A stretch of DNA of 64,000 nt, from the NCBI RefSeq assembly GCF_900115755.1, contig NZ_FOXQ01000013.1, forward strand, positions 1-64,000, in the 5' to 3' direction. Source of the DNA: Parafilimonas terrae. Its GTDB lineage: Bacteria > Bacteroidota > Bacteroidia > Chitinophagales > Chitinophagaceae. Numbering within the stretch: position 1 is the first letter of the stretch; the number at the start of each line of letters is the position of its first letter. A program made the position numbers and the translations under genes. This document shows positions 1-64,000 of this stretch, in pieces. Under the pieces are notes generated by a model. That model was not told the DNA's origin and made no database searches. It was given only the letters and a program-made list of their open reading frames with translations.

Positions 1-444
1 CTTGATCTTGACCGCAGGTTATTACACATTGTACAAAGCAAGGGCAACAAAGACCGCCTGGTGCCCCTAAGCGAACACCTTATCCGTGGCATTAAAACCT
101 ATATAAACATAGCGCATCCTGTAAAGTATCTTTTTGAAGGCAAGGGCAACCCCGAAGGCAAAGGCTTCGATGGCCGCTACAGCCAGCGTGGCGTGCAATG
201 GGCAGTAAAACGCATTGCAAAAGATGCAGGCATCATTAAAGAAGTGAACGTGCACATGCTGCGCCACAGCTATGCCACGCATCTGCTGGAAGATGGTGTT
301 AATATCATCATGGTGCAAAAGCTGCTGGGCCATGCCAACATAGAAAACACTATGGTGTACCTGCATATATGCATGCCACCGGATAAGCTGCCGCAAAGCC
401 CGCTGGATAAAGTGTTTGCCTTATGCAGCCGCAGTGGGAAGTAG
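1..444 (+). CDS. Tyrosine recombinase/integrase, C-terminal part (5' truncated by window)
   Basis: The frame is open from base 1, so this is the catalytic C-terminal end of a XerC/D-like recombinase. The beta-hairpin lysine region SKGNKDR is at 52-72. Box II HMLRHSYATHLLEDG has its H at 253-255 and R at 262-264. Then follow LLGHANIENT and the nucleophilic tyrosine in MVYLH (codon 358-360). The box I arginine would lie upstream of the window. The extra domain of integron integrases between boxes I and II is not visible, so it is not an obvious IntI. It overlaps the transposase start by 22 bp, which suggests coupled translation. In this setting it probably helps resolve or integrate the IS91-type element. 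Confidence 0.85.
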   Translation, partial: LDLDRRLLHIVQSKGNKDRLVPLSEHLIRGIKTYINIAHPVKYLFEGKGNPEGKGFDGRYSQRGVQWAVKRIAKDAGIIKEVNVHMLRHSYATHLLEDGVNIIMVQKLLGHANIENTMVYLHICMPPDKLPQSPLDKVFALCSRSGK

Positions 445-1520
445 CCCATGTACTGCAGCGCACCCATCTGCCATCACTTCGCCTCACCGTCCATCAGCAA
501 AAAACATTGCGGGCTATTGAGCAATGCCGTACCGCTGCTTTGGGCGGGCATATAGATGCCTGCAACGGATGTGGCAACATCAGTATCAGTTATAATAGTT
601 GCCGCAACAGGCATTGCCCAAAATGCCAGGGGCATAAAAGAGAAGCATGGATTCAGCAGCGTGAAGCAGACCTCTTGCCCTGCACCTACTACCATGTGGT
701 GTTTACACTGCCGCAAGCATTGAACAGACTGGCTTTACAACAACCGGTAATGGTGTATGATGTCCTGTTCAAATCGGTATGGCTTACACTTAAGCAGTTT
801 GGCACCACAGCAGCATTGCGCCTGGGCATGATAGCCGTACTGCATACCTGGGGACAGAACCTGTCATTACACCCACACCTCCATTGCATAGTGCCCGGCG
901 GAGGCATTAATGCAAATGGTTTATGGCAACAGCAATTGCGCAGCAACAAATACCTCTTTGCCGTAAAAGCCTTAAGCAAAGTGTTCAGGGCAAAGTATGT
1001 GCAGCAGTTAAGGTGTAATGGCATTGATAATAAAATGCTGTTAGAAAGTTTATTTCAAAAAGACTGGGTGGTGTATGCCAAACGGCCCTTTGGCGGTCCA
1101 AAACAGGTCATAGCTTACTTAGGCCGCTACACGCACAAAGTAGCTATCAGTAACCACCGCATACAACAGGTAACACACAGCCATGTAAGCTTTAGCTATA
1201 AAGATTATAAAGACAGCGGCGCCACAAAGCTGATGACGCTAAGCCGCGAAGAATTTATCCGCCGCTTTGCTCAACACATATTGCCGCACCGCTTTGTGCG
1301 CATACGGCATTACGGCATCTTAAGCAGTGCCTGGAAACGGGGCAAACTCCAGGCATTGCAACACAGCTTAAAGGTTGAGCGCAGGCAAACATCTGTAAAA
1401 ATATTATTGAGAAAATGCCCTTGTTGTAAAACGGGAACATTAATAACCATTGAAGTGTTTGGCAAACGTGGGCCGCCGGCAGCTTATTTATTGCAAAACC
1501 CTTCCCTGCCTGTAAACTGA
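423..1520 (+). CDS. IS91-family rolling-circle transposase (Y2 HUH)
   Basis: This 365-residue protein carries an N-terminal zinc-binding region with Cys47, Cys50, Cys60, Cys65 and Cys68. The HUH metal motif HPHLH has histidines 150, 152 and 154. A YLGRY block gives the two catalytic tyrosines Y232 and Y236 spaced as in IS91-type Y2 transposases. The C-terminal region has another CPCC zinc-like motif around residue 335. It nicks and joins single-stranded DNA to move the element by a rolling-circle mechanism, and such elements can carry neighbouring DNA along. The gene looks intact, with a normal family length. Confidence 0.93.
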   Translation: MQPQWEVAHVLQRTHLPSLRLTVHQQKTLRAIEQCRTAALGGHIDACNGCGNISISYNSCRNRHCPKCQGHKREAWIQQREADLLPCTYYHVVFTLPQALNRLALQQPVMVYDVLFKSVWLTLKQFGTTAALRLGMIAVLHTWGQNLSLHPHLHCIVPGGGINANGLWQQQLRSNKYLFAVKALSKVFRAKYVQQLRCNGIDNKMLLESLFQKDWVVYAKRPFGGPKQVIAYLGRYTHKVAISNHRIQQVTHSHVSFSYKDYKDSGATKLMTLSREEFIRRFAQHILPHRFVRIRHYGILSSAWKRGKLQALQHSLKVERRQTSVKILLRKCPCCKTGTLITIEVFGKRGPPAAYLLQNPSLPVN

Positions 1521-1682
1521 GCTTTGCGGGTAAGGGATTTTTTATGCTATAATGTTCATACATCAACCTTTTAAAACCCTTAACCAGCCCTGCATAAAAA
1601 AACAAACCTGATAGTTTGCTCAAATACCCTTGCCCCGCAAATCGGCAACTCCATAAGGCAACACCGGCAACCGTAGAGCTTG

Positions 1683-1696
1683 TCCGCCGTGGCGGA
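1683..1696. repeat. Palindrome at putative IS91 origin end
   Basis: TCCGCC-GT-GGCGGA is a perfect 6-bp-arm inverted repeat about 165 bp after the transposase stop, followed four bases later by GTTC. IS91 origin ends carry a subterminal hairpin and lie beside GTTC or CTTG, so this is a candidate element boundary. Confidence 0.4.
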
Positions 1697-1700
1697 TTCC

Positions 1701-1755
1701 GTTCAACAGCGCTTTCATTGTTCGTCCTGCGGACGCAACGAAAGCTTAGTTGTAA
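1701..1755 (-). repeat. attC-like hairpin H1 after the first cassette-like gene
   Basis: Read on the minus strand, the 55-bp site starts with TTACAAC and ends with GTTGAAC, which fits the integron R' consensus GTTRRRY. Inside it a short unpaired spacer precedes the pairing arms GCTTTC (1711-1716) and GAAAGC (1740-1745). A second pair CGTCC/GGACG closes a three-base loop. One base is left unpaired on one arm, as in attC extrahelical bases. It lies directly downstream of the minus-strand gene ending at 1765. The left box matches RYYYAAC imperfectly. It could be an attC or an ordinary terminator-like hairpin. Confidence 0.45.
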
Positions 1756-1764
1756 GCTGCAGTT

Positions 1765-2388
1765 TTATCTGCTATTTAATGAACTTTCCAAAGTATGGAT
1801 TAAAATGTCTGCCAAATCGTTCTGCTTGGATGAAAAACTTTTATAATGAATTTCCTTAGCTTTTTTGAATTCATTAAGAAACTTATACCAACCATCGGTT
1901 AAGCCATTAACATGCTTTTGAGCTTTTTTCAAGTCTGCAACGACTGCTTGTTTGCTGTCACTGTTTAACGAGCTACAAAGCTGATTAAACATTGTCCAAT
2001 AGTCTTCCCAATTATTTATGCCATTCGCCTTAACTCTTTGATGTCTTTTTTGAAGAAGTGAAACTATAAAAAATATTGTGAAAGCAAAGGCAGCTATCGG
2101 CAACAAATCTAATATTGAGAAGTCGCTGTGCATTCTAATAATGTCATAAGTGAAGTACCCGAAAATGATTGCAGTCAGTAACAATAAACAAATTGTCAAA
2201 GCCGTATTTTTTTGAGTGCTAAAACTGCGATACAAAAAATAACCTGTCAAAATGAAAATAAGTAAAGATGCAACGCTTATTGTCAATAAGCCTTTGCCGA
2301 CCTGGTGAGGACTTGCTAATATCATCAGCGTCGTAAAAAGTCCAAAAAAAATTATTATTATGCTGTATGGAATTGTTAAGCGTGTCAT
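1765..2388 (-). CDS. Hypothetical multi-span membrane protein (cassette-like gene A)
   Basis: I do not recognise this protein. From the ATG at 2388 it has about 207 residues: four or five hydrophobic spans in the first ~115 residues, then a charged, probably cytoplasmic helical tail. An upstream ATG at 2415 is possible, but the inverted repeat at 2391-2405 lies between the two and favours 2388. The gene is bracketed by GTAAGCTGCARTTTT inverted repeats, at 1752-1766 over the stop and 2391-2405 just before the start (14/15 match). It is followed by hairpin H1. No promoter is obvious. The layout resembles a mobile gene cassette. Confidence 0.6.
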   Translation of the reverse strand: MTRLTIPYSIIIIFFGLFTTLMILASPHQVGKGLLTISVASLLIFILTGYFLYRSFSTQKNTALTICLLLLTAIIFGYFTYDIIRMHSDFSILDLLPIAAFAFTIFFIVSLLQKRHQRVKANGINNWEDYWTMFNQLCSSLNSDSKQAVVADLKKAQKHVNGLTDGWYKFLNEFKKAKEIHYKSFSSKQNDLADILIHTLESSLNSR

Positions 2389-2413
2389 GAAAAATTGCAG
2401 CTTACGTTGACGC

Positions 2414-2581
2414 ATTTATGCAGGCATGGAATTAGAATTCCCGTCTGCCCGAACCGCTGCCAAATTTATAATTTTAAGTTCATTGTAACTACTATCGCCC
2501 AATAGAATTCCTTCTGCCGGAACTACAGATGAAATATATTTTGCCGCTCATTGTTTGCACGTCTGCCATGCTTGCATAAAT
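2414..2581 (-). repeat. Long imperfect inverted repeat H2 between two cassette-like genes
   Basis: The arms ATTTATGCAGGCATGG (2414-2429) and its complement at 2566-2581 match at 15 of 16 positions and enclose about 136 bases. The interior holds a direct repeat of about 22 bases, TAGAATTCC...TCTGCC.GAAC, at 2433-2454 and 2503-2523, with weaker similarity beyond, so the interior may be a decayed tandem duplication. It lies just downstream of gene B and upstream of gene A on the minus strand, the place an attC would take. The expected GTTRRRY box is not clear at its end. Confidence 0.45.
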
Positions 2582-2599
2582 ACTTTTTGTTGGCTGCCG

Positions 2600-3238
2600 T
2601 TATTGTGGTTGTTTAAGTGGAACTTCCTTTATTGTTCCCGTCGACAAAAATATAGTGTCACCAAATCGGTTTTTAATGTTGTATGTTGTCATTACAGATG
2701 GAAGAATGTCTTTGCTTGTGCCAATAGTTGCCCTTATGGTAATGATATATCTTGGAGTGTCACTTGTCGCCGAATTGATAATTAACGGATTCAAACGTTG
2801 TTCGAATAATGTCGCTAATTCAGTAACATTCACGGGCTCATTCATTTTATTTGCGACAGCCTGCTCTTTCAAATGCTCGTATGTGAGTTCTTCTTCGTAA
2901 AACGAACCGCTTCCTTTACTCTTGTAAGGAGATAAAACTTGCAGCATACTGTCACACAGTCTAATTACTTTATCACGCTTAAAATAAATCTTATAAATAT
3001 CTTGATTTGAACAAGGTTCTTTACAAGCCACATAAAAGAAATTTGATGTATCAATTGCTGAATCAGTTGGAGAGAAATAAATTGTATCATGCTCCAGTGT
3101 TGTATCACCATTCTGAAAATAAAAAACATGAGTTTTATATAACGTGTCTTTAAAACTTATACTGTCAACAAATGTTTTTGATGTGTTAGTCGAACAACTA
3201 ACAATAAAAACTATTAAAAGAAAAGTAAAGTATTTCAA
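2600..3238 (-). CDS. Hypothetical lipoprotein (cassette-like gene B)
   Basis: From the TTG at 3238 the protein begins with a short lipoprotein signal ending in FIVSC, so it is probably lipid-anchored in the envelope. The open frame extends to a GTG at 3265, but the inverted repeat overlaps that part. The mature protein (~195 residues) is rich in Asp, Thr and Ser with no motif I recognise. Its start and stop are bracketed by TGTTGGCTGCC inverted repeats (2588-2598, one base past the stop, and 3254-3264; 11/11). This fits a gene cassette whose first bases pair with its own downstream site. Confidence 0.55.
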   Translation of the reverse strand: MKYFTFLLIVFIVSCSTNTSKTFVDSISFKDTLYKTHVFYFQNGDTTLEHDTIYFSPTDSAIDTSNFFYVACKEPCSNQDIYKIYFKRDKVIRLCDSMLQVLSPYKSKGSGSFYEEELTYEHLKEQAVANKMNEPVNVTELATLFEQRLNPLIINSATSDTPRYIITIRATIGTSKDILPSVMTTYNIKNRFGDTIFLSTGTIKEVPLKQPQ

Positions 3239-3320
3239 ACTTGAAATTTTAATGGCAGCCAACACAAAGATTTACGATATTCCATGTAGTTCCAAAAAAA
3301 TTGTCATTTGATCTTCTTTG

Positions 3321-3369
3321 CCGCAATGTCTCTTCGCCTTGCTTGTGTGCGGAGGGAAGGACATTGCGG
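3321..3369 (-). repeat. Hairpin H3 downstream of small ORF C
   Basis: Perfect 10-bp arms CCGCAATGTC (3321-3330) and GACATTGCGG (3360-3369) enclose 29 bases with weaker internal pairing. It starts three bases after the stop of the small minus-strand ORF. By position it is the third hairpin in the series H1-H2-H3, each following an ORF. No T-run follows on either strand, so it is not a typical terminator. Confidence 0.5.
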
Positions 3370-3371
3370 TT

Positions 3372-3581
3372 TCATGTATGTAATGCTGTTAAATCAATAT
3401 CCCTTAACTCCATAAAGCTTATAACAGGATAGGTTCCTTGATTGCCTGTATAGTAATATTTGGCTGAGCTATGTTCATATTGTTCCGGAAGTTCAACCAA
3501 CCAATTGTACACGGCATCGTAAGCATTGCAGATTTTGCGGCAATCAATTTCTACCCCAAAAAAATTCCGGATGCCATCCAA
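3372..3581 (-). CDS. Small hypothetical ORF C (69 aa), possibly a gene remnant
   Basis: The ORF starts at a TTG (3579-3581) and encodes 69 residues with no recognised domain. The frame is open only 18 bases further upstream, to a TAG at 3600-3602, and it begins inside what looks like the middle of a fold (DGIRNFFGVEIDCRKI). It may therefore be the tail of a larger, decayed gene. Its stop is three bases from hairpin H3, the same layout as genes A and B. Existence as a real gene is uncertain. Confidence 0.3.
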   Translation of the reverse strand: MDGIRNFFGVEIDCRKICNAYDAVYNWLVELPEQYEHSSAKYYYTGNQGTYPVISFMELRDIDLTALHT

Positions 3582-3735
3582 AACATTGCGAACCCTATCC
3601 TAAAAAATCAGGATGCCTAATCAATAGCAGAAGCTCAATACATAATATTTCCAATCTCAATTTCTACCGGGGGTATTGCAGGTTCAAACACTTGTTAATA
3701 TGCCCGGCATTTTATAGAGTTTATCACGCTTCATT

Positions 3736-3743
3736 TACTTTTG
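3736..3743 (+). promoter_or_regulatory. Candidate -7 box TACTTTTG for lptB
   Basis: TACTTTTG fits the Bacteroidota -7 consensus TAnnTTTG and lies 16 bases before the lptB start codon. No convincing TTTG -33 box is seen at the usual spacing, so this is a weak call. Confidence 0.3.
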
Positions 3744-3759
3744 TTATAAACCATTTGTT

Positions 3760-4566
3760 TTGAGCATTACAATTACTACGCAAAATTTATTTAAAACATA
3801 CGGCAGCCGCACTGTTGTAAACGATGTTTCCATTCATGTACAGCAAGGCGAAATAGTAGGTTTGCTGGGCCCGAACGGCGCTGGCAAAACCACTACTTTT
3901 TATATGGTGGTGGGTTTAATAAAAGCTGATTCAGGAGAAGTTTTTCTCGAGAAAGAAAATATCACCAAACTGCCGATGTACAAACGGGCGCAGCTTGGCA
4001 TAGGTTACCTGCCGCAGGAAGCTTCTGTATTCAGAAAATTAAGTGTTGAAAATAACATTCTTGCCGTACTTGAAATGACTGATCTTAATAAGCAGCAAAG
4101 GCATGATAAGCTGGAAGAACTGCTGGAAGAATTCAATCTTAACCATGTTCGTAAAAATAACGGCGACAGCCTGAGTGGCGGTGAAAGGCGAAGGACTGAA
4201 ATAGCCCGTGCACTTGCTGTGGACCCCAAATTTATTTTGCTGGATGAACCTTTCGCCGGTGTTGACCCCATTGCGGTGGAAGATATTCAAAGCGTGGTGG
4301 CAAGATTAAAATATAAAAATATCGGCATTCTTATCACCGATCATAATGTAAATGAAACACTCTCTATTTGCGACCGTGCTTACCTGCTGATAGAAGGAAA
4401 AATATTCAAACACGGTACTGCCGAAGAACTGGCTGCCAATGAACAGGTAAGACGCCTGTATTTAGGTACTAATTTTGAATTGCGGCGCAAAGACTGGATT
4501 CTTGAAATGGGGAAGAAAGAGCAATTACAGGAACAGGCAGATGAAAACAAAGAGCAACATATATGA
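3760..4566 (+). CDS. lptB: LPS export ABC transporter ATP-binding protein LptB
   Basis: LptB is the cytoplasmic ATPase that, with LptF/LptG, drives lipopolysaccharide from the inner membrane toward the outer membrane. The sequence shows Walker [10 protein letters not shown] (37-45), a Q-loop at Gln86, signature LSGGERRR (138-145), Walker B FILLDEP (158-164) and H-loop His195. The overall pattern ([28 protein letters not shown]) is typical of LptB rather than of amino-acid importers. The start is a TTG at 3760. The protein is about 25 residues longer than the usual ~240 because of a charged Glu/Lys/Gln-rich tail. The CBS protein follows after 160 bp; no other lpt genes are nearby. Confidence 0.92.
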
Positions 4567-4728
4567 ATGGTGAATCTTTATGAAAACATCAGTATTCATT
4601 TGTCATTGTTAATATTAGAATTTATTATTTATCACCTTCAGCTTTAGTGCACACATTCATCACAAGGCGTTCATCACTCATTTCTTATCACTCATCAATA
4701 AAATCATATTTTCCCCTATATTCGAATT

Positions 4729-5988
4729 ATGGATTCTGTTAACCTGGTTATATACATTGCAGTTACGTTGCTTTTCATAGCTTTTTTCTCCGGTATTGAG
4801 GTGGCGTTTGTCAGCGCCAGCAGGCTATCGGTTGAACTTAAGAAAAAACAGGGATTGAGCAGTGGCTCTATTCTTTCAAGGTTCATGGAATCTCCCTCAA
4901 GGTTCATTGGTATGTGTTTGGTTGGCACAAGCATTTTTTTGGTTTGTTATGGTTTATTGTTCAGCGAACTTTTGCGTACGTCGTTATGGAACCCGCTTAA
5001 ATTAACCAACGCGTATGTAAAGCTGCTTGCCGATACTATTTTCTCCTCACTTATTGTTTTACTGATTGGCGTGTTTTTGCCCAGGGCTGTTTTCCGCGCA
5101 AAAAATAATAGCCTTTTAAACTTTTTTGCGCCGGTAGCACAGTTGTTTTATAAAATATTCAATCCGGTAGCTTCTTTATTTGTAAAAATATCAGAAGCTA
5201 TTTTAAAATACCTGTTCAATGTAAAGCCAAAAGATAAAGAGGAACCTTTTATTAAGATTGACCTTGAAAACTTCTATCAGCAAACACGCGACCAGGATCC
5301 CGAAACACAGGATTTGAATACAGAACTTTTTGAAAACGCTTTGTCATTGCCTTCTGTAAGGGTTCGCCAATGCCTTGTTCCGAGAACAGAAATAGAAGCG
5401 ATAGAATTGCATACGCCGGTTGATGATGTGCTGAAGCTTTTTGTTGAAACCAAGTTAAGCAAACTTGTAGTGTACGAAGGCAATATAGACAATATACAAG
5501 GCTACGTTCACCAGCTCGACCTGTTTAAAAGGCCTACAGAATTGCGTTCTATCTTATTGCCGATACCGGTTGTTCCCGAAACAATGAGCGCCACAGACCT
5601 CATCAATAAATTCAGTAAAGAAAGAAAAACCATAGCATGGGTGGTGGATGAATTTGGCGGCACAGCGGGCATAATAACCATGGAAGATATACTGGAAGAA
5701 ATTTTTGGGGAAATAAGGGATGAATATGATACGGAAGAATTTGTGGAAAAGCAGATAGCTGAAAATGAATTTATTTTTTCAGGCAGGCTTGAACTGGATT
5801 ATCTTAATGAAAAATATAACCTCGACTTTCCCGATTCGGATTCTGAAACATTATCCGGCTATATAATAAACCAGCATGAAACCATACCCCGGGCCAAAGA
5901 GCGCATCATTATAGATAAATATGAATTTGACATCATCACCGTAAGCGATACCCGCATTGAAATGGTAAAGCTTAAGATATTGCGGTGA
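4729..5988 (+). CDS. GldE-like/CorC-family membrane protein (DUF21-CBS-CorC)
   Basis: The N-terminal ~190 residues form a DUF21/CNNM membrane domain with about four spans and the family motif FFSGIEVAFVSASRL near residue 19. A tandem CBS pair follows (about 215-335), carrying the signature DEFGGTAGIITMEDILEE, and then a CorC_HlyC domain to the end. Family members bind nucleotides through CBS and are linked to divalent-ion transport. The Bacteroidota branch of this length (about 420-440) includes GldE, required for gliding in Flavobacterium, usually next to gldD, which is absent here. Transport or gliding function cannot be decided from sequence alone. Confidence 0.8.
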   Translation: MDSVNLVIYIAVTLLFIAFFSGIEVAFVSASRLSVELKKKQGLSSGSILSRFMESPSRFIGMCLVGTSIFLVCYGLLFSELLRTSLWNPLKLTNAYVKLLADTIFSSLIVLLIGVFLPRAVFRAKNNSLLNFFAPVAQLFYKIFNPVASLFVKISEAILKYLFNVKPKDKEEPFIKIDLENFYQQTRDQDPETQDLNTELFENALSLPSVRVRQCLVPRTEIEAIELHTPVDDVLKLFVETKLSKLVVYEGNIDNIQGYVHQLDLFKRPTELRSILLPIPVVPETMSATDLINKFSKERKTIAWVVDEFGGTAGIITMEDILEEIFGEIRDEYDTEEFVEKQIAENEFIFSGRLELDYLNEKYNLDFPDSDSETLSGYIINQHETIPRAKERIIIDKYEFDIITVSDTRIEMVKLKILR

Positions 5989-5996
5989 TGTGGGTT

Positions 5997-6112
5997 GGGT
6001 AGTTGATAAGTTGAATTGTTGATTAGTTGAAGAGTGAGGAATTGGGAATTTGTAGTTAGGGATTGGGAAAACCTGAACCGTGTGAACTCGTGAACCCGTG
6101 AACTTTTAAACT
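5997..6112 (+). repeat. Composite intergenic repeat, copy 1 (R1)
   Basis: The gap before tatC holds three short-period blocks in order: GTTGATAAGTTGAA-type units, then GAATTGGGAATTTGTAGTT, then GTGAACTCGTGAACCCGTGAA. The same three blocks in the same order occur inverted at 47066-47224, so this is a dispersed element rather than chance low complexity. Confidence 0.6.
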
Positions 6113-6159
6113 TCTTTCCGTAAATAAATTTTTATAAATCCATTTGTCATTCAGCCCCG

Positions 6160-6167
6160 TACATTTG
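6160..6167 (+). promoter_or_regulatory. Candidate -7 box TACATTTG for tatC
   Basis: TACATTTG is an exact TAnnTTTG match 29 bases before the tatC ATG. A TTTG at 6143-6146 is present but only 13 bases away, shorter than the usual 17-20. Confidence 0.35.
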
Positions 6168-6196
6168 TACCCCTTTAAAATAAAAGACCAATATAA

Positions 6197-7054
6197 ATGA
6201 CTGAAGGATTCATTGGCCGCAGAAACCAGGGCAAAGGAGAAATGGCTTTCGTTGATCATCTTGAAGAATTAAGATGGCATATTGTTCGTTCACTGATTGC
6301 AGTTTTATTTTTTGCAGCACTTATTTTTATTAAGATACAATGGGTTTTCGATAATATTATTTCAGGCCCAATCAATCCTGATTTCATAAGCTACCGCGTT
6401 ATTTGCAACCTCAGCCATAAACTTGGCCTTGGCGATGGATTATGCCTTGCGCCTGTTAATGTAAAAATGCAGACTACCACATTCGGGGGGCAGTTTTTCA
6501 GCAGCTTTTCTATTGCCTTTGTGGGTGGGCTAATCATTGCTTTCCCCTATATTTTCTGGGAGTTCTGGCGTTTTGTGAAGCCGGCGCTTAAACCAAGGGA
6601 ACTTAAAGGAACAAGGTTTGTAATTTTTTGGATTTCTTTCTTTTTCTTCTTTGGTGCAGCTTTCGGATATTTTGTGCTCGGCCCGTTTACATTTAATTTC
6701 CTTGCCACTTTCCAGGTAAGTGCGCTTAATACAGTACAAACGCAACCAACCATTAACGATTATATTGACAACCTTACCAATCTTATTTTAGGGTGTGGTA
6801 TTGCGTATGAACTGCCTGTGCTTACTTATGCCTTAACAAAAGTGGGCATTATTACGCCACATTTCCTGCGCCGCTCAAGAAAATATGCACTGGTGGTTTT
6901 ATTGGTTATTGCCGCTATTATTACACCAAGCCCCGACTGGTATAGCCAGACGATAGTGTTCTTACCGTTGTTTGGTTTATACGAATTAGGCGTTTATCTC
7001 TCTGCAAGGGTTTACAAGCGTGAAAAGCAAAAAGAAGCAGAAGAGTGGAGCTAA
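6197..7054 (+). CDS. tatC: Sec-independent protein translocase TatC
   Basis: TatC is the multispan inner-membrane receptor that binds twin-arginine signal peptides. The conserved N-terminal motif FVDHLEELR lies at residues 18-26, and about six membrane spans follow, including the conserved PFxFWxFWRFxxPAL-type loop. The length of 285 is within the family range for Bacteroidota. No tatA or tatB is adjacent. Tat substrates are visible in the same window: the TIM-barrel protein at 11448 and the aldo/keto reductase at 33450, both with an RRKF motif. Confidence 0.95.
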   Translation: MTEGFIGRRNQGKGEMAFVDHLEELRWHIVRSLIAVLFFAALIFIKIQWVFDNIISGPINPDFISYRVICNLSHKLGLGDGLCLAPVNVKMQTTTFGGQFFSSFSIAFVGGLIIAFPYIFWEFWRFVKPALKPRELKGTRFVIFWISFFFFFGAAFGYFVLGPFTFNFLATFQVSALNTVQTQPTINDYIDNLTNLILGCGIAYELPVLTYALTKVGIITPHFLRRSRKYALVVLLVIAAIITPSPDWYSQTIVFLPLFGLYELGVYLSARVYKREKQKEAEEWS

Positions 7055-7085
7055 TGTGAATGGTGAGTTGCGGGCGGTGAATGTG
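7055..7085 (+). repeat. GTGAATGGTGAGT-type intergenic repeat (R2)
   Basis: A short run of GTGAATGGTGAG-like units directly follows the tatC stop. Related runs occur at 14136, 14800 and 52823. Confidence 0.4.
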
Positions 7086-7114
7086 TTTTTTCGTGAAACG
7101 TAAATGCGGAACGA

Positions 7115-7417
7115 TTAGACCTGTATTCCTTTTATCAGCAAGGTTGATTTTACAGATTCCTCTTTAAGGTGCAGGAATTGTTTTCGTTCTTCATCTTTTG
7201 CAAAACGAAGAAAGTTTTGTTCGTTATCAAATTCCACTAAATGAATTTCGTAGGGCTTATCAATATGATGCTCTATAAAACTATTTTCTGCAGGCCTGAT
7301 GCGCAGCAAAAGCCGCCCGTTATATTTTGAAATTATTGGAATGGCAATGTCTTCAAATTCATGAAATACATTTTCCGCTCCTTCTTTAATATATACCAGT
7401 TGCGTAATATAAATCAT
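7115..7417 (-). CDS. DUF1330-like small dimeric alpha/beta-barrel protein
   Basis: The 100-residue protein has the look of a DUF1330/ABM-type ferredoxin-like fold: a first strand ITQLVYIKEG, a central YNGRLLLRIRP and a later EIHLVEFDNEQNF. Such proteins usually form dimers and have diverse or unknown functions. It lies 50 bp downstream of miaE on the same strand, so the two may be cotranscribed. I do not infer a reaction. Confidence 0.55.
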   Translation of the reverse strand: MIYITQLVYIKEGAENVFHEFEDIAIPIISKYNGRLLLRIRPAENSFIEHHIDKPYEIHLVEFDNEQNFLRFAKDEERKQFLHLKEESVKSTLLIKGIQV

Positions 7418-7467
7418 AATACATGTTTACTGCCTTATGCATTTCGTCTTGTGCCCTTTACCTTTCC

Positions 7468-8070
7468 TCAATGCATCCTGTCTCCTCTCGGTTCTAAATT
7501 TTTAATGATATCCGCTTCATACACCAGCCATTCCTGCCAGCGCTTACGCACTTTTTCTTTGTCAATATAAGTTTCAGCCAGTTCAATAAACGTTACATAA
7601 TGGCCTGCTTCGCTTTCCATAAAGCGGCGGTAAAAATTACGCAGGTAATCATCATGCAAACCCTCGCTCAAACGTTTAAAACGTTCGCAACTGCGGGCTT
7701 CAATTAAAGCACATATTAAAAGCTTATCCAGCAGGCGGTCTTCTTCTCTCCCGCCTTTAATTTCAAACTGTAATAATTTATTTACATACTCATCTTTACG
7801 TTGTTTGCCCAGTTGCAAATTACGTTTGCGCAGTTCCTGCAATACCAAACGAAAATGTCCCCATTCTTCGGTAACTATTGGCGACAATCCATTCACTAAT
7901 TCAATCTTATCAGGATAACGTTGTATTAATGAAATGCAGCTTGTGGCCGCTTTCTGTTCGCAGTATGCATGATCGGTCAATATATCTTCCAGGCTAATGG
8001 CAGCCAGGTTAACCCATCGCGGATCGGTGGGCAAATGCAGTCCCAGTATATTTCTTTCAGCTTCGTTCAT
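7468..8070 (-). CDS. miaE: tRNA-(ms2io6A)-hydroxylase MiaE
   Basis: MiaE is a ferritin-like diiron enzyme that hydroxylates the isopentenyl side chain of the modified adenosine at tRNA position 37, using oxygen. The 200-residue sequence shows the four-helix diiron ligands: Glu38 in DHAYCEQKA, E69-W-G-H72, Glu124 in IEARSCERF and E154-A-G-H157. The length fits the family. Its small downstream neighbour is an unlinked DUF1330-like protein. Confidence 0.93.
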   Translation of the reverse strand: MNEAERNILGLHLPTDPRWVNLAAISLEDILTDHAYCEQKAATSCISLIQRYPDKIELVNGLSPIVTEEWGHFRLVLQELRKRNLQLGKQRKDEYVNKLLQFEIKGGREEDRLLDKLLICALIEARSCERFKRLSEGLHDDYLRNFYRRFMESEAGHYVTFIELAETYIDKEKVRKRWQEWLVYEADIIKNLEPRGDRMH

Positions 8071-8134
8071 AGTGGCAAAGTAAATTCAATTCCGGCGTAT
8101 GATGTTTAACGGCCAGTTCATTTTTAAAGCAATG

Positions 8135-8167
8135 CCACAGATGCACAGATTATCTGTGCATCTGTGG
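8135..8167. repeat. Perfect 15-bp inverted repeat in miaE/esterase gap
   Basis: CCACAGATGCACAGA (8135-8149) and its exact complement (8153-8167) enclose three bases. It lies in the divergent gap, 82 bp before the esterase start. The CACAnAnnnACAnA pattern also occurs in the pairs at 9819-9860 and 46022-46162. Confidence 0.6.
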
Positions 8168-8248
8168 TTAACATGTTCTCATCCTTATCAATTTTTATGC
8201 AGCACATAACCAAAACAGTTTTATATTTCAGCCTAAAAAGCAATTGCC

Positions 8249-9796
8249 ATGAAGAATTTTTTCGGAAGCTTACTATTACTCTTTCTCACACTAAACATCA
8301 ATGCACAAAAAGTAATTCCTTTATACAACGGCGCAGCGCCCGGTTCTGAAAACTGGAACTGGGAAGAAGCAAGACAAGACAGCAATGTTTTTCACACACC
8401 CATTGTATATAATGTATCGCACCCAACTTTAACTGTTTATCTCCCCGATCCTGCTGCGCCAAAAACAAATACCGCAGTGGTTATTGCACCGGGCGGCGGC
8501 TTCCATCTTTTATCTATCAACAGCGAAGGAGTTGATGTGGCCAAATGGCTCAATAAAAAAGGTATTACCTGTTTTGTATTAAAGTACCGGCTGGTGCATA
8601 GCAAAACGGATAACCCCATACAGGAAATGATGGATATGATAAACGGGAAAGGCGGAAACAATGAGGAAACAAAATCTGCCATTGTTATGGCTATTGCCGA
8701 TGGCCGTGAAGCTATAAGCTATGTGCGCAAGCATGCTGCGGAATATAATATTGATGCAAATAAAATAGGCATTATGGGTTTTTCTGCCGGCGGCACTGTT
8801 GCAGCATCTGCAGCATTTAATTATACGGCTGATAACAAACCCGATTTTGTGGCGCCGGTATATCCTTTTTTTCCTGATAATATGCAAACTGATGTTGCCG
8901 CTGACGCGCCGCCAATGTTCATTACCGCTGCATCAGACGACCAACTGGGGCTTGCGCCGCACAGCGTTAGTTTATACAATAAATGGGTGGCTACAAAACA
9001 CCCGGCCGAACTGCACATGTACGTAAAAGGCGGCCATGGTTTTGGCATGCGCAAGCAAAACATACCAACAGATAACTGGATAGAACGTTTCGGCGACTGG
9101 TTAAGCGTCATGGGCATTACCAATACAGCTGAATCGCTTAATGCACAGCAGGTGGAATGGATGCAAGGCACGCTGAAAGACTGGCCAAATATTAAGCGTT
9201 ATGATGAAGCTAACCAGCAATTAAAATCAAAACCGGCAGTTAAAGACCGCGTAGTGTTTATGGGCAATTCCATTACTGATGGCTGGATAAACAGTGATCC
9301 TGATTTCTTCTCGAAAAACCCATATATCGACCGTGGCATAAGCGGACAAACAACGCCGCAAATGCTGGCACGTTTCCGCGAAGATGTAATTGACCTGAAA
9401 CCCGCAGCAGTCGTGATTCTTGCAGGCATAAATGATATTGCACAAAACACCGGCTACATACGCCCTGAAGATACGTATGGCAATATTATTTCGATGGCTG
9501 AGCTGGCCAAAGCCAATAATATAAAAGTGGTTATCTGTTCTATTTTACCGGCCTACGATTTTCCGTGGAGGCCCGGTATGCAGCCCGCCGAAAAAGTGGT
9601 GGCTATAAATAAAATGCTGAAAGATTATGCAGATAAGAATCACATTGTATATGTTGATTATTTTTCTGCAATGGCGGATGAAAGAAAAGGCCTGCCTGAG
9701 AAATTATCGAAAGATGGCGTGCACCCAACCTTAGACGGTTATAAAATAATGGAGCCGCTGGTGCAGAAAGGCATTGCAGAAGCGTTGAAGAAATAA
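8249..9796 (+). CDS. Secreted two-domain esterase: alpha/beta-hydrolase fused to SGNH hydrolase
   Basis: After a signal peptide (cleavage near AQ, residue 20) the first domain (about 55-285) is a BD-FAE/acetylesterase-like alpha/beta hydrolase. It has oxyanion-type APGGGFH (80-86), nucleophile motif G177-F-S179-A-G181, Asp230 and His263. The second domain (about 332-513) is an SGNH/GDSL hydrolase: GNSITDG with Ser341, GISGQTT, GIND with Asn395, and DGVHP with Asp489 and His492. Both catalytic sets look complete. Such proteins generally remove acetyl or other acyl groups from plant polysaccharides. The next genes are a carboxylesterase and a TIM-barrel protein on the same strand. Confidence 0.88.
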   Translation: MKNFFGSLLLLFLTLNINAQKVIPLYNGAAPGSENWNWEEARQDSNVFHTPIVYNVSHPTLTVYLPDPAAPKTNTAVVIAPGGGFHLLSINSEGVDVAKWLNKKGITCFVLKYRLVHSKTDNPIQEMMDMINGKGGNNEETKSAIVMAIADGREAISYVRKHAAEYNIDANKIGIMGFSAGGTVAASAAFNYTADNKPDFVAPVYPFFPDNMQTDVAADAPPMFITAASDDQLGLAPHSVSLYNKWVATKHPAELHMYVKGGHGFGMRKQNIPTDNWIERFGDWLSVMGITNTAESLNAQQVEWMQGTLKDWPNIKRYDEANQQLKSKPAVKDRVVFMGNSITDGWINSDPDFFSKNPYIDRGISGQTTPQMLARFREDVIDLKPAAVVILAGINDIAQNTGYIRPEDTYGNIISMAELAKANNIKVVICSILPAYDFPWRPGMQPAEKVVAINKMLKDYADKNHIVYVDYFSAMADERKGLPEKLSKDGVHPTLDGYKIMEPLVQKGIAEALKK

Positions 9797-9818
9797 ATTA
9801 TCAAACCTTTTCGCTTTC

Positions 9819-9860
9819 GTGCCTTTGTGGTTCCAAAAAATCACGAAACCACAAAGGCAC
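9819..9860. repeat. 14-bp inverted repeat between the two esterase genes
   Basis: GTGCCTTTGTGGTT (9819-9832) and AACCACAAAGGCAC (9847-9860) pair perfectly around a 14-base loop, 22 bp after the first esterase stop. It may end transcription or be an interspersed element of the same style as the one at 8135. Confidence 0.55.
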
Positions 9861-9887
9861 AAAGATTAATACTAAGCATAATTTAAA

Positions 9888-11423
9888 ATGAATACACAAC
9901 GATTGCTTGCATTTTTCTTTTGCCTGTTCATTTCAGCAATATCATTCACACAAACAAGAACGCCTGTGGTGCAAACACAAGCAGGCTCGGTTTCAGGCAT
10001 TGTTCAAAATGATATAAATATTTTTAAAGGCATACCATTTGCCGCACCGCCTGTTGGTGAACTGAGATGGAAAGCCCCGCAACCTGTACAGCCATGGACG
10101 GGCGTAAGAAATTGCGATACTTTCAGCGCCAGCCCCATGCAGGCCTCACCAGCACCATTCAGCATGTGGAGCGAAGAATTTTTAATAAGAAAAGCGCCCA
10201 TCAGCGAAGATTGTTTATACCTGAATGTGTGGACAAGCTCAACATCAACGGATAAGAAATTGCCTGTGCTCGTCTGGATTTATGGCGGTGGCTTTGTAAG
10301 CGGCGGCAGCAATGTTCCCATTTATGATGGTGAGGCCATGGCAAAGCAGGGCATTGTGTTTGTAAGCATCAATTACCGCGTGGGTATATTCGGCTTCTTT
10401 GCACATCCCGAACTTACGAAAGAAGCACCTTATCATGCTTCCGGCAATTATGGAATACTTGACCAGGTTGCAGCGTTGCAATGGGTGCAAAAGAATATCG
10501 CCGCCTTCGGCGGCGATCCCGGTAATGTAACTATAGCCGGGCAATCAGCAGGCTCCATGAGTGTAAACGCACTGGTGGCTTCACCCCTTGCAAAAAACCT
10601 GTTCAATAAAGCTATTGCAGAAAGTGGCGCTTCTTTTTTGAGAAGTAATTCGGGCAACAGCCTGCAGCAGGCAGAAGAAGCCGGTGAAAAAACAGCAACA
10701 GCATTACATGTTAATTCAATTGAAGAACTGAGGAAATTGCCTGCATCCGAATTAATGAAAGCCCAATCACGCAGCGGTGTTATTATTGATGGCTATGTGT
10801 TGCCGCAATCAATCGCAGCTATCTTTCAGGAGAACAAGGCGAACAAAGTGGATTTATTAACCGGGTGGAATGAGAACGAAGGTTTATCAGGCCCTATAAA
10901 AAATGCAGGTGATTATATCAAACAAATGCAACAGCAATATGGCGATAACGCTCAAACACTTTTGCAATATTATCCGGCCACTAATGATTCCATTGCCTCT
11001 TCATCGCAATACGATCTTTCAAGAGATATAATTTTTGGTGCACAAAATTATACATGGGCTAACACTGCAAGCGGGCAAGGCAATCATGTTTATGTATATC
11101 GCTTCACACACAAAGTGCCGGGAACAGGCGTGTATGCAAAGTATGGCGCTTTTCATACCGGCGAAGTACCTTATGCATATAACAATCTGAAATTCGTTAA
11201 TCGCCCATGGACAGACATTGATCATAAACTTGCAGGCGTTATGTCTTCTTATTGGGCAAACTTTATTAAAACAGCTAACCCTAATGGTAAAGGTTTGCCT
11301 GAATGGAAACCTTATAATATAAATGAAAAAGCTATTATGGTTTTAGGCGATACACAACAATCGCAAACAATGCCGGATGCAAAACGACTCGATTTTTTAT
11401 ATTCGATAATGAAACCACAATAA
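9888..11423 (+). CDS. Secreted type-B carboxylesterase
   Basis: This 511-residue protein is a carboxylesterase/PnbA-like alpha/beta hydrolase with an N-terminal signal peptide. The family start pattern is clear (GIPFAAPPVGELRWKAP, 48-64). EDCLYLNVW lies at 107-115, the oxyanion loop GGGF at 133-136 and the nucleophile elbow G218-Q-S220-A-G222, and a later NENEG and FHTGEVPY carry the likely acid and histidine. It hydrolyses carboxylic esters in the periplasm or outside. It is in the same orientation as the fused esterase and the TIM-barrel protein, consistent with a small secreted-ester set. Confidence 0.92.
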   Translation: MNTQRLLAFFFCLFISAISFTQTRTPVVQTQAGSVSGIVQNDINIFKGIPFAAPPVGELRWKAPQPVQPWTGVRNCDTFSASPMQASPAPFSMWSEEFLIRKAPISEDCLYLNVWTSSTSTDKKLPVLVWIYGGGFVSGGSNVPIYDGEAMAKQGIVFVSINYRVGIFGFFAHPELTKEAPYHASGNYGILDQVAALQWVQKNIAAFGGDPGNVTIAGQSAGSMSVNALVASPLAKNLFNKAIAESGASFLRSNSGNSLQQAEEAGEKTATALHVNSIEELRKLPASELMKAQSRSGVIIDGYVLPQSIAAIFQENKANKVDLLTGWNENEGLSGPIKNAGDYIKQMQQQYGDNAQTLLQYYPATNDSIASSSQYDLSRDIIFGAQNYTWANTASGQGNHVYVYRFTHKVPGTGVYAKYGAFHTGEVPYAYNNLKFVNRPWTDIDHKLAGVMSSYWANFIKTANPNGKGLPEWKPYNINEKAIMVLGDTQQSQTMPDAKRLDFLYSIMKPQ

Positions 11424-11447
11424 ATTCATCATCCAAAAAACGATTGT

Positions 11448-12371
11448 ATGCTACAAAGAAGAAAATTTATCAAACAAACAACTGCGGCCGCAACAGCAGG
11501 TTTATTGCTGTCAAAAAATGCAAATGCTTTTTTTCAACTGAAAGATATACCGCCAATAGGGTTGCAGCTTTTTACTTTTTTTGGAATAATAGATGAAGAT
11601 GTGCCCGGCACTTTAAAACGCATTGCTGATACAGGTTATAAAGAAATAGAATCTGCGTTCAGCAAAAAGGGCGGTTATTATGGTATGAACGCAGCAGCGT
11701 TTAAATCGCTGATTGAAAGTTTGGGCATGGCATGGAGGTCGCACCATGTGCTGGGCGCCCCGTTTAAAATGCCGCCGGGGGCAAAAATGCCTACAGATGC
11801 AAAGGGACAGCCTTTGAAAATTCCGCCTATGCGAAATTTAAAAGAGAATATGCAGGAACTGGTAGATGAAGTGGCGGCAGTTGGCTTACCGTTTTTAGTT
11901 TGCGCCAATACACCTATCAGCACAATGGAAGATATTAAAAGTTCAATAGAAGTATTGCATAAAACAGGAGAAGCGTGCAAAAAAGCGGGCATTCAGTTTT
12001 GCTATCACAACCACGATGCGGAGTTTAAAATGGTAGATGGCAAAGTGCCTTATGAAATGATGCTGAATGAACTGGATAAAGACACGGTAAAGTTTGAACT
12101 TGACTTGGCCTGGGCAATAAAAGGCGGCGTGAACCCTGTTGATTTATTCAATCATTATCCCGGCAGGTTTCCTTTATGGCATGTAAAAGACCTGGATGCC
12201 AGCCGCGAAAATATTATGCCTGTGGGTGAAGGCACGTTAGATTTCAAACCCATATTTGCAGCCGCTTCCACAGCAGGCATGCAGCATTTTTTTGTTGAAC
12301 ATGATATGCCTAAAGATGCTTATGCAAGCATTAAATCAAGCATAGCGAATTTGAAGAAGATGCTGGCTTGA
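11448..12371 (+). CDS. Tat-exported sugar phosphate isomerase/epimerase-like TIM barrel
   Basis: The protein (307 aa) begins with a twin-arginine signal (MLQRRKFIKQ, then a hydrophobic run ending ANA), so it is probably folded before export through TatC. The rest is an AP endonuclease family 2/xylose-isomerase-like TIM barrel. Features include GLQLFTFF, a metal-ligand style YHNHDAEF near residue 187, ELDLAWAIKGG near 218 and WHVKDLDA, and a closing FVEHD. The actual substrate is unknown. It lies 24 bp after the carboxylesterase and may share its transcript. Confidence 0.83.
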   Translation: MLQRRKFIKQTTAAATAGLLLSKNANAFFQLKDIPPIGLQLFTFFGIIDEDVPGTLKRIADTGYKEIESAFSKKGGYYGMNAAAFKSLIESLGMAWRSHHVLGAPFKMPPGAKMPTDAKGQPLKIPPMRNLKENMQELVDEVAAVGLPFLVCANTPISTMEDIKSSIEVLHKTGEACKKAGIQFCYHNHDAEFKMVDGKVPYEMMLNELDKDTVKFELDLAWAIKGGVNPVDLFNHYPGRFPLWHVKDLDASRENIMPVGEGTLDFKPIFAAASTAGMQHFFVEHDMPKDAYASIKSSIANLKKMLA

Positions 12372-12500
12372 TCTGGTTCATCACATTTTAAAATAAAGCA
12401 AGGTTAAGGTCAGATCACAATGATAGGCCAAGAGGGTTTATTCGTGTTATTCAATTTCATTTACTTTCACAGTGCCGGAATATAAAATTCTGTCACAATT

Positions 12501-13082
12501 ATGCAATCTATATTCCATGATATATACAAACATCCACTTTTACCTGAGGCGGATTTGCAAAGCATTATGCATTTGCATAAGCAAGTGAATTTTAATAAAG
12601 GTGATATTATTTTAAAATCAGGATGTATTGCCAATGAATATTATTTGCTTGAAACCGGCCTGGTAAAGGCTTTTGTTATAAATTATAATGAGGATGAAAT
12701 TACTACCGGTTTTTTCACCGATGGAGAAATAATTATTTCGCCCCCCTCTTTATTCCAGCACACACCATCGCAGGAAACATTGCAGGCTGTTACAGATTGC
12801 GTAACATGGAAAATTGTATTTGAAGACTTTCAGCAATTGTATCATAACCTTCCGGGCTTCAGGGAATGGGGCAGGGTTTGGTTTTCGCAACAACTTTTTT
12901 CACTCAAGCAAAGATCGCTGGACATGATTACGGAAACAGCTACCAACCGCTACCTGAAACTTATAAAAGAAAAACCACAGGTTATTCAAAATGTGCCGCT
13001 AAAACAAATTGCTACCTACCTCGGCGTTACCGATACTTCATTAAGCAGGATAAGAAAAGACATTATAAAAACAGCGGGGTAA
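12501..13082 (+). CDS. Crp/Fnr-family transcriptional regulator
   Basis: The 193-residue protein has an N-terminal cyclic-nucleotide-binding-like jelly roll (FNKGDIILKSG, residues 33-43; YYLLETGLVKAF) and a C-terminal HTH containing IATYLGVTDTSLSRIRK. The specific cNMP-binding Arg/Ser phosphate cassette is not evident, as is common for this Bacteroidota subgroup, so the ligand is unknown. It stands alone 130 bp after the TIM-barrel gene and about 210 bp before the VOC gene. Which genes it controls cannot be read from the sequence. Confidence 0.85.
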   Translation: MQSIFHDIYKHPLLPEADLQSIMHLHKQVNFNKGDIILKSGCIANEYYLLETGLVKAFVINYNEDEITTGFFTDGEIIISPPSLFQHTPSQETLQAVTDCVTWKIVFEDFQQLYHNLPGFREWGRVWFSQQLFSLKQRSLDMITETATNRYLKLIKEKPQVIQNVPLKQIATYLGVTDTSLSRIRKDIIKTAG

Positions 13083-13085
13083 AAG

Positions 13086-13132
13086 TTGATTTGGTTGAAT
13101 AGTTGATAAGTTGAACGTGAGGAACAAGAATT
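13086..13132 (+). repeat. Short R1-type repeat after the Crp-like gene
   Basis: TTGGTTGAATAGTTGATAAG units followed by GTGAGGAA resemble the first block of the composite repeat at 5997 and 47066. Confidence 0.45.
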
Positions 13133-13229
13133 CAATGCGCAAACATCTTCATCATTGAAATTTTATCCTGAACTCATGTTATTTTATTCTGACTACAATC
13201 GTTTCTTCATCAAAAAATAATCTTTAATT

Positions 13230-13245
13230 CTTGCCAAATGGCAAG
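13230..13245. promoter_or_regulatory. Palindromic operator candidate before VOC gene
   Basis: CTTGCCA-AA-TGGCAAG is a 16-bp palindrome with seven-base arms that ends exactly where the -33 TTTG box begins. Its position suits a repressor or activator site for the downstream gene. The cognate regulator is unknown; the Crp-like protein just upstream is one candidate. Confidence 0.4.
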
Positions 13246-13275
13246 TTTGCTTATATGTTAACTGCCCTACTTTTG
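13246..13275 (+). promoter_or_regulatory. Strong Bacteroidota-type promoter for the VOC gene
   Basis: TTTG at 13246-13249 and TACTTTTG at 13268-13275 are separated by 18 bases, matching TTTG-N17-20-TAnnTTTG. The predicted transcription start falls a few bases later, about 12-15 bases before the ATG at 13294. Confidence 0.6.
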
Positions 13276-13293
13276 AGCTTTAAATAAAGCTAT

Positions 13294-13683
13294 ATGAAAA
13301 ACAAACAAATTAATCCTGCCGTGTGGTTTGAGGTATATGTAAACGATATGGAACGCGCCACACGGTTTTATGAGAGCGTGCTAAATGTTAAGCTGCAACA
13401 AATGTCTGACCCCACAGATGCAACAGTACAAATGAAAGCTTTTCCAAGCGCCGGAGAAAACTTTGGCGCATCCGGCAGCCTGGTTAAAATGGAGGGTATG
13501 AAAGGCGGCGGCAATGGCGTTATGATATATTTTGGCTGCGAAGATTGCGCTGCCGAAGAAAGCCGTGTTGAAGCTGCAGGCGGCAATGTTTACAAACCAA
13601 AAATGTCAATTGGCGAATACGGTTTTTGCTCCATTGTAAGCGATACTGAAGGCAATATGTTTGGCTTGCATTCCATGCAATAA
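13294..13683 (+). CDS. VOC-superfamily (glyoxalase-like) protein
   Basis: This 129-residue single-module VOC protein begins VWFEVYVNDMERATRFYESVL and ends FCSIVSDTEGNMFGLHSM, the paired beta-alpha-beta-beta-beta layout of the glyoxalase/bleomycin-resistance fold. Members are metal-dependent lyases, dioxygenases or binding proteins; no specific reaction can be named. The His usually seen at the first metal position is Trp/Phe here, so catalysis is uncertain. It has the clearest promoter in the window and leads a row of small stress-type enzymes. Confidence 0.8.
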   Translation: MKNKQINPAVWFEVYVNDMERATRFYESVLNVKLQQMSDPTDATVQMKAFPSAGENFGASGSLVKMEGMKGGGNGVMIYFGCEDCAAEESRVEAAGGNVYKPKMSIGEYGFCSIVSDTEGNMFGLHSMQ

Positions 13684-13724
13684 TGCCGGGCCGCAGTTAA
13701 ACTTTTCAACAATCAAATTATAAC

Positions 13725-14138
13725 ATGAAAACAATAGCTGTAGCCGTATTGGTTGAAAAACCATTGGATGTTGTATGGGAAAAATGGATCAATCCTGATG
13801 CTATCAAACAATGGAATATACCGTTTGAAAACTGGCATTGCCCGGGGGCTATAAATGATGTAACAGATGGCGGCTTGTTTATCTTCCGCATGGAAAAAAA
13901 AGACGGCAGTGAAGGGTTTGATTACAAAGGAAAGTATAACAGGATTATTCCGTTTGAATATATTGAAAGCATACAGCATGATGGCAGGAAAACTATTGTT
14001 GAATTTCAACAGATAGATGATAACACCATCATACGGGAAAGCTTTGAGCCGGAAGCGCAAACGCCGTTGGATGTGCAGGAGTCATTTTGCCAATCGGTAT
14101 TAAACAGGTTTAAACAATATGCAGAGCAAAAGAGGTGA
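13725..14138 (+). CDS. SRPBCC/AHSA1-like protein
   Basis: The 137-residue protein starts IAVAVLVEKPLDVVWEKWINPDAIKQW and ends with a long C-terminal helix (ESFCQSVLNRFKQY), the pattern of AHSA1-type SRPBCC proteins that fold around a hydrophobic ligand pocket. The reaction or ligand is unknown. It is 41 bp from the VOC gene and probably cotranscribed with it. VOC and SRPBCC genes are often neighbours in Bacteroidota. Confidence 0.82.
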   Translation: MKTIAVAVLVEKPLDVVWEKWINPDAIKQWNIPFENWHCPGAINDVTDGGLFIFRMEKKDGSEGFDYKGKYNRIIPFEYIESIQHDGRKTIVEFQQIDDNTIIRESFEPEAQTPLDVQESFCQSVLNRFKQYAEQKR

Positions 14139-14160
14139 GTTGTGAGTGGTGAGTGTACTC
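14136..14160 (+). repeat. GTGAGTTGTGAGTGGTGAGT repeat (R2)
   Basis: A run of GTGAGT-like units starts at the stop codon of the SRPBCC gene. It belongs with the runs at 7055, 14800 and 52823. Confidence 0.45.
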
Positions 14161-14236
14161 ATGCATTTTAACAGTTAGCAGAAATTATTAAAAAGCAATA
14201 CAAAAATTATAGGTAACAATTAAAATAGGATCATAT

Positions 14237-14809
14237 ATGAGGAAAATAATTTCATTTATGCATATATCACTTGATGGTTTTGTAGCAGGGCCAAACGGCG
14301 AAATGGACTGGATTAAAGTTGATGAAGAAATTTTTGATCATGTGGGTAAACGGATAAGCGAAGGCGACACTGCATTATATGGACGGGTGACTTATGAAAT
14401 GATGCAAAATTACTGGCCTGCTGCAGGCGACAAACCGGAAGCAAGTAAGCATGATATTGAACATTCAAAGTGGTATAACAACGTTCAGAAAATTGTTTTA
14501 TCAAAAACAATGAAAGATGAAGATTTAATTAACACAACAATTATCAGCGACAATCTTTCGGAGAGGATAAATGAAATAAAACAACAGGCAGGCGCAGATA
14601 TTTTGCTTTTCGGCAGCCCGGCAGCAACACATTCATTGATTCAACAAAATTTAATTGACGGTTATTGGTTATTTGTTAATCCAATTATTCTCGGGCAAGG
14701 CATTCCATTGTTTACTGGTATCAAAGAAAAAATAAAATTAAAGTTATTGACCACGCGGCAATTTGCCAGCGGGGTAACTGAACTGAATTACATAGTAAGC
14801 AGTGAGTAA
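14237..14809 (+). CDS. Dihydrofolate-reductase-like (RibD C-terminal) protein
   Basis: The 190-residue protein shows the RibD_C/DHFR-like fold: MRKIISFMHISLDGFVAGPNGEMDW at the start, LYGRVTYEMMQNYW near 54-67, KIVLSKT, and a GADILLFGSPAATHSL nucleotide-binding stretch near 116. Members bind NADPH, but most in this YyaP/YwjB group have no known substrate; true folate reduction is unlikely. It lies in the run of small enzymes from 13294 to 15843. Confidence 0.85.
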   Translation: MRKIISFMHISLDGFVAGPNGEMDWIKVDEEIFDHVGKRISEGDTALYGRVTYEMMQNYWPAAGDKPEASKHDIEHSKWYNNVQKIVLSKTMKDEDLINTTIISDNLSERINEIKQQAGADILLFGSPAATHSLIQQNLIDGYWLFVNPIILGQGIPLFTGIKEKIKLKLLTTRQFASGVTELNYIVSSE

Positions 14810-14842
14810 CTCACAATTGGCAACTCACCACAATTCACTTTT
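14800..14842. repeat. Inverted GTGAGT/ACTCAC repeat (R2)
   Basis: GTGAGTAACTCACAATTGG and further ACTCAC units form overlapping inverted copies in the gap between the DHFR-like and DinB-like genes. Confidence 0.45.
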
Positions 14843-14856
14843 AAAACAGCACTATT

Positions 14857-15381
14857 ATGAATACACCGAAATCTCAAAAACTTGAAATTATCATTCCTGC
14901 ATACAGGATGCATTCGCAAATTTTTTTAAATGCGTTAGATGGCATTTCAGCCGCAGATGCCATCAAAAGAATTGATGGCAAAACCAATCATGTGGTTTGG
15001 ATGGCCGGCAATTTTGTGAACATGCGTTATGGCCTTGGCTGGATATTGGGTTTACGCGAAGAAGACCCATACAACGAATTGTTTTTCCAGGCAAAAGCGC
15101 TGAATGAAAACTTTGATTATCCTTCATTGGAAAAACTCAAAGAAAATTTTCATACAATTTCATCATTGGTTTACCAGCAATTACTGGAAGCAACCGATGA
15201 TAAGCTGGCAGAAAAATTTCCTCTTGGTATGAATGTTCCTTTTTTTGAAGAAAACGTTTTGAATTTTATTGGTATGTGCATTGGAAGAGAAGATTATCTC
15301 TGCGGACAGATAGGTTTAATGCGTAAAATTCTTGGTTATGAAGCCATGAAATACGATATAAACGAAACTCTTACTTATTAA
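14857..15381 (+). CDS. DinB-family putative metal-dependent protein
   Basis: The 174-residue protein fits the DinB/YfiT-like four-helix family: a first helix with FLNALDGISAADAIKRIDGKTNHVVWMAGNFVNMRYGLGW, then helices around residues 85-110 and 135-165. The first metal-binding His is preserved (NHVVW), but the usual later H-x3-H is replaced by GREDYLCGQIGLMRKILG with no His. Metal binding is therefore doubtful. Some family members are thiol transferases; no function is inferred here. Confidence 0.75.
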   Translation: MNTPKSQKLEIIIPAYRMHSQIFLNALDGISAADAIKRIDGKTNHVVWMAGNFVNMRYGLGWILGLREEDPYNELFFQAKALNENFDYPSLEKLKENFHTISSLVYQQLLEATDDKLAEKFPLGMNVPFFEENVLNFIGMCIGREDYLCGQIGLMRKILGYEAMKYDINETLTY

Positions 15382-15414
15382 TAATTTTCAATAACCAATT
15401 TAAAATTTAATGAC

Positions 15415-15843
15415 ATGCCTAAGTTAAATCCTTACCTCAATTTTGATGGTAAAGCAGAAGAAGCATTCACTTTTTACAAATCCGTTTTTGGCGGGGAATT
15501 TCGCGGTGGAGTGTTTAAAATGGGCGATGCGCCCGGCTGCGAAAATCTTCCTGAAGAAGAAAAAAACCGTGTAATGCATATTGCTTTGCCGGTTGGCAAC
15601 GACCTGCTGATGGCTTCAGATATTGCTCCGTCAATGGGACATAAATTAATTGAAGGCAACAACAATTATGTTTCCATCTTCCCCGATTCAAGAGAAGAAG
15701 CTGATAAATTATTCAATGGCTTATCGGCAGGCGGCCAGGTGGAAATGCCGATGGCCGACCAATTCTGGGGCGATTATTTCGGAAGCTTCACCGATAAATA
15801 TGGCGTGAAGTGGATGATCAATTATTCTTCACAAAACAGTTAG
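15415..15843 (+). CDS. PhnB-like VOC-superfamily protein
   Basis: This 142-residue protein matches the PhnB/YjdN subgroup of VOC proteins: PKLNPYLNFDGKAEEAFTFYKSVFGGEF at the start, VMHIALPVGNDLLMASD near residue 60, and WGDYFGSFTDKYGVKWMINY at the end. The subgroup was once annotated as a demethylubiquinone methyltransferase, but it lacks a methyltransferase fold. Function is unknown. It is the last gene of the 13294-15843 run and is followed by a clear terminator. Confidence 0.85.
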   Translation: MPKLNPYLNFDGKAEEAFTFYKSVFGGEFRGGVFKMGDAPGCENLPEEEKNRVMHIALPVGNDLLMASDIAPSMGHKLIEGNNNYVSIFPDSREEADKLFNGLSAGGQVEMPMADQFWGDYFGSFTDKYGVKWMINYSSQNS

Positions 15844-15865
15844 ACTAAAAAATACTGCAATGCTT

Positions 15866-15892
15866 AAGCCTTGCCAAAAGCAAGGCTTTTTT
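15866..15892 (+). terminator. Rho-independent terminator after PhnB-like gene
   Basis: A nine-base stem AAGCCTTGC/GCAAGGCTT closes a five-base loop and runs into TTTTTT, 22 bp after the stop codon. Confidence 0.85.
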
Positions 15893-16063
15893 ATGCATAT
15901 CAATAATGTTGTTGAATTCAAAAACACTTATCATACTTTATAAGATATTGTACAGATACATAAACAATTGGTGCATGTGTAGCTAAACTTAAATAATTGG
16001 GAAATATAGTTGATAACTCTTTTTATTTTGCGCCATATATCCAAACAATAACAGCAGGCGTGT

Positions 16064-18676
16064 ATGAATAAACCATGTATTTTTTTCTTTCCTAAACTTC
16101 TTTATTGCTGCCTTATAGCTGTAATATTTGTTAACTGTAAACCTGACCATGCAATAACTGCTGATACTTCTGTTAGTGATCCGGGCATTTCTTTCTCGCT
16201 GGCGCAAAAAAGGAAAGCATTGCTCAATAACATTCATTATACAATTGCTGTGCATATTCCTGCGGAAGCAGAAAACGCTGTTAGTGGTGAAGAAACGATT
16301 GCATTTGATCTTACTAATACAAATGATAGTTTACTGATTGATTTCAAGAACGATTCCAGCCACGTTAAACTTTTAAAAGTAAACGGGAAAGATGCGGCTG
16401 TGATACTAAGAAATGAACACATTTTTATACCACCGCATCTTTTAAAAAAAGGTAGCAACGATATTAAGATAAACTTTATTGCAGGCAACGAAGCGCTGAC
16501 ACGCAAGCCTGAATTTATGTACACTTTGTTTGTTCCTGAAAGGGCAAGAACTTTTATGCCCTGTTTTGACCAGCCTGACCTCAAGGCTGTTTTTACAGTG
16601 AAAGCAACAGTGCCATCAGGCTGGACTGCTGTTTCCAATGGCGCTGTGCAAAACACTAATATGAGGAGAAATGAAAAAACCTATTCGTTTAAAACATCGG
16701 ATACAATTAGCACATATTTATTTTCCATTGTAGCCGGGAAATTTGAAAGAGCCGCAAAAAAGTTCAATGACACGCTCATAAACCTTTATTATCGTGAAAC
16801 AGATACAGCCAAGCTGCATTACAGCATTGATACTATCCTTCAGTTACAATATGCCGCACTGCAATTCATGGAAAAATATACAGGCATCCCCTATCCTTTT
16901 CAAAAGCTGGATATTATTGCTGTTCCTGATTTTCAGTTTGGCGGCATGGAGCACGTGGGCGCAATTGACTATAACGCATCTTCTCTCTTTCTTGATAAAT
17001 CAGCCACGCAAAGCCAAAGGCTTGGCAGGTTAAAATTATTATCGCATGAAATGGCGCATGCATGGTTTGGCGACCTGGTTACCATGAAATGGTTCAATGA
17101 TGTTTGGATGAAAGAAGTGTTTGCCAATTTTATGGCTGATAAAATAGCCGATGAACTGATGCCTGATGATAAAAGTAATTTCCGTTTTATGCTGGATCAT
17201 TATCCTTCTGCTTATTCAGTTGACAGAACAGAAGGAACGCATCCCATACGGCAGCAGTTAGATAACCTTAACCAGGCAGGTTTATTATATGGTGCAATTA
17301 TTTATGATAAAGCGCCCATCGTTTTAAGGCAATTGGAAAAGCTCGTGGGCAAAGATATTTTTCAAAAAGGTGCGCAGGAATATTTGAAAACTTACGCTTA
17401 TAAAAATGCAGGATGGCCTGATTTAATAACTATCATGAATAAATCAGGCAATAAAGACATTACAGCATGGAACGATACATGGATTAACGGGCAGGGACGT
17501 CCTGTAATAAGCTATGCTATGGGCACTGCAAATGATGTATATACGCAGTTTGTAATTGCGCAGGCAGGCGAAGGCGGAAAACCAGGCTTATGGGGCCAGC
17601 AATTTTCTATGGCATTTGTGTATGAAGACAGTGTAAAAATATTACCTGTAAATATGGATGGTAAATCTGTTGCATTAAAAGCGGCAGAAAAAATAAAGCA
17701 GCCTTCATTTATATTATTCAATGCATTGGGTAATGGATATGGATTATTTCCTGCCGATAAAAATATGCCGGCCAATTTGCACCTGCTGAAAAACCCGCTG
17801 ATGCGTTTATCAGGTTACATTAACCTGTATGAAAATGTTTTGAACGGTTCCGCATTAACACCGCATGAATTTTTGAACACATGTATTAAAAGCCTGTCAA
17901 CAGAAAAAGAAGAGCTTATTGTAAACCTGTTAAGCGGACAGTTCAGCACTATATACTGGCAATTTTTATTGCCTGCTGAAAGAGATTCGATTGCTGCCGG
18001 AATGGAAGCATCTGTATGGCAATCTATGTTGTATGCTGACAATGCAGCAAAGAAGCGAATATTGTTTTTGTTATATAAAAACATTGCTGTAACAAAACCT
18101 GCAGCAGAAAATATTTTTCATGTATGGCAAATACAAAAAGCGCCGCAGGGCGTGTTGTTAACGCCCGATGATTACACATCAATGGCGGCTGATCTTGCCA
18201 TACGGCAATACCCTAATGCAGATACTATTTTAGCTGCGCAGCTTTCCAGGATAACAGATGCAGACCGCAAGGCAAGATTTAAATATTTATTGCCATCGCT
18301 TTCAAACAATGCAAATACAAGAGATTCTTTTTTTAATTCTTTATCAGTTAAAACCAACCGCATGAATGAGGCCTGGTTATTGACGGCACTCTCCTATCTG
18401 CATCACCCGTTAAGAATTGCTTACTCTGAAAAATATTTACCGCAAACATTGGAATGGCTGGCTGATGTGCAGCAAACCGGCAGCGTGTTCTTTGCTATGC
18501 GCTGGCTGAACACATCATTTGGTTCATACCAGTCGCAGAGCGCTGCCGATATGGTGCATTCATTTTTAGAAAAAAATCCCGATTATAATCCTATCCTTAA
18601 AAGAAAAATATTGCAGGCAACAGATATGTTGTTCAGGGCTGAAAAAATTACGCTGCATATTAGTGCAACGGGATAA
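16064..18676 (+). CDS. M1-family zinc aminopeptidase, lipoprotein
   Basis: The 870-residue protein has a lipoprotein signal ending IFVNC (Cys25), so it is probably anchored in the cell envelope. The M1 core is clear. The exopeptidase motif is GGMEH (293-297, replacing GAMEN). The zinc site is H328-E-M-A-H332 with Glu351 18 residues on. The N-terminal beta domain has the usual FMPCFDQPDLKA. It removes N-terminal residues from peptides. The C-terminal ~400 residues resemble the variable helical/ERAP-like region. It is monocistronic, with a stretch TTTTATTTTGCGCC about 30 bp upstream as a possible promoter. Confidence 0.92.
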   Translation: MNKPCIFFFPKLLYCCLIAVIFVNCKPDHAITADTSVSDPGISFSLAQKRKALLNNIHYTIAVHIPAEAENAVSGEETIAFDLTNTNDSLLIDFKNDSSHVKLLKVNGKDAAVILRNEHIFIPPHLLKKGSNDIKINFIAGNEALTRKPEFMYTLFVPERARTFMPCFDQPDLKAVFTVKATVPSGWTAVSNGAVQNTNMRRNEKTYSFKTSDTISTYLFSIVAGKFERAAKKFNDTLINLYYRETDTAKLHYSIDTILQLQYAALQFMEKYTGIPYPFQKLDIIAVPDFQFGGMEHVGAIDYNASSLFLDKSATQSQRLGRLKLLSHEMAHAWFGDLVTMKWFNDVWMKEVFANFMADKIADELMPDDKSNFRFMLDHYPSAYSVDRTEGTHPIRQQLDNLNQAGLLYGAIIYDKAPIVLRQLEKLVGKDIFQKGAQEYLKTYAYKNAGWPDLITIMNKSGNKDITAWNDTWINGQGRPVISYAMGTANDVYTQFVIAQAGEGGKPGLWGQQFSMAFVYEDSVKILPVNMDGKSVALKAAEKIKQPSFILFNALGNGYGLFPADKNMPANLHLLKNPLMRLSGYINLYENVLNGSALTPHEFLNTCIKSLSTEKEELIVNLLSGQFSTIYWQFLLPAERDSIAAGMEASVWQSMLYADNAAKKRILFLLYKNIAVTKPAAENIFHVWQIQKAPQGVLLTPDDYTSMAADLAIRQYPNADTILAAQLSRITDADRKARFKYLLPSLSNNANTRDSFFNSLSVKTNRMNEAWLLTALSYLHHPLRIAYSEKYLPQTLEWLADVQQTGSVFFAMRWLNTSFGSYQSQSAADMVHSFLEKNPDYNPILKRKILQATDMLFRAEKITLHISATG

Positions 18677-18778
18677 CATTCTTTGCAAGATTATTATTCC
18701 CGGCAACACCAAAACTTTAAGACAAAGAATACGCGGCTCCATGAATAATTTTTTGGCTGCATGCAACCGAAAAGATAA

Positions 18779-19966
18779 TTACATTAAAATATCCTTTTTA
18801 AAATTGATCCACAACTTATTAAAACTGCCGCCATCATTTTCTTTCCAGCGCTGAAGCATGTTGTGCATTTTCTGCCTGCGTTCTTCATGTGCGGCATCAA
18901 AAAAAGCATGCATAAGTTCGCCTTCCTGTTCAGCAGCAACAGCATTATACATGGCTTTCAATTTGCCTTCCTGCTGAATATTTTCTTTTACAATTTCTTT
19001 TTCCATTATCTCCCGCAGCCTTACCTTTTCATCATACGTTCCATCGGGTAATAATGATTTAGCAATTACAGGCATCAGTTCAATCAATACCAAAATAATA
19101 ATCAGCAAATAATAACGAAACTGTGCAGCCGTATTGTTTTTTATAAGATTATGCAAAGCTTCTACCTGCGTTAAAAAACCATCGTTCATTAAAACATTAA
19201 AAGCCTGCATTTCTTTTTGTTTGGTTTGATTGATAACGTTCAAAGCGCTGTCAATACTGCTTATCTCCGGCTGCATTCCAGCATTTAAATTATTGTAGGC
19301 TTCATTAAGTTTTATATACTCGTTTTGTTTTGCACGGGCAATATCTTTCAGGCCTATTTTACCACTGCCGCCCGTGCCATCTGTTTCAGCGATAAAAGCA
19401 TTGCGGCTTGCTGCCACTTCATTATATTTTGCAGTAAGCTGTTGTTGAATTGATTTTTTTTCCTGTAATAAACCGTTTATTTCAGGTGTATACAAACTAT
19501 CCAGCTCATGTTGCTTGCTGATTTTCTTATGTTCATTGTCCAATGATATTTGTACATGGATTTCTTTATTGAATAAATACAGCAATGCAGGTTGCGCCAT
19601 AAATGTTCCGATAGTAAGCGCCAGCAGCATCCTGAAAAAAATGGGTAATGCTTTGCGTTTATTGACTGCAGTAATGCCTTTTATTAAAGTGCGGTCTATA
19701 CCAAGTACAATAAAGCCTATGAAGATGCCCGGCAATATTGCAGCAATTATGCTGTTTACCACCGTGCTAAAAAAATAGCTCCAGGCAAGTGTGGCAAAAG
19801 CCCATGTGCCCAAAACGGCTGCACCTGTAATAGCATAGCGGTTACGGTCAACGGAACAGTCTTTTATCAACTCTTTTTCAGCAGTGGCCAGCCACCATAA
19901 AAGCTGCGTGAATGATGAAGGCTCATAATCTTCCCTTCCTAAAAAGGAATGCGCATTCGATTCCAT
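18779..19966 (-). CDS. DUF4407 membrane protein with central coiled region
   Basis: I recognise a DUF4407-type protein of unknown function. Translation probably starts at the ATG at 19966; an upstream ATG at 20029 would add 21 unlikely residues. Two or three hydrophobic spans lie near the N-terminus (ITGAAVLGTWAFATLAWSYFF onward), one follows at FFRMLLALTIGTFMAQPALLYLF, then a long charged extra-membrane segment rich in Lys/Glu/Gln (about 140-280). A further span RYYLLIIILVLIELMPVIA follows, and then a charged C-terminal helix. It is convergent with the aminopeptidase. Confidence 0.7.
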   Translation of the reverse strand: MESNAHSFLGREDYEPSSFTQLLWWLATAEKELIKDCSVDRNRYAITGAAVLGTWAFATLAWSYFFSTVVNSIIAAILPGIFIGFIVLGIDRTLIKGITAVNKRKALPIFFRMLLALTIGTFMAQPALLYLFNKEIHVQISLDNEHKKISKQHELDSLYTPEINGLLQEKKSIQQQLTAKYNEVAASRNAFIAETDGTGGSGKIGLKDIARAKQNEYIKLNEAYNNLNAGMQPEISSIDSALNVINQTKQKEMQAFNVLMNDGFLTQVEALHNLIKNNTAAQFRYYLLIIILVLIELMPVIAKSLLPDGTYDEKVRLREIMEKEIVKENIQQEGKLKAMYNAVAAEQEGELMHAFFDAAHEERRQKMHNMLQRWKENDGGSFNKLWINFKKDILM

Positions 19967-20119
19967 TAAATGAAATTTTTTAGTGAATGATGGTTGGTGA
20001 AGATTGGGACTATATTGGAAACGCAGCAAATTAATGCTGATTGTGCAGTTAAAGAAATTTAACGGTTAGCTTTTGGAAAGTTTCAAACTTCCTAAAAGCT
20101 GTAATTAATATTTACCAGG

Positions 20120-20683
20120 TTATAATTGTTTCATCACTTTTATAATATCATTCGTGCTGCCCGTTTCGCCTATCCTCGGAAAAATATATTGCAGGCTGTG
20201 CTTGTGGGCTTCCATATTTCTATCACTCATGGCATCTGATGCAAAGCTTACATTATAACCGAGTTCGCTTGCAGCCCTTGCTGTACCTTCCACTCCAATG
20301 CTTGTTGCAACGCCAGCCAACACAATGCCTGTGATATTCCGGCGCTTTAATTCATCGTTTAATTCTGTTTCAAAGAATGCATTCCATGTATGTTTGGTGA
20401 CGAAAATATCGCTGCTTTCCGTATGCAGTTTACCCGTTATTTTATACAGGTTTTCATCATCGGGATAAGCAGGCATTTTTGCTTCTTTCCTCGCATTCAG
20501 CCAGCTTCCGCCTGGTTTTACATTTACAAAAACAATGGGTAAATTTTTTTCCCTGAAAATTGAAATGAGCTTATTGGTGTTGCTTAATATATCATCCATA
20601 GAATGCACAATTGGCGCAGCCATAACCGAATTTTGAAGATCGATTAACACCAGTGCTGTGTTTTTATCAATAACCGTAATCAT
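20120..20683 (-). CDS. Isochorismatase-like hydrolase lacking the usual cysteine
   Basis: The 187-residue protein is an isochorismatase-like hydrolase: Asp15 in ALVLIDLQN, Lys97 in VTKHTWNAF, and the cis-peptide region GVATSIGVEGTARAA. In the amidase branch the nucleophile is Cys at the position held here by Gly130. Asp and Lys are kept, which is the pattern of the isochorismatase branch rather than the cysteine amidases. The gene follows the MFS exporter by only 11 bp and ends a MarR-MFS-hydrolase operon, so it may act on the exporter's substrate. The substrate is unknown. Confidence 0.83.
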   Translation of the reverse strand: MITVIDKNTALVLIDLQNSVMAAPIVHSMDDILSNTNKLISIFREKNLPIVFVNVKPGGSWLNARKEAKMPAYPDDENLYKITGKLHTESSDIFVTKHTWNAFFETELNDELKRRNITGIVLAGVATSIGVEGTARAASELGYNVSFASDAMSDRNMEAHKHSLQYIFPRIGETGSTNDIIKVMKQL

Positions 20684-20694
20684 AATTTATTTTT

Positions 20695-21990
20695 TTAAGA
20701 TGCCGGAGCTTCTTCAGTGGGTTGGAGCATTTGCTGAACAGTTTTCCTTTTAATGCTGAATTTATTTTTTTGTAAAAAGCGGATATGCAGAATGCCGATC
20801 AGTATGGCTATACATCCCTGCGCCAATACTGTATTGGGAACGCCGATCCATTGTGATACAGAGCCAACGATCAGTCCGCCCAATGGCTGCATGCCAAAGA
20901 ATGCCATCGCATAAAAGCTGATCATTCTGCCGCGCATGGCAGGGTCTGCCGTGGTTTGAACAATGGTGTTGGTAATGGTAACCTGCGACATCATTCCAAA
21001 ACCTGTTAATACGGCGCAGGCAAGCGCTGTGGGGTAATGATGCATGTAAGAAAACAATATGAGCCCGGCACCGAATATTAATGTATTTATGCCAAGCACT
21101 TTTCTAAGGTTAGCGCCGGGTTTAAGCGACGCTAAAAACATGGCGCCACTTAATGCGCCCAAACCAATCATGCTGTCAATTACGCCAAACGTGGAAGCGT
21201 TTCCTTTAAAAATATCTTTTGCATACACAGGCATTAAAGTGGAGAAAGGCAAAACAAAAAGGCTGATCAGTCCAAGCATGAATATAATAAACCTTAACTG
21301 CTTTTCATTTCTTAAATAGCTCCACCCGTTTTTTATATCCTGCAAAATATTTTTCTTATGGCGCTGTACTTCAGTTTTAGGAAGCCGCATCATTAATAAA
21401 GATGTTATAACGGCAATAAAACTTACGGCATTTAACCCAAAGCAGAAAACATCGCCAAATTTTTCAAGTATAAAACCGGCAATAGCAGGCCCTATCAACC
21501 TTGATAAATTAACCATAGAAGAATTTAATGCAATGGCATTGCCAAGATATTTTTTATCTTCTATCAGTTCGTTTATCAATGATTGCCTTGCAGGCACATC
21601 AAAGGCATTGATGATGCCAAGCACAAAACTTAATGCTAAAATTGTCCATACAGAATAATGTTTGGAAAAAACGATAAGCGTTAATAACACAGCCTGCACC
21701 ATTGATGCCACCTGTGTTATTAATAATACGCGGTAGCGGTTATGCCTGTCTGCGGTAGCGCCGCCTACGAAAGAAAATATGAATGCAGGAAACATGGTAG
21801 CAAACAATGAAAGCCCCAGCATAAACTTAGAGTGTGTAAGTGAATACACCACCCAGCTCACGGCTGTCTTCTGCATCCACGTGCCCATGAGCGATATGGA
21901 TTGGCCTAAAAAATATAACCGGTAATTACGGCTTTTAAATGCTTCAAACGTTGTGATGTTGCTCTTATGTTTTGCTTCAGTCATCTTCAA
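20695..21990 (-). CDS. MFS exporter (EntS-like/MFS_3 group)
   Basis: This 431-residue protein has about 12 membrane spans and MFS motifs: FLGQSISLMGTWMQKTAVSWVVY at the first helix, GGATADRHNRYRVLL as motif A near residue 75, and DVPARQSLINELI near 131. The whole sequence looks like the MFS_3 efflux group that includes the enterobactin exporter EntS. It overlaps the marR stop by 14 bp and is followed at once by the isochorismatase-like gene. A MarR-controlled drug or metabolite efflux role is likely; the substrate is unknown. Confidence 0.88.
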   Translation of the reverse strand: MKMTEAKHKSNITTFEAFKSRNYRLYFLGQSISLMGTWMQKTAVSWVVYSLTHSKFMLGLSLFATMFPAFIFSFVGGATADRHNRYRVLLITQVASMVQAVLLTLIVFSKHYSVWTILALSFVLGIINAFDVPARQSLINELIEDKKYLGNAIALNSSMVNLSRLIGPAIAGFILEKFGDVFCFGLNAVSFIAVITSLLMMRLPKTEVQRHKKNILQDIKNGWSYLRNEKQLRFIIFMLGLISLFVLPFSTLMPVYAKDIFKGNASTFGVIDSMIGLGALSGAMFLASLKPGANLRKVLGINTLIFGAGLILFSYMHHYPTALACAVLTGFGMMSQVTITNTIVQTTADPAMRGRMISFYAMAFFGMQPLGGLIVGSVSQWIGVPNTVLAQGCIAILIGILHIRFLQKNKFSIKRKTVQQMLQPTEEAPAS

Positions 21991-22420
21991 AATCCACTAT
22001 TTTTTTTAAAGGCGCCAGCGCTTTTTTAAGCGCCTGTATTTCTGCCGCAGTGCAGGTTTGCATCACTGCCTGGTAAAGCCAGTTGTCTTTCTCATCCCCC
22101 ACCTGTTTTACAATTGCCATGCCTTTTGCAGAAAGCGATATAAGCGATTTGCGTTTATCTTCCTTTGAAGCGCGCCTGTTAATATATCCCAGTTCAGTAA
22201 GGTGATTTAATATCTGCGACATTGACTGGGTTGTAATTTTTTCCGCAGTGGCCAGTTCGTTGGGCAGCATTTCACCCGAACGGTTTAATAAGCCCATCAC
22301 CGATCTTTCGGTGAGCGAAAGCGTAACACCTGTTGCAGAATGCTTGCGCAGCTTTTTTACAAGCCTTGTAACTGTTGTACGAACCTCTGAAACAAGTTCA
22401 AGATTGGATTGCTTTGCCAT
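21977..22420 (-). CDS. MarR-family transcriptional regulator
   Basis: The 147-residue protein has the MarR winged-helix pattern: helix-turn-helix ELATAEKITTQSMSQILNHL near 55-75, and wing GYINRRASKEDKRKSLISLS near 79-98 with the conserved D-x-R-x-K. It precedes and overlaps the MFS gene. A perfect TTGTAAG-N5-CTTACAA palindrome 16-34 bases upstream of its start, next to a TAATTTTG -7 box, is probably its own operator. The expected model is repression of the three-gene operon, relieved by a small ligand. Confidence 0.9.
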   Translation of the reverse strand: MAKQSNLELVSEVRTTVTRLVKKLRKHSATGVTLSLTERSVMGLLNRSGEMLPNELATAEKITTQSMSQILNHLTELGYINRRASKEDKRKSLISLSAKGMAIVKQVGDEKDNWLYQAVMQTCTAAEIQALKKALAPLKKIVDFEDD

Positions 22421-22435
22421 TTTTATAAGTAAAAC

Positions 22436-22459
22436 TTGTAAGTTTACCTTACAAAATTA
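22436..22459 (-). promoter_or_regulatory. MarR operator overlapping -7 box
   Basis: TTGTAAG (22436-22442) and CTTACAA (22448-22454) form a perfect inverted repeat, with a second overlapping one, GTAAAACTT...AAGTTTAC. On the minus strand TAATTTTG (complement of 22452-22459) matches TAnnTTTG and shares bases with the operator, so binding would block the promoter. No good -33 box is seen. Confidence 0.6.
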
Positions 22460-22522
22460 CACACAATAAATGTTATATGTATTTTAAAAAAAGCGTGATT
22501 TAGTTTTCAGGCTCGCCGGAAA

Positions 22523-22555
22523 GTAATAAAGCTTCGCAATGCGAAGCTTTATTAC
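22523..22555. terminator. 15-bp perfect stem-loop between dehydrogenase and marR
   Basis: GTAATAAAGCTTCGC and its exact complement enclose AAT. It lies 63 bases downstream of the dehydrogenase stop and about 100 bases upstream of marR, both on the minus strand. The stem is very stable, with an A/T-rich foot, so termination is likely; a regulatory site is also possible. Confidence 0.55.
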
Positions 22556-22617
22556 AGAAATACTTTTACAATAATAAAAATGAATTTTACTGCCGGTAAC
22601 TTCAGGTATTTTACATA

Positions 22618-23595
22618 TTATGAAATACTGTTGGCGGTTTTATTAATTTTTTCTAAAATACTGTGCGCTACTTCCATTGCCAGCAAGCCATCAATTTCAT
22701 TTACTACTGAATTTTTATTTTGGGCAATTGATTTTACAAATGACTGCAGCTCTTCTTTTATAGCATTTACCGGCGTGGCGGGCGGGTTAATAATAGCAAG
22801 CGTTTTATTGCCGGATGGCGTTTCAATATCAAATGTAAAAGCATCTTTATCCTCATTTGTTTTAAGCTTGATGATCTCGGTTTTCTTTTCAAGAAAATCG
22901 ATGCCTATATAAGCATCTTTTTGAAACAGGCGCATCTTGCGCATCTTCTTCATGCTTATCCGGCTGCTGGTTAAATTGGCAACGCAGCCGTTATTAAATT
23001 CAATGCGGACGTTGGCAATATCGGGCGTATCGGTCATAACAGCAACACCGCTGGCCGAAATATGTTTTACATCGCTTTTTACAATCTTTAAAATAATATC
23101 TATATCATGGATCATGAGATCGAGTATTACACTAACCTCGGTACCACGCGGATTAAATTGTGCAAGACGGTGCACTTCAATAAACATAGGGTTTAAAGCC
23201 ACGTTATTGATGGCAAGAAATGCCGGATTGAACCTTTCCACATGCCCAACCTGTAATTTTACGCCAGCCTCTTTTACCATCTGCACTATCTGCTTTCCCT
23301 GTTCAAGTGTATCGGCCATCGGCTTCTCCACAAAAACATGTTTGCCTTTTTTTATAGCCGCCTGGCATAATTCAAAATGAAGATTGGTAGGCGCTACTAT
23401 GTCTGCAGCATCGCATTTATCAAGTAAGGCATTAATATCAGTAAATCTTTTCACCTGGTATTTTTCTTCAACTTCTTTTGCATTATTATCATCGGGATCG
23501 TAAAAGCCAACAACTTCAACGTTCTTGATTTCTTTCCAGTTATTCAGGTGAAATTTTCCGAGGTGGCCAACGCCAAAAATTCCAATCTTCAGCAT
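22618..23595 (-). CDS. Gfo/Idh/MocA-family oxidoreductase
   Basis: From the ATG at 23595 the protein has 325 residues and starts with a Rossmann NAD(P) site GIFGVGHLGKFH. The family EKP motif follows (VFVEKPMADT), and a later LDLMIHDIDIILKI holds the usual catalytic-region His/Asp. An ATG six codons upstream is possible. Members oxidise or reduce sugars, inositols and related compounds. This one is not next to other sugar genes, and LQVGHVERFNPA resembles the subgroup found near lipid A/envelope genes, so the substrate is uncertain. Confidence 0.85.
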   Translation of the reverse strand: MLKIGIFGVGHLGKFHLNNWKEIKNVEVVGFYDPDDNNAKEVEEKYQVKRFTDINALLDKCDAADIVAPTNLHFELCQAAIKKGKHVFVEKPMADTLEQGKQIVQMVKEAGVKLQVGHVERFNPAFLAINNVALNPMFIEVHRLAQFNPRGTEVSVILDLMIHDIDIILKIVKSDVKHISASGVAVMTDTPDIANVRIEFNNGCVANLTSSRISMKKMRKMRLFQKDAYIGIDFLEKKTEIIKLKTNEDKDAFTFDIETPSGNKTLAIINPPATPVNAIKEELQSFVKSIAQNKNSVVNEIDGLLAMEVAHSILEKINKTANSIS

Positions 23596-23650
23596 ACAAA
23601 ATTTTGCGGGCAAAGATAAAGCGCTTTGCGGTTAACGTATGTTGAAAGAA

Positions 23651-24367
23651 TTATACCGCTTTTAAGGCCTTCCACATTTCTTCGGCAACAAACTTATTAC
23701 CCGCATCGCTTAAATGAACACTATCGTGCGTAAGGATACCAGCTTCAGCATTTGCATGATTATTTTCTTTTTCATACAAAGAAAAAAGGTGGCGCATATC
23801 GCATAAAGGCAAATGATAATCTGCTGCAACATTTCTTATTAACTGTGAATAGGCATCGAGCTCATCATCAGCCAGGTTTGAACGGTCTGTTTTTTCGCCA
23901 ATAACACCAGGTGTTACCAACAAAATTTTTATATTATCTGCAAGCAATTGTTTAACAATATTGCGATAGGTTTTATTGAAAGTATCTTCATCAGTACCGT
24001 TTGCGTGTGAATACTTATGCCATACATCGTTTATGCCAATCCATATAACAACAACATCCGGCGACTTTGAAATCACATCTCTTATCAACCTTTCCTGCAG
24101 GTCGGTTACTTTATTGCCGGCAATGCCTGCACCAATAAGATTGCAGTCAGTAATTTGCTGATCTTTCAGCATTCGTTTCATTAAATATAAATAACCACCT
24201 TTGTTAACGCCATATTCCGTGAGGGAATCGCCAAAGAAGATTATTTTTCTGCCTTTCATTCTTTTATCTTTCAGAAAAGAAATCACTAAAACAACTGCAA
24301 CTAAAAGAAATATCCAGATTAGCTTGTCTGTAATGGCCGTGAATAAATAGGTGTGGTTAAATAACAT
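23651..24367 (-). CDS. Membrane-anchored SGNH/GDSL hydrolase
   Basis: One hydrophobic span (about 16-31) anchors a periplasmic or cytoplasmic SGNH domain. The four blocks are present: GDSLT with Ser48, GAGIAG with Gly80-81, GIND with Asn113, and DSVHLS with Asp215 and His218. It should hydrolyse an ester or thioester; such enzymes include lysophospholipases and acetylesterases. Its start overlaps the cyanophycinase end by 11 bp, so the two are translated from one message. Confidence 0.86.
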   Translation of the reverse strand: MLFNHTYLFTAITDKLIWIFLLVAVVLVISFLKDKRMKGRKIIFFGDSLTEYGVNKGGYLYLMKRMLKDQQITDCNLIGAGIAGNKVTDLQERLIRDVISKSPDVVVIWIGINDVWHKYSHANGTDEDTFNKTYRNIVKQLLADNIKILLVTPGVIGEKTDRSNLADDELDAYSQLIRNVAADYHLPLCDMRHLFSLYEKENNHANAEAGILTHDSVHLSDAGNKFVAEEMWKALKAV

Positions 24368-25247
24368 CAGTCATGAGGGGCGTGGTTTCTTTACCCATTT
24401 TCTCAATAAATTTTCTTTCATCAATGAAGTAGCCGTTGCCTCTTGCACAAAAATGAACACGCAGGTTTTCAATGCTCATCGGGTTGCCTTCAGGAATATC
24501 AGCGATATTGGTATGTATCACTTCATGGCCATCAATAATAACAATAAGGCCGCTGCCAATAGCTTCCATTTTATTGCCGCCTGTTATAATCATACCCGTA
24601 TCTTCACCAAGCCCAACGCCAATACAGGCCGGGTTGCCGGCAACAGCCTGTGCCAGCCTCACAAAACGGCCGCGTTTTTCGAAGTGGGAATCAATGATAA
24701 CATTATCAATTAAATGAAGGCCTGCAGTAAGTTTCACTTCACCTTTTAAATGCGCCCTGAAAGCATTGCCTTCATAGATCATGGTGCTGCTCATGGCCAT
24801 GGCGCCCGCAGATGTACCAGCAATGATAAAATCTTCATTCCAATACCTTTCCCGCAAGGTTTTCATAAACGTGGTGCCGCCAAGGGTTGCCGTAAGCCGC
24901 AATTGATTGCCGCCGCTAAACATTACACAATTGCATTCTTTCAATCGCTGCAAATATTCAGGCTGTTGCAAATCTTCACGGGTGCGTATGTGCATCAGCT
25001 TCACATTTATACAACCGGTTTTACCAAAAGCATTAAGATAATTTTCACCAACCTGGTGCGGTATCATGGAAGCAGTTGTTATTACTTCAATCCGCTTGTC
25101 AATGCCACCGGCTTCTTCAACAATCCGGCGCAAAATGCCCAGCTCAAAAAAGTTAAGATTATTCTTATGCAATTCGCCTACTTCCGTTTCTTCGCCTTTA
25201 TCTTCTGCCCCGCCAATTGCAATCAGTTTTCCTTTTGGTATTTCCAT
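24357..25247 (-). CDS. cphB: Cyanophycinase (peptidase family S51)
   Basis: Cyanophycinase cleaves cyanophycin, the Asp-Arg polymer, to beta-Asp-Arg dipeptides. The 296-residue protein matches the family: KLIAIGGAEDKG at the start, MFSGGNQLRL at 109-118, and the catalytic serine S146 in GTSAGAMAMS, followed by the characteristic HLIDNVIIDSHFEKRGR and GVGLGEDTG. No signal peptide is visible. Cyanophycin synthetase is not in the window, and the next gene in the transcript is an SGNH hydrolase, so the enzyme may act on imported polymer or on isoaspartyl peptides. Confidence 0.92.
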   Translation of the reverse strand: MEIPKGKLIAIGGAEDKGEETEVGELHKNNLNFFELGILRRIVEEAGGIDKRIEVITTASMIPHQVGENYLNAFGKTGCINVKLMHIRTREDLQQPEYLQRLKECNCVMFSGGNQLRLTATLGGTTFMKTLRERYWNEDFIIAGTSAGAMAMSSTMIYEGNAFRAHLKGEVKLTAGLHLIDNVIIDSHFEKRGRFVRLAQAVAGNPACIGVGLGEDTGMIITGGNKMEAIGSGLIVIIDGHEVIHTNIADIPEGNPMSIENLRVHFCARGNGYFIDERKFIEKMGKETTPLMTDVI

Positions 25248-25403
25248 GCTCTGTAATAGTGGTTGCGCAAAAATAAGATAATCATTTTTTCAGCCATAGT
25301 GTAAAAACGTTAACGATTATTATGTGTATAGTATGAGGATAAAACAATATCGTGCAAATGCTTGCTTGCGGCATAATTGTTGGTTAAAGCTGCAACATTA
25401 TTT

Positions 25404-25432
25404 TTTGCATTATACTATACCGCATTACTTTG
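25404..25432 (+). promoter_or_regulatory. Candidate promoter of the MoxR/Bat operon
   Basis: TTTG at 25404-25407 and TACTTTG at 25426-25432 are 18 bases apart. The -7 box is one T short of TAnnTTTG. The start codon lies 35 bases beyond. Confidence 0.4.
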
Positions 25433-25466
25433 TAACCAGAGCATTTTTCAATCATAAATACAATCA

Positions 25467-26465
25467 ATGCAAACAGGAGAAGATATAAAGGTTTTAAATG
25501 AAAAAATTCAGCAGGCTTCTATATTTATTGAAACATTACGCAATACTTTAAGTAAAGTAATCATAGGCCAGTATGAAATGGTTGACCGGCTTATGATTGC
25601 CTTGTTAAGTAACGGGCATATTTTACTGGAAGGTGTGCCGGGCCTTGCAAAAACATTGACCATAAAATCGCTGGCGCAGGCCATACATGCAAAGTTCAGC
25701 CGCATACAGTTTACACCGGATTTGTTGCCGGCCGACGTCACCGGCACTATGATTTATAACCAGCAGCGCAACGAATTTGTTGTGCGTAAAGGGCCCATTT
25801 TCGCCAATTTTATTTTAGCGGATGAAATAAACCGCGCCCCCGCAAAAGTGCAAAGCGCTTTACTGGAAGCCATGCAGGAAAAACAGGTTACCATTGGAGA
25901 GCAAACTTATCGTTTGGAAGAACCGTTTTTGGTGCTGGCAACGCAAAACCCGCTGGAACAGGAAGGCACTTATCCCTTGCCTGAAGCCCAGGTTGACCGT
26001 TTTATGATGAAGGTGATTGTGAAATATCCTGACAAACAGGAAGAGCAAATGATTATCCGCAACCAGGTACAGGGCATGCAGTTACCAAGTATAGAGCCTG
26101 TTGTTAGTTTAGACGAAGTGAATGCCGGCAAAGCCTTAACAAGGCAGGTTTATATTGATGAAAAAATTGAAAAATATATTGTTGATATAGTTTTTGCCAC
26201 CAGGTTTCCGGATCAGTATAATTTGTCGAAGCTGCGTAATATTATTAGTTATGGCGCTTCTCCGAGAGCAAGCATTAACCTTGCACTGGCTGCAAAAGCG
26301 CATGCCTTTATGCATAAACGCGGCTTTGTAATTCCCGATGATATAAAAACAATCTGTAAAGATGTATTGCGTCACCGCATTGGTTTAACCTACGAGGCAG
26401 AAGCAGAAAACATAACAGCAGAAACAATTATTTCAGAGATTTTGAGAACGGTGAATGTGCCGTAG
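25467..26465 (+). CDS. MoxR-family AAA+ ATPase
   Basis: MoxR ATPases act as chaperones for VWA-domain proteins. The 332-residue sequence has Walker A as the MoxR-type LEGVPGLAKTL (about 54-64), Walker B FILADEINRAPAKVQ (about 113-127), a sensor TQNPLEQEGTYPLPEAQ, and the C-terminal lid with YGASPRAS. It heads the gene order MoxR-DUF58-BatD-like-BatA typical of Bacteroidota, where it is thought to fit together the von Willebrand factor A proteins. Confidence 0.93.
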   Translation: MQTGEDIKVLNEKIQQASIFIETLRNTLSKVIIGQYEMVDRLMIALLSNGHILLEGVPGLAKTLTIKSLAQAIHAKFSRIQFTPDLLPADVTGTMIYNQQRNEFVVRKGPIFANFILADEINRAPAKVQSALLEAMQEKQVTIGEQTYRLEEPFLVLATQNPLEQEGTYPLPEAQVDRFMMKVIVKYPDKQEEQMIIRNQVQGMQLPSIEPVVSLDEVNAGKALTRQVYIDEKIEKYIVDIVFATRFPDQYNLSKLRNIISYGASPRASINLALAAKAHAFMHKRGFVIPDDIKTICKDVLRHRIGLTYEAEAENITAETIISEILRTVNVP

Positions 26466-26500
26466 GGCTGTCAACTCTCATCTGTCAACCGTCAACTATA
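26466..26500 (+). repeat. GTCAACTGTCAAC-type repeat (R3)
   Basis: GTCAACTCTCATCTGTCAAC units fill the 36-bp gap between MoxR and DUF58. The same kind of run lies inside the next gene junction, at 27376-27404. Confidence 0.45.
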
Positions 26501-26501
26501 A

Positions 26502-27368
26502 ATGGAAGTAAGCGAGTTATTAAAAAAAGTAAGAACGCTCGAAATAAAAAGCAGGCGTTTAACCAATCACCTTTTTACAGGCGAATATCATACTGCTTTT
26601 CGCGGACAGGGTATGGCATTTAAAGAAGTGCGTGAATACCAGCCGGGCGATGATGTGCGGTTTATTGACTGGAATGTTTCTGCAAGAATGGATCGCACTT
26701 ACAGTAAAATTTTTGAAGAAGAAAGAGAACTGAGTGTTTTTTTATTGATTGATGTAAGCGCCAGCAGTTTGTTTGGCACTTTCAAGCAAAGTAAAAAAGA
26801 ATTGATAACTGAAATGGCGGCCGTGCTTGCTTTTTCAGCTATTAGCAATAACGATAAAGCAGGGTTGATCTTTTTTAGTAATAAAGTTGAAAAATATATT
26901 CCCGCAAAAAAAGGTAAAGAACATGTTTTATACATGCTGCGGGAAATGATAACGTTTCAGCCCCGTTCTTCACAAACGGATATTACGAAAGCCATTGCTT
27001 ACCTGAACCGCGTTACCAGACATAAAAGCATTGTTTTTATTCTAAGCGATTTTGCCGATGCCGGCTATGAGCAAACGCTTAAAGTTGCGGCAAAGCGGCA
27101 CGATATAATTGGCATACAGGTGCATGATAAAAGGGATATTGATTTACCTAAAATGGGTTTATTACAACTGCAGGATGCTGAAACCGGCCGCAGCATTTTA
27201 TTAAACACCAGCGATGTGGTAATGCGGGCAGAATATAACAGGCAGTTTAATAAAATTCAGGAAGATGCCAGGCATATTTTCAGGCTTGCCGGCGCAGATC
27301 TTGTTCAACTTGCAACAGGCGACGATTATGTAAAAGCCTTGCAGCAATTTTTTATGAAGCGGGCATGA
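26502..27368 (+). CDS. DUF58 protein (VWA-like fold) of the Bat operon
   Basis: The 288-residue protein carries the DUF58 signature GEYHTAFRGQGMAFKEVREYQPGDDVRFIDWNVSARM (about 27-63), followed by a VWA-like domain with LLIDVSASSLFG near residue 83 and an ILSDFADAGYE stretch. DUF58 proteins are regular partners of MoxR ATPases. The stop codon overlaps the next start as ATGA, so the downstream protein is translationally coupled. Confidence 0.9.
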   Translation: MEVSELLKKVRTLEIKSRRLTNHLFTGEYHTAFRGQGMAFKEVREYQPGDDVRFIDWNVSARMDRTYSKIFEEERELSVFLLIDVSASSLFGTFKQSKKELITEMAAVLAFSAISNNDKAGLIFFSNKVEKYIPAKKGKEHVLYMLREMITFQPRSSQTDITKAIAYLNRVTRHKSIVFILSDFADAGYEQTLKVAAKRHDIIGIQVHDKRDIDLPKMGLLQLQDAETGRSILLNTSDVVMRAEYNRQFNKIQEDARHIFRLAGADLVQLATGDDYVKALQQFFMKRA

Positions 27369-28378
27369 GAAACCGGTCAATAGTCAACAGTCAAGAGTCA
27401 ACAGTGGTTGCAACTTCTTTTATTGCAATGAGGATATGCTTAGCCCTCATTGTATCTGCTATTTTTTTTACATCTTCCGCACAATCAGTATCTGCATCTG
27501 TTGACAGGGATAAAATTTTATTAGGCGAACAGGTTACACTTAAAATAAGCCTTAACAGGATAAATGAAAATAATTTTTTTGTTGCAACATGGCCTCAAAT
27601 AAATGATACCATTAATCATGCGGAAATTGTGAAACGCGCCGCTATTGATACCATCAACGTCGCCGGCAATTTCACTTACCAGCAAAACTTTGTAATCACA
27701 TCTTTCGATTCAGGCCGGTGGCAGCTTGGCCCTTTTAATTTTATTATCCAGGAAAAATCAACCGGCAAAAAGATACAACTTCAAACCCCGCCGCTTTATT
27801 TAACCGTGCTTCCTGTAGATGTATCTTCTTTAAAAGAATATCATCCCATAAAAGATATTATTGATGTGCCAACAGGCTTTAACTGGTTGCCTGTAATTAT
27901 AGCTGCACTCTTGGTTTTGCTGATAGCAACTATTGCATTCATCATCATAAAAAGAAAGAAAAAGCCTGCATCGCAACCCAGGCCCGAACTAAAAGGAACG
28001 CCCCTGGAAAGGGCTTTGAAAAAGCTAAAGGCTTTGCAGCAGCAGAACCTGTCATCAACAGGTGCAATAAAAAAATTTCATTCAGATATGGATGATGCCA
28101 CCAGGCAATACATTGAAGAAGTAACCAATATAAAAGCGCTGCATTTAACTGCCGGCGAATTATTGCCCCGCCTTAAATTTTATATGCAGGATGCAGCGGA
28201 AAGAAATAATTTCAGCCGCATATTCAATTTGAATGCCTCGGTAAAATTCGCCCGGTATTTGCCCGGTGAAACGGAAAGTAAAAATACGCTGGAGGAGATT
28301 ATCAGAATAATTACAGACATTGATGAAAATATAAACAGGGCAAGAACTGATGCTGACAGACTGGTACCAAAATATTGA
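27365..28378 (+). CDS. BatD-like membrane protein of the Bat operon
   Basis: The 337-residue protein has an N-terminal signal/anchor, an outer beta-rich BatD-type segment (VSASVDRDKILLGEQVTLKI onward), one membrane span near 176-196 (WLPVIIAALLVLLIATIAFIII) and a cytoplasmic basic, helical tail. The start overlaps the DUF58 stop as ATGA. Codons 5-14 come from a GTCAAC repeat of the intergenic type, and a second ATG at 27428 gives a more normal signal peptide. The gene sits in the usual place before batA and overlaps it by 29 bp. Confidence 0.75.
   Translation: MRNRSIVNSQESTVVATSFIAMRICLALIVSAIFFTSSAQSVSASVDRDKILLGEQVTLKISLNRINENNFFVATWPQINDTINHAEIVKRAAIDTINVAGNFTYQQNFVITSFDSGRWQLGPFNFIIQEKSTGKKIQLQTPPLYLTVLPVDVSSLKEYHPIKDIIDVPTGFNWLPVIIAALLVLLIATIAFIIIKRKKKPASQPRPELKGTPLERALKKLKALQQQNLSSTGAIKKFHSDMDDATRQYIEEVTNIKALHLTAGELLPRLKFYMQDAAERNNFSRIFNLNASVKFARYLPGETESKNTLEEIIRIITDIDENINRARTDADRLVPKY
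27376..27404 (+). repeat. GTCAATAGTCAACAGTCAAG repeat (R3) inside coding region
   Basis: Four imperfect seven-base GTCAACA units lie in the 5' end of the BatD-like frame, adding about ten Val/Asn/Ser/Gln residues ahead of the signal peptide. Confidence 0.5.
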
Positions 28379-29357
28379 ATTTGCACATACCTGGGTTTTA
28401 GGCGCTTTATTGTTAATGCCCATATTAGTTTATGAATATATAAGGCGCAACAAAAAGCAACAGGCTTCTATGCTGGTTACTACCACTTATTTTGTAAGGG
28501 TAACCAAAAACCTGAGAGTATCGTTAAGGCATTTACCTTTTGTGTTAAGATGCCTTGCACTGGTATGCTTGATACTGGCGCTTGCAAGGCCGCGTATAAA
28601 ATTTACAGAAACGCAAAATGAAGGAGAAGGAATTGATATTGTGCTTTGCTTTGATATAAGCGGCAGCATGACCGAAAAAGATTTTGAGCCCAACCGGCTT
28701 GAAGCAGCGAAGCAGGTGGCATCAAGCTTTGTAAGCAACAGGCCGGGCGATGAAATTGGGATTGTAATTTTCAGTAACCTGAGCTTTACCTTGTGCCCGC
28801 TTACCTCCGATCATGATGCTGTTTTAAACCAGGTAAAAAATATACAAAGCGGTTACCTGCAGGATGAAGGTACAGCCATTGGCAGCGGTATTGCAACAAG
28901 CGTTGACAGGCTGCGTTACAGCAAAGTAAAAAGTAAAATAATCATTCTTTTGACCGATGGTGTTGATTTCGGTGGAACCATTCCGCCGGATATGGCGTTG
29001 CAGATGGCAAAATATTATGGCATAAAAATTTATACGATTGGGGTTGGCTCAGAGAAAGAAGTGGATGAAGTGGTGGATTCTCCGCTGGGGCCTGTTGTTC
29101 AGCATAAAACATTGCAGTATAACGAGGCTTTACTAAAGAAACTCGCCGATGAAACCGGTGGCCAGTATTTTCATGCTACTGATAAATCTGCCTTGCAAAA
29201 AATTTACGGTAGCATAAACCAGCTTGAAAAATCTAAAATAAAAGTAAAAACCTATAACCGCTATACGGATAAATTTTTGCCGCTGCTTGTTGCCGCAGTT
29301 ATCTATATTTTAATAGAAGCCCTGCTGCGTTATACTGTATTCCGGAAATTTCCTTAG
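28350..29357 (+). CDS. batA: BatA-like VWA-domain membrane protein
   Basis: The protein (335 aa) has two N-terminal spans (about 13-28 and 62-80), a von Willebrand factor A domain (about 92-290) and a C-terminal span. The MIDAS motif DISGS (about 102-106) is complete, with the later T in DEGTAIGSG and the D in LLTDGVD. BatA proteins occur in Bacteroidota operons linked to aerotolerance and envelope stress. Normally batB, batC, batD and batE follow; here none does, and a repeated sequence starts four bases after the stop. Confidence 0.88.
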   Translation: MLTDWYQNIEFAHTWVLGALLLMPILVYEYIRRNKKQQASMLVTTTYFVRVTKNLRVSLRHLPFVLRCLALVCLILALARPRIKFTETQNEGEGIDIVLCFDISGSMTEKDFEPNRLEAAKQVASSFVSNRPGDEIGIVIFSNLSFTLCPLTSDHDAVLNQVKNIQSGYLQDEGTAIGSGIATSVDRLRYSKVKSKIIILLTDGVDFGGTIPPDMALQMAKYYGIKIYTIGVGSEKEVDEVVDSPLGPVVQHKTLQYNEALLKKLADETGGQYFHATDKSALQKIYGSINQLEKSKIKVKTYNRYTDKFLPLLVAAVIYILIEALLRYTVFRKFP

Positions 29358-29361
29358 AAGT

Positions 29362-29470
29362 TATTTAAATCGTTATTGAATATATCTGTTCCAGCACAGA
29401 TTGCACAGTTGTGTGCAACCTATTTGACGCTCTTAATTCATAAAGCAACAATTATTCTAAGCGATTTACA
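29362..29470. repeat. Direct repeat copy 1 (~109 bp)
   Basis: This segment matches 32298-32407 over its whole length with about six differences. It starts four bases after the batA stop and ends before the AraC gene. It holds an inverted repeat TTGCACA-GTTG-TGTGCAA (29401-29418), which is also kept in copy 2 with longer arms. Confidence 0.85.
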
Positions 29471-29522
29471 AGTTAATGCACACAAGCAGCAGCCCATGCA
29501 GGCGCCAATTTTAAAAACTCAC

Positions 29523-30419
29523 TTAATTCAGCAATCGATATTCATTTGGAGACTGCCCGATATGCTGCTTAAAGAAGCGGGTAAAATGTTGAGGGTATTT
29601 AAATCCTAACTCATAGGCAATTTGCCTAACAGATTTGTTTTGGTCAAATATTCTTTCTTTCGCCACATCAATCAATTTTGATTGTATATATTCCTGCGCT
29701 GTTTTCCCTGTTTCTTTCTTTACAAGGTCGCCAAAATAACCAGGCGACAAGTTTAATTCGCTTGCACACCAGGCAACAGAAGGCAAACCGGTTGTTTGAG
29801 GTTTATCTGTATTAAAATATTCATGCAATAAATTTTCAAACCTTTCTAAAATACCCTTGTGCACATTATCCCGGGTAATAAACTGGCGGTCGTAAAAACG
29901 AAAACAATAATTCAAAAACAGTTCAATATTCGATACAATCAGTTGCTTGCTGTGCTTGTCAATTGCATGCTTCAATTCATATTCAATTTTTGAAAAACAA
30001 TCCAATACAATTTCCCGTTCCCGTTCTGATAAATGCAGTGCTTCATTGGATTGATAGCCAAAAAAAGTATAACCCTGAATATGCTTTCCAAGCGAAGTGC
30101 CATAAATTAAATCAGAATGAAATACCAACGCATAACCCTTTGGCTGATACGTTTCTCCGTTACTGTTAACGCCAGCAACTTGTCCGGGTGCAAGGAAAAC
30201 CAAAGTGCCTTCCTGGTAGTCGTAAGTATGGCGGCCATAAGTCAAATCACCGCATTTTACTTCTTTTAAAAAGATGGTATAGAATCCAAAATACATGCGG
30301 GAGCCTTGTCGCGGACTGGCTTTCGATAAATCAACCACACTTACCAGGGGATGAAGTGTTTCATTATTATTAAATATGTTGTAATCGCTGATAGTCTCAA
30401 ATCTTCTTATGTAACTCAT
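29523..30419 (-). CDS. AraC-family transcriptional regulator
   Basis: The 298-residue protein has an N-terminal cupin-like ligand region (about 30-150) and a C-terminal double HTH: ELNLSPGYFGDLVKKETGKT for the first and IAYELGFKYPQHFTRFFKQH for the second. It is divergent from the NTF2-like gene at 30615 with about 195 bp between, so it probably controls that gene and perhaps the SMP-30, SDR and aldo/keto reductase genes that follow. The inducer is unknown. Confidence 0.9.
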   Translation of the reverse strand: MSYIRRFETISDYNIFNNNETLHPLVSVVDLSKASPRQGSRMYFGFYTIFLKEVKCGDLTYGRHTYDYQEGTLVFLAPGQVAGVNSNGETYQPKGYALVFHSDLIYGTSLGKHIQGYTFFGYQSNEALHLSEREREIVLDCFSKIEYELKHAIDKHSKQLIVSNIELFLNYCFRFYDRQFITRDNVHKGILERFENLLHEYFNTDKPQTTGLPSVAWCASELNLSPGYFGDLVKKETGKTAQEYIQSKLIDVAKERIFDQNKSVRQIAYELGFKYPQHFTRFFKQHIGQSPNEYRLLN

Positions 30420-30614
30420 AATACTGCTTTTATCTGGTTTAAAATTACCATCTTGTTTCCCGTTTTTTCAATAAATAATCCGTAATCAGCAATATTGGTA
30501 GATAAATCCGCAATTCATATACCATTAAGGCTAAAGAATGCCAAGACCTTTGCAGTAACAAATAAAGAAATCACTGCAATAATTAATTCATTAAAACTTT
30601 TAAATAATAACAAT

Positions 30615-31133
30615 ATGAAAGCAAAAATTCTAGGACTGTTTCTTTTAACAATGATTGTGCAATCGTCCTATGCACAGCAGCCGCCAACGGAAACAATTAA
30701 AACTTCCACCAATAAGAGCCCTGAACAAAAGGAAATTATCAACCTTTCCAAACAGAAATGGGATTGGATGGCTGACAAAAATGTAGATTCTTTAAACGTG
30801 CTGTTCGATGACAAATGTATGTTTACCCACATGGGAGGAACTTGGGGAAAAACCCCGGAATTGGCCACTATAAAAAGCGGTGGTATCTGGTATAAAAAAG
30901 CCGAAGTTTATTCAGTTAGTGTGAACCTGTTTAATAACAACAACACCGCAATCCTTTTAAATGATATTGACCTGGTAGCTGTTGTAGGCGGAAGGGAAGT
31001 TACCAATCCTTTTATGGTTACTGAAGTGTATATTAAGGAAAACGGTAAATGGAAGATGGCTCAACTTACTTTCTCTCACCTGATGAGGTCGGTTAAGATG
31101 AAGAATCATGACAGCAATAATAACACGCAGTAG
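30615..31133 (+). CDS. Secreted NTF2/SnoaL-like (DUF4440) protein
   Basis: From the ATG at 30615 the protein has 172 residues with a signal peptide cut near SSYAQ. Longer upstream frames would put 40 residues ahead of the signal peptide and are unlikely. The mature part has the NTF2-like pattern: a first helix QKEIINLSKQKWDWMADKNVDSLN, then LFDDKCMFTHMGG and the closing sheet VTEVYIKENGKWKMAQLTFSHL. This fold serves as a ligand-binding or small isomerase scaffold; the specific role is unknown. Confidence 0.78.
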   Translation: MKAKILGLFLLTMIVQSSYAQQPPTETIKTSTNKSPEQKEIINLSKQKWDWMADKNVDSLNVLFDDKCMFTHMGGTWGKTPELATIKSGGIWYKKAEVYSVSVNLFNNNNTAILLNDIDLVAVVGGREVTNPFMVTEVYIKENGKWKMAQLTFSHLMRSVKMKNHDSNNNTQ

Positions 31134-31170
31134 CATTAAAGCGAATAAATAACCATAAAAAAATAAAGCG

Positions 31171-32223
31171 ATGAAAAAAATAAATTCTTATAGAAGCCTT
31201 ATCACATTTGGCTTTACCACTCTGATAAGCACCTGCCTTCTTACTAACCCTGTGTTTGCACAGCAGACCGATGAATCAAAACCGTATTCTGTTGGAAAAC
31301 CACTTGGCGTTTCCGGGAATCCGGCATCAGACGGGGATTTTCAAGCGATGTCATCCAATGTAAAAGTTTATGGTGGTACTTATTCTGCAGAAAGCTGTTC
31401 TTATGATGCACAAAGTGGGCTTATCGTTGTTCCCAATCGCGGCCTGCCACAATCCATGCAGAAAAATGATGCCTGGGTTTCTCTCATCAATCACGATGGA
31501 TCTGTGCATACTGTAAGATGGATCGGCGTTCAGCGTCCGGATGATCGTAAAAAGCTATCTCCGCCTCTTGTATTAAATGAACCGTTCGGCAGTGATATCA
31601 TGAAGGGCATTTTGTATTTGGCAGATCGGGATGGCGGCACAGGCAAAGACGATCCAAGTGTTGCCGTTATCCGCAAATTCAGCATGAAGACTGGTGAACC
31701 AATCGGTGAAGTTAGAATTGAAGATGCCGGCTGGATCAATGATATTGAAGTGAAAGAAGATGGCACCATTTACGCAACGGAAACGGGCGATTTTGGCAAA
31801 CCAAATCCAAACCCTGATACATGGAAGGTTTGGAAGGTTACACCTGCCGGCAAAGCAAGTGTTTTCGTACAAGGCCCACCGCTTAATGTTCCTAATGGTA
31901 TTGCTTTCGATCCGCAAGGCAATATTGTTGTTGTTAATTCCGGTAATGCCGATGTACTGACATTTTCACAAGATGGTAAATTATTGAAAACAGAAACCGC
32001 TGCGCAACCGGGAAGCGATGGCCTTGTCATTCTGCCCGATGGTACAAAATATGTGTGCAGTGTCTTTAATGGCGGCGTGTCCAGGATCCGGCCAGGGAAG
32101 CCTGCTGAATTAATTGCAAAAAATATTCCCAGCGCCGCTTCAATGTGCTATGATAGCAAGACGAATCAGCTTGTCATCCCAATGAACGCTAACAATGGCC
32201 TTGCATTTATACCGCTCGATTAA
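31171..32223 (+). CDS. Secreted SMP-30/gluconolactonase-like beta-propeller
   Basis: After a signal peptide (end near VFAQQ, residue 32) the ~318-residue mature protein has propeller-type repeats such as GWINDIEVKEDGTIYATETGDF, NVPNGIAFDPQGNIVVVNSG and GSDGLVILPDGTKYVCSVFNGGVSRI. These match the SMP-30/NHL family. SMP-30 proteins include calcium-dependent lactonases; the ligand residues cannot be confirmed by eye. It is 37 bp after the NTF2-like gene and probably in the same AraC-controlled unit. Confidence 0.82.
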   Translation: MKKINSYRSLITFGFTTLISTCLLTNPVFAQQTDESKPYSVGKPLGVSGNPASDGDFQAMSSNVKVYGGTYSAESCSYDAQSGLIVVPNRGLPQSMQKNDAWVSLINHDGSVHTVRWIGVQRPDDRKKLSPPLVLNEPFGSDIMKGILYLADRDGGTGKDDPSVAVIRKFSMKTGEPIGEVRIEDAGWINDIEVKEDGTIYATETGDFGKPNPNPDTWKVWKVTPAGKASVFVQGPPLNVPNGIAFDPQGNIVVVNSGNADVLTFSQDGKLLKTETAAQPGSDGLVILPDGTKYVCSVFNGGVSRIRPGKPAELIAKNIPSAASMCYDSKTNQLVIPMNANNGLAFIPLD

Positions 32224-32297
32224 GCCATCTTTCATCATTTATTCCATGAATACTACAACTTTATAAAGAGAAGATGAAAAATCTGCCTGGCTAATTA

Positions 32298-32407
32298 TAT
32301 TTAAATCGTTATTGAATATATCTGTTTCAGCACAGATTGCACAGTTGTGTGTGCAATCTATTTGACGCTCTTAATCATAAAGCAACAATTATTCTAAGTG
32401 ACTTACA
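32298..32407. repeat. Direct repeat copy 2 (~110 bp)
   Basis: This is the second copy of 29362-29470. Its inverted repeat GATTGCACA-N6-TGTGCAATC has nine-base arms, longer than in copy 1. It lies 75 bp after the SMP-30 gene and 150 bp before the SDR gene. The rest of the 334-bp gap (32224-32557) shows no other feature. Confidence 0.85.
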
Positions 32408-32557
32408 GCAAAAAAAGGATATTGAAAAAGCGGCTCTCTAAAAGCAATTAATTCTTTTTACCTGCCTGTTAATAAGCCGTTTTTTTCTTTACGCTTTCAA
32501 TTCATCTTGTGAAGGAATGAAGAAGATGTCAGAATTAAATTTTAAAAAGACAACATT

Positions 32558-33403
32558 ATGAAAAAGAATTCTGTAAATGTAATTGTAGTCATCGGTGCAG
32601 GCTCCATCGGTCAGGCAATTGCCCGGCGTGTAAGCGCCGGTAAACACGTTTTGCTTGCGGATTTGAAAAAAGATAATGCCGATGCTGCCGCAAAAACGCT
32701 AAGTGAGGCCGGTTTTGACATAAGCACAGCGATTGTTGATATTTCATCAAGGCAATCCATTCATGAACTGGTTGAAAAAGCTACCTCTATTGGCAGCGTT
32801 GCCGGATTAATACATGCGGCAGGGGTCTCTCCTTCCCAGGCATCACCATCCACAATACTTCACGTAGATTTATATGGCACTGCCGTTATTTTAGAAGAAT
32901 TCGGCAATGTGATTGAAAGCGGCGGCTCGGGTGTAGTGATAGCTTCACAATCGGGGCATCGCCTGCCAGCGCTAACACCTGAACAAAACAAGGCATTGGC
33001 AACAACGCCTGCCGACGAACTATTATCGCTTCCATTTTTACAATCAGACAAGATAACTGACCCGCTGCATGCTTATCAAATATCCAAAAGAGGAAACACC
33101 CTTCGGGTAATGGCAGAAGCAGTTAGATGGGGTAAACGGGGTGCAAGAATTAATTCAATAAGCCCCGGAATTATCATCACCCCTTTAGCAAAAGATGAAC
33201 TGAACGGGCCAAGAGGTGAAGGATATCGCAGGATGATTGAATTATGTCCTGCAGGCAGGGCCGGCACTCCTGATGAGGTGGGGAATGTTGCTGCCTTGCT
33301 AATGGGACCAGACGGCGCATTCATTACCGGCAGCGACTTTTTGATGGATGGTGGAGTTACGGCGTCTTATTGGTATGGAGAACTGGCGCCTGATTCGAAA
33401 TAA
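32558..33403 (+). CDS. Short-chain dehydrogenase/reductase
   Basis: The 281-residue SDR has the cofactor motif GAGSIGQAIA near 13-22 (a GxGxxG-like variant of TGxxxGxG). LLADLKKDNA follows, with an Asp that suggests NAD preference, then HAAG, and an active site with Ser (VIASQSGHR) and Y173-Q-I-S-K177. The C-terminus ends DFLMDGGVTASYWYGEL as in many SDRs. The substrate is unknown. It lies between direct repeat copy 2 and the frameshifted aldo/keto reductase, in a group of oxidoreductases next to the AraC gene. Confidence 0.9.
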   Translation: MKKNSVNVIVVIGAGSIGQAIARRVSAGKHVLLADLKKDNADAAAKTLSEAGFDISTAIVDISSRQSIHELVEKATSIGSVAGLIHAAGVSPSQASPSTILHVDLYGTAVILEEFGNVIESGGSGVVIASQSGHRLPALTPEQNKALATTPADELLSLPFLQSDKITDPLHAYQISKRGNTLRVMAEAVRWGKRGARINSISPGIIITPLAKDELNGPRGEGYRRMIELCPAGRAGTPDEVGNVAALLMGPDGAFITGSDFLMDGGVTASYWYGELAPDSK

Positions 33404-33449
33404 CCGCACTTACCTGCTTTTTATCTAATAAAAAGCAAACTATTTTGAT

Positions 33450-34584
<1,135 letters not shown>

Positions 34585-34806
34585 AAAACTCCGGTCATAA
34601 AATGAAAAAGAAATCATCAGGGTGCTGGAAAAGTTTTGGAAGGCTTTTCCATCAAAGATGGAATAGAAAGAGATAGGTTTTATTTGTGATAAAAGACGAT
34701 TGGAAACAATAAAAGTGATTAAATAAAAAACACAGCTTTTATTAATCACTTGTAGCAGGTGTGAAAAAAAATTGCAAAGAGTTTTACAGACAACAAGAAA
34801 AAACAG

Positions 34807-35544
34807 CTACGTAAAATCATAACCTATATGGCTGTATTCAATAGCTTTCGCTTCAATATATCTTTTAAAACGCACTAAATCTTCCTTTACTATTTCCCTC
34901 AGCCAGGGATTAATCACTGTTGCTGCGGCAGAGCCGATATAACCCGCCGGCGGGCGATAGCTGATCATAAGGTTAACTTCTGTTCCGCCGGTAGTGTTGG
35001 CAAACGTAATTTTACCGGCGGTTTCTATTTTAGAGCCGGGCAGTGAGCGCCAGCTTAATTCACGGCCTTCTTCCTGGTCAATAATTTCGGCTTTCCATGC
35101 TACGGCAGGAAGACGCCCGGGTGTTTTCAATTCCCAAACGGAATGCAACTCATCAACAACACTGATCTTTTTTATATGTTTTAAAAAACGTGGCAATCGT
35201 TCAAGGTTGCGCCATGATTCATAAACCAGTTGCCTTGGCGCTTTTACAATAAAGTAAGTTCTTATGTTTACGGCACGGGTATGCATTCTGAATTCTTCGC
35301 GTTTAAGCAAAGCGGTTACTAAACAATTGCCGGAAAGGCCTCTATAAAGAAAATACATTCCGCCATAACGCAACGCTTTCTTTACTATGCCTTGCTTTCC
35401 TTTTATAGCCATGCCATATAAAACAGCGCCGGCAGCCAGTGAAACGATGCGTCCCGTTTTTCCTACATTTATAACATTACTGTTTTCGTATAATTTCGTT
35501 GCCCGTGGTTCAAACGCATTACCGCTAAGTTTATAATTATGCAT
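34807..35544 (-). CDS. YgaP-like DUF2892 plus SRPBCC (cyclase/dehydrase) protein
   Basis: The 245-residue protein joins an N-terminal DUF2892-like hydrophobic region (about 20-75: NVGKTGRIVSLAAGAVLYGMA, then GGMYFLYRGLSGNC) to a polyketide-cyclase-like SRPBCC domain (about 92-235: FIVKAPRQLVYESWRNLERLPRFL). This pairing is widespread in bacteria and unexplained, though often near stress genes. It is monocistronic, in the opposite direction to rsgA. The 220-bp gap to the left holds a TTCCATC-AAA-GATGGAA stem but no gene. Confidence 0.8.
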   Translation of the reverse strand: MHNYKLSGNAFEPRATKLYENSNVINVGKTGRIVSLAAGAVLYGMAIKGKQGIVKKALRYGGMYFLYRGLSGNCLVTALLKREEFRMHTRAVNIRTYFIVKAPRQLVYESWRNLERLPRFLKHIKKISVVDELHSVWELKTPGRLPAVAWKAEIIDQEEGRELSWRSLPGSKIETAGKITFANTTGGTEVNLMISYRPPAGYIGSAAATVINPWLREIVKEDLVRFKRYIEAKAIEYSHIGYDFT

Positions 35545-35622
35545 CTATAATTTTTTTGTTTTATGCTGCAAAGCTCATTCCACTTATTATATTTATCAAT
35601 TGCCTTCATCTATCTTCGTTAA

Positions 35623-36549
35623 ATGCTTGCGCGTATCTATAAATCAACAGGCAGTTGGTACACAGCAAAAACCGAAGATGGTGCAATTTACAATGCACGG
35701 ATGAAAGGAATTTTTAAAATTGATGATATAACCTCAACCAATCCTGTTGCCGTGGGTGATATAGTTGAAATTGAAATGGAAGATGCCGCCGGCAACAATG
35801 CCATCATTAATAATATTTATGAAAGAAAGAATTATATAGCCCGCAATTCGCCGAGGAATAAAAAGCAACAGCATATAATTGCTTCCAATATTGACCAGGC
35901 TTTATTGCTTGCAACTTTAAAAGAGCCAAGGACCTCGCAGGGCTTTATTGACAGGTGCCTTGTAGCGGCAGAAGCCTATCATATTCCATCGTTAATTGTT
36001 TTTAATAAAACCGATATTTATAAAAAGAAAGAATGGGACAATTTTGACAAGCTTAAAAAGATTTATGAGAGCATCCATTATCCTGTGTATGCAATAAGTG
36101 TAAAAACAAATGATGGGCTGGATACAATAAAAAGTCTGTTGAAAAATAATACCACGCTGGGGTATGGCCATAGCGGCACAGGAAAATCCACATTCATTAA
36201 TTATCTTCTTCCACATTTAGGGCTTCGCACAAAAGAAGTGAGTAACTGGAGCGGCAAAGGCATGCACACTACCACTTTTGCTGAAATGCATGACCTGCCT
36301 TTTGGCGGAAGAATAATTGACACGCCCGGCATACGGGAATTTGCATTAACCAATATGGAAAGGACTGAATTATCGCATTATTTTCCTGAAATGCGAAATC
36401 TGCTGCAGCAATGCAGGTTTAATAACTGTTTACATATTGAAGAACCGGGCTGTGCAGTAAAAGAAGCTGTAGAAGAAGGGAAAATATATATGGAGCGTTA
36501 TCTCAGCTATTATAACATCCTTGAATCTATTCCTGAAAATAATTATTAA
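35623..36549 (+). CDS. rsgA: Ribosome small subunit-dependent GTPase A (RsgA)
   Basis: RsgA assists late 30S subunit maturation. The 308-residue protein has an N-terminal OB fold, then the circularly permuted GTPase order: G4 NKTD (128-131), P-loop GHSGTGKST (182-190) and G3 DTPG (233-236). The C-terminal zinc site has Cys264, Cys269, His271 and Cys277. Length and motifs are normal. The next gene on the opposite strand overlaps its last four bases. Confidence 0.95.
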   Translation: MLARIYKSTGSWYTAKTEDGAIYNARMKGIFKIDDITSTNPVAVGDIVEIEMEDAAGNNAIINNIYERKNYIARNSPRNKKQQHIIASNIDQALLLATLKEPRTSQGFIDRCLVAAEAYHIPSLIVFNKTDIYKKKEWDNFDKLKKIYESIHYPVYAISVKTNDGLDTIKSLLKNNTTLGYGHSGTGKSTFINYLLPHLGLRTKEVSNWSGKGMHTTTFAEMHDLPFGGRIIDTPGIREFALTNMERTELSHYFPEMRNLLQQCRFNNCLHIEEPGCAVKEAVEEGKIYMERYLSYYNILESIPENNY

Positions 36550-36821
36550 CCGTTACGTAACCGGCCGGCAATTTTATCTGCATTCTTTTTGTCTTTGCCA
36601 TTATACAACAGTGTAACGCCGTTATAAACGCTGTATTGAAGGGACAAAGCATCGCCACGATATTTGTAATGCCATTCAACCACTATAGCATCATCTTCTT
36701 TTGACATCAGGTGAACATGGCGGGTTTTGCTCAATACATTGGCAAGACGGTAAAAGTCCTGCAGGTTGCCGTCTTCACTAATAACCGTTTCGGTAAAGGT
36801 GCTGTATTCGAATGGTTTCAT
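36546..36821 (-). CDS. Small hypothetical protein (91 aa)
   Basis: I do not recognise this protein. It is an acidic, soluble-looking 91-residue sequence with alternating strand-like segments (HVHLMSKEDDAIVVEWHYKY, LQYSVYNGVTLLYNG), no signal peptide and no membrane span. It is convergent with rsgA and overlaps its end by four bases. The good start (ATG at 36821) and clean frame support a real gene. Confidence 0.55.
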   Translation of the reverse strand: MKPFEYSTFTETVISEDGNLQDFYRLANVLSKTRHVHLMSKEDDAIVVEWHYKYRGDALSLQYSVYNGVTLLYNGKDKKNADKIAGRLRNG

Positions 36822-37030
36822 ATTAATAATTAGTTAGCATTGCTCAACAATATTCATTCCATAACTGGCAAAAGCGCTTCCTCAACTACTTAAGTTACAA
36901 TGAATTAACACAATTGGGTATTAATCGTCGTAAATATTGATTGGGGAAACACTTACTGCCCCGGGTGTTCAAAAACAGTAAGTTTTAAAATTGCGGCCAA
37001 CAGTCAACTGCTATTAGACAATAACTTAAT

Positions 37031-37561
37031 CTATTTTGCTGCATTATATTCGGAAAACCAGGAAGAATATTTTGTATAGTTTTTGGCGATGCGTTCTATT
37101 TCGCCATGTATGCTGTCGGTTGAAATATCTTTTACTTTTTTAGCAGGAATGCCTGCATAAATTGACCCGGATTCAACCACGGTACCTTCAAGCACAATAG
37201 CGCCGGCTGCAACTATAGAATTGCTTTTTATAATGCACCTGTCCATTACAATGGCGCCCATTCCAATAAGCACATCGTCTTCTATTGTACAGCCATGCAC
37301 AATAGCGTTGTGGCCGATGGATACATTGTTTCCTATTTCAGTTGCATTCTTTTGATAAGTGCAATGAATAACGGCGCCGTCCTGTACATTAACCCGGTTA
37401 CCTAATTTTATATGGTTTACATCACCGCGAACTACAGCATTAAACCATACGCTGCATTCATCTCCCATAATAACATCGCCAACTACTGCAGCATTGGGCG
37501 CAATAAAACAGTTTGAACCAAAGCGGGGAGATTTATCGAGACAGGGAATGATGAATGCCAT
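37031..37561 (-). CDS. Gamma-carbonic-anhydrase-like hexapeptide-repeat protein
   Basis: From the ATG at 37561 the 176-residue protein is a left-handed beta-helix (PaaY/YrdA/gamma-CA group) with isoleucine-patch repeats (AAVVGDVIMGDECSVWFNAVVRGD) and a C-terminal helix. The three zinc-binding histidines are in place: His66 (VIHC), His84 (GHNA) and His89 (VHGC). The Arg-Asp pair in VVRGD is also typical. It may be an active carbonic anhydrase or a thioesterase-like PaaY protein; sequence alone does not decide. An ATG eight codons upstream is less likely. Confidence 0.88.
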   Translation of the reverse strand: MAFIIPCLDKSPRFGSNCFIAPNAAVVGDVIMGDECSVWFNAVVRGDVNHIKLGNRVNVQDGAVIHCTYQKNATEIGNNVSIGHNAIVHGCTIEDDVLIGMGAIVMDRCIIKSNSIVAAGAIVLEGTVVESGSIYAGIPAKKVKDISTDSIHGEIERIAKNYTKYSSWFSEYNAAK

Positions 37562-37613
37562 AACTTGGAATTTTAATTTACCCAAAGATAATCAATATGT
37601 TAAAGGCTAACTA

Positions 37614-37991
37614 TCAGGTATGGAAATTAAAATAGTTATTAGCGGTAAAATTCCAGGCAAAAACACAAACTACCGCCAGCACTTTTGAAACGTAAAAATT
37701 GATTGAAAACCTTTCATTAAAAAGATAAACAAACATATTATTCAACGCAAGGCCCACTACCGAAATAAGGATAAATTTTATAAAGAAAATATTTGTGTTG
37801 CCGGTTGCCTGGAATGTCCATTTAAGGTTGAGGTAAAAATTATTGATAACCGCGCAGGTAAAACCAAGGCTATTGGCCATGTACTTATTTATCTTTAATT
37901 TCTCCTTTAATAGCCAGGTTACCAGGAAGTCAACAAGCATTCCGATAAACCCAACTATACCGAATTTAAGTACCTTCTCAAAAAATTCCAT
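37614..37991 (-). CDS. GtrA-family membrane protein
   Basis: The 125-residue protein has four membrane spans and the GtrA pattern (LKFGIVGFIGMLVDFLVTWLL at the start, FTCAVINNFYLNLKWTF in the middle). GtrA proteins are thought to help flip or present lipid-linked sugars to the outer side of the membrane. Usually a glycosyltransferase gene is adjacent; here none is, the nearest being the 42963 gene. TTTATTTTGCGCC lies just before its ATG as a possible promoter. Confidence 0.88.
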   Translation of the reverse strand: MEFFEKVLKFGIVGFIGMLVDFLVTWLLKEKLKINKYMANSLGFTCAVINNFYLNLKWTFQATGNTNIFFIKFILISVVGLALNNMFVYLFNERFSINFYVSKVLAVVCVFAWNFTANNYFNFHT

Positions 37992-38314
37992 GGCGCAAAA
38001 TAAAGTCCACTTTGCATATTATAAGTTTTCGCTTTAAAATATGCTTTATTTTTTTATAACGGCTGCCAGCCTCTCCAGGTTCAACTTCAAAAGATATTGC
38101 AGCAAATGCTGCACAAATAATATTTGTTTCATTAAAGCAACCTTTACAAATTCCTAGTGGTTTAATATGCCATAGCAATAATCGAATCGATTCTGATTAA
38201 GCCAACATTACAATTTTGGAGGGCTGTAAACCAACCGTCCAGGGCAATGATTCTGTATATCATCCTTTAATTCTCATTAACAGAGATTTTTATTACCAAT
38301 TTAAAACTCATGCA
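37992..38314. other. Divergent intergenic region without a gene
   Basis: This 323-bp stretch separates gtrA (minus) and the lipoprotein (plus). I see no gene or RNA. It probably holds both promoters. A TTG at 38216 opens the lipoprotein frame 33 codons early, but the signal peptide argues for the later ATG. Confidence 0.4.
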
Positions 38315-39235
38315 ATGAAAAGCATCTCAAGTAATATCAAACATTTAATTGTTTATAGCAGCAGGCAACAATTTATAATACACCTGTTTATGGCTTTTGC
38401 TATTTTTATTTTAGCCAGCGGATGTAAAAAATCAAATGATGACACACCGCCCCCAACTTCGCCTATACAGGTTCAGCTTGCCACAAATGCTTCATTAGGG
38501 GAAATTCTTACAGATAAAGATGGCAGAACGCTGTATTACTTTGCAAATGATGCTTCGGGCACGAGCACATGCTCAGGCGGATGCGAGGCTTTATGGCCTG
38601 CATTTACCATTGACGCCATTACGGCTGATAAATTTGGCACCGGCCTCGATGTTGCCGATTTCGGCACCACTACCAATGCTTCCGGTAAATCGCAACTGGT
38701 GTATAAAGGCAGGCCGCTGTATTATTATGCTCCCTCTGTAAATGGCACCAACACACCTGAAGGGCCGGGCGAAACCACAGGCGAAAATGTTGGCGGTATA
38801 TGGTTTGTTGCAAAACCTGATTATACCATTATGCTTACCAATGCCCAGTTGGTGGGTCACGATGGAAAAAATTATACTTCAGATTACACAGAAGGAACAG
38901 GGAAAACATTATATTTTACAGATGGTAATGGCATTACATTATATACGTTCATTAATGACAAGTTTGATAAAAATAATTTCACCAAGCCCGATTTTTCTAA
39001 CGATGCAATATGGCCTATTTATCAGCAAGGCGATGTGGTAGCGCCTTCGTCGCTGGATGCATCTTTATTCAATACCATTGATGTATATGGCAAAACGCAA
39101 CTCACCTATAAAGGCTGGCCATTGTATTATTTTGGCCAGGATGCAATGGTTATGGGCGCAAACAAAGGCATCTCGTTTCCGGCGCCCGGAATATGGCCGG
39201 TGCCGGTTAAAGATATAGCGCCAGCTACGCCTTAA
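38315..39235 (+). CDS. Lipoprotein with two COG4315-type repeats
   Basis: From the ATG at 38315 the protein has 306 residues. A membrane signal ends LASGC, so it is a lipoprotein. The mature part has two tandem modules with the YxxxxD-type sequence: LTDKDGRTLYYFANDASGTSTC with a nearby ALWPAF, and FTDGNGITLYTFINDKFDKNNF with a nearby AIWPIY. In between and after are QLVYKGRPLYYYA and QLTYKGWPLYYFG. The doubling suggests internal gene duplication. The first module keeps two Cys that the second lacks. COG4315 lipoproteins have no established function. Confidence 0.82.
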   Translation: MKSISSNIKHLIVYSSRQQFIIHLFMAFAIFILASGCKKSNDDTPPPTSPIQVQLATNASLGEILTDKDGRTLYYFANDASGTSTCSGGCEALWPAFTIDAITADKFGTGLDVADFGTTTNASGKSQLVYKGRPLYYYAPSVNGTNTPEGPGETTGENVGGIWFVAKPDYTIMLTNAQLVGHDGKNYTSDYTEGTGKTLYFTDGNGITLYTFINDKFDKNNFTKPDFSNDAIWPIYQQGDVVAPSSLDASLFNTIDVYGKTQLTYKGWPLYYFGQDAMVMGANKGISFPAPGIWPVPVKDIAPATP

Positions 39236-39247
39236 AAAAAAATTATG

Positions 39248-39276
39248 GTTGCGCCTTGCCCCGTGCATGGCGCAAC
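39248..39276 (-). terminator. Terminator for the bleomycin-resistance-like gene
   Basis: GTTGCGCC (39248-39255) pairs with GGCGCAAC (39269-39276). On the minus strand the stem is followed after four bases by nine T's, a good terminator for the gene ending at 39294. Reading the plus strand the T-run is poor, so it acts mainly in one direction. Confidence 0.75.
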
Positions 39277-39293
39277 TATCTTTCTATTTGCAA

Positions 39294-39647
39294 TTATGCA
39301 TCCTGCCCGAATGTGAGCAAATTATTATCAGGATCAAGCAAAGAAAATTCCTTCTGCTTCCAGGGCTGTAACTGAAGGCGGCCATTTGGATGTATCGCTA
39401 CTTTATTATCCAGTAACCATTGATAAAATGCGTCAATAGCGTTTGTTCTGATATATACCTGGCCATAATTTTCTTTAGGGTCAAGGTCTTTAAATTCAAA
39501 AAAATGAATTTGAATATTATCCTTTTGCACCATGAGATAATTATCATAATCACCACCAAACTGTTCAAAGCCTAATTGGTTTATGTAATAATCTTTTGTA
39601 ACGGATTTACTGCGCATGGGCAGTTTTGGATGAATGGATGTAAGCAT
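39294..39647 (-). CDS. Bleomycin-resistance-like VOC protein
   Basis: This 117-residue VOC protein resembles the bleomycin resistance protein group: HPKLPMRSKSVTKDYYINQLGFEQF at the start, QIHFFEFKDLDPKENYGQVYIRT, and KEFSLLDPDNNLLTFGQ at the end. Such small acidic proteins bind glycopeptide antibiotics as dimers, but many homologs have other ligands. It lies 42 bp from the glycosylase gene upstream in the same direction. Confidence 0.8.
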   Translation of the reverse strand: MLTSIHPKLPMRSKSVTKDYYINQLGFEQFGGDYDNYLMVQKDNIQIHFFEFKDLDPKENYGQVYIRTNAIDAFYQWLLDNKVAIHPNGRLQLQPWKQKEFSLLDPDNNLLTFGQDA

Positions 39648-39689
39648 GTGTGTTTTTGTTTTATAGGTTAAAGTATTATTTGAGATATA

Positions 39690-40307
39690 TTACGCCTTCT
39701 CCACCACCGGCGCATTATCTTTTAAATGCCAGCAATATAAACAGCCATAGGTTCTGTAAGGCGACCATTTACCCGATATTTTCAGCAGCCTTTCATTTAG
39801 TTTTTTCTTATCAAGCTTATCAAGCTTATACATTTTAATCATAGCTGAACGCACACCATAATCATCAATAGAAAAAACATCTTCACGGCCCAGCGCAAAC
39901 ATCAATAACATTTCAACCGTCCATTTACCCACGCCTTTTATTTGGGTAAGCAATGTAATAATATCCTCATTGCTCATGGCATGCAGCTTTTTATCCGTTA
40001 TCTTATGCTCCATGCAAAAAGCAGCTACATTTTTTACATAATTAACTTTGGCATTTGATAAACCGATACCACGCAGGGCTTCGCCCGGTGTATCAATTAT
40101 CTGCTGCGGTTTTGGTGGTTTATTATTATACAAGGCAAGAAATCGTTTATATATAACGTCGACCACCTTAGTGCTCAACTGTTGGCTCATAATACTGCCA
40201 ATTAATTGCAGCGGAATATTTTTATGCGGTTGTATGCGCTCATGTACCGGCCCATTTATAAAGGCAGCAAGTTTTTTATCTTTCTTTAAATGTTCAATGT
40301 ATTCCAT
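39690..40307 (-). CDS. AlkA-type DNA-3-methyladenine glycosylase
   Basis: The 205-residue protein has the HhH-GPD fold. The helix-hairpin-helix is LTQIKGVGKWTVEML (about 120-134). The catalytic Asp149 is in FSIDDYGVR, the equivalent of the AlkA Asp238 region. The N-terminal fold has SIMSQQLSTKVVDVIYKRF. It excises alkylated purines in base-excision repair. The C-terminal SPYRTYGCLYCWHL resembles the usual PWRSYAAWYLW motif. No repair partners are in the window. Confidence 0.92.
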   Translation of the reverse strand: MEYIEHLKKDKKLAAFINGPVHERIQPHKNIPLQLIGSIMSQQLSTKVVDVIYKRFLALYNNKPPKPQQIIDTPGEALRGIGLSNAKVNYVKNVAAFCMEHKITDKKLHAMSNEDIITLLTQIKGVGKWTVEMLLMFALGREDVFSIDDYGVRSAMIKMYKLDKLDKKKLNERLLKISGKWSPYRTYGCLYCWHLKDNAPVVEKA

Positions 40308-40364
40308 TCAGTCAAAAGTAAAAATTCAAAAGCCAAAAATGTAAATGCATTTTCATTTTGCAGG

Positions 40365-41150
40365 CTATTGCACCAGCAGGCTTTTGAATAAAGTGGTATC
40401 GCCGCTGAATACATTAAAATCAACACGCGTTTTTATGCCGTTTACCTTGCCTGTTGCATTGTGCTGCCAGAAATACCAGCCCTCAGCAACTCCGGGCTGC
40501 TCCTTCACAAAATAATGTGCCACCCACAACGGGTATTCATCAAACTCGTGACCAAGAAAATTTTTGTAAAACGATGCGCTGGTATAAATAACCGGCTTTA
40601 CATTATAGGCTTCTTCAACAGTGGTAAGCCATGCACGAATGCGGCTGCGCATGCTGTCTGGCCGCACGCCATACAATTCTTCAATATCAAGCACGGGAGG
40701 CAAATCGCCGGGCTGCAACTGAACATGCTTAATAAAATTCTGCGCCTGCTTGCGGCCACTTTTTGTGGCCAGGAAAAAATGATAAGCGCCACGTGTTATA
40801 TTACTTTCCTTCGCGTTTTGCCAGTTACGTTTAAACTTCCTGTCAACATTATTTAGTCCTTCAGTGGCTTTAATAAATGCAAATTTTATGCTGATATCCT
40901 GATCCTGCATTTGCGCCACGGCCGGCCAGTGAATATTGCCTTGGTAATTGCTTACATCAATGCCATGAATGCTATACCCCAGCGGCACCTCAATCCCAAA
41001 ATCGGGATAAAGTGCAAAATGAGCCGCTTCTTTTTTTTGTTTAATGAGATATTGAATCCAGATAAATACTGATAATGCCGCCACGATAACTGAAGCGACT
41101 AAAAACGATTTGTTGCCCGACTTTTTCTTAGAACGTTTGCCCTTAGCCAT
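40365..41150 (-). CDS. GH25 family lysozyme (muramidase), membrane-anchored
   Basis: The 261-residue protein has a basic, Lys-rich N-terminus and one span (about 16-33), then a GH25 domain. It shows HGIDVSNYQG with Asp65, FIKATEG, RGAYHFF, and the catalytic DXE pair Asp155/Glu157 in PPVLDIEE. It cleaves the MurNAc-GlcNAc bond in peptidoglycan. A role in wall turnover is more likely than attack on others, since it is anchored on the inner membrane. No immunity gene or secretion system is nearby. Confidence 0.92.
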   Translation of the reverse strand: MAKGKRSKKKSGNKSFLVASVIVAALSVFIWIQYLIKQKKEAAHFALYPDFGIEVPLGYSIHGIDVSNYQGNIHWPAVAQMQDQDISIKFAFIKATEGLNNVDRKFKRNWQNAKESNITRGAYHFFLATKSGRKQAQNFIKHVQLQPGDLPPVLDIEELYGVRPDSMRSRIRAWLTTVEEAYNVKPVIYTSASFYKNFLGHEFDEYPLWVAHYFVKEQPGVAEGWYFWQHNATGKVNGIKTRVDFNVFSGDTTLFKSLLVQ

Positions 41151-41375
41151 GCCGCCGTGATTGTTATCAGCAATTATTAAATTAACGTGAGTCTCGAAAT
41201 AATCCTTATCCCGGGCTCACATTAAACTGTTAAACGATTAATGCGGCAATTCTAATATTTATTGCTGAAAGTTCACAGCAGGTTTAACAAAAGTGCATCT
41301 CAAATTTTCACTTTATTATTTTCTAAAAAAACATTACCAGCCATCAATAACAATTTCCTGTTTTATTTTAGCGCC

Positions 41376-42026
41376 ATGCTGAATAAAGAAACGCTTGCAC
41401 TTGCTAAAAAACTCTGGGATTATCATCACACTAATCATACATTGGAAAAAGCGGATTGTATTCTGGCACTGGGCAGCCACGACTTGCGTGTAGCGGAACG
41501 TGCTGCACAATTATACCTCGATGGCTGGGCGCCATTACTTATTTTTTCCGGCGGCCTTGGCAATTTCACCAAAGAAATGTGGACGCAGTCTGAAGCGGAT
41601 TTATTTACGGCGGTTGCCGTAAAAATGGGCGTCCCAAAAGATGCAATACTTATTGAAAATAAATCAACCAATACCGGTGAAAATATTTTGTTTACACAAG
41701 AATTGCTGAAAGAAAAAAAGATTGAGCCGTCTTCTTTTATCGTGGTACAGAAGCCATATATGGAAAGAAGAAGTTATGCCACTTTTAAACAGCACTGGCC
41801 TGGCAAAAAACTGATAGTTACTTCTCCTCAAATTGCATTTGAAGATTATCCAACAGAAGAAATACCGCTTGAAAAAGTGATCAATATTATGGTGGGCGAT
41901 TTGCAGCGCATAAAATTTTATCCGGCCAAAGGCTTCCAGGTTTACCAGAAAATTCCAGGTGATACCTGGCAGGCTTACGAACAGCTTGTTGCCGCCGGCT
42001 TTGATAAACATTTAATGAAGGATTAA
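41376..42026 (+). CDS. YdcF-like DUF218 protein
   Basis: From the ATG at 41376 the protein has 216 residues of the DUF218/YdcF family: CILALGSHDLRVAERAAQLYLDGWAPLLIFSGG, then AVKMGVPKDAILIENKSTNTGENI and RSYATFKQHWP. Members include a SAM-binding YdcF and SanA-like envelope proteins; function is unknown. The frame opens 38 codons earlier, but the ATG is preceded by TTTTATTTTAGCGCC, the same sort of leader seen at 16064 and 37991. There is no signal peptide. Confidence 0.82.
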   Translation: MLNKETLALAKKLWDYHHTNHTLEKADCILALGSHDLRVAERAAQLYLDGWAPLLIFSGGLGNFTKEMWTQSEADLFTAVAVKMGVPKDAILIENKSTNTGENILFTQELLKEKKIEPSSFIVVQKPYMERRSYATFKQHWPGKKLIVTSPQIAFEDYPTEEIPLEKVINIMVGDLQRIKFYPAKGFQVYQKIPGDTWQAYEQLVAAGFDKHLMKD

Positions 42027-42454
42027 AGCCGTGTGTTATTGAAAATTGAATTGTTATTTTAAGAGCGGATGCCCAATCAAATTGGGCATGGCGGGCAAGA
42101 ACGTAAATTTACTCTTACCTTGCAATAAAGGAAGTGTACAAAAAATGTAGCAGCCGATTTTAACCAGTTTGCTGCTTATTTGGTTAAAGGCGCTTATATA
42201 ATTTTTATTGATTATGCTGATAATTTCCCTGGTGTAAATTGCTTGTAAACGAATTGGTGCAAACTGATAAATATGTAAAGGCTGATTGTGTAAACAGCTT
42301 GATCAATAAAAAAAATTAAAGGTTACCCGGGATTTATAGCTGCCATGAAAAACAACAGTACAAGGGAGTGACACAACCGTGATGCCATACATTCATTTGC
42401 TGGTAAACAAAAAATAATTAAAAGAATTTTAATTCATCATTCAAACCAAAATTT
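42027..42454. other. Long gap (428 bp) before the methyltransferase
   Basis: No convincing gene or RNA is seen. A 9-bp stem ATGCCCAAT-CAA-ATTGGGCAT lies at 42069-42089, without a T-run. The later part is low in G+C and contains only broken frames, perhaps a decayed gene. Confidence 0.4.
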
Positions 42455-42988
42455 ATGCATGCAGGTGCTTATTATTTTATTGAGTGGGCTGTAAAAAGAT
42501 TGCCGCCCAGGAAAAAAGTTTGTGAACTGGGCAGCAGAACAGTTATTTGGGATAACAATGCCCATGCACACAATGGCCTTGTGAGGCCTTTGTTTAAAGA
42601 TGCTGAAAGATATATTGGTGTTGATGTGCGGGAAGGCACTAACGTAGATGTTGTTGGCAATGCGGCTACATGGCGGCCAAAACCTAAAGAGAAATTTGAT
42701 ACGGTTGTTTGTTGCGAAACGCTTGAACATACCAATGAAGGGCAGGAGATTTGTAAAACAGCATTTGATATACTGGATCGTGGTGGCATATTTTTAATTA
42801 CAGCAGCCGGAAAAGGAAGGGCAACACATTCCTGTGTGGATGGCGGGCCTAATTTATATGAAGGCGAATATTATCATAATGTTCATTATGATATGCTGGA
42901 AAACTGGCTTTCCATATTTGAATTTTTTATGATCGACACCGTTACAAATCCCACTGACATTTATGCAATCGCCGTTAAAAGGAAATGA
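42455..42988 (+). CDS. SAM-dependent methyltransferase-like protein
   Basis: The 177-residue protein is a class I methyltransferase-type fold. Motif I is an unusual VCELGSRTVIWDNN, then RYIGVDVREGTNVDVVGNA with the acidic binder, FDTVVCCETLEHTNEGQEICKTAF, and GGIFLITAAGKGRATHS. The weak motif I means the family call is less certain. It overlaps the glycosyltransferase by 26 bp. Together they look like an exopolysaccharide or LPS modification pair, but the substrate is unknown. Confidence 0.75.
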   Translation: MHAGAYYFIEWAVKRLPPRKKVCELGSRTVIWDNNAHAHNGLVRPLFKDAERYIGVDVREGTNVDVVGNAATWRPKPKEKFDTVVCCETLEHTNEGQEICKTAFDILDRGGIFLITAAGKGRATHSCVDGGPNLYEGEYYHNVHYDMLENWLSIFEFFMIDTVTNPTDIYAIAVKRK

Positions 42989-43637
42989 TTTTGGCGTTAG
43001 TGTTATCTTGATTCCGCACAACAATGCAGAAAGGTTTAACATGCGCATGCAACGCGATGTATTGCCTACCATAAAAGCGCATCCATCATGGAAATTTCAG
43101 CTTATAATTATTGATAACAGCGATGAAGATAAAAAGCAGCAACACGATTTTTTTAAAGAAGATAATGTTGAATATAATTATACATGGCCGGGTAATAATA
43201 TTATGTACGGGCCTGCTATGAATATAGCTGTTTCAATGTGTAAGTATCCATATTTTATTTACATCTGTTCCAATCACGGGCGCATGTACGATGCAACGTG
43301 GATTGATGATCTTATCAATCCCATTATTCAAAATAATAAAATTGCGATGACGGGCTCGTTATACCCGAGTTGTAATCCAACAGATATGGGATTTGCGCAT
43401 CATTTACCACGCGTTCATATCCAGGGCGGTGTTTTTGGTGCAAGAACCGAAGCCATTGCTGTTCATCCATACACGCATGATGAACGCTGGAAACACTGGG
43501 GCTCCGATATTTATCAATCTTATAAATTAATGGCAGCAGGTTATCTGCTTCATCCTGTAAAAACAATCAATTCTGTTTGGCGTGAATGTTTGCCATCTCC
43601 TGAAAGATGGAAATATGTACATGATTATTCGGAGTGA
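42963..43637 (+). CDS. GT-A-type glycosyltransferase-like protein
   Basis: The 224-residue protein resembles a family-2-like glycosyltransferase: VSVILIPHNNAERFNMRMQRDVLPTIKAH at the start, FQLIIIDNSDEDKKQQ, then a SNHGRMYDATWIDDL stretch where a DxD-like pair would be. The canonical DXD is not obvious. It overlaps the methyltransferase gene upstream. No wider sugar-polymer cluster surrounds the pair, so its product cannot be named. Confidence 0.65.
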   Translation: MQSPLKGNDFGVSVILIPHNNAERFNMRMQRDVLPTIKAHPSWKFQLIIIDNSDEDKKQQHDFFKEDNVEYNYTWPGNNIMYGPAMNIAVSMCKYPYFIYICSNHGRMYDATWIDDLINPIIQNNKIAMTGSLYPSCNPTDMGFAHHLPRVHIQGGVFGARTEAIAVHPYTHDERWKHWGSDIYQSYKLMAAGYLLHPVKTINSVWRECLPSPERWKYVHDYSE

Positions 43638-43660
43638 AATTTAATGGCTGGATGCTGTGG

Positions 43661-43792
43661 CTATAACAATTTTAAAGAATGTAAAACTGCTTCCATTTCA
43701 TCAGCGCGATGTGTGCCAATCAACACTTTTGTGTTATCGTTCAGAATAAGTTGAAGCCCCGTATCTCCGGAATGTATATAACCCCAGCCCAT
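43661..43792 (-). pseudogene. C-terminal remnant of an unidentified small protein
   Basis: A 43-codon frame (ATG at 43790-43792, TAG at 43661-43663) reads MGWGYIHSGDTGLQLILNDN, then TKVLIGTHRADEMEAVLHSL. It looks like the last strand and helix of a PH-like domain seen at the C-terminus of some membrane proteins. No complete gene is present, and the xylulokinase stop lies 12 bp away. I treat it as a decayed end of a former gene; a real small ORF is possible. Confidence 0.35.
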
Positions 43793-43803
43793 TGGCCCAA
43801 GTT

Positions 43804-45285
43804 TTATTCCCCAAGGTTCTTTACAAGTTCAGCCTTCCATTTTTCATAGCTTTTCTCGTAAAGCTTTTTACCGTTTGGCTCAACAAGCTTTACACATTTC
43901 ATATTCGTAAAAGCATCTTTAGGGCTTTCAAATATTTTAGCGCCAATGCCTGCGCCTAAAGCAGCGCCCACACTTCCATCATTATTGTATAATTCAACCG
44001 GCACATTCGTAATGTTTACAAAAGCATCTACAAATACATCGCTTAAAAACATATTGGCTTTGCCGGCCCGAATAACTTTCGGTTCAATATTATTCTCACG
44101 CATTATATCGAGCCCGTAACGAAATGCATAAGCAATGCCTTCCTGTGCAGCACGGTAAACATGTGCAGGCGTATGCTTATTTAAATCGATATTTATTATT
44201 GATGAACCAGGCAGTTTATTATTAAGCATTCGCTCAGCGCCATTACCAAAAGGAAAAACCAGTAAACCTTCGCTGCCTTGGGGAATGGCAGCAGCTTCTT
44301 CATTCAATTGAGAATATGTTTTATTGCTGCCCATACATTTCCTTATCCAGCTATTCATAATGCCCGTTCCATTTATGCAAAGCAATACACCTATCCGCTT
44401 GTTATCTTTTGTATAATTAAGATGGGCAAAACTGTTTACGCGGCTTTGTTTATCATATACCAAATCATCGGCAACAGTATAAATAACGCCCGAAGTGCCT
44501 GCGGTTGCAGCTACTTCGCCCGGCTCCATCACATTCAACGAAAGTGCATTGTTTAGCTGGTCGCCAGCCTTATAACTCACAGGAATGCCATGTTTTAAAC
44601 CAAGCTTACCGGCAACGTCTTCTTTTAAAAAACCATGGGTGCTGAAAACAGCTTTACAATCAGGGATGATATCATTCTTAAAACCGAAAAACTGCATTAC
44701 ATCTTTTGATATTTCCTCATGCTTAAAGTCCCAGAATATGCCTTCGGAAAGCGCAGATGGCGTGGTGGTGATATCACCCGTTAAGCGCATGGCAATAAAA
44801 TCACCGGGCAACATTATTTTGAATACCTGTTTAAATATTTCAGGTTCATTTTCTTTTAACCAGGCAAGTTTCGCCGCAGTAAAATTGCCGGGTGAGTTTA
44901 ACAGGCAGCTTAAACATTTTTCTTCGCCAATACTTTCAAATGCTTTTTCGCCGTAAGGCACAGCGCGGCTATCGCACCATATTATGCTGTTGCGTAGAGG
45001 AAGCTGCGCTTCGTTCACCGCAACAAGGCCGTGCATCTGGTATCCAATACCAATGGCAGCAATATCTTTCGGATCATACTTTCCTGAAACATTTGCCTGC
45101 ATTAAAGCCTGCTGAAAATATGCCCACCATGAATCGGGGTTTTGTTCGGCCCAGCCATTTTGAAGGCTTATGATCGGCGCTTCGGTTTCGGGATATTGCG
45201 CAGAAACAATGGCCTGCTGCGTTGCCGCATCCACTATAGAAATTTTAACCGATGAAGTTCCTATATCTATACCAAGCAAAAGCAT
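43804..45285 (-). CDS. xylB: Xylulokinase (FGGY carbohydrate kinase)
   Basis: The 493-residue protein fits xylulokinase: GIDIGTSSVKISIVD at the start, NGWAEQNPDSWW, GIGYQMHGLVAVNE, IIWCDSRA, KLAWLKENEPEIF, and the adenosine region TAGTSGVIYTVAD. It phosphorylates D-xylulose (or a related ketose) to the 5-phosphate for the pentose phosphate route. It is followed downstream by the remnant at 43661. It sits at the end of the sugar locus, separated from it by an opposite-strand hemerythrin gene. No xylose isomerase of the classic type is seen nearby. Confidence 0.9.
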   Translation of the reverse strand: MLLLGIDIGTSSVKISIVDAATQQAIVSAQYPETEAPIISLQNGWAEQNPDSWWAYFQQALMQANVSGKYDPKDIAAIGIGYQMHGLVAVNEAQLPLRNSIIWCDSRAVPYGEKAFESIGEEKCLSCLLNSPGNFTAAKLAWLKENEPEIFKQVFKIMLPGDFIAMRLTGDITTTPSALSEGIFWDFKHEEISKDVMQFFGFKNDIIPDCKAVFSTHGFLKEDVAGKLGLKHGIPVSYKAGDQLNNALSLNVMEPGEVAATAGTSGVIYTVADDLVYDKQSRVNSFAHLNYTKDNKRIGVLLCINGTGIMNSWIRKCMGSNKTYSQLNEEAAAIPQGSEGLLVFPFGNGAERMLNNKLPGSSIINIDLNKHTPAHVYRAAQEGIAYAFRYGLDIMRENNIEPKVIRAGKANMFLSDVFVDAFVNITNVPVELYNNDGSVGAALGAGIGAKIFESPKDAFTNMKCVKLVEPNGKKLYEKSYEKWKAELVKNLGE

Positions 45286-45504
45286 TTTTTAAAATTTTAG
45301 CAGGCGAAATTAATGATAGATAATGATTAATGCAACCGATTTAAATTTATGGTTTTTCAGAGATTTTGTAAGTTCGGGAATCTGCTGCAATTAAAACAGC
45401 TAATGCATATAGTTCTTGCATCGCATAAATAAATTGCATGACCAGTTTGCAATAACAAAAGAATGATCACACATAATAATACAACAATAAAAACCATTTG
45501 AGCA

Positions 45505-45993
45505 ATGCCTATTAAAAGAAACGAAAACCTTGTTCAGCTTTCAAGAGACCATCATGCCACATTATTGTCTTGCTGGAAGATAAGAACAGGTTTAAAACTG
45601 AACATTGACACGGCACGTATAAAAGCTTATGTGCAATATTTCTGGGAGGTACATATACACCCACATTTTATTGAAGAAGAAACAATTTTATTTGTGCCGG
45701 TAAAAGATGCGGCTGTACAAAAAGCATTGAATGAACATGCTGATATTAGTAAACAGGTTGAATCGATTATGGCCTCGCCAATTGTTCAGCCACAGCAACT
45801 GGCAACACTTGCCGACACGGTTGATAACCACGTGCGCTATGAAGAACGGGAACTGTTTCCGCATCTTGAAAATATATTAACGGAAGTGCAGCTAAAAGAA
45901 ATAGGTAGCCGGCTGCAGGCAACAGCCGGCACTGTTTGTAATGATGATTTTACAGATGAATTCTGGAAAGCCGGGCCACAGCAAAATAATTAA
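45505..45993 (+). CDS. Hemerythrin-like domain protein
   Basis: The 162-residue protein has the hemerythrin HHE iron-binding pattern: LSRDHHATLLSC, VHIHPHFIEEETILF and VDNHVRYEERELFPHLE. These four-helix proteins bind oxygen, NO or metal, and help with iron or nitrosative stress. It lies alone on the plus strand inside the sugar locus, between xylB and the first DUF1080 gene, and could have been inserted there. Confidence 0.85.
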   Translation: MPIKRNENLVQLSRDHHATLLSCWKIRTGLKLNIDTARIKAYVQYFWEVHIHPHFIEEETILFVPVKDAAVQKALNEHADISKQVESIMASPIVQPQQLATLADTVDNHVRYEERELFPHLENILTEVQLKEIGSRLQATAGTVCNDDFTDEFWKAGPQQNN

Positions 45994-46021
45994 TGCTGAA
46001 GTTATTTATACTTATTTTAAA

Positions 46022-46162
46022 CACATAGAAACATAGTAACTATTTAGGATGACGCATTTAGCATCAAGCAAGTGCAAAGCGGATGATAGTATTTTCATCT
46101 TAGATGAAAGTCTTCGTGTTGCTCTTTGCCCTTGTTAATGCTAAAGACTATGTGCCTATGTG
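46022..46162. repeat. Long inverted repeat with internal stems
   Basis: CACATAGAAACATAGT (46022-46037) and ACTATGTGCCTATGTG (46147-46162) match at 14 of 16 positions. Between them a further stem TTTCATCT/AGATGAAA is visible. It fills the gap between convergent hemerythrin and DUF1080 genes and shares the CACAnA style with the pairs at 8135 and 9819. Confidence 0.5.
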
Positions 46163-46207
46163 GTTTGTTTCAAAAGCCCTGTTCGCAGTATGAACCTTTT
46201 AAATTCC

Positions 46208-47002
46208 TTATTTCAGTTCTTTAATCTTAATATTTTTAAAAGAAACCTTCATGATATGCCCTGCATGCATTTGCAGTCCTATTAATCCTGATGCTTTGCG
46301 GTTGGCGGTATCATCGTCTGTAACATCGCACATTAATACATCATTAATATAATGCTGCAAATGATTGCCTTTAGCAACAATGCGGCAAGTGTTCCAGCCA
46401 GCATTTATTTTAGCTTTTAAAGAATCGGGGTTGCCCAACGAATCATTTATTATGGCAGGAGACCATACATTTCTTTTTGCCAGGTTACTAATTGAATCAG
46501 TTACCGGCGGCAGCGTTACTTTTTGCCCGCGGAATGCCACAATGCAGCGGGCCCTTTCTTCATAATTCTGCCCGGTGTAAGTATTGGCGCCATCAATATC
46601 CATTTGATAACCTCTTAACCCAAACGGAACACCTTCCACCTCTTCGCTCCTGTATTGAATACCGCTGTTGCCTTCAGCAGAAATTTCATATTCCGCTGTA
46701 AGCTCAAAATCTCCCGGTGTGCCATCTTTCCATATTAAAAACGTGTTCGCTTTTAAAGGCGTGGATTCAGGCGTTACCTGTCCAACAATAGCCCCGTCTT
46801 CCACATGCCACACAGCCGTATCGCCTTCCCAGCCATTTAAAGTGCTGCCATCAAATATGCTTACAAAACCTGTGGAGTCAGGTGAACCTTGTTCTGTAGC
46901 TTCTGTATTGCCGTTGGCAGAATTACAACCGCTAAAAACAAAAGCTCCTGTTACAATAGCAAAGCCGCAAAGGCCTGCGAGCTGTTTTATTTTTTTATTC
47001 AT
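46208..47002 (-). CDS. DUF1080 lipoprotein (3-keto-disaccharide hydrolase family), paralog 1
   Basis: The 264-residue protein has a lipoprotein signal ending FVFSGC (Cys26). It holds the DUF1080/3-keto-disac_hyd concanavalin-like domain: FVSIFDGSTLNGWEGDTAVWHVEDGAIVG, NTFLIWKDGTPGDFELTAEY, then NSGIQYRSEE and GYQMDIDGANTYTGQNYEERARCI. Members cleave or convert 3-keto-glycosides made by a dehydrogenase. It is the last enzyme of the locus, with a Gfo/Idh/MocA dehydrogenase 220 bp upstream. A second paralog lies at 48423. Confidence 0.9.
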   Translation of the reverse strand: MNKKIKQLAGLCGFAIVTGAFVFSGCNSANGNTEATEQGSPDSTGFVSIFDGSTLNGWEGDTAVWHVEDGAIVGQVTPESTPLKANTFLIWKDGTPGDFELTAEYEISAEGNSGIQYRSEEVEGVPFGLRGYQMDIDGANTYTGQNYEERARCIVAFRGQKVTLPPVTDSISNLAKRNVWSPAIINDSLGNPDSLKAKINAGWNTCRIVAKGNHLQHYINDVLMCDVTDDDTANRKASGLIGLQMHAGHIMKVSFKNIKIKELK

Positions 47003-47065
47003 GATAAAAATTATTGTTTAGATATTGTTTTATTGTTCCAATCAATGTTTCTTTTTATCTGTTCA

Positions 47066-47224
47066 AAGGTTTACGGGTTCGCTTGTTCACAAGTTTTTTC
47101 CAAGTTCCTATTTCCCCTTCAACTTATCAACTATTCAACCCAATCAACCGTTCAACCAATTCCCAATTACAAATTCTTAATTCCTCCCAATCAACCACTC
47201 AACTAATCAACCAATCAACTACTC
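47066..47224 (-). repeat. Composite intergenic repeat, copy 2 (R1)
   Basis: Read on the minus strand it shows GTTGATTGGTTGATTAGTTG units, GAATTTGTAATTGGGAATTGG, further GTTGATAAGTTGAA units and AACAAGCGAACCCGTAAACC. Block order and sequence match 5997-6112. It fills the gap between the dehydrogenase and DUF1080 paralog 1. Confidence 0.6.
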
Positions 47225-48368
47225 ACTCAATCTCCTTCCAGCTTCCAGAAGCGGCAGATTCAAGCACAGCTTCGCAAACCTGCTGCGTTTCAAAAGCATC
47301 ACGGAAAGTGGGAGAACAAGGTTCGCCTGTTTCCAAACTCTTCAGAAAATCTGCCGCCTGGTGAATAAATGAATGTTCATATCCAATGCCAAGCCCCGGC
47401 ACCCACCAATGATCCATATAAGGCTGATCGCCATCTGTTACATGAATGGAGCGCCAGCCGCGAACCCTTGATTCATCTGAATGATCAAAATATTCAAGAC
47501 GGTTGAGATCATGCAAATCCCATTTTATGGATGCATGTTCACCATTAATTTCAAATGTGTAAAGTGCTTTGTGCCCGCGTGCATAACGGGTGGATTCAAA
47601 CAATCCTAAAGAACCATTTGCAAAATGGCAATGAAATATGCAAGCATCATCAATACCTACTTTCTCAACTTTGCCGGTAAGCTGGTGCATGCGTTCTTTT
47701 ACAAAGGTTTCTGTAACGGCATTCACATCTTTAATGCTGCCGTTAAGCCATATTGCGGTATCAATACAATGCGCCAGCAAATCGCCGGTAACGCCGGAAC
47801 CGGCAACATTTGCATCCATGCGCCAAAGGCCTTCGCCGCCTTGAGGTAAGTCGGCACTGATGGTCCAGTCCTGCAGAAAATTAGCGCGGTAATGAAATAT
47901 CTTTCCCAGTTTCCCGGAATCTATAATTTGTTTTGCCAGGCTCACCGCAGGAATACGGCGGTAATTATACCATACTGTATTGGCCACTTTTGCTTTTTCT
48001 ACCGCATCAACCATTTTGCGGGCTTCTTCCACATTGCGGGCAAGCGGTTTTTCAGTAAGCACCATTTTGCCAGCCTGTGCCGCGGCAATGGCTATTTCAG
48101 CATGCGTATCGTTTGGCGTGCATATATCTATCGCGTCAATATCATCCCGCTCAATAAGTTTTTTCCAATCTGTTTCATAAGATTCATAATTCCACTGTTC
48201 GGCAAAAGCCTTTACCCTTTCTTCATTGCGGGCACATGCCGCTTTTAAAACCGGTATATATGCCAGTTCCGGAAAAAAGTTACGAATGCGGTTATAAGCA
48301 TTGGAATGCGTACGGCCCATAAATCCGCAGCCGATCAATCCTATCCTTAATTCTTTTTTATTTGCCAT
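47223..48368 (-). CDS. Gfo/Idh/MocA dehydrogenase of the sugar locus
   Basis: The 381-residue protein has the NAD(P) motif GLIGCGFMG (10-18), EKP (E106-K107-P108) and the catalytic-region His200/Asp203 in [11 protein letters not shown]. Length and the WYNYRRIP and [16 protein letters not shown] stretches fit the sugar-dehydrogenase branch of the family. No signal peptide is seen, so it acts in the cytoplasm. Between two DUF1080 genes it is the likely glycoside 3-dehydrogenase, or a 3-keto-sugar reductase, of the pathway. Confidence 0.9.
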
Positions 48369-48422
48369 ATTTTATAAAGATTAAAATGTCAAAAAAATCA
48401 GTTTATAATTATTAATATTTTT

Positions 48423-49232
48423 TTATTCAGATAACATCTTTATCATAAAATTTTTATACTCAACTTTCATTGGAGGGCCAACATGTACCTGTACACCCAG
48501 CAACCCGCTGAACGAACGATTGGCCGTATCATTATCTATTACTTCACTCATCAATACACCATTTACATAGTGCCATAAATGATTCCCTTTAGCTATAATA
48601 TGGCATTCATTCCAGCCATCATGAATATATTGAGTGAGCGAATCTTTATCTCCAAGAGATGATGGCTGCGAGGCGGTCCAGATGTTATTTACAGCTAATG
48701 AAGATATAGGTTTGCTAACAACAGGCAACGTTGCTTTTTGACCTCTGAAAGCAATAATGCAGCGGCCGCGCTCTTCATAATTTTGACCGGTATATTGGTT
48801 AGCGCCGTCTATATCTTCCTGGTAACCTCTTAAAGCATAAGGCACATCGGGCACTTCTGTGCTGCGATAATTAATACCACTGTTGCCACCTTTCGTGATG
48901 CGGTAATCCACTTTTAATTCAAAGTTTTTAGTTGTACCGCCGCGCCATATCAAAAATGTGTTCCGCTTTAAGATAGTTGATGGAGTTACTTCGCCTATTA
49001 TACAACCATTTTCAACTTTCCAGTAAGTGGAATCGCCCTGCCAGCCTTTTAATGTTTTCCCATCAAATATGGATAAATAGCCATCATTACTCCTTGCGTT
49101 TTTATTGACATGTGATTTAAATCCTGTCAAAACAAACAAACCCATACACATAGCACTGAAGGCAAATAACCTTAATTCTGATATGGGGCGATTATTCATC
49201 TTATTGAGTGTATTATTCTTTTTAAATATCAT
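48423..49232 (-). CDS. DUF1080 protein (3-keto-disaccharide hydrolase family), paralog 2
   Basis: The 269-residue protein has a hydrophobic signal/anchor (LRLFAFSAMCMGLFVLTGF, about 20-38) with no lipobox Cys, unlike paralog 1. It carries the same domain: LSIFDGKTLKGWQGDSTYWKVENG, NTFLIWRGGTTKNFELKVDY, NSGINYRSTE and QEDIDGANQYTGQNYEERGRCI. The alternative start at residue 12 (MNNRPISEL) may be the real one. It overlaps the TIM-barrel stop by four bases. It is therefore exported but not lipid-anchored, or anchored by its own N-terminus. Confidence 0.88.
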   Translation of the reverse strand: MIFKKNNTLNKMNNRPISELRLFAFSAMCMGLFVLTGFKSHVNKNARSNDGYLSIFDGKTLKGWQGDSTYWKVENGCIIGEVTPSTILKRNTFLIWRGGTTKNFELKVDYRITKGGNSGINYRSTEVPDVPYALRGYQEDIDGANQYTGQNYEERGRCIIAFRGQKATLPVVSKPISSLAVNNIWTASQPSSLGDKDSLTQYIHDGWNECHIIAKGNHLWHYVNGVLMSEVIDNDTANRSFSGLLGVQVHVGPPMKVEYKNFMIKMLSE

Positions 49233-50269
49233 TCACTCCATCCATGCGCTTTTTGTACAGACACCATAGCCGCCAATATATCATTCCAGGTTTGCTGCTG
49301 CATCATTTTCTCATTGGGAAACATGCAACCATCCCAGCAAATATGTTTGAATGCTTTGGTAAGATTTCCCGCATTATCGCGCAGCCAGTAACCGGCATAT
49401 TTCGCAATATCTAATTTGCCATTGGGATCATTCGGCAAACAATGTTTCCCTGTTTTATCATGCGAGCCGGTGCCATGTACCGTGCCATCATTTTGGGCAA
49501 CATGAAAATCAATTGTCCAGGGGCGCAAAGCATCAGTTAATTTCTTCAAACCAGCTTCCAGCGTTGCTTTATCATCCCAGTTAAAATCCTCTGGGAGTAT
49601 GCGGTCTTCGGGAGCGTTGTAGCCTAAAAGATATAAAAAGGTATGCGACATATCTGCCTGGAAACCGATGTTTGGACGATCAACCTGTTCCAGTGTATCA
49701 ATCATTTTTTTCCAGCTATGCATGCCGCCCCAGCATATTTCGCCTTCAGCAGCAAGCTTTTCACCATAATCAGCCGCTACATCGCAGGCTTCGCGAAAAG
49801 TTTGTGCAATAAGCGCTGTATTATTTACAGGGTCTTTTAACCATGAATCAGGATTTACAGCAGAGTCAATACGCACCACGCCATAAGGCCGGATGCCAAT
49901 TTCCCTGAGCAGTTTTCCAACATGACAGGACTTGCGCACCTGTTCAACAAAACGTTTTCTTTCCTCATCACTGCCCATTGCCGAACCACCGTCCGGTGGC
50001 CATATCGGCGCCACGAGGCTTCCGATTTTTAATCCGTAAGAAGCTACTTTATCGGCGAGTTTTTTAATAGCATCATCTGGCTGGTTAATGCCAAAATGCA
50101 CATCGAATAAACCAATATCAACACCATCGAATTTAACGCCGTCAACCTCAGCTTCGGCGGTAAATTTTAATAAAGTATCAAAAGGAATAACCGGTTCAGA
50201 CCCATCTCCTTTTCCTACAACGCCAGGCCAGGTGGCGTTGTGCAGTTTGGGATAATTATTTTCCTGCAT
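49229..50269 (-). CDS. TIM-barrel sugar isomerase/epimerase-like protein
   Basis: The 346-residue cytoplasmic protein is of the AP endonuclease 2/xylose isomerase-like TIM-barrel group: DGVKFDGVDIGLFDVHFG, LKIGSLVAPIWPPDGGSAMG, CWGGMHSWKKMIDTLEQV, PNIGFQADMSHTFLY and TIDFHVAQNDGTVHGTGSHDKTG, with Glu, Asp and His typical of the divalent-metal site. It overlaps DUF1080 paralog 2 by four bases. In this setting it may isomerise or epimerise a 3-keto-sugar or its hydrolysis product. Confidence 0.83.
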   Translation of the reverse strand: MQENNYPKLHNATWPGVVGKGDGSEPVIPFDTLLKFTAEAEVDGVKFDGVDIGLFDVHFGINQPDDAIKKLADKVASYGLKIGSLVAPIWPPDGGSAMGSDEERKRFVEQVRKSCHVGKLLREIGIRPYGVVRIDSAVNPDSWLKDPVNNTALIAQTFREACDVAADYGEKLAAEGEICWGGMHSWKKMIDTLEQVDRPNIGFQADMSHTFLYLLGYNAPEDRILPEDFNWDDKATLEAGLKKLTDALRPWTIDFHVAQNDGTVHGTGSHDKTGKHCLPNDPNGKLDIAKYAGYWLRDNAGNLTKAFKHICWDGCMFPNEKMMQQQTWNDILAAMVSVQKAHGWSE

Positions 50270-50347
50270 ATCGTTAAAAATTTAAGATGAATAATGTAGT
50301 TGTTATTAACTAAGAAAACACTCAATATTCAATAGCGGTAATCCCCG

Positions 50348-50370
50348 CCTGACCGAATCAGTCGGGCAGG
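50348..50370. repeat. CCTGACCG/CGGGCAGG stem-loop
   Basis: CCTGACCG (50348-50355) and CGGGCAGG (50363-50370) pair with one mismatch. The same motif in the other order lies at 62925-62942. It sits in the 209-bp gap between the cupin and TIM-barrel genes, amid AATATTGAAT-type low-complexity sequence. Confidence 0.45.
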
Positions 50371-50478
50371 AATATTCAATTGTAACTTCGCAAAATGAAT
50401 ATTGAATAATGGAGCATTGATTATTGAGTATTTCAAAGAACCTAACCTTAGCCATCAGCATTGGATGAATAAGATGTT

Positions 50479-51693
50479 TTATAATGATAAATCCGGGTTG
50501 CCCGGGCCAAAATGTTTAAGCATAACAATAGGATCGGCTGAAGACTGGTTTGTAATCTTCACGCCTTCTTTTGCAGCGGTTTCGCTCACAAAAAACTCAT
50601 CGTTTGTTAATTGCCCGTAGCGGATAAGCGCCGGTGTTTCTATATTCCACACACCCATTGTGCCATGCCCCTGCATCATAATTAAGCCATAGGCGGCGCT
50701 GTCTTTAATGGTAACGGTTGCACCAGGCAAAACGGTTAATTCTTTTGCGCTGAAAGCATCCGAGCGATAGCAAACCCATTTTTCACTATAGCCTTCTGCT
50801 TCCATTTCTTCAACAGTTCTTACCGACTTCGGCGCCATAAATCTTGTTTCGAGAATATCAGGGTTCGTATTCAAATCCCAGTCAATTATATCCATTAAAG
50901 CATCAAAATTGCCCTTATCTTTTTCGGGTACACCCTGCCATAAAAGCTCTTCGGGAATAATAGCTTCATTCACCAGCGACTGGTACATTGCAAATACATC
51001 GGATGCCTTTTGAGGCTCATACGTGCACATGCTTCCGGGAGCATGCAACATGCCCGGAGGAACATCCCAACCTGTTCCAGGTTCCAGGCGAAAAGCCTGC
51101 GAATAATTGGTGATTTTATTATCGCCTTTTGTAAAATTTTGCAGGCACTCTTTTATTTGTTCCTTAGTTGTGCCGGGCGCAATTCCGAAAAATGTATAAG
51201 GAAAATCGCCACCATGATTGTTAACCTGCGGTGGGAAATAATAGGCTTCCGGTTTACCCTTCTGTCCTATCAATGCAGCCTTTTCATCATTATGATGAAT
51301 ATGATGCGGCAACGGCCCCATGTTATCAAAGAACTTGGAATACATGGGCCAGCTTTGATATTCATTCCAGATGCGGTCGCCAATAAGTGCACCTTTTAAT
51401 TCGTCAACGGCATCTTTTAATAACAGCAGTTCTTCTTTACCGCCATTATTGAAAACAATGAAACTTAAGCCTTCATGTTCCCCGGTTAAAGGCCCGTTCT
51501 TTGCAGGTGTGGTAGAAGAAAACCAGCGCTCATCAATACCTCCTCTCACGCCGCCTAAAATATAATAATCATCGGGGTGAAGTTTTATTCTTCTGCCGGG
51601 CACGCAAAACGATCTTGGCACCCAGTTGGGCGCCAGTCTTAATATCCCCTTTCCCTGATCCAATGCTTGCTGAAATAAATTTGCTTTTTCCAT
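50479..51693 (-). CDS. Cupin-type mannose-6-phosphate-isomerase-like protein
   Basis: The 404-residue protein has an N-terminal part typical of this sugar-locus group (RLAPNWVPRSFCVPGRRIKLHPDD) and a cupin domain. HIHHNDEKA near residue 144 gives the metal histidines, and later come WDVPPGMLHAPGS and a second half with LTVLPGATVTIKDSAAYGLIMMQGHG. It resembles homologs annotated as mannose-6-phosphate isomerase but is not the classical enzyme. It probably isomerises or binds a free sugar. Confidence 0.7.
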   Translation of the reverse strand: MEKANLFQQALDQGKGILRLAPNWVPRSFCVPGRRIKLHPDDYYILGGVRGGIDERWFSSTTPAKNGPLTGEHEGLSFIVFNNGGKEELLLLKDAVDELKGALIGDRIWNEYQSWPMYSKFFDNMGPLPHHIHHNDEKAALIGQKGKPEAYYFPPQVNNHGGDFPYTFFGIAPGTTKEQIKECLQNFTKGDNKITNYSQAFRLEPGTGWDVPPGMLHAPGSMCTYEPQKASDVFAMYQSLVNEAIIPEELLWQGVPEKDKGNFDALMDIIDWDLNTNPDILETRFMAPKSVRTVEEMEAEGYSEKWVCYRSDAFSAKELTVLPGATVTIKDSAAYGLIMMQGHGTMGVWNIETPALIRYGQLTNDEFFVSETAAKEGVKITNQSSADPIVMLKHFGPGNPDLSL

Positions 51694-51740
51694 GGCTGAA
51701 TTTTAGAATCGTTTTAATTTTTATAAACTGGTGTAAAGTA

Positions 51741-52802
51741 TTATTTATTTATTTCTTTTAAAAAGCTTTCAATTTTTTCCGCGGTATGTAAAACCTCAAA
51801 CTCCAATTCGTAATGCCTTGTTTCTCCCGGTTGTAACATAACCAACGCACCCTCTTCTCTTGCTTTTTTTTGACCTATAACCTTATTGGTGCCAGGTTCC
51901 AAACCGGTAACATATTCTCTCTTGCCCCAATGCTGCCAGTTGGTAAGCCAGGGCAATTGTTCTTTCTGAAAATGCAGTGCCACCGCAAGCCCCAAACCGG
52001 AATTATATAAGCCGCAGGCACACCATCCTTCATCATTTGCTGTGCAATCAATAAATGCAGCGGCTTCTCCTCCGCCATTATGCTCCTGCATTACCGGCGG
52101 GCATTTATGGAAATTATTTTTTTTATTGAAGATGGGTTTGCTGCCTTCATCACGGGCCTGCCATTCTCCATTCCATAAAATATCTGTGCCCTCATTGGCC
52201 AAAGGCCAGCCAAAGTTGAAATGATATAACAGCATGTGCGGTGCAGCCTGGTTACCATTATTATTAACCTCATCTTTTATGCGGATAACAGGCTGGCCCA
52301 GGCGGCTTGAAATAGTACGTTTCAATTCAAGCCGCGGACCAAAAATGGATGTTTCCCGTATGCGTCCTGTAATGCTCATTTCCATTTCATTCTGAAAAAG
52401 ATCAGGTTGCAGGATAGATATGATTTCTGCAGGTGTATTACTAATGCGCCCGTGCGCCCCCCTTTCACCATATTCATCTGATTCCGGGCCACCGATATGC
52501 GAAAGGCCGCAGGTAACAAATAAACCACCTCCAAAAGTACGCAGCCAGTCAGCGCCTTTATCTGAAAAAGGTTGCGGCGGCGTTATGCCGGTTTCATTTA
52601 TCCAGGAAAGGCAATGGCTGTTAAAAAAAGTGTCCGCAATATCCATGGCACGGTCCAGCACCACTTTATAACGTAACCCGCTGCCGGTATTAATCCAGGC
52701 AATCCTTGTTCCTTTGCCGGCGCCATTATCAAGCACGGATGTTTCTATACCACCAATCTGCGAAATGTTGGATATTTTATTTTTCCATCCTTCCTGCATC
52801 AC
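51741..52802 (-). CDS. DUF4432 aldose-epimerase-like protein
   Basis: The 353-residue protein matches the DUF4432 group with a galactose-mutarotase-like beta sandwich: DNGAGKGTRIAWINTGSGLRYKVVLDRAMDIADTFF, TFGGGLFVTCGLSHIG, HGRISNTPAEI, LLYHFNFGWPL, and GLEPGTNKVIGQKKARE. The key His residues are present in SHIG, HGRISN and YHFN. It likely acts on a sugar C1 or a keto-sugar and is often found in sugar loci. It lies 112 bp after the cytochrome gene and 48 bp before the cupin. Confidence 0.85.
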   Translation of the reverse strand: MMQEGWKNKISNISQIGGIETSVLDNGAGKGTRIAWINTGSGLRYKVVLDRAMDIADTFFNSHCLSWINETGITPPQPFSDKGADWLRTFGGGLFVTCGLSHIGGPESDEYGERGAHGRISNTPAEIISILQPDLFQNEMEMSITGRIRETSIFGPRLELKRTISSRLGQPVIRIKDEVNNNGNQAAPHMLLYHFNFGWPLANEGTDILWNGEWQARDEGSKPIFNKKNNFHKCPPVMQEHNGGGEAAAFIDCTANDEGWCACGLYNSGLGLAVALHFQKEQLPWLTNWQHWGKREYVTGLEPGTNKVIGQKKAREEGALVMLQPGETRHYELEFEVLHTAEKIESFLKEINK

Positions 52803-52822
52803 TTAAACAGAATGCTTTTATA

Positions 52823-52894
52823 GTGAGTTGTGAATGGTGAGTTGTGAGTAAAATACAAGGTTCCTGTTCTCACAACTCACCACTGACAACTCGC
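52823..52894. repeat. Inverted GTGAGTTGTGA repeat (R2)
   Basis: GTGAGTTGTGAATGGTGAG units at 52823-52849 face CTCACAACTCACCACTGACA at 52869-52890, so the gap can fold on itself. It lies between the cytochrome and DUF4432 genes. Confidence 0.5.
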
Positions 52895-52913
52895 GATTAA
52901 TCATTAAATCTTC

Positions 52914-55604
52914 CTACTTTTTCTTGAACACAGGATTATTTTCATCACCACCTGATTTCAAATAAGCCATCAGGTCTTTCAATTCATCCGGGTTCAAATT
53001 ATTAATCAATCCCGGCAACATAACAGACTGATTAGACAGTTGTGTTCGCAATACATCTTTTTTAGGCACTTCTCTTATTTGCTGCGGCGCAAAAGGATTT
53101 TGAGAAATGTAGTAATTATTATCATCCTGGCGAACAAGCCTTCCCAATATTGTACTGCCATCTTTTAAAATAAGATTGGTGGCGGCATATTGATCTGATA
53201 CTTCTTTGTTTGGATCAATAATAGCTTCAAGAATGTCTTTATTGGAAAAGCGTGTGCCCAGTTGTGTTAAGTCAGGGCCAATAGATCCGCCTGTACCGCG
53301 AATGCTGTGGCAAGCCCCGCACAAGGAAGCGGCAAACATAGTTTTACCACGGTTAAAATCCCGAACGCCTGTGGAATCGCTTTGCACTATTTCCACTGCT
53401 TCATCCAGTTTCCACCTGCGGCCAGGGCCTTTTGGCCCACCGCCCGGAGGCACTACGCTCCTGCCATTATTGGCAAGCAAAGAATCACCGGAAATAGTAT
53501 TAAAGTGCGCCAGTTCATTTTTAGGAACATTTGCCAGGCCGTTCTTGCGGGCCTCATCAATATATCCTATATAACTGTTGCCGCCTTTCTTTTCAAAGAA
53601 ACCATAAAACAGCGTGAAATATTTTTCCCATAATTCCGGCGTCCAGCCGTTCTTTACCTTGCTTAAAACCGTTGCCAGGTAAATTTGCTGTGCCGGCGGC
53701 CTTTTAGCCAGCATATTGGCTACATCCATTCCATATTGAGGATTGCGGAGAATAAGGTCTGAAGATGCAGTGGCTGTTGCTGTAGTATCATCTACAGAGT
53801 TAGCTATCAAAGCCATGGTTTTGGGAACGATTTGCGGATCATCCACATTAGCCAGCACTTTGCAAAGCTGTTGATTAAGAATATTGTCTGTTGCCGGATA
53901 TTTCGGACCGAGGTAAGCAACAACCTTTTCTTTATATGCAGCACCGGGATCGCCCATTCTTGAAAGTGTTAACTCAAAAGCACGGAGCAAATCTATTTGC
54001 TGGCTGGTATTTAAGCGGGCATAATCAATTGCCAGCATTGCATCCAGCATTTGTGTTTCTGCACTTTTATCACCGGTACGCGCCAATGCAACCATAGCCT
54101 GCGTTAAAGCAACCGGGTCTTTCTCAGCCAAAGCCTTGGCCTGCCATTGCTGAACGGGCAGATGTTCAACAGCAATACGTGCAGCGTAGCGAATGCCACG
54201 ATCACTGTTATTAAGATAAGGCCAGGCCACATCAAGCGTTGAAGCATCTGTTTTTTCCTGGAAAGCTTCAAGTTTTCTTCTTATTTCACGGGCCTTGGCA
54301 GCATCGGAAGATTCGTCAACTTTTAAAGGCTCTGTTTTTAAATCATTTTTACCATAATAAACACGGTAAACATCAGAGTTTATCCTGCGGCCGCCTGTAA
54401 GAAAATACAAAGCGCCATCAGGGCCAATTTCACCATCTGTGAGCGGTAAGGGCGAGCCTGAAATAAATTCTTCAGCCTTTCCTTTATAAGTTGAACCTTC
54501 GGGTTCCAGGGCTATATGATAAATAATGCCATAACTCCAGTCAAATGCAAATAATCCCCTGCGGTATTTTTCGGGGAAACGGGTATTCATCCCGCTCATA
54601 ACATTGGTGGGCGAACCAGGGCCAATATTCAAAATAGCGGGAACATTATCAGGATAAGCCGGAGACCATTTGCCATTGTTTTCGCGGTAGCCAAATTCCG
54701 AACCGCTGGTTACATGGCAAATACGTGTGGGCCTGTACCATGGCAGCCCCATATCCCACTCCATATCGGAGTCATAGGTGAACAATTCGCCGTCTTCGTT
54801 AAAAGCTATATCAAAGGGATTGCGGAAGCCTGAACTGAAAAGCTCCCAGCGTGACCCAACTGAATCTGTTTTGGCAATCCAGCCGCCAGGTGGCTGGCGG
54901 TCGTTGCCAAACCCGTTTGGATCGAGCAGTAAAGGCAATAAGTTGTCATTCTTCCAGGTTTTGGGAAGATAATAATTGTCCATTTCAGGCAGGTCGGTAA
55001 AGTTGCCTGCTATTACATACAAAGATTTTTTATCGGGCGATAAGATGATGCTATGCGGGCCATGTTCGCCATTGCCGTATAAACGTTTCATCATAGTAAT
55101 CTTGTCAAATTCATCATCGCCGTTAGTATCCTGCAGGCGGTATAATCCACTCGGCCTGGTAACGCTGTCTTTTTGGCCTTCATCGTTTACTACCACATAC
55201 AAGCTGTTGTATGCCCATAACAGGCCATGCGCCAATCCCATTTTTATACGGGCATGAGAAGTATCTCCAGGCACATTAATTTCCAGCCTGTCAACTTTCA
55301 TTTTATTAGTGTTGGTATCTGCACCAATGGCCGGCACAGTAATGCGGTAGAGATAGCCGTATTGATCGCAGGCAATGATGCGTCCCTTATCATCAAACGT
55401 CATTGCCACCCACGAGCCTTCATTGTTATCTGAAGGATTGTACAAACGCTCTGCATGAAAGCCTTCAGGAATTTTCAACTTGGCTAATTTGGGATCTGAA
55501 CTTTCCTGGTGCGATTCAGTTTGGTTACAGCCCGTTGTTACCAAAAAAATTAATCCAAAAACTGCGGGAAAAAGTCGTACGAAAAAATTGTTCTTTTTGT
55601 TCAT
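52914..55604 (-). CDS. PVC-type cytochrome c lipoprotein with sugar-dehydrogenase-like propeller
   Basis: The 896-residue protein has a lipoprotein signal ending VTTGC (Cys26). It then has a glucose/sorbosone dehydrogenase-like beta-propeller (about 45-430: RIIACDQYGYLYR, GLYRLQDTNGDDEFDKIT, GFRNPFDIAFNEDGELFTYDSDMEWD), a helical HEAT-like middle, and a cytochrome c domain near the C-terminus. The haem site is C762-G-A-C765-H766, followed by GPDLTQLGTRF. Such PVC-type proteins are thought to pass electrons from sugar oxidation. It lies in the sugar locus directly after SusD, so it may oxidise sugar at the outer face or serve as acceptor. Confidence 0.88.
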   Translation of the reverse strand: MNKKNNFFVRLFPAVFGLIFLVTTGCNQTESHQESSDPKLAKLKIPEGFHAERLYNPSDNNEGSWVAMTFDDKGRIIACDQYGYLYRITVPAIGADTNTNKMKVDRLEINVPGDTSHARIKMGLAHGLLWAYNSLYVVVNDEGQKDSVTRPSGLYRLQDTNGDDEFDKITMMKRLYGNGEHGPHSIILSPDKKSLYVIAGNFTDLPEMDNYYLPKTWKNDNLLPLLLDPNGFGNDRQPPGGWIAKTDSVGSRWELFSSGFRNPFDIAFNEDGELFTYDSDMEWDMGLPWYRPTRICHVTSGSEFGYRENNGKWSPAYPDNVPAILNIGPGSPTNVMSGMNTRFPEKYRRGLFAFDWSYGIIYHIALEPEGSTYKGKAEEFISGSPLPLTDGEIGPDGALYFLTGGRRINSDVYRVYYGKNDLKTEPLKVDESSDAAKAREIRRKLEAFQEKTDASTLDVAWPYLNNSDRGIRYAARIAVEHLPVQQWQAKALAEKDPVALTQAMVALARTGDKSAETQMLDAMLAIDYARLNTSQQIDLLRAFELTLSRMGDPGAAYKEKVVAYLGPKYPATDNILNQQLCKVLANVDDPQIVPKTMALIANSVDDTTATATASSDLILRNPQYGMDVANMLAKRPPAQQIYLATVLSKVKNGWTPELWEKYFTLFYGFFEKKGGNSYIGYIDEARKNGLANVPKNELAHFNTISGDSLLANNGRSVVPPGGGPKGPGRRWKLDEAVEIVQSDSTGVRDFNRGKTMFAASLCGACHSIRGTGGSIGPDLTQLGTRFSNKDILEAIIDPNKEVSDQYAATNLILKDGSTILGRLVRQDDNNYYISQNPFAPQQIREVPKKDVLRTQLSNQSVMLPGLINNLNPDELKDLMAYLKSGGDENNPVFKKK

Positions 55605-55718
55605 GTAATAAATTTTCTACATCATTGAAAAAAAAATTTAAAGCCGGTAACTATTATCGTTAGATTATATGTTAGCGGCTTTAAAACTATTTATTTATGC
55701 TTTATCTATTCATAAAAT

Positions 55719-57230
55719 TTAAAAATAAGGAGTTAAGGCCGCTTCTTCAGCAGGCAACGGATAAACTGTATCCAATACAGTAAATGCATTGCTTGGCGGT
55801 TTAGCACCTGAAGGATAATAATAATCCAGCGGGTTGCCCACAACCCTTTGCCCGTATGCTGTTATTACATCTTTCATACGGCCTGTTCTTACCAGGTCGA
55901 ACCAGCGTTTATTTTCAAATGCAAGCTCAACTCTTCTTTCATTGAATATGGCATCACGCATATCGGATTGTGATACTGCTGTTGTTGCTTTTAAACCTGC
56001 ACGGGCACGTACCATGTTGAGGTAAGTTGCCGCTTCTGCAGGTTTGTTTCCTTCATTTAATGCTTCGGCTAAAAATAGTAATACTTCTGCATAACGGTAA
56101 ACCGGCCAGTCAGTTCCTGTATTGCCCTGCAGTGCATGCGTTTTTGCATATTTTTTTATGTAAGGATAAACTTTATTGTCGCGCAATGATGTGCTCAGTG
56201 TTATGTACGCTATAGAAGCGTCCTCTCTTTTATCGCCTTCTTCGTAGGCAGCAATAATATCCGGCGTAGGAATATTATTACCTTCTTCTGAAAGCGGTTG
56301 CGGGTTAGAAACATGCGTAATGGTTTCTACTTCTTCAGCCAGCATAGGGCGTGGCAGAAATGCATACATAAAGTTTCCGTTATATCCGTCCGAGCCTTCT
56401 TTAAACTGCACTTCAAAAACTGACTCAATATTATTTTTATTGGAAGATGAATTTGAAAATGCATCGTTATAATCATCCATCAATTTATACTCACCACTTT
56501 GTACAATCGTTTTTAATAAACCTTCTGCGGAAGCCCAGTCTTTAAGCTCGATATAAACATTTGCGAGTAAAGTTGCGGCAGCGCCTGAAGTGGCCCGGCC
56601 TGCTTCCTGCTTGGATTTAACGGGCAGCAGTGTTACTGCTTCGCTTGCATCTTTTTTAATCTGGTCGTAAATAGAATCAACTGAAGATAAAGGCAAAGCT
56701 GCTTCTTCCCTGTTGGTAACCGGCGTTAAATGAAGCGGCACTTTACCAAATAAACGTACCAGTTCAAAATAAGCGTAAGCCCTTAAATATAAAGCCTGCC
56801 CTTTAAGATTACTTTTGGAGGCTGCATCAAAATCAACTCCATCTATTGAAGCAAGGATCTGGTTTGTACGGGAAATTATCTGGTATTCCTGGCGGTACAA
56901 ATCACGCACTCTTGTATTGGTGGTTATACCATCTGAAGTAGGCACTGCAAAATCTGCTACGTTCTCTGTGTTATCCACTGCACCGAATAAAGTATTGCGG
57001 GCATAATAAGTGTTATCTGAATGCATTTCTTCCAACACCCATGCATTATTGTTTGTGATGGCACGCAATGGCACATAGGCAGCATTTACAGCCTGTTCAA
57101 AATCTGATTCTGTTTTGAAAAATGTAGCCGAACTTAATGAAGTCTCGGGCACCACATCCAGGAATTTTTTACAACTGCCAAACATTATTACCGTACCGAG
57201 CAATAATATTGAATACATTTTATTTTTCAT
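55719..57230 (-). CDS. SusD/RagB nutrient-binding outer-membrane lipoprotein
   Basis: The 503-residue protein has a lipoprotein signal ending MFGSC (Cys20) and the SusD start CKKFLDVVPETSLSSATFFKTESDFEQAVNAAY. Then come TPR-type helices (ALYLRAYAYFELVRLFGKVPL) and the C-terminal part with NERRVELAFENKRWFDLVRTG. It forms the lid of the SusC channel and binds the glycan. It lies 42 bp downstream of the susC-like gene and 115 bp ahead of the cytochrome. Confidence 0.94.
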   Translation of the reverse strand: MKNKMYSILLLGTVIMFGSCKKFLDVVPETSLSSATFFKTESDFEQAVNAAYVPLRAITNNNAWVLEEMHSDNTYYARNTLFGAVDNTENVADFAVPTSDGITTNTRVRDLYRQEYQIISRTNQILASIDGVDFDAASKSNLKGQALYLRAYAYFELVRLFGKVPLHLTPVTNREEAALPLSSVDSIYDQIKKDASEAVTLLPVKSKQEAGRATSGAAATLLANVYIELKDWASAEGLLKTIVQSGEYKLMDDYNDAFSNSSSNKNNIESVFEVQFKEGSDGYNGNFMYAFLPRPMLAEEVETITHVSNPQPLSEEGNNIPTPDIIAAYEEGDKREDASIAYITLSTSLRDNKVYPYIKKYAKTHALQGNTGTDWPVYRYAEVLLFLAEALNEGNKPAEAATYLNMVRARAGLKATTAVSQSDMRDAIFNERRVELAFENKRWFDLVRTGRMKDVITAYGQRVVGNPLDYYYPSGAKPPSNAFTVLDTVYPLPAEEAALTPYF

Positions 57231-57272
57231 CTTGATAACATTAAAATTGAAAAGATTGTTCTGTAAAAGCTG

Positions 57273-60200
57273 TTAGAAGTTTACATTAACACCTAAAGTA
57301 TAAGTACGCGGAATAGGGAAACTTGACAAGTCAATGCCCTGGCTTAAATTATCAGTGGTGAAACTGGTTTCGGGATTAGGCCCGCCCCAATAATTTGTAA
57401 ATACATATACCTGCTGAACAGAAGCATATAGCCTTGCCGATTTAATAGATTTGCTTTTAAACCCAACAGTATAACCGAGTGTAATATTTTTAATGGTAAA
57501 GAAAGATGCATTGCCTACAAACTGGCTGTTTGGCCAATCTCTTTCCACACCGGTAACATTACCGCCGCCAACAGTAGTTCCAAAAAATCCATCGCCCGGA
57601 TTATCTTCAGAACGCCAGCGGTCTTTTACCCTTTCCACCATATTGAATACACCATCAAGATTAGCAAGGCTATATAAATGGCGCATATATAACTGGTTGC
57701 CATAAGAGCCTGATGCTACAACTGAAAAATCAAAGTTGCGATAGTTGATTGTATTGGTGATACCATAAATAAACTTAGGAAAAGGTGAACCGATAATGGT
57801 ACGGTCATCCTGGTCACCACCGTAAGTAATCACGCCATCGCCGTTTACATCTTTTAGTTTAATACTTCCAACAGTAGAACGTCCGGGAATAACAGGAGAA
57901 TTATCAAGGTCTTTCTGGTTTTCATAATGCCCTATTTTTTGAAGGCCGTAAAACACACCGAATGGATGACCAACTTCCGTTATATTGAATGAGCCATAAA
58001 CACGATCAATACCATCAGCGAGTTCCAGCACTTTGTTCCTGTTGAAAGAAATATTGGCATTGGTAGTCCATTGAAATTTACCTACTGTATTTCTTGTAGT
58101 AAGAGAAAACTCATGGCCCCAGAATTTTATTTCACCAATATTATCATTAAAATTACCAAAGCCTGATTCCTGCGGTACCTGCACACTATACAAAAGATTG
58201 GTTGTATGTTTTAAATAATAATCATAGGTAAACTGTATCCTGTCTTTAAAAAAGCCCAGGTCAATACCGGCATCATATGCTTTGGTAGTTTCCCATCCAA
58301 GATTGCCATTGGCAAGCGATGTAACTGCAGCACCGGTAGCAACATTATCACCAAAAACAGCATTTACTGTATTGTTCACCAAAGCATACTGCGTGTAGTT
58401 ACCAATATTATTGTTGCCGATTACACCATAGCTGGCGCGGATTTTTGCGAATGATATTGGCCTGATGTTGCTAAAGAAATCTTCATCAGACATAACCCAG
58501 CCTGCAGACACAGAAGGGAATGTACCCCAGCGGTTGTTGCTGCCGAAACGTGAAGAACCATCACTGCGAATGGCTGCAGTAAGCAGGTACCTGCCTTTGT
58601 AATTATACGTCAACCTTGAAAGAAATGAAGATAGTGTCCACTCCTGCATATCATTGTAAGTATTATTGCTACCCCTGGAAATATTTACAGCACTTTGAAT
58701 AGTGCTAATCCGGTCATCAGGATAAGTATCAGCACGAATGAAAGTTCTGGCATAATTGTACTTCTGGTTGGTAAACCCTGCGAGTAATTCAAAATGATGA
58801 TCGTTAAAATCTCTTGTATAAGTAGCAAGATTTTCGTTCAGCCAGGTTACTTCATCCTGGTCATATCTTCTTGATACTGCCGTTGTGGGAATAGGCACAT
58901 TAATCGCATAAGTTGCAGTTGACGGGTTAAAGTAAAAATATTTTGTTCCGATATATTGCACATTCATGCTTGATTTTAATACAAGCCCTTTTATAGGTTC
59001 ATACTGTGCATATGCATTGCTGAGAAGGTTGATATAATTTGTTTCATCTGTTATTTCGCTGGCGGCACGCACCCAGTTTGGATAAGCATAAATATTACCG
59101 GTGCTTGCAGGAAACTGGTTGAATTTTGTTAACTCGCCGTTTTCATCATAAATAGGCATAACCGGCCATGTATGCAAGGCATCGAAAAGCAAACCTGTAC
59201 CACGGTCACCATCAGTTTGCGGCTGATTATCGTAGATATAAGAAGGAGCAAGATCAAAGCCTATTTTCACTTTGTCTGAAATGTTATAATCCAAATTCAT
59301 TCTTAAAGAATACCGGCGGTATTTTGTATTCAATACCACGCCTTCCTGGTTAAACACACCAGCTACCACAGCCGCATTGAGCTTATCATTCCTTGTAGCG
59401 ATGGTAACATTATAACTTTGAATTGGCGCCTTCTGAAGTAAAGCTCCATACCAGTCGTTGTTCTTACCCTGGTAGATAGAAGGGTTTTGAAATTCTTCGG
59501 GTACCGGCTGGCCTTCATCTTCGTAGTATTCTTTTTTAAATTGTGCAAACTCCACAGCATCCATCATTTTTATGCGGCCATGTTTCGGCACTTCCTGCAT
59601 GCCTACATAAGCATTAACATTAATGCTTGTTTGTCCAAGCTTTGCCGATTTTGTTGTAATGAGCACAACGCCATTGGCAGCGCGGGAACCATACAAAGAA
59701 GTAGATGCAGCATCTTTTAAAATGGAGATACTTTCTATTTCATCCGGGTTAAGCGAACCTATATTACCTACAATTGGAAAACCATCTACCACATACAAAG
59801 GTTCGCTGCCTGCAGAAACAGATAACTGTCCACGTATTCTTACAGACATGCCTTTACCCGGCTGTCCTGTATTCTGATTAATCTGCACACCTGCAAGCTT
59901 GCCCTGCAGCTTTTGTGCAATCTGCGATACAGGCAGGTCCTGCAGTTTTCCCATATCTACTGTTTGTACAGCACCGGTTACATCCTTTTTTCTTTGTGTA
60001 CCGTAACCAACTACTATCACCTGGTCAAGTTGATTATTATTGAGTGCTAACTTTAAATCAATAGCATTCTGATTACCCACATAAACCGTTTGGGGTAAAT
60101 AACCAAGAGATGTAATAATAAGAGAATCTGCATTGTTAACCTGCAGGCTAAAACGCCCCTGCACATCACTTACTGTACCTCGTGTGCTTCCCTTTATTGT

Positions 60201-60374
60201 AATAGAAGCATTGGGAACAGGCTGGCCGGTGGATGCATCGGTTAGTTTACCATTAATTGATCTTTGTTGGGCAAGGCATGGTATAGTTGCCATCAATGTT
60301 ATTAGTGTAACAACACCAGGCAATATGCGACGAAGCAGTCTTTTAAAATAAAAAAAGTGCATAGCAGCAATCAT
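57273..60374 (-). CDS. SusC/RagA TonB-dependent outer-membrane transporter
   Basis: The 1033-residue protein has a signal peptide (end near CLAQQ). A carboxypeptidase-regulatory-like domain follows (about 38-115, SINGKLTDASTGQPVPNASITIKG), then a TonB plug (VVVGYGTQRKKDVTGAVQTVD) with LYVVDGFPI and SRAANGVVLITTK, and a 22-strand barrel to the C-terminus ending in Phe. It imports glycans across the outer membrane with SusD. No N-terminal anti-sigma signalling extension is visible and no sigma/anti-sigma pair is adjacent, so regulation is from elsewhere. Confidence 0.95.
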   Translation of the reverse strand: MIAAMHFFYFKRLLRRILPGVVTLITLMATIPCLAQQRSINGKLTDASTGQPVPNASITIKGSTRGTVSDVQGRFSLQVNNADSLIITSLGYLPQTVYVGNQNAIDLKLALNNNQLDQVIVVGYGTQRKKDVTGAVQTVDMGKLQDLPVSQIAQKLQGKLAGVQINQNTGQPGKGMSVRIRGQLSVSAGSEPLYVVDGFPIVGNIGSLNPDEIESISILKDAASTSLYGSRAANGVVLITTKSAKLGQTSINVNAYVGMQEVPKHGRIKMMDAVEFAQFKKEYYEDEGQPVPEEFQNPSIYQGKNNDWYGALLQKAPIQSYNVTIATRNDKLNAAVVAGVFNQEGVVLNTKYRRYSLRMNLDYNISDKVKIGFDLAPSYIYDNQPQTDGDRGTGLLFDALHTWPVMPIYDENGELTKFNQFPASTGNIYAYPNWVRAASEITDETNYINLLSNAYAQYEPIKGLVLKSSMNVQYIGTKYFYFNPSTATYAINVPIPTTAVSRRYDQDEVTWLNENLATYTRDFNDHHFELLAGFTNQKYNYARTFIRADTYPDDRISTIQSAVNISRGSNNTYNDMQEWTLSSFLSRLTYNYKGRYLLTAAIRSDGSSRFGSNNRWGTFPSVSAGWVMSDEDFFSNIRPISFAKIRASYGVIGNNNIGNYTQYALVNNTVNAVFGDNVATGAAVTSLANGNLGWETTKAYDAGIDLGFFKDRIQFTYDYYLKHTTNLLYSVQVPQESGFGNFNDNIGEIKFWGHEFSLTTRNTVGKFQWTTNANISFNRNKVLELADGIDRVYGSFNITEVGHPFGVFYGLQKIGHYENQKDLDNSPVIPGRSTVGSIKLKDVNGDGVITYGGDQDDRTIIGSPFPKFIYGITNTINYRNFDFSVVASGSYGNQLYMRHLYSLANLDGVFNMVERVKDRWRSEDNPGDGFFGTTVGGGNVTGVERDWPNSQFVGNASFFTIKNITLGYTVGFKSKSIKSARLYASVQQVYVFTNYWGGPNPETSFTTDNLSQGIDLSSFPIPRTYTLGVNVNF

Positions 60375-60806
60375 GATTTAATGTTTAAAAAATATTTGAC
60401 AATTGGTTTGTTATGGCAACTCAATACCAGGCCCGGTTAACAGACTTAGAACAAGCGCCAGTTAAAGTATCGCAGACAGACAAGACAACCTTATTCTCAA
60501 AAACAGATACCTTCTTCCATTTTTGCAATTTGATAAAACGAAACTATTGATTGTAAAATGTACAACTATCCTGCACTGTACTGATTCAAAACAGTTGAAG
60601 ACTTGTATACTTTAATACAACAGATAAAACACTTAGAAGTATACCATGATGTTTCATGCAGATAAAAAGTTGATTGGTTAATTGGTTTAGAAATTTCTGT
60701 GCACTCTATCAATTATTCAACTTATCAACTCAATCAACTATTCAGCTATTTAAAAAAGGAGCAGTCAATAAACCAGTGTTGGTTTTTATAAACGCTGAAG
60801 TATAAA
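60375..60806. other. Regulatory gap upstream of the sugar locus
   Basis: The 432-bp gap carries no gene or RNA I can support. TTGTAT-N6-ATACAA (60603-60620) is a candidate operator 230 bp before SusC. The left part has an R1-type repeat (60675-60755: ATTCAACTTATCAACTCAATC). No consensus -7 box was found at the SusC end. Confidence 0.4.
60675..60755 (-). repeat. R1-type repeat, partial copy
   Basis: Units of ATTCAACTTATCAACTCAAT and TTGGTTAATTGG resemble the first block of the composite repeat. Confidence 0.45.
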
Positions 60807-61259
60807 CTAAAACATACTAAATTTTTCCATAGCAGTATATGTAAATGGTACCGTAATAAAAATGCCGCTTTTACCAACTCTTGTTGAACCCTTTATTTCA
60901 ACCAATGCTTCGCGTGAAAGAAAAGTACCTAAAGCATTTTTAAAAACGTTTTTCATATCAACATTCATAGAAGAAGGAATAATGAATTCGCTGCGTTTGG
61001 CTATATGCATGAGTGTATCCAAGACATATCTTCCCATGTAATTATGGTTGATATAAATATCACAGTTCACATTACGCAGATCAACGCTGAAATTGTTTGG
61101 GTTGAAGTAAACAAGCTCGAGGCTTATTTTACTGGCCACAAGCCCAATGCTGTCAATCTTTAAATTTTGCATGCCGCGGTATTCAAAAGACTGAGGCTTG
61201 TTACAGGCAGTAATTAAAACTATAAGTATGCAGAAAAAAATAAAAAAACGCATTACCAA
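60807..61259 (-). CDS. LEA type-2-like lipoprotein
   Basis: The protein (150 aa; a second ATG at residue 3 may be the true start) has a lipoprotein signal ending ITAC. The mature part resembles the LEA14/WHy fold: SIGLVASKISLELVYFNPNNFSVDLRNVNCDIYIN then HIAKRSEFIIPSSMNVD. Such proteins are linked to desiccation stress or outer-membrane maintenance in bacteria. No partner is adjacent. The family call is moderate. Confidence 0.65.
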   Translation of the reverse strand: MVMRFFIFFCILIVLITACNKPQSFEYRGMQNLKIDSIGLVASKISLELVYFNPNNFSVDLRNVNCDIYINHNYMGRYVLDTLMHIAKRSEFIIPSSMNVDMKNVFKNALGTFLSREALVEIKGSTRVGKSGIFITVPFTYTAMEKFSMF

Positions 61260-61388
61260 AAATGCGATGCCGTCAACTAAACAGCAAATTCTGTTTGAAA
61301 AATAATTGCAAAAAAGAAAAAGCTTGTGTTTTTATTATTAAACTGCTATTGCAAATAACTTATTTTTACATAGCTTAATATTGTGAAT

Positions 61389-61931
61389 ATGCGTTTAATT
61401 ATAGTACTGGCTGCAATAGTTGTTTCAACTACAATCAAGGCACAATCCCCGGCGTTTGGCTATAATAATTTTATGCAACGCCCATTGTTTAACCGTACAC
61501 TTAATTTCAGCGACAGCAGCATTAATCAAAAGAAATGGTTCTTCACAAAATACAGTGGTGTTTCAACAAGCTTTAGTTTTTTCAAAGGTGGTAATGCAAC
61601 CGTTGTGGCAGTACCGGTTGGTATACAATTAAACCGCCGGTTAAACGATAATTTATTTGCCTTCGCAGGCGTTAATGCTGCGCCGGCGTACATTAATTTT
61701 CACCAGGCATTTTTTAACAACAATGTCAAAGGCATACAAAATAAATATTCATTCGACCAACATAACCTTGGATTGTATTCAAGAGCTGAAGTTGGATTGA
61801 TGTATGTAAACGATGCAAAAACCTTTTCTATTTCCGGCAGCTTTGGTGTTGAAACCAATAATTATCCATATCCTTATTATCAATCAAACAATACAAGGCC
61901 ACAGGGCCAGGCAGTTTATCCGAAGAGATAG
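61389..61931 (+). CDS. Hypothetical exported protein, beta-barrel-like
   Basis: From the ATG at 61389 (a GTG at 61383 opens the frame) this 180-residue protein has a signal peptide ending IKAQ. The mature part is rich in Asn, Phe and Tyr with alternating strands (FFTKYSGVSTSFSFFKGGNATVVAVPVGIQLNRRL), similar to a small outer-membrane barrel, but with no recognised family and a C-terminal Pro-rich YPYPYYQSN. Function unknown. Confidence 0.55.
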   Translation: MRLIIVLAAIVVSTTIKAQSPAFGYNNFMQRPLFNRTLNFSDSSINQKKWFFTKYSGVSTSFSFFKGGNATVVAVPVGIQLNRRLNDNLFAFAGVNAAPAYINFHQAFFNNNVKGIQNKYSFDQHNLGLYSRAEVGLMYVNDAKTFSISGSFGVETNNYPYPYYQSNNTRPQGQAVYPKR

Positions 61932-62001
61932 TTGTTACCTGATAAAAAGAATTTGTTTAACCACGATCTTTTTATAAAAGCGAATAAATTCTCCGGGATA
62001 A

Positions 62002-62763
62002 CTAAAGCCTGTTGTGCTGAATGCTTTCACTCATCATTGCATAAATATTTTTCAATGCAGGATATGCTTCAAGCAAAGTAAAATGCTTTTGAATAGTAGC
62101 ATTATCGCCCCGTGCAGCAGGGCCTGTTTGCATGGCAGCAGGATCATAGTAATGCAAACGTTTTACCGTTTCTTCAATTAATGGCAACAGCAACTTAAAA
62201 TCGATATTATTCTTACTGCAATAATCCTTTGTAAGCGCAAATAAATGATTGGTAAAATTGGAAGAAATAATTGCTGAAAGATGATAACGCAACCGCACTT
62301 CATCGTTTGCCTGTATTACTGTTTTAGCAAAAGAGGAAGCAAAGGTTTGAATAATATTTTTTGTGTGCGGATTATTACCATCAATTAAAAATGGAATTTC
62401 AGGATTATAGTTTAATTCCATTCGCAAAGACTGTAAAGGATATAATACACCATAATTTCCGGAAGCATCTTTCAACACATTCACAGAAACGCTGCCGCAT
62501 GTATGTACGACTATTTTTTGCGCCGCATTTATTTGTGCGCTTACTTCCGCTACAGCATCATCTTTTACCGCAACGATAAATATATCGCTGTCTTTATTAA
62601 TGTGCCCAATACTGAAACCGGGCTTTGCATTCAATAGACTGGCAAGGTTAATAACCGCGGTTTCATTACGGCCAATGATTTCATTTATTGTATGATTATT
62701 TTCTTTAAAAATTTTACCTAATACAGTGGCAACATTGCCCGAACCTATAATGCTTATTACCAT
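62002..62763 (-). CDS. DUF2520 Rossmann-type oxidoreductase-like protein
   Basis: The 253-residue protein begins with a Rossmann NAD(P) site (MVISIIGSGNVATVLGKIF), followed by a DUF2520 C-terminal helical domain with IISSNFTNHLFALTKDYC and PAARGDNATIQKHFTLL. The family resembles 6-phosphogluconate-dehydrogenase-like and ProC-like reductases but its substrate is unknown. It stands alone on the minus strand. Confidence 0.85.
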   Translation of the reverse strand: MVISIIGSGNVATVLGKIFKENNHTINEIIGRNETAVINLASLLNAKPGFSIGHINKDSDIFIVAVKDDAVAEVSAQINAAQKIVVHTCGSVSVNVLKDASGNYGVLYPLQSLRMELNYNPEIPFLIDGNNPHTKNIIQTFASSFAKTVIQANDEVRLRYHLSAIISSNFTNHLFALTKDYCSKNNIDFKLLLPLIEETVKRLHYYDPAAMQTGPAARGDNATIQKHFTLLEAYPALKNIYAMMSESIQHNRL

Positions 62764-62924
62764 ATTACTGATAAATTAATGTTTACATTTTGTCATAATC
62801 CGCTTCGCATAAACAAATATCAAAATTCAGTTGTTAAAAATTATCGAAGTAATTTAGTGCAAACAATATCGTATGAAACACCCATGTAAAATTTTGACAC
62901 ATAGGAAAATATTTATTGGGGTTC

Positions 62925-62942
62925 CCTGCCCGTCCGGTCAGG
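62925..62942. repeat. CCTGCCCG/CGGTCAGG stem-loop
   Basis: CCTGCCCG (62925-62932) and CGGTCAGG (62935-62942) pair with one mismatch around TC, matching the stem at 50348 in the other order. It lies 39 bp before the next gene's ATG. Confidence 0.45.
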
Positions 62943-62980
62943 CGGGCACCTGTCATGAATAAAAAATAAAAATTAAACAA

Positions 62981-63502
62981 ATGAAACCTGTAAAAATCAC
63001 CCTGCTGTTTTTCAGCATATTTCTTATTTATTTTAAATCTTCTGCACAAAGGCCGCATCTCAATATTTACGGGCATGTGTTATATGCTTCCCCGCTTGAT
63101 AAAAGCAGCAAAGATTTATATACCGGCGGCGCAGGGGTTGAAGCCGGCGTTTTAATCGGGCGGGGCAAAACCATGTTCAATGCTATGATTGGCACTACCC
63201 GTTTTTTTGCTGATGACGGCAACCAATACGGCTATCTTACTTATGTGCCGGTTAAAGTGGGCATAAGGCAATACCTTCCGCTTACTATGCATTTTCTTTT
63301 TGTGCAGGGCGATGCAGGCGTTGGTTTTACCAACAGCCGTTATCTCGCAAATGATGGAACCCGCTTTGCAGCCGATATTGGCGCCGGTGTAAAATTCGGT
63401 TTGTTTGATGCCGCTATACTGTGGGATAATATTCATGAAGAAAACCCCAAAGGCTGGGCATCGTGGTTTACTGTAAAAGCAGGTTTAAATCTTGGATTTT
63501 AA
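62981..63502 (+). CDS. Hypothetical exported protein, outer-membrane barrel-like
   Basis: The 173-residue protein has a signal peptide ending SSAQ and a mature part of alternating strands with Gly and aromatic residues (HLNIYGHVLYASPLDKSS, GAGVEAGVLIGRGKTMFNAMIG, DIGAGVKFGLFDAAILWDN, ending in Phe), which fits a small outer-membrane beta-barrel (OmpW/OprF-like style). No specific family is recognised. It ends exactly where the dapB stop begins, with no base in between. Confidence 0.6.
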   Translation: MKPVKITLLFFSIFLIYFKSSAQRPHLNIYGHVLYASPLDKSSKDLYTGGAGVEAGVLIGRGKTMFNAMIGTTRFFADDGNQYGYLTYVPVKVGIRQYLPLTMHFLFVQGDAGVGFTNSRYLANDGTRFAADIGAGVKFGLFDAAILWDNIHEENPKGWASWFTVKAGLNLGF

Positions 63503-64000
63503 TTACAGCCCTAACACATCCTTCATGGTGAATATGCCTTTTTTACCTGCAATAAATTTTGCAGCGAGCAAAGCGCCGCCTGCAAAACCTTTACGGTTAT
63601 AAGCAGAATGCTTTATTTCAATATAATCAATAGGTGAGTTATATTTTATGGTATGAATGCCGGGCACATCATCAATGCGTTTGCTGATAATTTCCAGTTC
63701 ACTTTCGTTATTTGTTTTATCGTTTACCCAGCTTTTTTTGGTTTTAATTTTTTCAATCAACTGCTCTGCCAGCGTAATAGCCGTGCCGCTTGGTGCGTCC
63801 TTTTTTTGCGTGTGATGCACTTCTTCAACGCTTACTTCATATTCCTGGTGGCTGCTCATTAACGAAGCCAGGTATTCATTCAATGCAAAGAACAGGTTAA
63901 CGCCCACGCTAAAATTGCTGGCGAATAGAAAAGTTCCATTCTTTTGCTCTATATAATTTTTTATTTCAGGTAAATCTTTCAGCCAGCCTGTTGTGCCGCA
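63503..64000 (-). CDS. dapB: 4-hydroxy-tetrahydrodipicolinate reductase DapB (5' end outside window)
   Basis: DapB makes tetrahydrodipicolinate in lysine and diaminopimelate synthesis. The frame is open to the window edge. The visible part begins with the conserved GTTGW and continues LFASNFSVGVNLF, then the signature EEVHHTQKKDAPSGTAITLA with the catalytic His pair and Lys, and ends AGGALLAAKFIAGKKGIFTMKDVLGL. About 165 residues are present, so roughly a third of the N-terminal cofactor domain is missing off the edge. Confidence 0.95.
   Translation of the reverse strand, partial: CGTTGWLKDLPEIKNYIEQKNGTFLFASNFSVGVNLFFALNEYLASLMSSHQEYEVSVEEVHHTQKKDAPSGTAITLAEQLIEKIKTKKSWVNDKTNNESELEIISKRIDDVPGIHTIKYNSPIDYIEIKHSAYNRKGFAGGALLAAKFIAGKKGIFTMKDVLGL

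Follow-up and report, generated by a model that had tools for sequence, protein, structure and literature searches.

The window, by which we mean the whole 64,000-nucleotide stretch of Parafilimonas terrae contig NZ_FOXQ01000013.1 that was analyzed, carries a run of nine sugar-use genes, all on the minus strand, which coordinates and domain scans place at 46208-60374. Read in the direction of the genes, the run starts with a SusC-type TonB-dependent outer-membrane transporter (57273..60374; TIGR04056 818.8 bits, cut-off 368) and a SusD-type surface lipoprotein (55719..57230; PF07980 and PF14322, with a lipobox by a simple test); because the genes are adjacent and the TIGR04056 and SusD domains score above cut-off, we treat the two as a SusC/SusD pair. 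Next come a lipoprotein with an N-terminal beta-propeller, a helical middle and a C-terminal cytochrome c domain with a CxxCH motif (52914..55604; PF00034/TIGR02603), whose predicted fold is nearest to PQQ sugar dehydrogenase; a DUF4432, aldose-1-epimerase-like protein (51741..52802; PF14486 318.6 bits); an orphan cupin with a class-I phosphomannose-isomerase-like predicted fold (50479..51693; from Foldseek, without a Pfam/NCBIfam match); and a PF01261 xylose-isomerase-like TIM barrel (49229..50269; 49.8 bits). A DUF1080 protein of the 3-keto-disaccharide hydrolase family, probably exported given its hydrophobic N-terminal segment, follows at 48423..49232, its start overlapping the TIM-barrel stop by 4 bases, and the run closes with a Gfo/Idh/MocA dehydrogenase (47223..48368; PF01408 100.8 bits), nearest to levoglucosan dehydrogenase, and a second DUF1080 copy, a lipoprotein with a lipobox (46208..47002). 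The two DUF1080 proteins are 56% identical by blastp and both belong to PF06439, at 117.1 bits for the first and 138.7 bits for the second (threshold 26.8). No export signal was seen in the DUF4432 protein, the cupin, the TIM barrel or the Gfo/Idh/MocA protein. The initial annotation, made from the letters alone, had already named these genes, their families, their coordinates and the pair of DUF1080 proteins, and had placed the locus on one strand; all of this agrees with the Pfam/NCBIfam scans and ORF coordinates, the kinase discussed below aside. The promoter/terminator scan gave 21 terminator-like sites, vs 17.4 ± 4.1 in shuffles.

The Pfam/NCBIfam family scans reported no glycoside hydrolase (GH), PL or CE domain in the nine proteins, in keeping with the annotation's description of a sugar-use locus without a recognized GH. 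Whether one might be hidden nearby has a divided answer: none was recognized inside the locus, and among the 20 other window ORFs scanned the sole GH was a GH25 lysozyme (40365-41150), 5 kb away, with a GDSL/BD-FAE esterase-like protein (8249-9796) about 36 kb from the locus. The scan covered 30 of the 89 window ORFs of at least 100 amino acids; many of the remaining 59 overlap and are probably spurious. A conserved GH partner in relatives was considered and rejected: across the 75 rows of neighbors inspected, every cluster had at most 5 members. By eye and from their motifs, what we take to be GH2-, GH3-, GH78-, GH92-, GH95- and GH106-like neighbors occurred among these rows in one or two genomes each.

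The FGGY kinase (43804..45285, minus strand; PF00370/PF02782), which had been included in the locus as a xylulokinase, does not belong there. A hemerythrin HHE gene on the plus strand (45505..45993; PF01814 35.2 bits), itself not a member, separates it from the nine-gene run and marks the locus boundary. The kinase scored 300.8 bits against the xylulokinase XylB model TIGR01312, below the cut-off of 380.25, and blastp (1e-10) found no homolog of it at any of 90 fetched loci (L025-L114), a set in which some records are short and some loci appear twice (for example, L059, L084 and L109 match contigs of genomes G139, G098 and G064). We thus rejected the xylulokinase as a pathway member. Elsewhere in the genome, the two top-scoring FGGY genes (C32 and C44) look like glycerol kinases from their opening residues, read by eye, and for C32 also from its neighbor genes, likewise by eye.

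We asked how constant the locus is by comparing relatives of the cupin, of which one scan of species genomes returned 304. Culturable carriers among them include Segetibacter koreensis, Foetidibacter luteolus and species of Dyadobacter and Zobellia. The 80 best loci, those nearest to the window cupin (at least 80% identity), were kept, and 56 of them, with at least 6 kb on both sides of the cupin, were counted; the other 24 had <6 kb on one side and were dropped. ORFs in the relatives were called with a simple longest-ORF script with unrefined starts, and families were blastp clusters (33% identity, 60% length). The quartet of DUF4432, cupin, TIM barrel and Gfo/Idh/MocA genes was on one strand and collinear in 56/56 of these well-flanked loci, a figure that speaks for close orthologs since the loci were those nearest to the window cupin. 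Presence across these 56 loci falls from DUF1080 (52) through the cytochrome protein (48) to SusD (35) and SusC (33); the eight loci without a cytochrome gene of the window protein's cluster were scored within the available stretch. A sugar ABC transporter was represented by its ATPase at 22/56, its binding protein at 21/56 and its permease at 19/56 loci. By eye, some relatives have an MFS sugar carrier. One further locus (L146) has the quartet clustered yet rearranged, and another (L025) lacks DUF4432 within its 19.9 kb. Of the 147 family genomes, 13 match the cupin, and these same 13, which include the genome that the window comes from, match the TIM barrel; pairwise distances between families correlate (r 0.63-0.86, reached by 0/999 permutations). 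A plasmid search with the TIM barrel gave no match. The collinear quartet and the identical cupin/TIM-barrel genome profile confirm that the gene set reflects more than chance, and conservation of the module as a unit is well supported. A gene-order search in other Bacteroidota, which the initial annotation had proposed, finds the core set in many of them.

Simple sequence patterns, not SignalP, were used to assign compartments, and ORFs below the length limit were dropped. An N-terminal hydrophobic segment was found in 57/60 DUF1080 and 65/67 cytochrome proteins, and in 0/90 cupins, 0/80 TIM barrels, 2/77 DUF4432 and 8/78 Gfo/Idh/MocA proteins; we read the last eight as the first Rossmann strand, as the Gfo/Idh/MocA proteins start with the Rossmann fold, and none of the 78 had a Tat motif. 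The lipobox pattern occurred in 23/67 cytochrome and 28/60 DUF1080 proteins, and falsely in 14/78 Gfo/Idh/MocA proteins. These patterns give moderate support to predicted export of DUF1080 and the cytochrome protein and to a predicted cytosolic location of the quartet. That split makes doubtful the simple order in which Gfo/Idh/MocA oxidizes and DUF1080 then cleaves, and this part of the initial scheme is not supported. Taken literally, that scheme would have the Gfo/Idh/MocA protein make a 3-keto-glycoside, DUF1080 cleave it in the same compartment and the xylulokinase take the product. The two genes do adjoin in the window, and both kinds occur in the Bacteroides thetaiotaomicron BT2156-BT2160 cluster (PMC9007349, PMC11501099, PMC11300592). 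However, the two window proteins fall in opposite compartments by the signal tests, the B. thetaiotaomicron glycoside 3-dehydrogenase BT2158 is itself periplasmic (PMC11300592), and the window Gfo/Idh/MocA protein reaches 46.7 bits against the BT2158 family (NF058561, cut-off 750) and 44.5 bits against the BT2159 family (NF058563, cut-off 650); with the kinase unconserved and behind an opposite-strand gene, we consider this scheme very improbable.

The cytochrome protein had been given no role in the initial annotation. It resembles PVC-type heme-binding proteins (TIGR02603/TIGR02604) in its C-terminal cytochrome domain, above cut-off (TIGR02603 100.6 bits, cut-off 68), with a propeller upstream, and differs from them in that the N-terminal PVC-type model scored 69.3 bits against a cut-off of 122.2. 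With its AlphaFold model (mean pLDDT 81), the best propeller match in Foldseek was 2ism (E 2.6e-12), followed by 1qbi, 1c9u and 3das; the top 13 matches were sugar/glucose dehydrogenases or AA12, and from rank 14 onward the list holds non-oxidase propellers, among them HHIP, strictosidine synthase, lactonases and sialidases. Seven GSDH-type sequences were prepared, and the four that entered the hhalign alignment matched the propeller at E 2.3e-8, with single-sequence comparisons nonsignificant (E 0.013-0.038). H181 and R261-N262 align with the GSDH His, which we take to be catalytic, and the Arg-Asn, presumably cofactor residues, and all three are invariant in 32 sequences. Before the last blade, LPLTDG replaces the Arg-rich segment (RIRDV in YliI) that we assume to hold the PQQ ligands, which makes PQQ binding doubtful. 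PF07995 was absent from the protein's Pfam matches, and the six genomic sites that match PF07995 lie elsewhere; a PqqC search gave no match, and neither did its controls. Judged by predicted fold, the cytochrome-fused propeller is the best candidate in the locus for a periplasmic sugar oxidase.

For the orphan cupin, searches of Pfam and NCBIfam with a threshold as lax as E≤10, and of PDB sequences by phmmer at E≤1, gave no match, and its profile drew 12 weak PDB matches (E 0.11-0.77), eight of them mannose-6-phosphate isomerase; we therefore rejected its assignment to a known family. Its six best Foldseek matches were (phospho)mannose isomerases, with TM-scores of only 0.33-0.39 from a model of pLDDT 66.6, in which the ligand segments fall below 50. 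The moderate quality of the model probably reflects 36 aligned rows that are too uniform (83% mean column identity). As far as this moderate model allows, the predicted fold is cupin/phosphomannose-isomerase-like, in line with the isomerase-like label first given to the protein, which may be a keto-sugar isomerase. Class I phosphomannose isomerase (ManA) is the nearest fold, and a short profile alignment with E. coli ManA spans 74 columns, H131 and H133 falling on its Gln-Val-His; the cupin differs from ManA in its missing Pfam match and low TM-scores. H131, H133, K147, E149 and H217 are invariant in 14 cupin sequences, down to 34% identity, and would have metal and lysine roles by analogy only.

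Distant cupin relatives (L136-L143) have an FGGY kinase beside them in 4/8 cases and an aldo-keto-reductase-like gene in 6/8 (the reductase by eye), and on an Arthrobacter plasmid distant relatives lie beside sugar-kinase and isomerase genes. Such neighbors would suit a set of enzymes for rare or isomeric sugars without 3-keto chemistry, with DUF1080 as a plain glycan hydrolase and with the cupin, TIM barrel, DUF4432 and Gfo/Idh/MocA proteins interconverting aldose, ketose and polyol. The nearest folds of the cupin, aldose-ketose isomerases, are consistent with this, as are the ketose-3-epimerase-like TIM barrels that accompany 16/56 loci (NF051856 166 bits, cut-off 300) and the DUF1080 protein THTE_1561, cited as an endo-xanthanase/lichenase (PMC9007349), whose action needs no keto substrate. 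On the other hand, the window Gfo/Idh/MocA protein is nearest to a C3 dehydrogenase, known 3-keto systems pair DUF1080 with an oxidoreductase (PMC9007349), and close orthologs of the cupin have no FGGY kinase nearby, and we regard a rare-sugar set as improbable.

By profile, the TIM barrel had no PDB relative at E≤0.01, and its NCBIfam match was weak (E 0.012). Identification with E. coli YcjR, a 3-keto-guloside 4-epimerase, was rejected (hhalign E 0.42 over 33 columns), and the barrel is a candidate keto-sugar epimerase, eliminase or hydratase. The DUF4432 protein, the sole match to that family in the genome, is related to PDB 3ty1 (E 2.9e-21). For the Gfo/Idh/MocA protein, the best NCBIfam match was levoglucosan dehydrogenase LgdA (NF052479), at 351.4 bits below the equivalog cut-off of 650; its PDB relatives include 4h3v (E 7e-94) and 6a3f (E 2.2e-83), and a profile alignment also places it nearest to LgdA. 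The Gfo/Idh/MocA enzyme of the initial annotation is thus present, and its nearest characterized relative is a C3 dehydrogenase.

This kinship with LgdA argues for a cytosolic, levoglucosan-like route, in which a small glycoside or anhydrosugar would be imported intact, the Gfo/Idh/MocA protein would oxidize C3 with NAD+, the TIM barrel would eliminate and hydrate, and the cupin and DUF4432 would rearrange the product. DUF1080 and the cytochrome protein would then work separately outside the cytosol, for instance in trimming a larger glycan or oxidizing a by-product. The cytosolic quartet comprises the sole genes kept in all 56 loci, sugar carriers lie near the locus in relatives, PF01261 proteins eliminate and hydrate in the levoglucosan pathway (PMC7676230, PMC10066097), and an Agrobacterium protein annotated as a sugar phosphate isomerase is an O-glycoside eliminase (PMC10628242). 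The score below the LgdA cut-off and the TIM barrel's lack of a PDB match and of likeness to YcjR speak against such a route, and DUF1080 (52/56) and the cytochrome protein (48/56) turn up somewhat more regularly than a side role would lead one to expect. The locus, with one Gfo/Idh/MocA gene, also has no second dehydrogenase like the glucose 3-dehydrogenase LgdC, a point that is not strict given that LgdC occurs in just 151/265 LgdA neighborhoods (PMC10066097). We hold this route to be a serious possibility, if on balance an unlikely one.

Our preferred reading, to which we assign a probability of about 0.4, is that the locus is a sugar-use operon without a GH, in which periplasmic oxidation and DUF1080 cleavage precede cytosolic conversion of a keto sugar. 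It builds on the genes, their order and conservation, predicted folds and simple export signals; what we infer from these is the nature of the substrate and of each reaction, oxidation at C3, the identity of the cofactor and the direction in which the Gfo/Idh/MocA enzyme runs. SusC and SusD would take up a small glycoside, and the propeller-cytochrome lipoprotein would oxidize one of its sugar carbons, likely C3, in the periplasm, passing electrons through its own heme to the respiratory chain. The exported DUF1080 protein would then cleave the activated glycoside, and the keto sugar would enter the cytosol through an inner-membrane sugar carrier (ABC or MFS in relatives). There, DUF4432 may change the anomer, the cupin may act as a metal-dependent keto-sugar isomerase, the TIM barrel may epimerize, eliminate or hydrate, and the Gfo/Idh/MocA protein would probably run as an NADH-dependent reductase, so that the end product of the quartet would be an ordinary sugar. 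The fuller, respiration-coupled version, in which a surface or periplasmic quinoprotein-like propeller-cytochrome c makes keto-glycosides for DUF1080 and the orphan cupin isomerizes the keto sugar in the cytosol, strikes us as distinctly doubtful. To our knowledge, no enzyme has been described for isomerization of the resulting keto sugar by a phosphomannose-isomerase-like cupin.

In favor of our model we count the collinear quartet, the shared genome profile of cupin and TIM barrel, the correlated family distances, the split in export signals, the propeller fold with its aligned residues, the sugar ABC transporter of many relatives, and the proximity to LgdA, an enzyme that reduces 3-keto-levoglucosan faster than it oxidizes levoglucosan (PMC7676230). 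Against it we count the altered PQQ site, the nonsignificant single-sequence GSDH comparisons, the non-oxidase propellers lower in the Foldseek list, the eight loci without a cytochrome gene, THTE_1561, the exceptional loci L146 and L025, the patchy lipobox and the missing CUT2-type permease, for which the window's own genome gave 0 matches in a search whose controls matched in 12/14 cases; these points leave room for doubt.

In the open-licence literature, at the level of titles and abstract openings, we found no description of this gene cluster. Many environmental Bacteroidota keep the core set, and its sugar-use function would be invisible to GH-based annotation. The cupin stands out as an orphan enzyme family with a very constant sequence, and cytochrome-fused propeller lipoproteins gain a candidate role.

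Among known systems, the levoglucosan pathway LgdA-LgdB1-LgdB2-LgdC (PMC7676230, PMC10066097) shares with the locus its nearest Gfo/Idh/MocA relative, a PF01261 partner and, in relatives, a sugar carrier nearby. The window locus differs in a Gfo/Idh/MocA protein below the LgdA cut-off and single in its locus, and it adds the cupin, DUF4432, DUF1080, the cytochrome protein and SusC/SusD; the main text of PMC10066097 contains neither "cupin" nor "DUF1080". The disaccharide 3-keto system BT2156-BT2160 of B. thetaiotaomicron (PMC11300592, PMC11501099, PMC9007349) likewise combines DUF1080 with a Gfo/Idh/MocA-type glycoside dehydrogenase in Bacteroidota, whereas the window Gfo/Idh/MocA protein has no visible export signal and lies outside the BT_2158/BT_2159 families, the candidate oxidase is the cytochrome lipoprotein, and a cupin and DUF4432 are added. 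Caulobacter LacABC with DUF1080 (PMC9007349) offers the same proposed order, in which C3 is oxidized in the periplasm before an exported DUF1080 protein acts, and genes for a sugar epimerase and a reductase lie nearby; unlike it, the nine genes of the window locus contain no other known dehydrogenase domain, and their candidate oxidase combines a propeller with cytochrome c in one protein. We propose that the window system is a variant of oxidative deglycosylation, which would extend this chemistry, as a testable proposal, beyond the Bacteroides and Caulobacter systems.

The locus comprises nine consecutive genes on the minus strand, running from 60374 down to 46208. In order, and as annotated with Pfam and NCBIfam, they encode SusC, SusD, a propeller lipoprotein of 896 residues with a C-terminal cytochrome c (52914-55604; the cytochrome protein), DUF4432, a 404-residue protein lacking a Pfam family (the cupin), a PF01261 TIM barrel, DUF1080, a Gfo/Idh/MocA dehydrogenase (Gfo), and a second DUF1080. 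The intergenic gaps calculated from the coordinates (42, 114, 111, 47, 209, -4, 54, and 220 bases) are compatible with a predicted operon of nine genes. The next gene, for a hemerythrin-domain protein (45505-45993), is on the opposite strand and separates the locus from the FGGY kinase. The initial annotation had counted this kinase, as a xylulokinase, with the locus; we removed it because of the intervening opposite-strand gene and because no FGGY homologue was found in the 90 loci (L025-L114, stretches of DNA around homologues, some of them short or duplicate). The two DUF1080 proteins share 56% identity, and the whole genome holds 16 DUF1080 matches, including one 489-aa ORF with two in tandem (C24:117890-119167; stretches L004 and L007), and a single DUF4432 match. 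Elsewhere in the genome (L169:9238-14044), two DUF1080 proteins adjoin glycerol-kinase-like genes together with a TIM barrel and two small c-type cytochromes identified by eye, which is another DUF1080-plus-cytochrome grouping.

Pfam and NCBIfam revealed no GH, PL, or CE domain in the nine locus proteins, in line with the initial annotation, which had counted none as such an enzyme. A search for a hidden glycoside hydrolase nearby covered 30 of the 89 ORFs in the window (the nine locus proteins, the kinase, and 20 further ORFs; many of the remaining 59 overlap and are probably spurious) and returned none in the locus and one outside it, a GH25 lysozyme-type protein at 40365-41150 on the minus strand, which is probably directed at peptidoglycan and unrelated to the locus. 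A GDSL/BD-FAE esterase-like protein (8249-9796) is far from the locus. Gluconolactonase-like (SGL), SDR, and aldo/keto reductase genes stand in a row at 31171-34584 on the plus strand, adjoined by an AraC regulator (29523-30419), and are a possible second sugar-oxidation set.

We scanned one genome per species with the cupin and used the best 80 of 304 relatives, whose titles include Segetibacter, Chitinophaga, Dyadobacter, Pontibacter, Sphingobacterium, Zobellia, and Maribacter, genera that we take to represent several orders of Bacteroidota. Gene order was counted in the 56 of these 80 loci with at least 6 kb on each side. The initial suggestion to look for the same order in other Bacteroidota was borne out: DUF4432, cupin, TIM barrel, and Gfo (the quartet) were complete, co-stranded, and collinear in 56/56 loci. 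DUF1080 occurred in 52 of these loci and the cytochrome protein in 48, against 35 for SusD and 33 for SusC. Optional partners were the components of a sugar ABC transporter (ATPase in 22 loci, binding protein in 21, permease in 19), an FG-GAP protein (21), ketose-3-epimerase-like (16) and IolE-like (13) TIM barrels, an alpha/beta hydrolase (13), ThuA and a glucuronyl-esterase-like protein (10 each), and a DUF7133 protein (9). DUF4432 was not found in the 19.9 kb of L025, one of ten loci from the same family. Among 147 family genomes, cupin and TIM barrel matched the identical 13, the window's own included, and both were missing from the two other genomes of its genus. Single in-frame stops in the matches of three relatives (the cupin in genome G053, the TIM barrel in G059 and G142) may mark sequence ends or stem from errors or decay. 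Pairwise protein distances correlated across loci (r 0.63 to 0.86, values reached in 0 of 999 permutations; based on 66 loci with the whole quartet and on 34 to 56 where a gene outside it was paired), which is partly due to the shared ancestry of the hosts and is thus evidence of joint inheritance and no more.

Simple sequence-pattern tests (hydrophobic N-terminal segment, Tat motif, strict lipobox) split the module into two predicted compartments. A hydrophobic N-terminal segment was found in 65/67 cytochrome proteins and 57/60 DUF1080 proteins, and in 0/90 cupins, 0/80 TIM barrels, and 2/77 DUF4432 proteins. The pattern fired in 8/78 Gfo proteins, where we read it as the first Rossmann strand; none of the 78 has a Tat motif, and the strict lipobox pattern, seen in 23/67 cytochrome and 28/60 DUF1080 proteins, gave 14/78 matches in Gfo that we think are false. 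Excerpts of PMC11300592 place the Bacteroides glycoside 3-dehydrogenase BT2158 in the periplasm, and those of PMC9007349 propose that Caulobacter DUF1080 acts there, after LacABC. By analogy with these precedents, we would pair the exported DUF1080 with the cytochrome protein and expect Gfo to be cytosolic, working on what arrives there.

The AlphaFold model of the cytochrome protein was fairly confident (pLDDT 81) and contains a propeller, helical repeats, and the cytochrome domain. Its 13 top Foldseek matches (best E 2.6e-12) were sugar/glucose dehydrogenases, several of which carry PQQ in their names, along with the related AA12 enzymes; they were followed from rank 14 by other propellers including HHIP, strictosidine synthase, lactonases, and sialidases. 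Against four GSDH-type proteins, hhalign gave E 2.3e-8 and aligned H181 and R261-N262, invariant in 32 homologues, with the His and Arg-Asn of the GSDH family. Single-sequence comparisons with GSDH-type proteins fell below significance (E 0.013-0.038), and the Arg-rich segment before their last blade is not kept. From the Foldseek matches, the profile alignment, and the invariant residues, the modeled fold appears nearest a quinoprotein sugar dehydrogenase, making this protein a candidate oxidase. Farther along this contig, about 14-17 kb past the end of the window (L171:14506-17736, minus strand), a large protein of 1076 aa matches PF07995 (GSDH) at 29.5 bits and is perhaps a second propeller-type oxidase candidate.

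The cupin had no relatives in Pfam or NCBIfam, nor in the PDB with phmmer; its profile gave 12 PDB matches (E 0.11 to 0.77), and mannose-6-phosphate isomerase accounts for eight of these. Mean column identity was 83% (36 sequences). The AlphaFold model was moderate (pLDDT 66.6, below 50 in the putative metal-ligand segments), and its six top Foldseek matches were (phospho)mannose isomerase entries (E 1.3e-6 to 7.5e-6, TM 0.33-0.39). In an hhalign comparison with E. coli ManA (E 9e-5, 74 columns, probability 59%), the PLPHHIHHN stretch fell on Gln-Val-His, with H131 and H133 aligned. These two, K147, E149, and H217 are invariant among homologues down to 34% identity, and all five are presumably the counterparts of ManA zinc and lysine residues. 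We read the cupin as a candidate metal-dependent aldose/ketose-type isomerase.

A phylum scan matched the cupin in 20/395 genomes, the window's own included. At L146, where the homologue is 76% identical, the rest of the quartet is present but rearranged, and a 49% homologue on a 3.7 kb contig (L135) adjoins relatives of the ABC binding protein and the ketose-3-epimerase-like TIM barrel. Around eight cupins of 33-38% identity (L136-L143), the other quartet genes were absent from the stretches examined; aldo-keto-reductase-like, flavodoxin-like, and ABC ATPase genes (several named by eye, from opening residues or weak matches) occurred in 6/8 and an FGGY kinase in 4/8. This distant subfamily, in its different gene set, marks a second, unexplained sugar locus. 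On an Arthrobacter conjugative plasmid (L134:3944-16158), a 34% homologue annotated as hypothetical ends a gene run with sugar ABC transporter, dihydroxyacetone kinase, ribose-5-phosphate isomerase, and triosephosphate isomerase family genes, which we take to be an erythritol/erythrulose-type set. Sugar isomerization is the theme common to the distant cupin neighborhoods.

For Gfo, the best named model was levoglucosan dehydrogenase (351 bits, cut-off 650), and the top PDB relatives were 4h3v (uncharacterized) and 6a3f/6a3i, named as levoglucosan dehydrogenase in excerpts of PMC10066097. Both families share LQDW, WR, and GSG-GD-H motifs, whereas that of the locus has a four-residue insertion ahead of WR. 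By NCBIfam models, Gfo falls outside the Bacteroides BT_2158 and BT_2159 families. PF01261 spans about half of the TIM barrel, whose profile found no PDB protein at E<=0.01. The 3-keto-guloside epimerase YcjR, considered as a candidate identity, gave no match.

We propose that SusCD would take up the substrate, that periplasmic oxidation would pass electrons to cytochrome c, that DUF1080 would then cleave the product for import, and that DUF4432, cupin, TIM barrel, and Gfo would convert the keto sugar to a common one. In the main rival, the first oxidation is still carried out by Gfo and takes place in the cytosol; the export-signal split argues for the periplasmic route, and the cytochrome gene, not found in the stretches examined at 8/56 loci, counts against it. 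Also against the proposed route, a search of the genome for a CUT2 permease as importer found none, excerpts of PMC9007349 cite one DUF1080 protein that is an ordinary glycan hydrolase, and those of PMC5673643 have DUF1080 genes up-regulated on xanthan in a planctomycete.

Precedents support the chemistry of the proposed route. In the levoglucosan pathway, as excerpted from PMC7676230 and PMC10066097, elimination and hydration fall to PF01261 enzymes, oxidation and reduction to Gfo enzymes, and LgdA runs faster as a reductase (PMC7676230); excerpts of PMC10628242 describe an Agrobacterium protein annotated as a sugar phosphate isomerase that is a 3-keto-O-glycoside eliminase. The parts of the locus are of known kinds, and in open-licence literature, judged from titles and abstract starts, we found no description of the gene combination, the orphan cupin, or the cytochrome-fused oxidase candidate. 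We therefore put forward the locus, a solid gene module with hypothetical chemistry, as a new form of oxidative, GH-free glycoside use.
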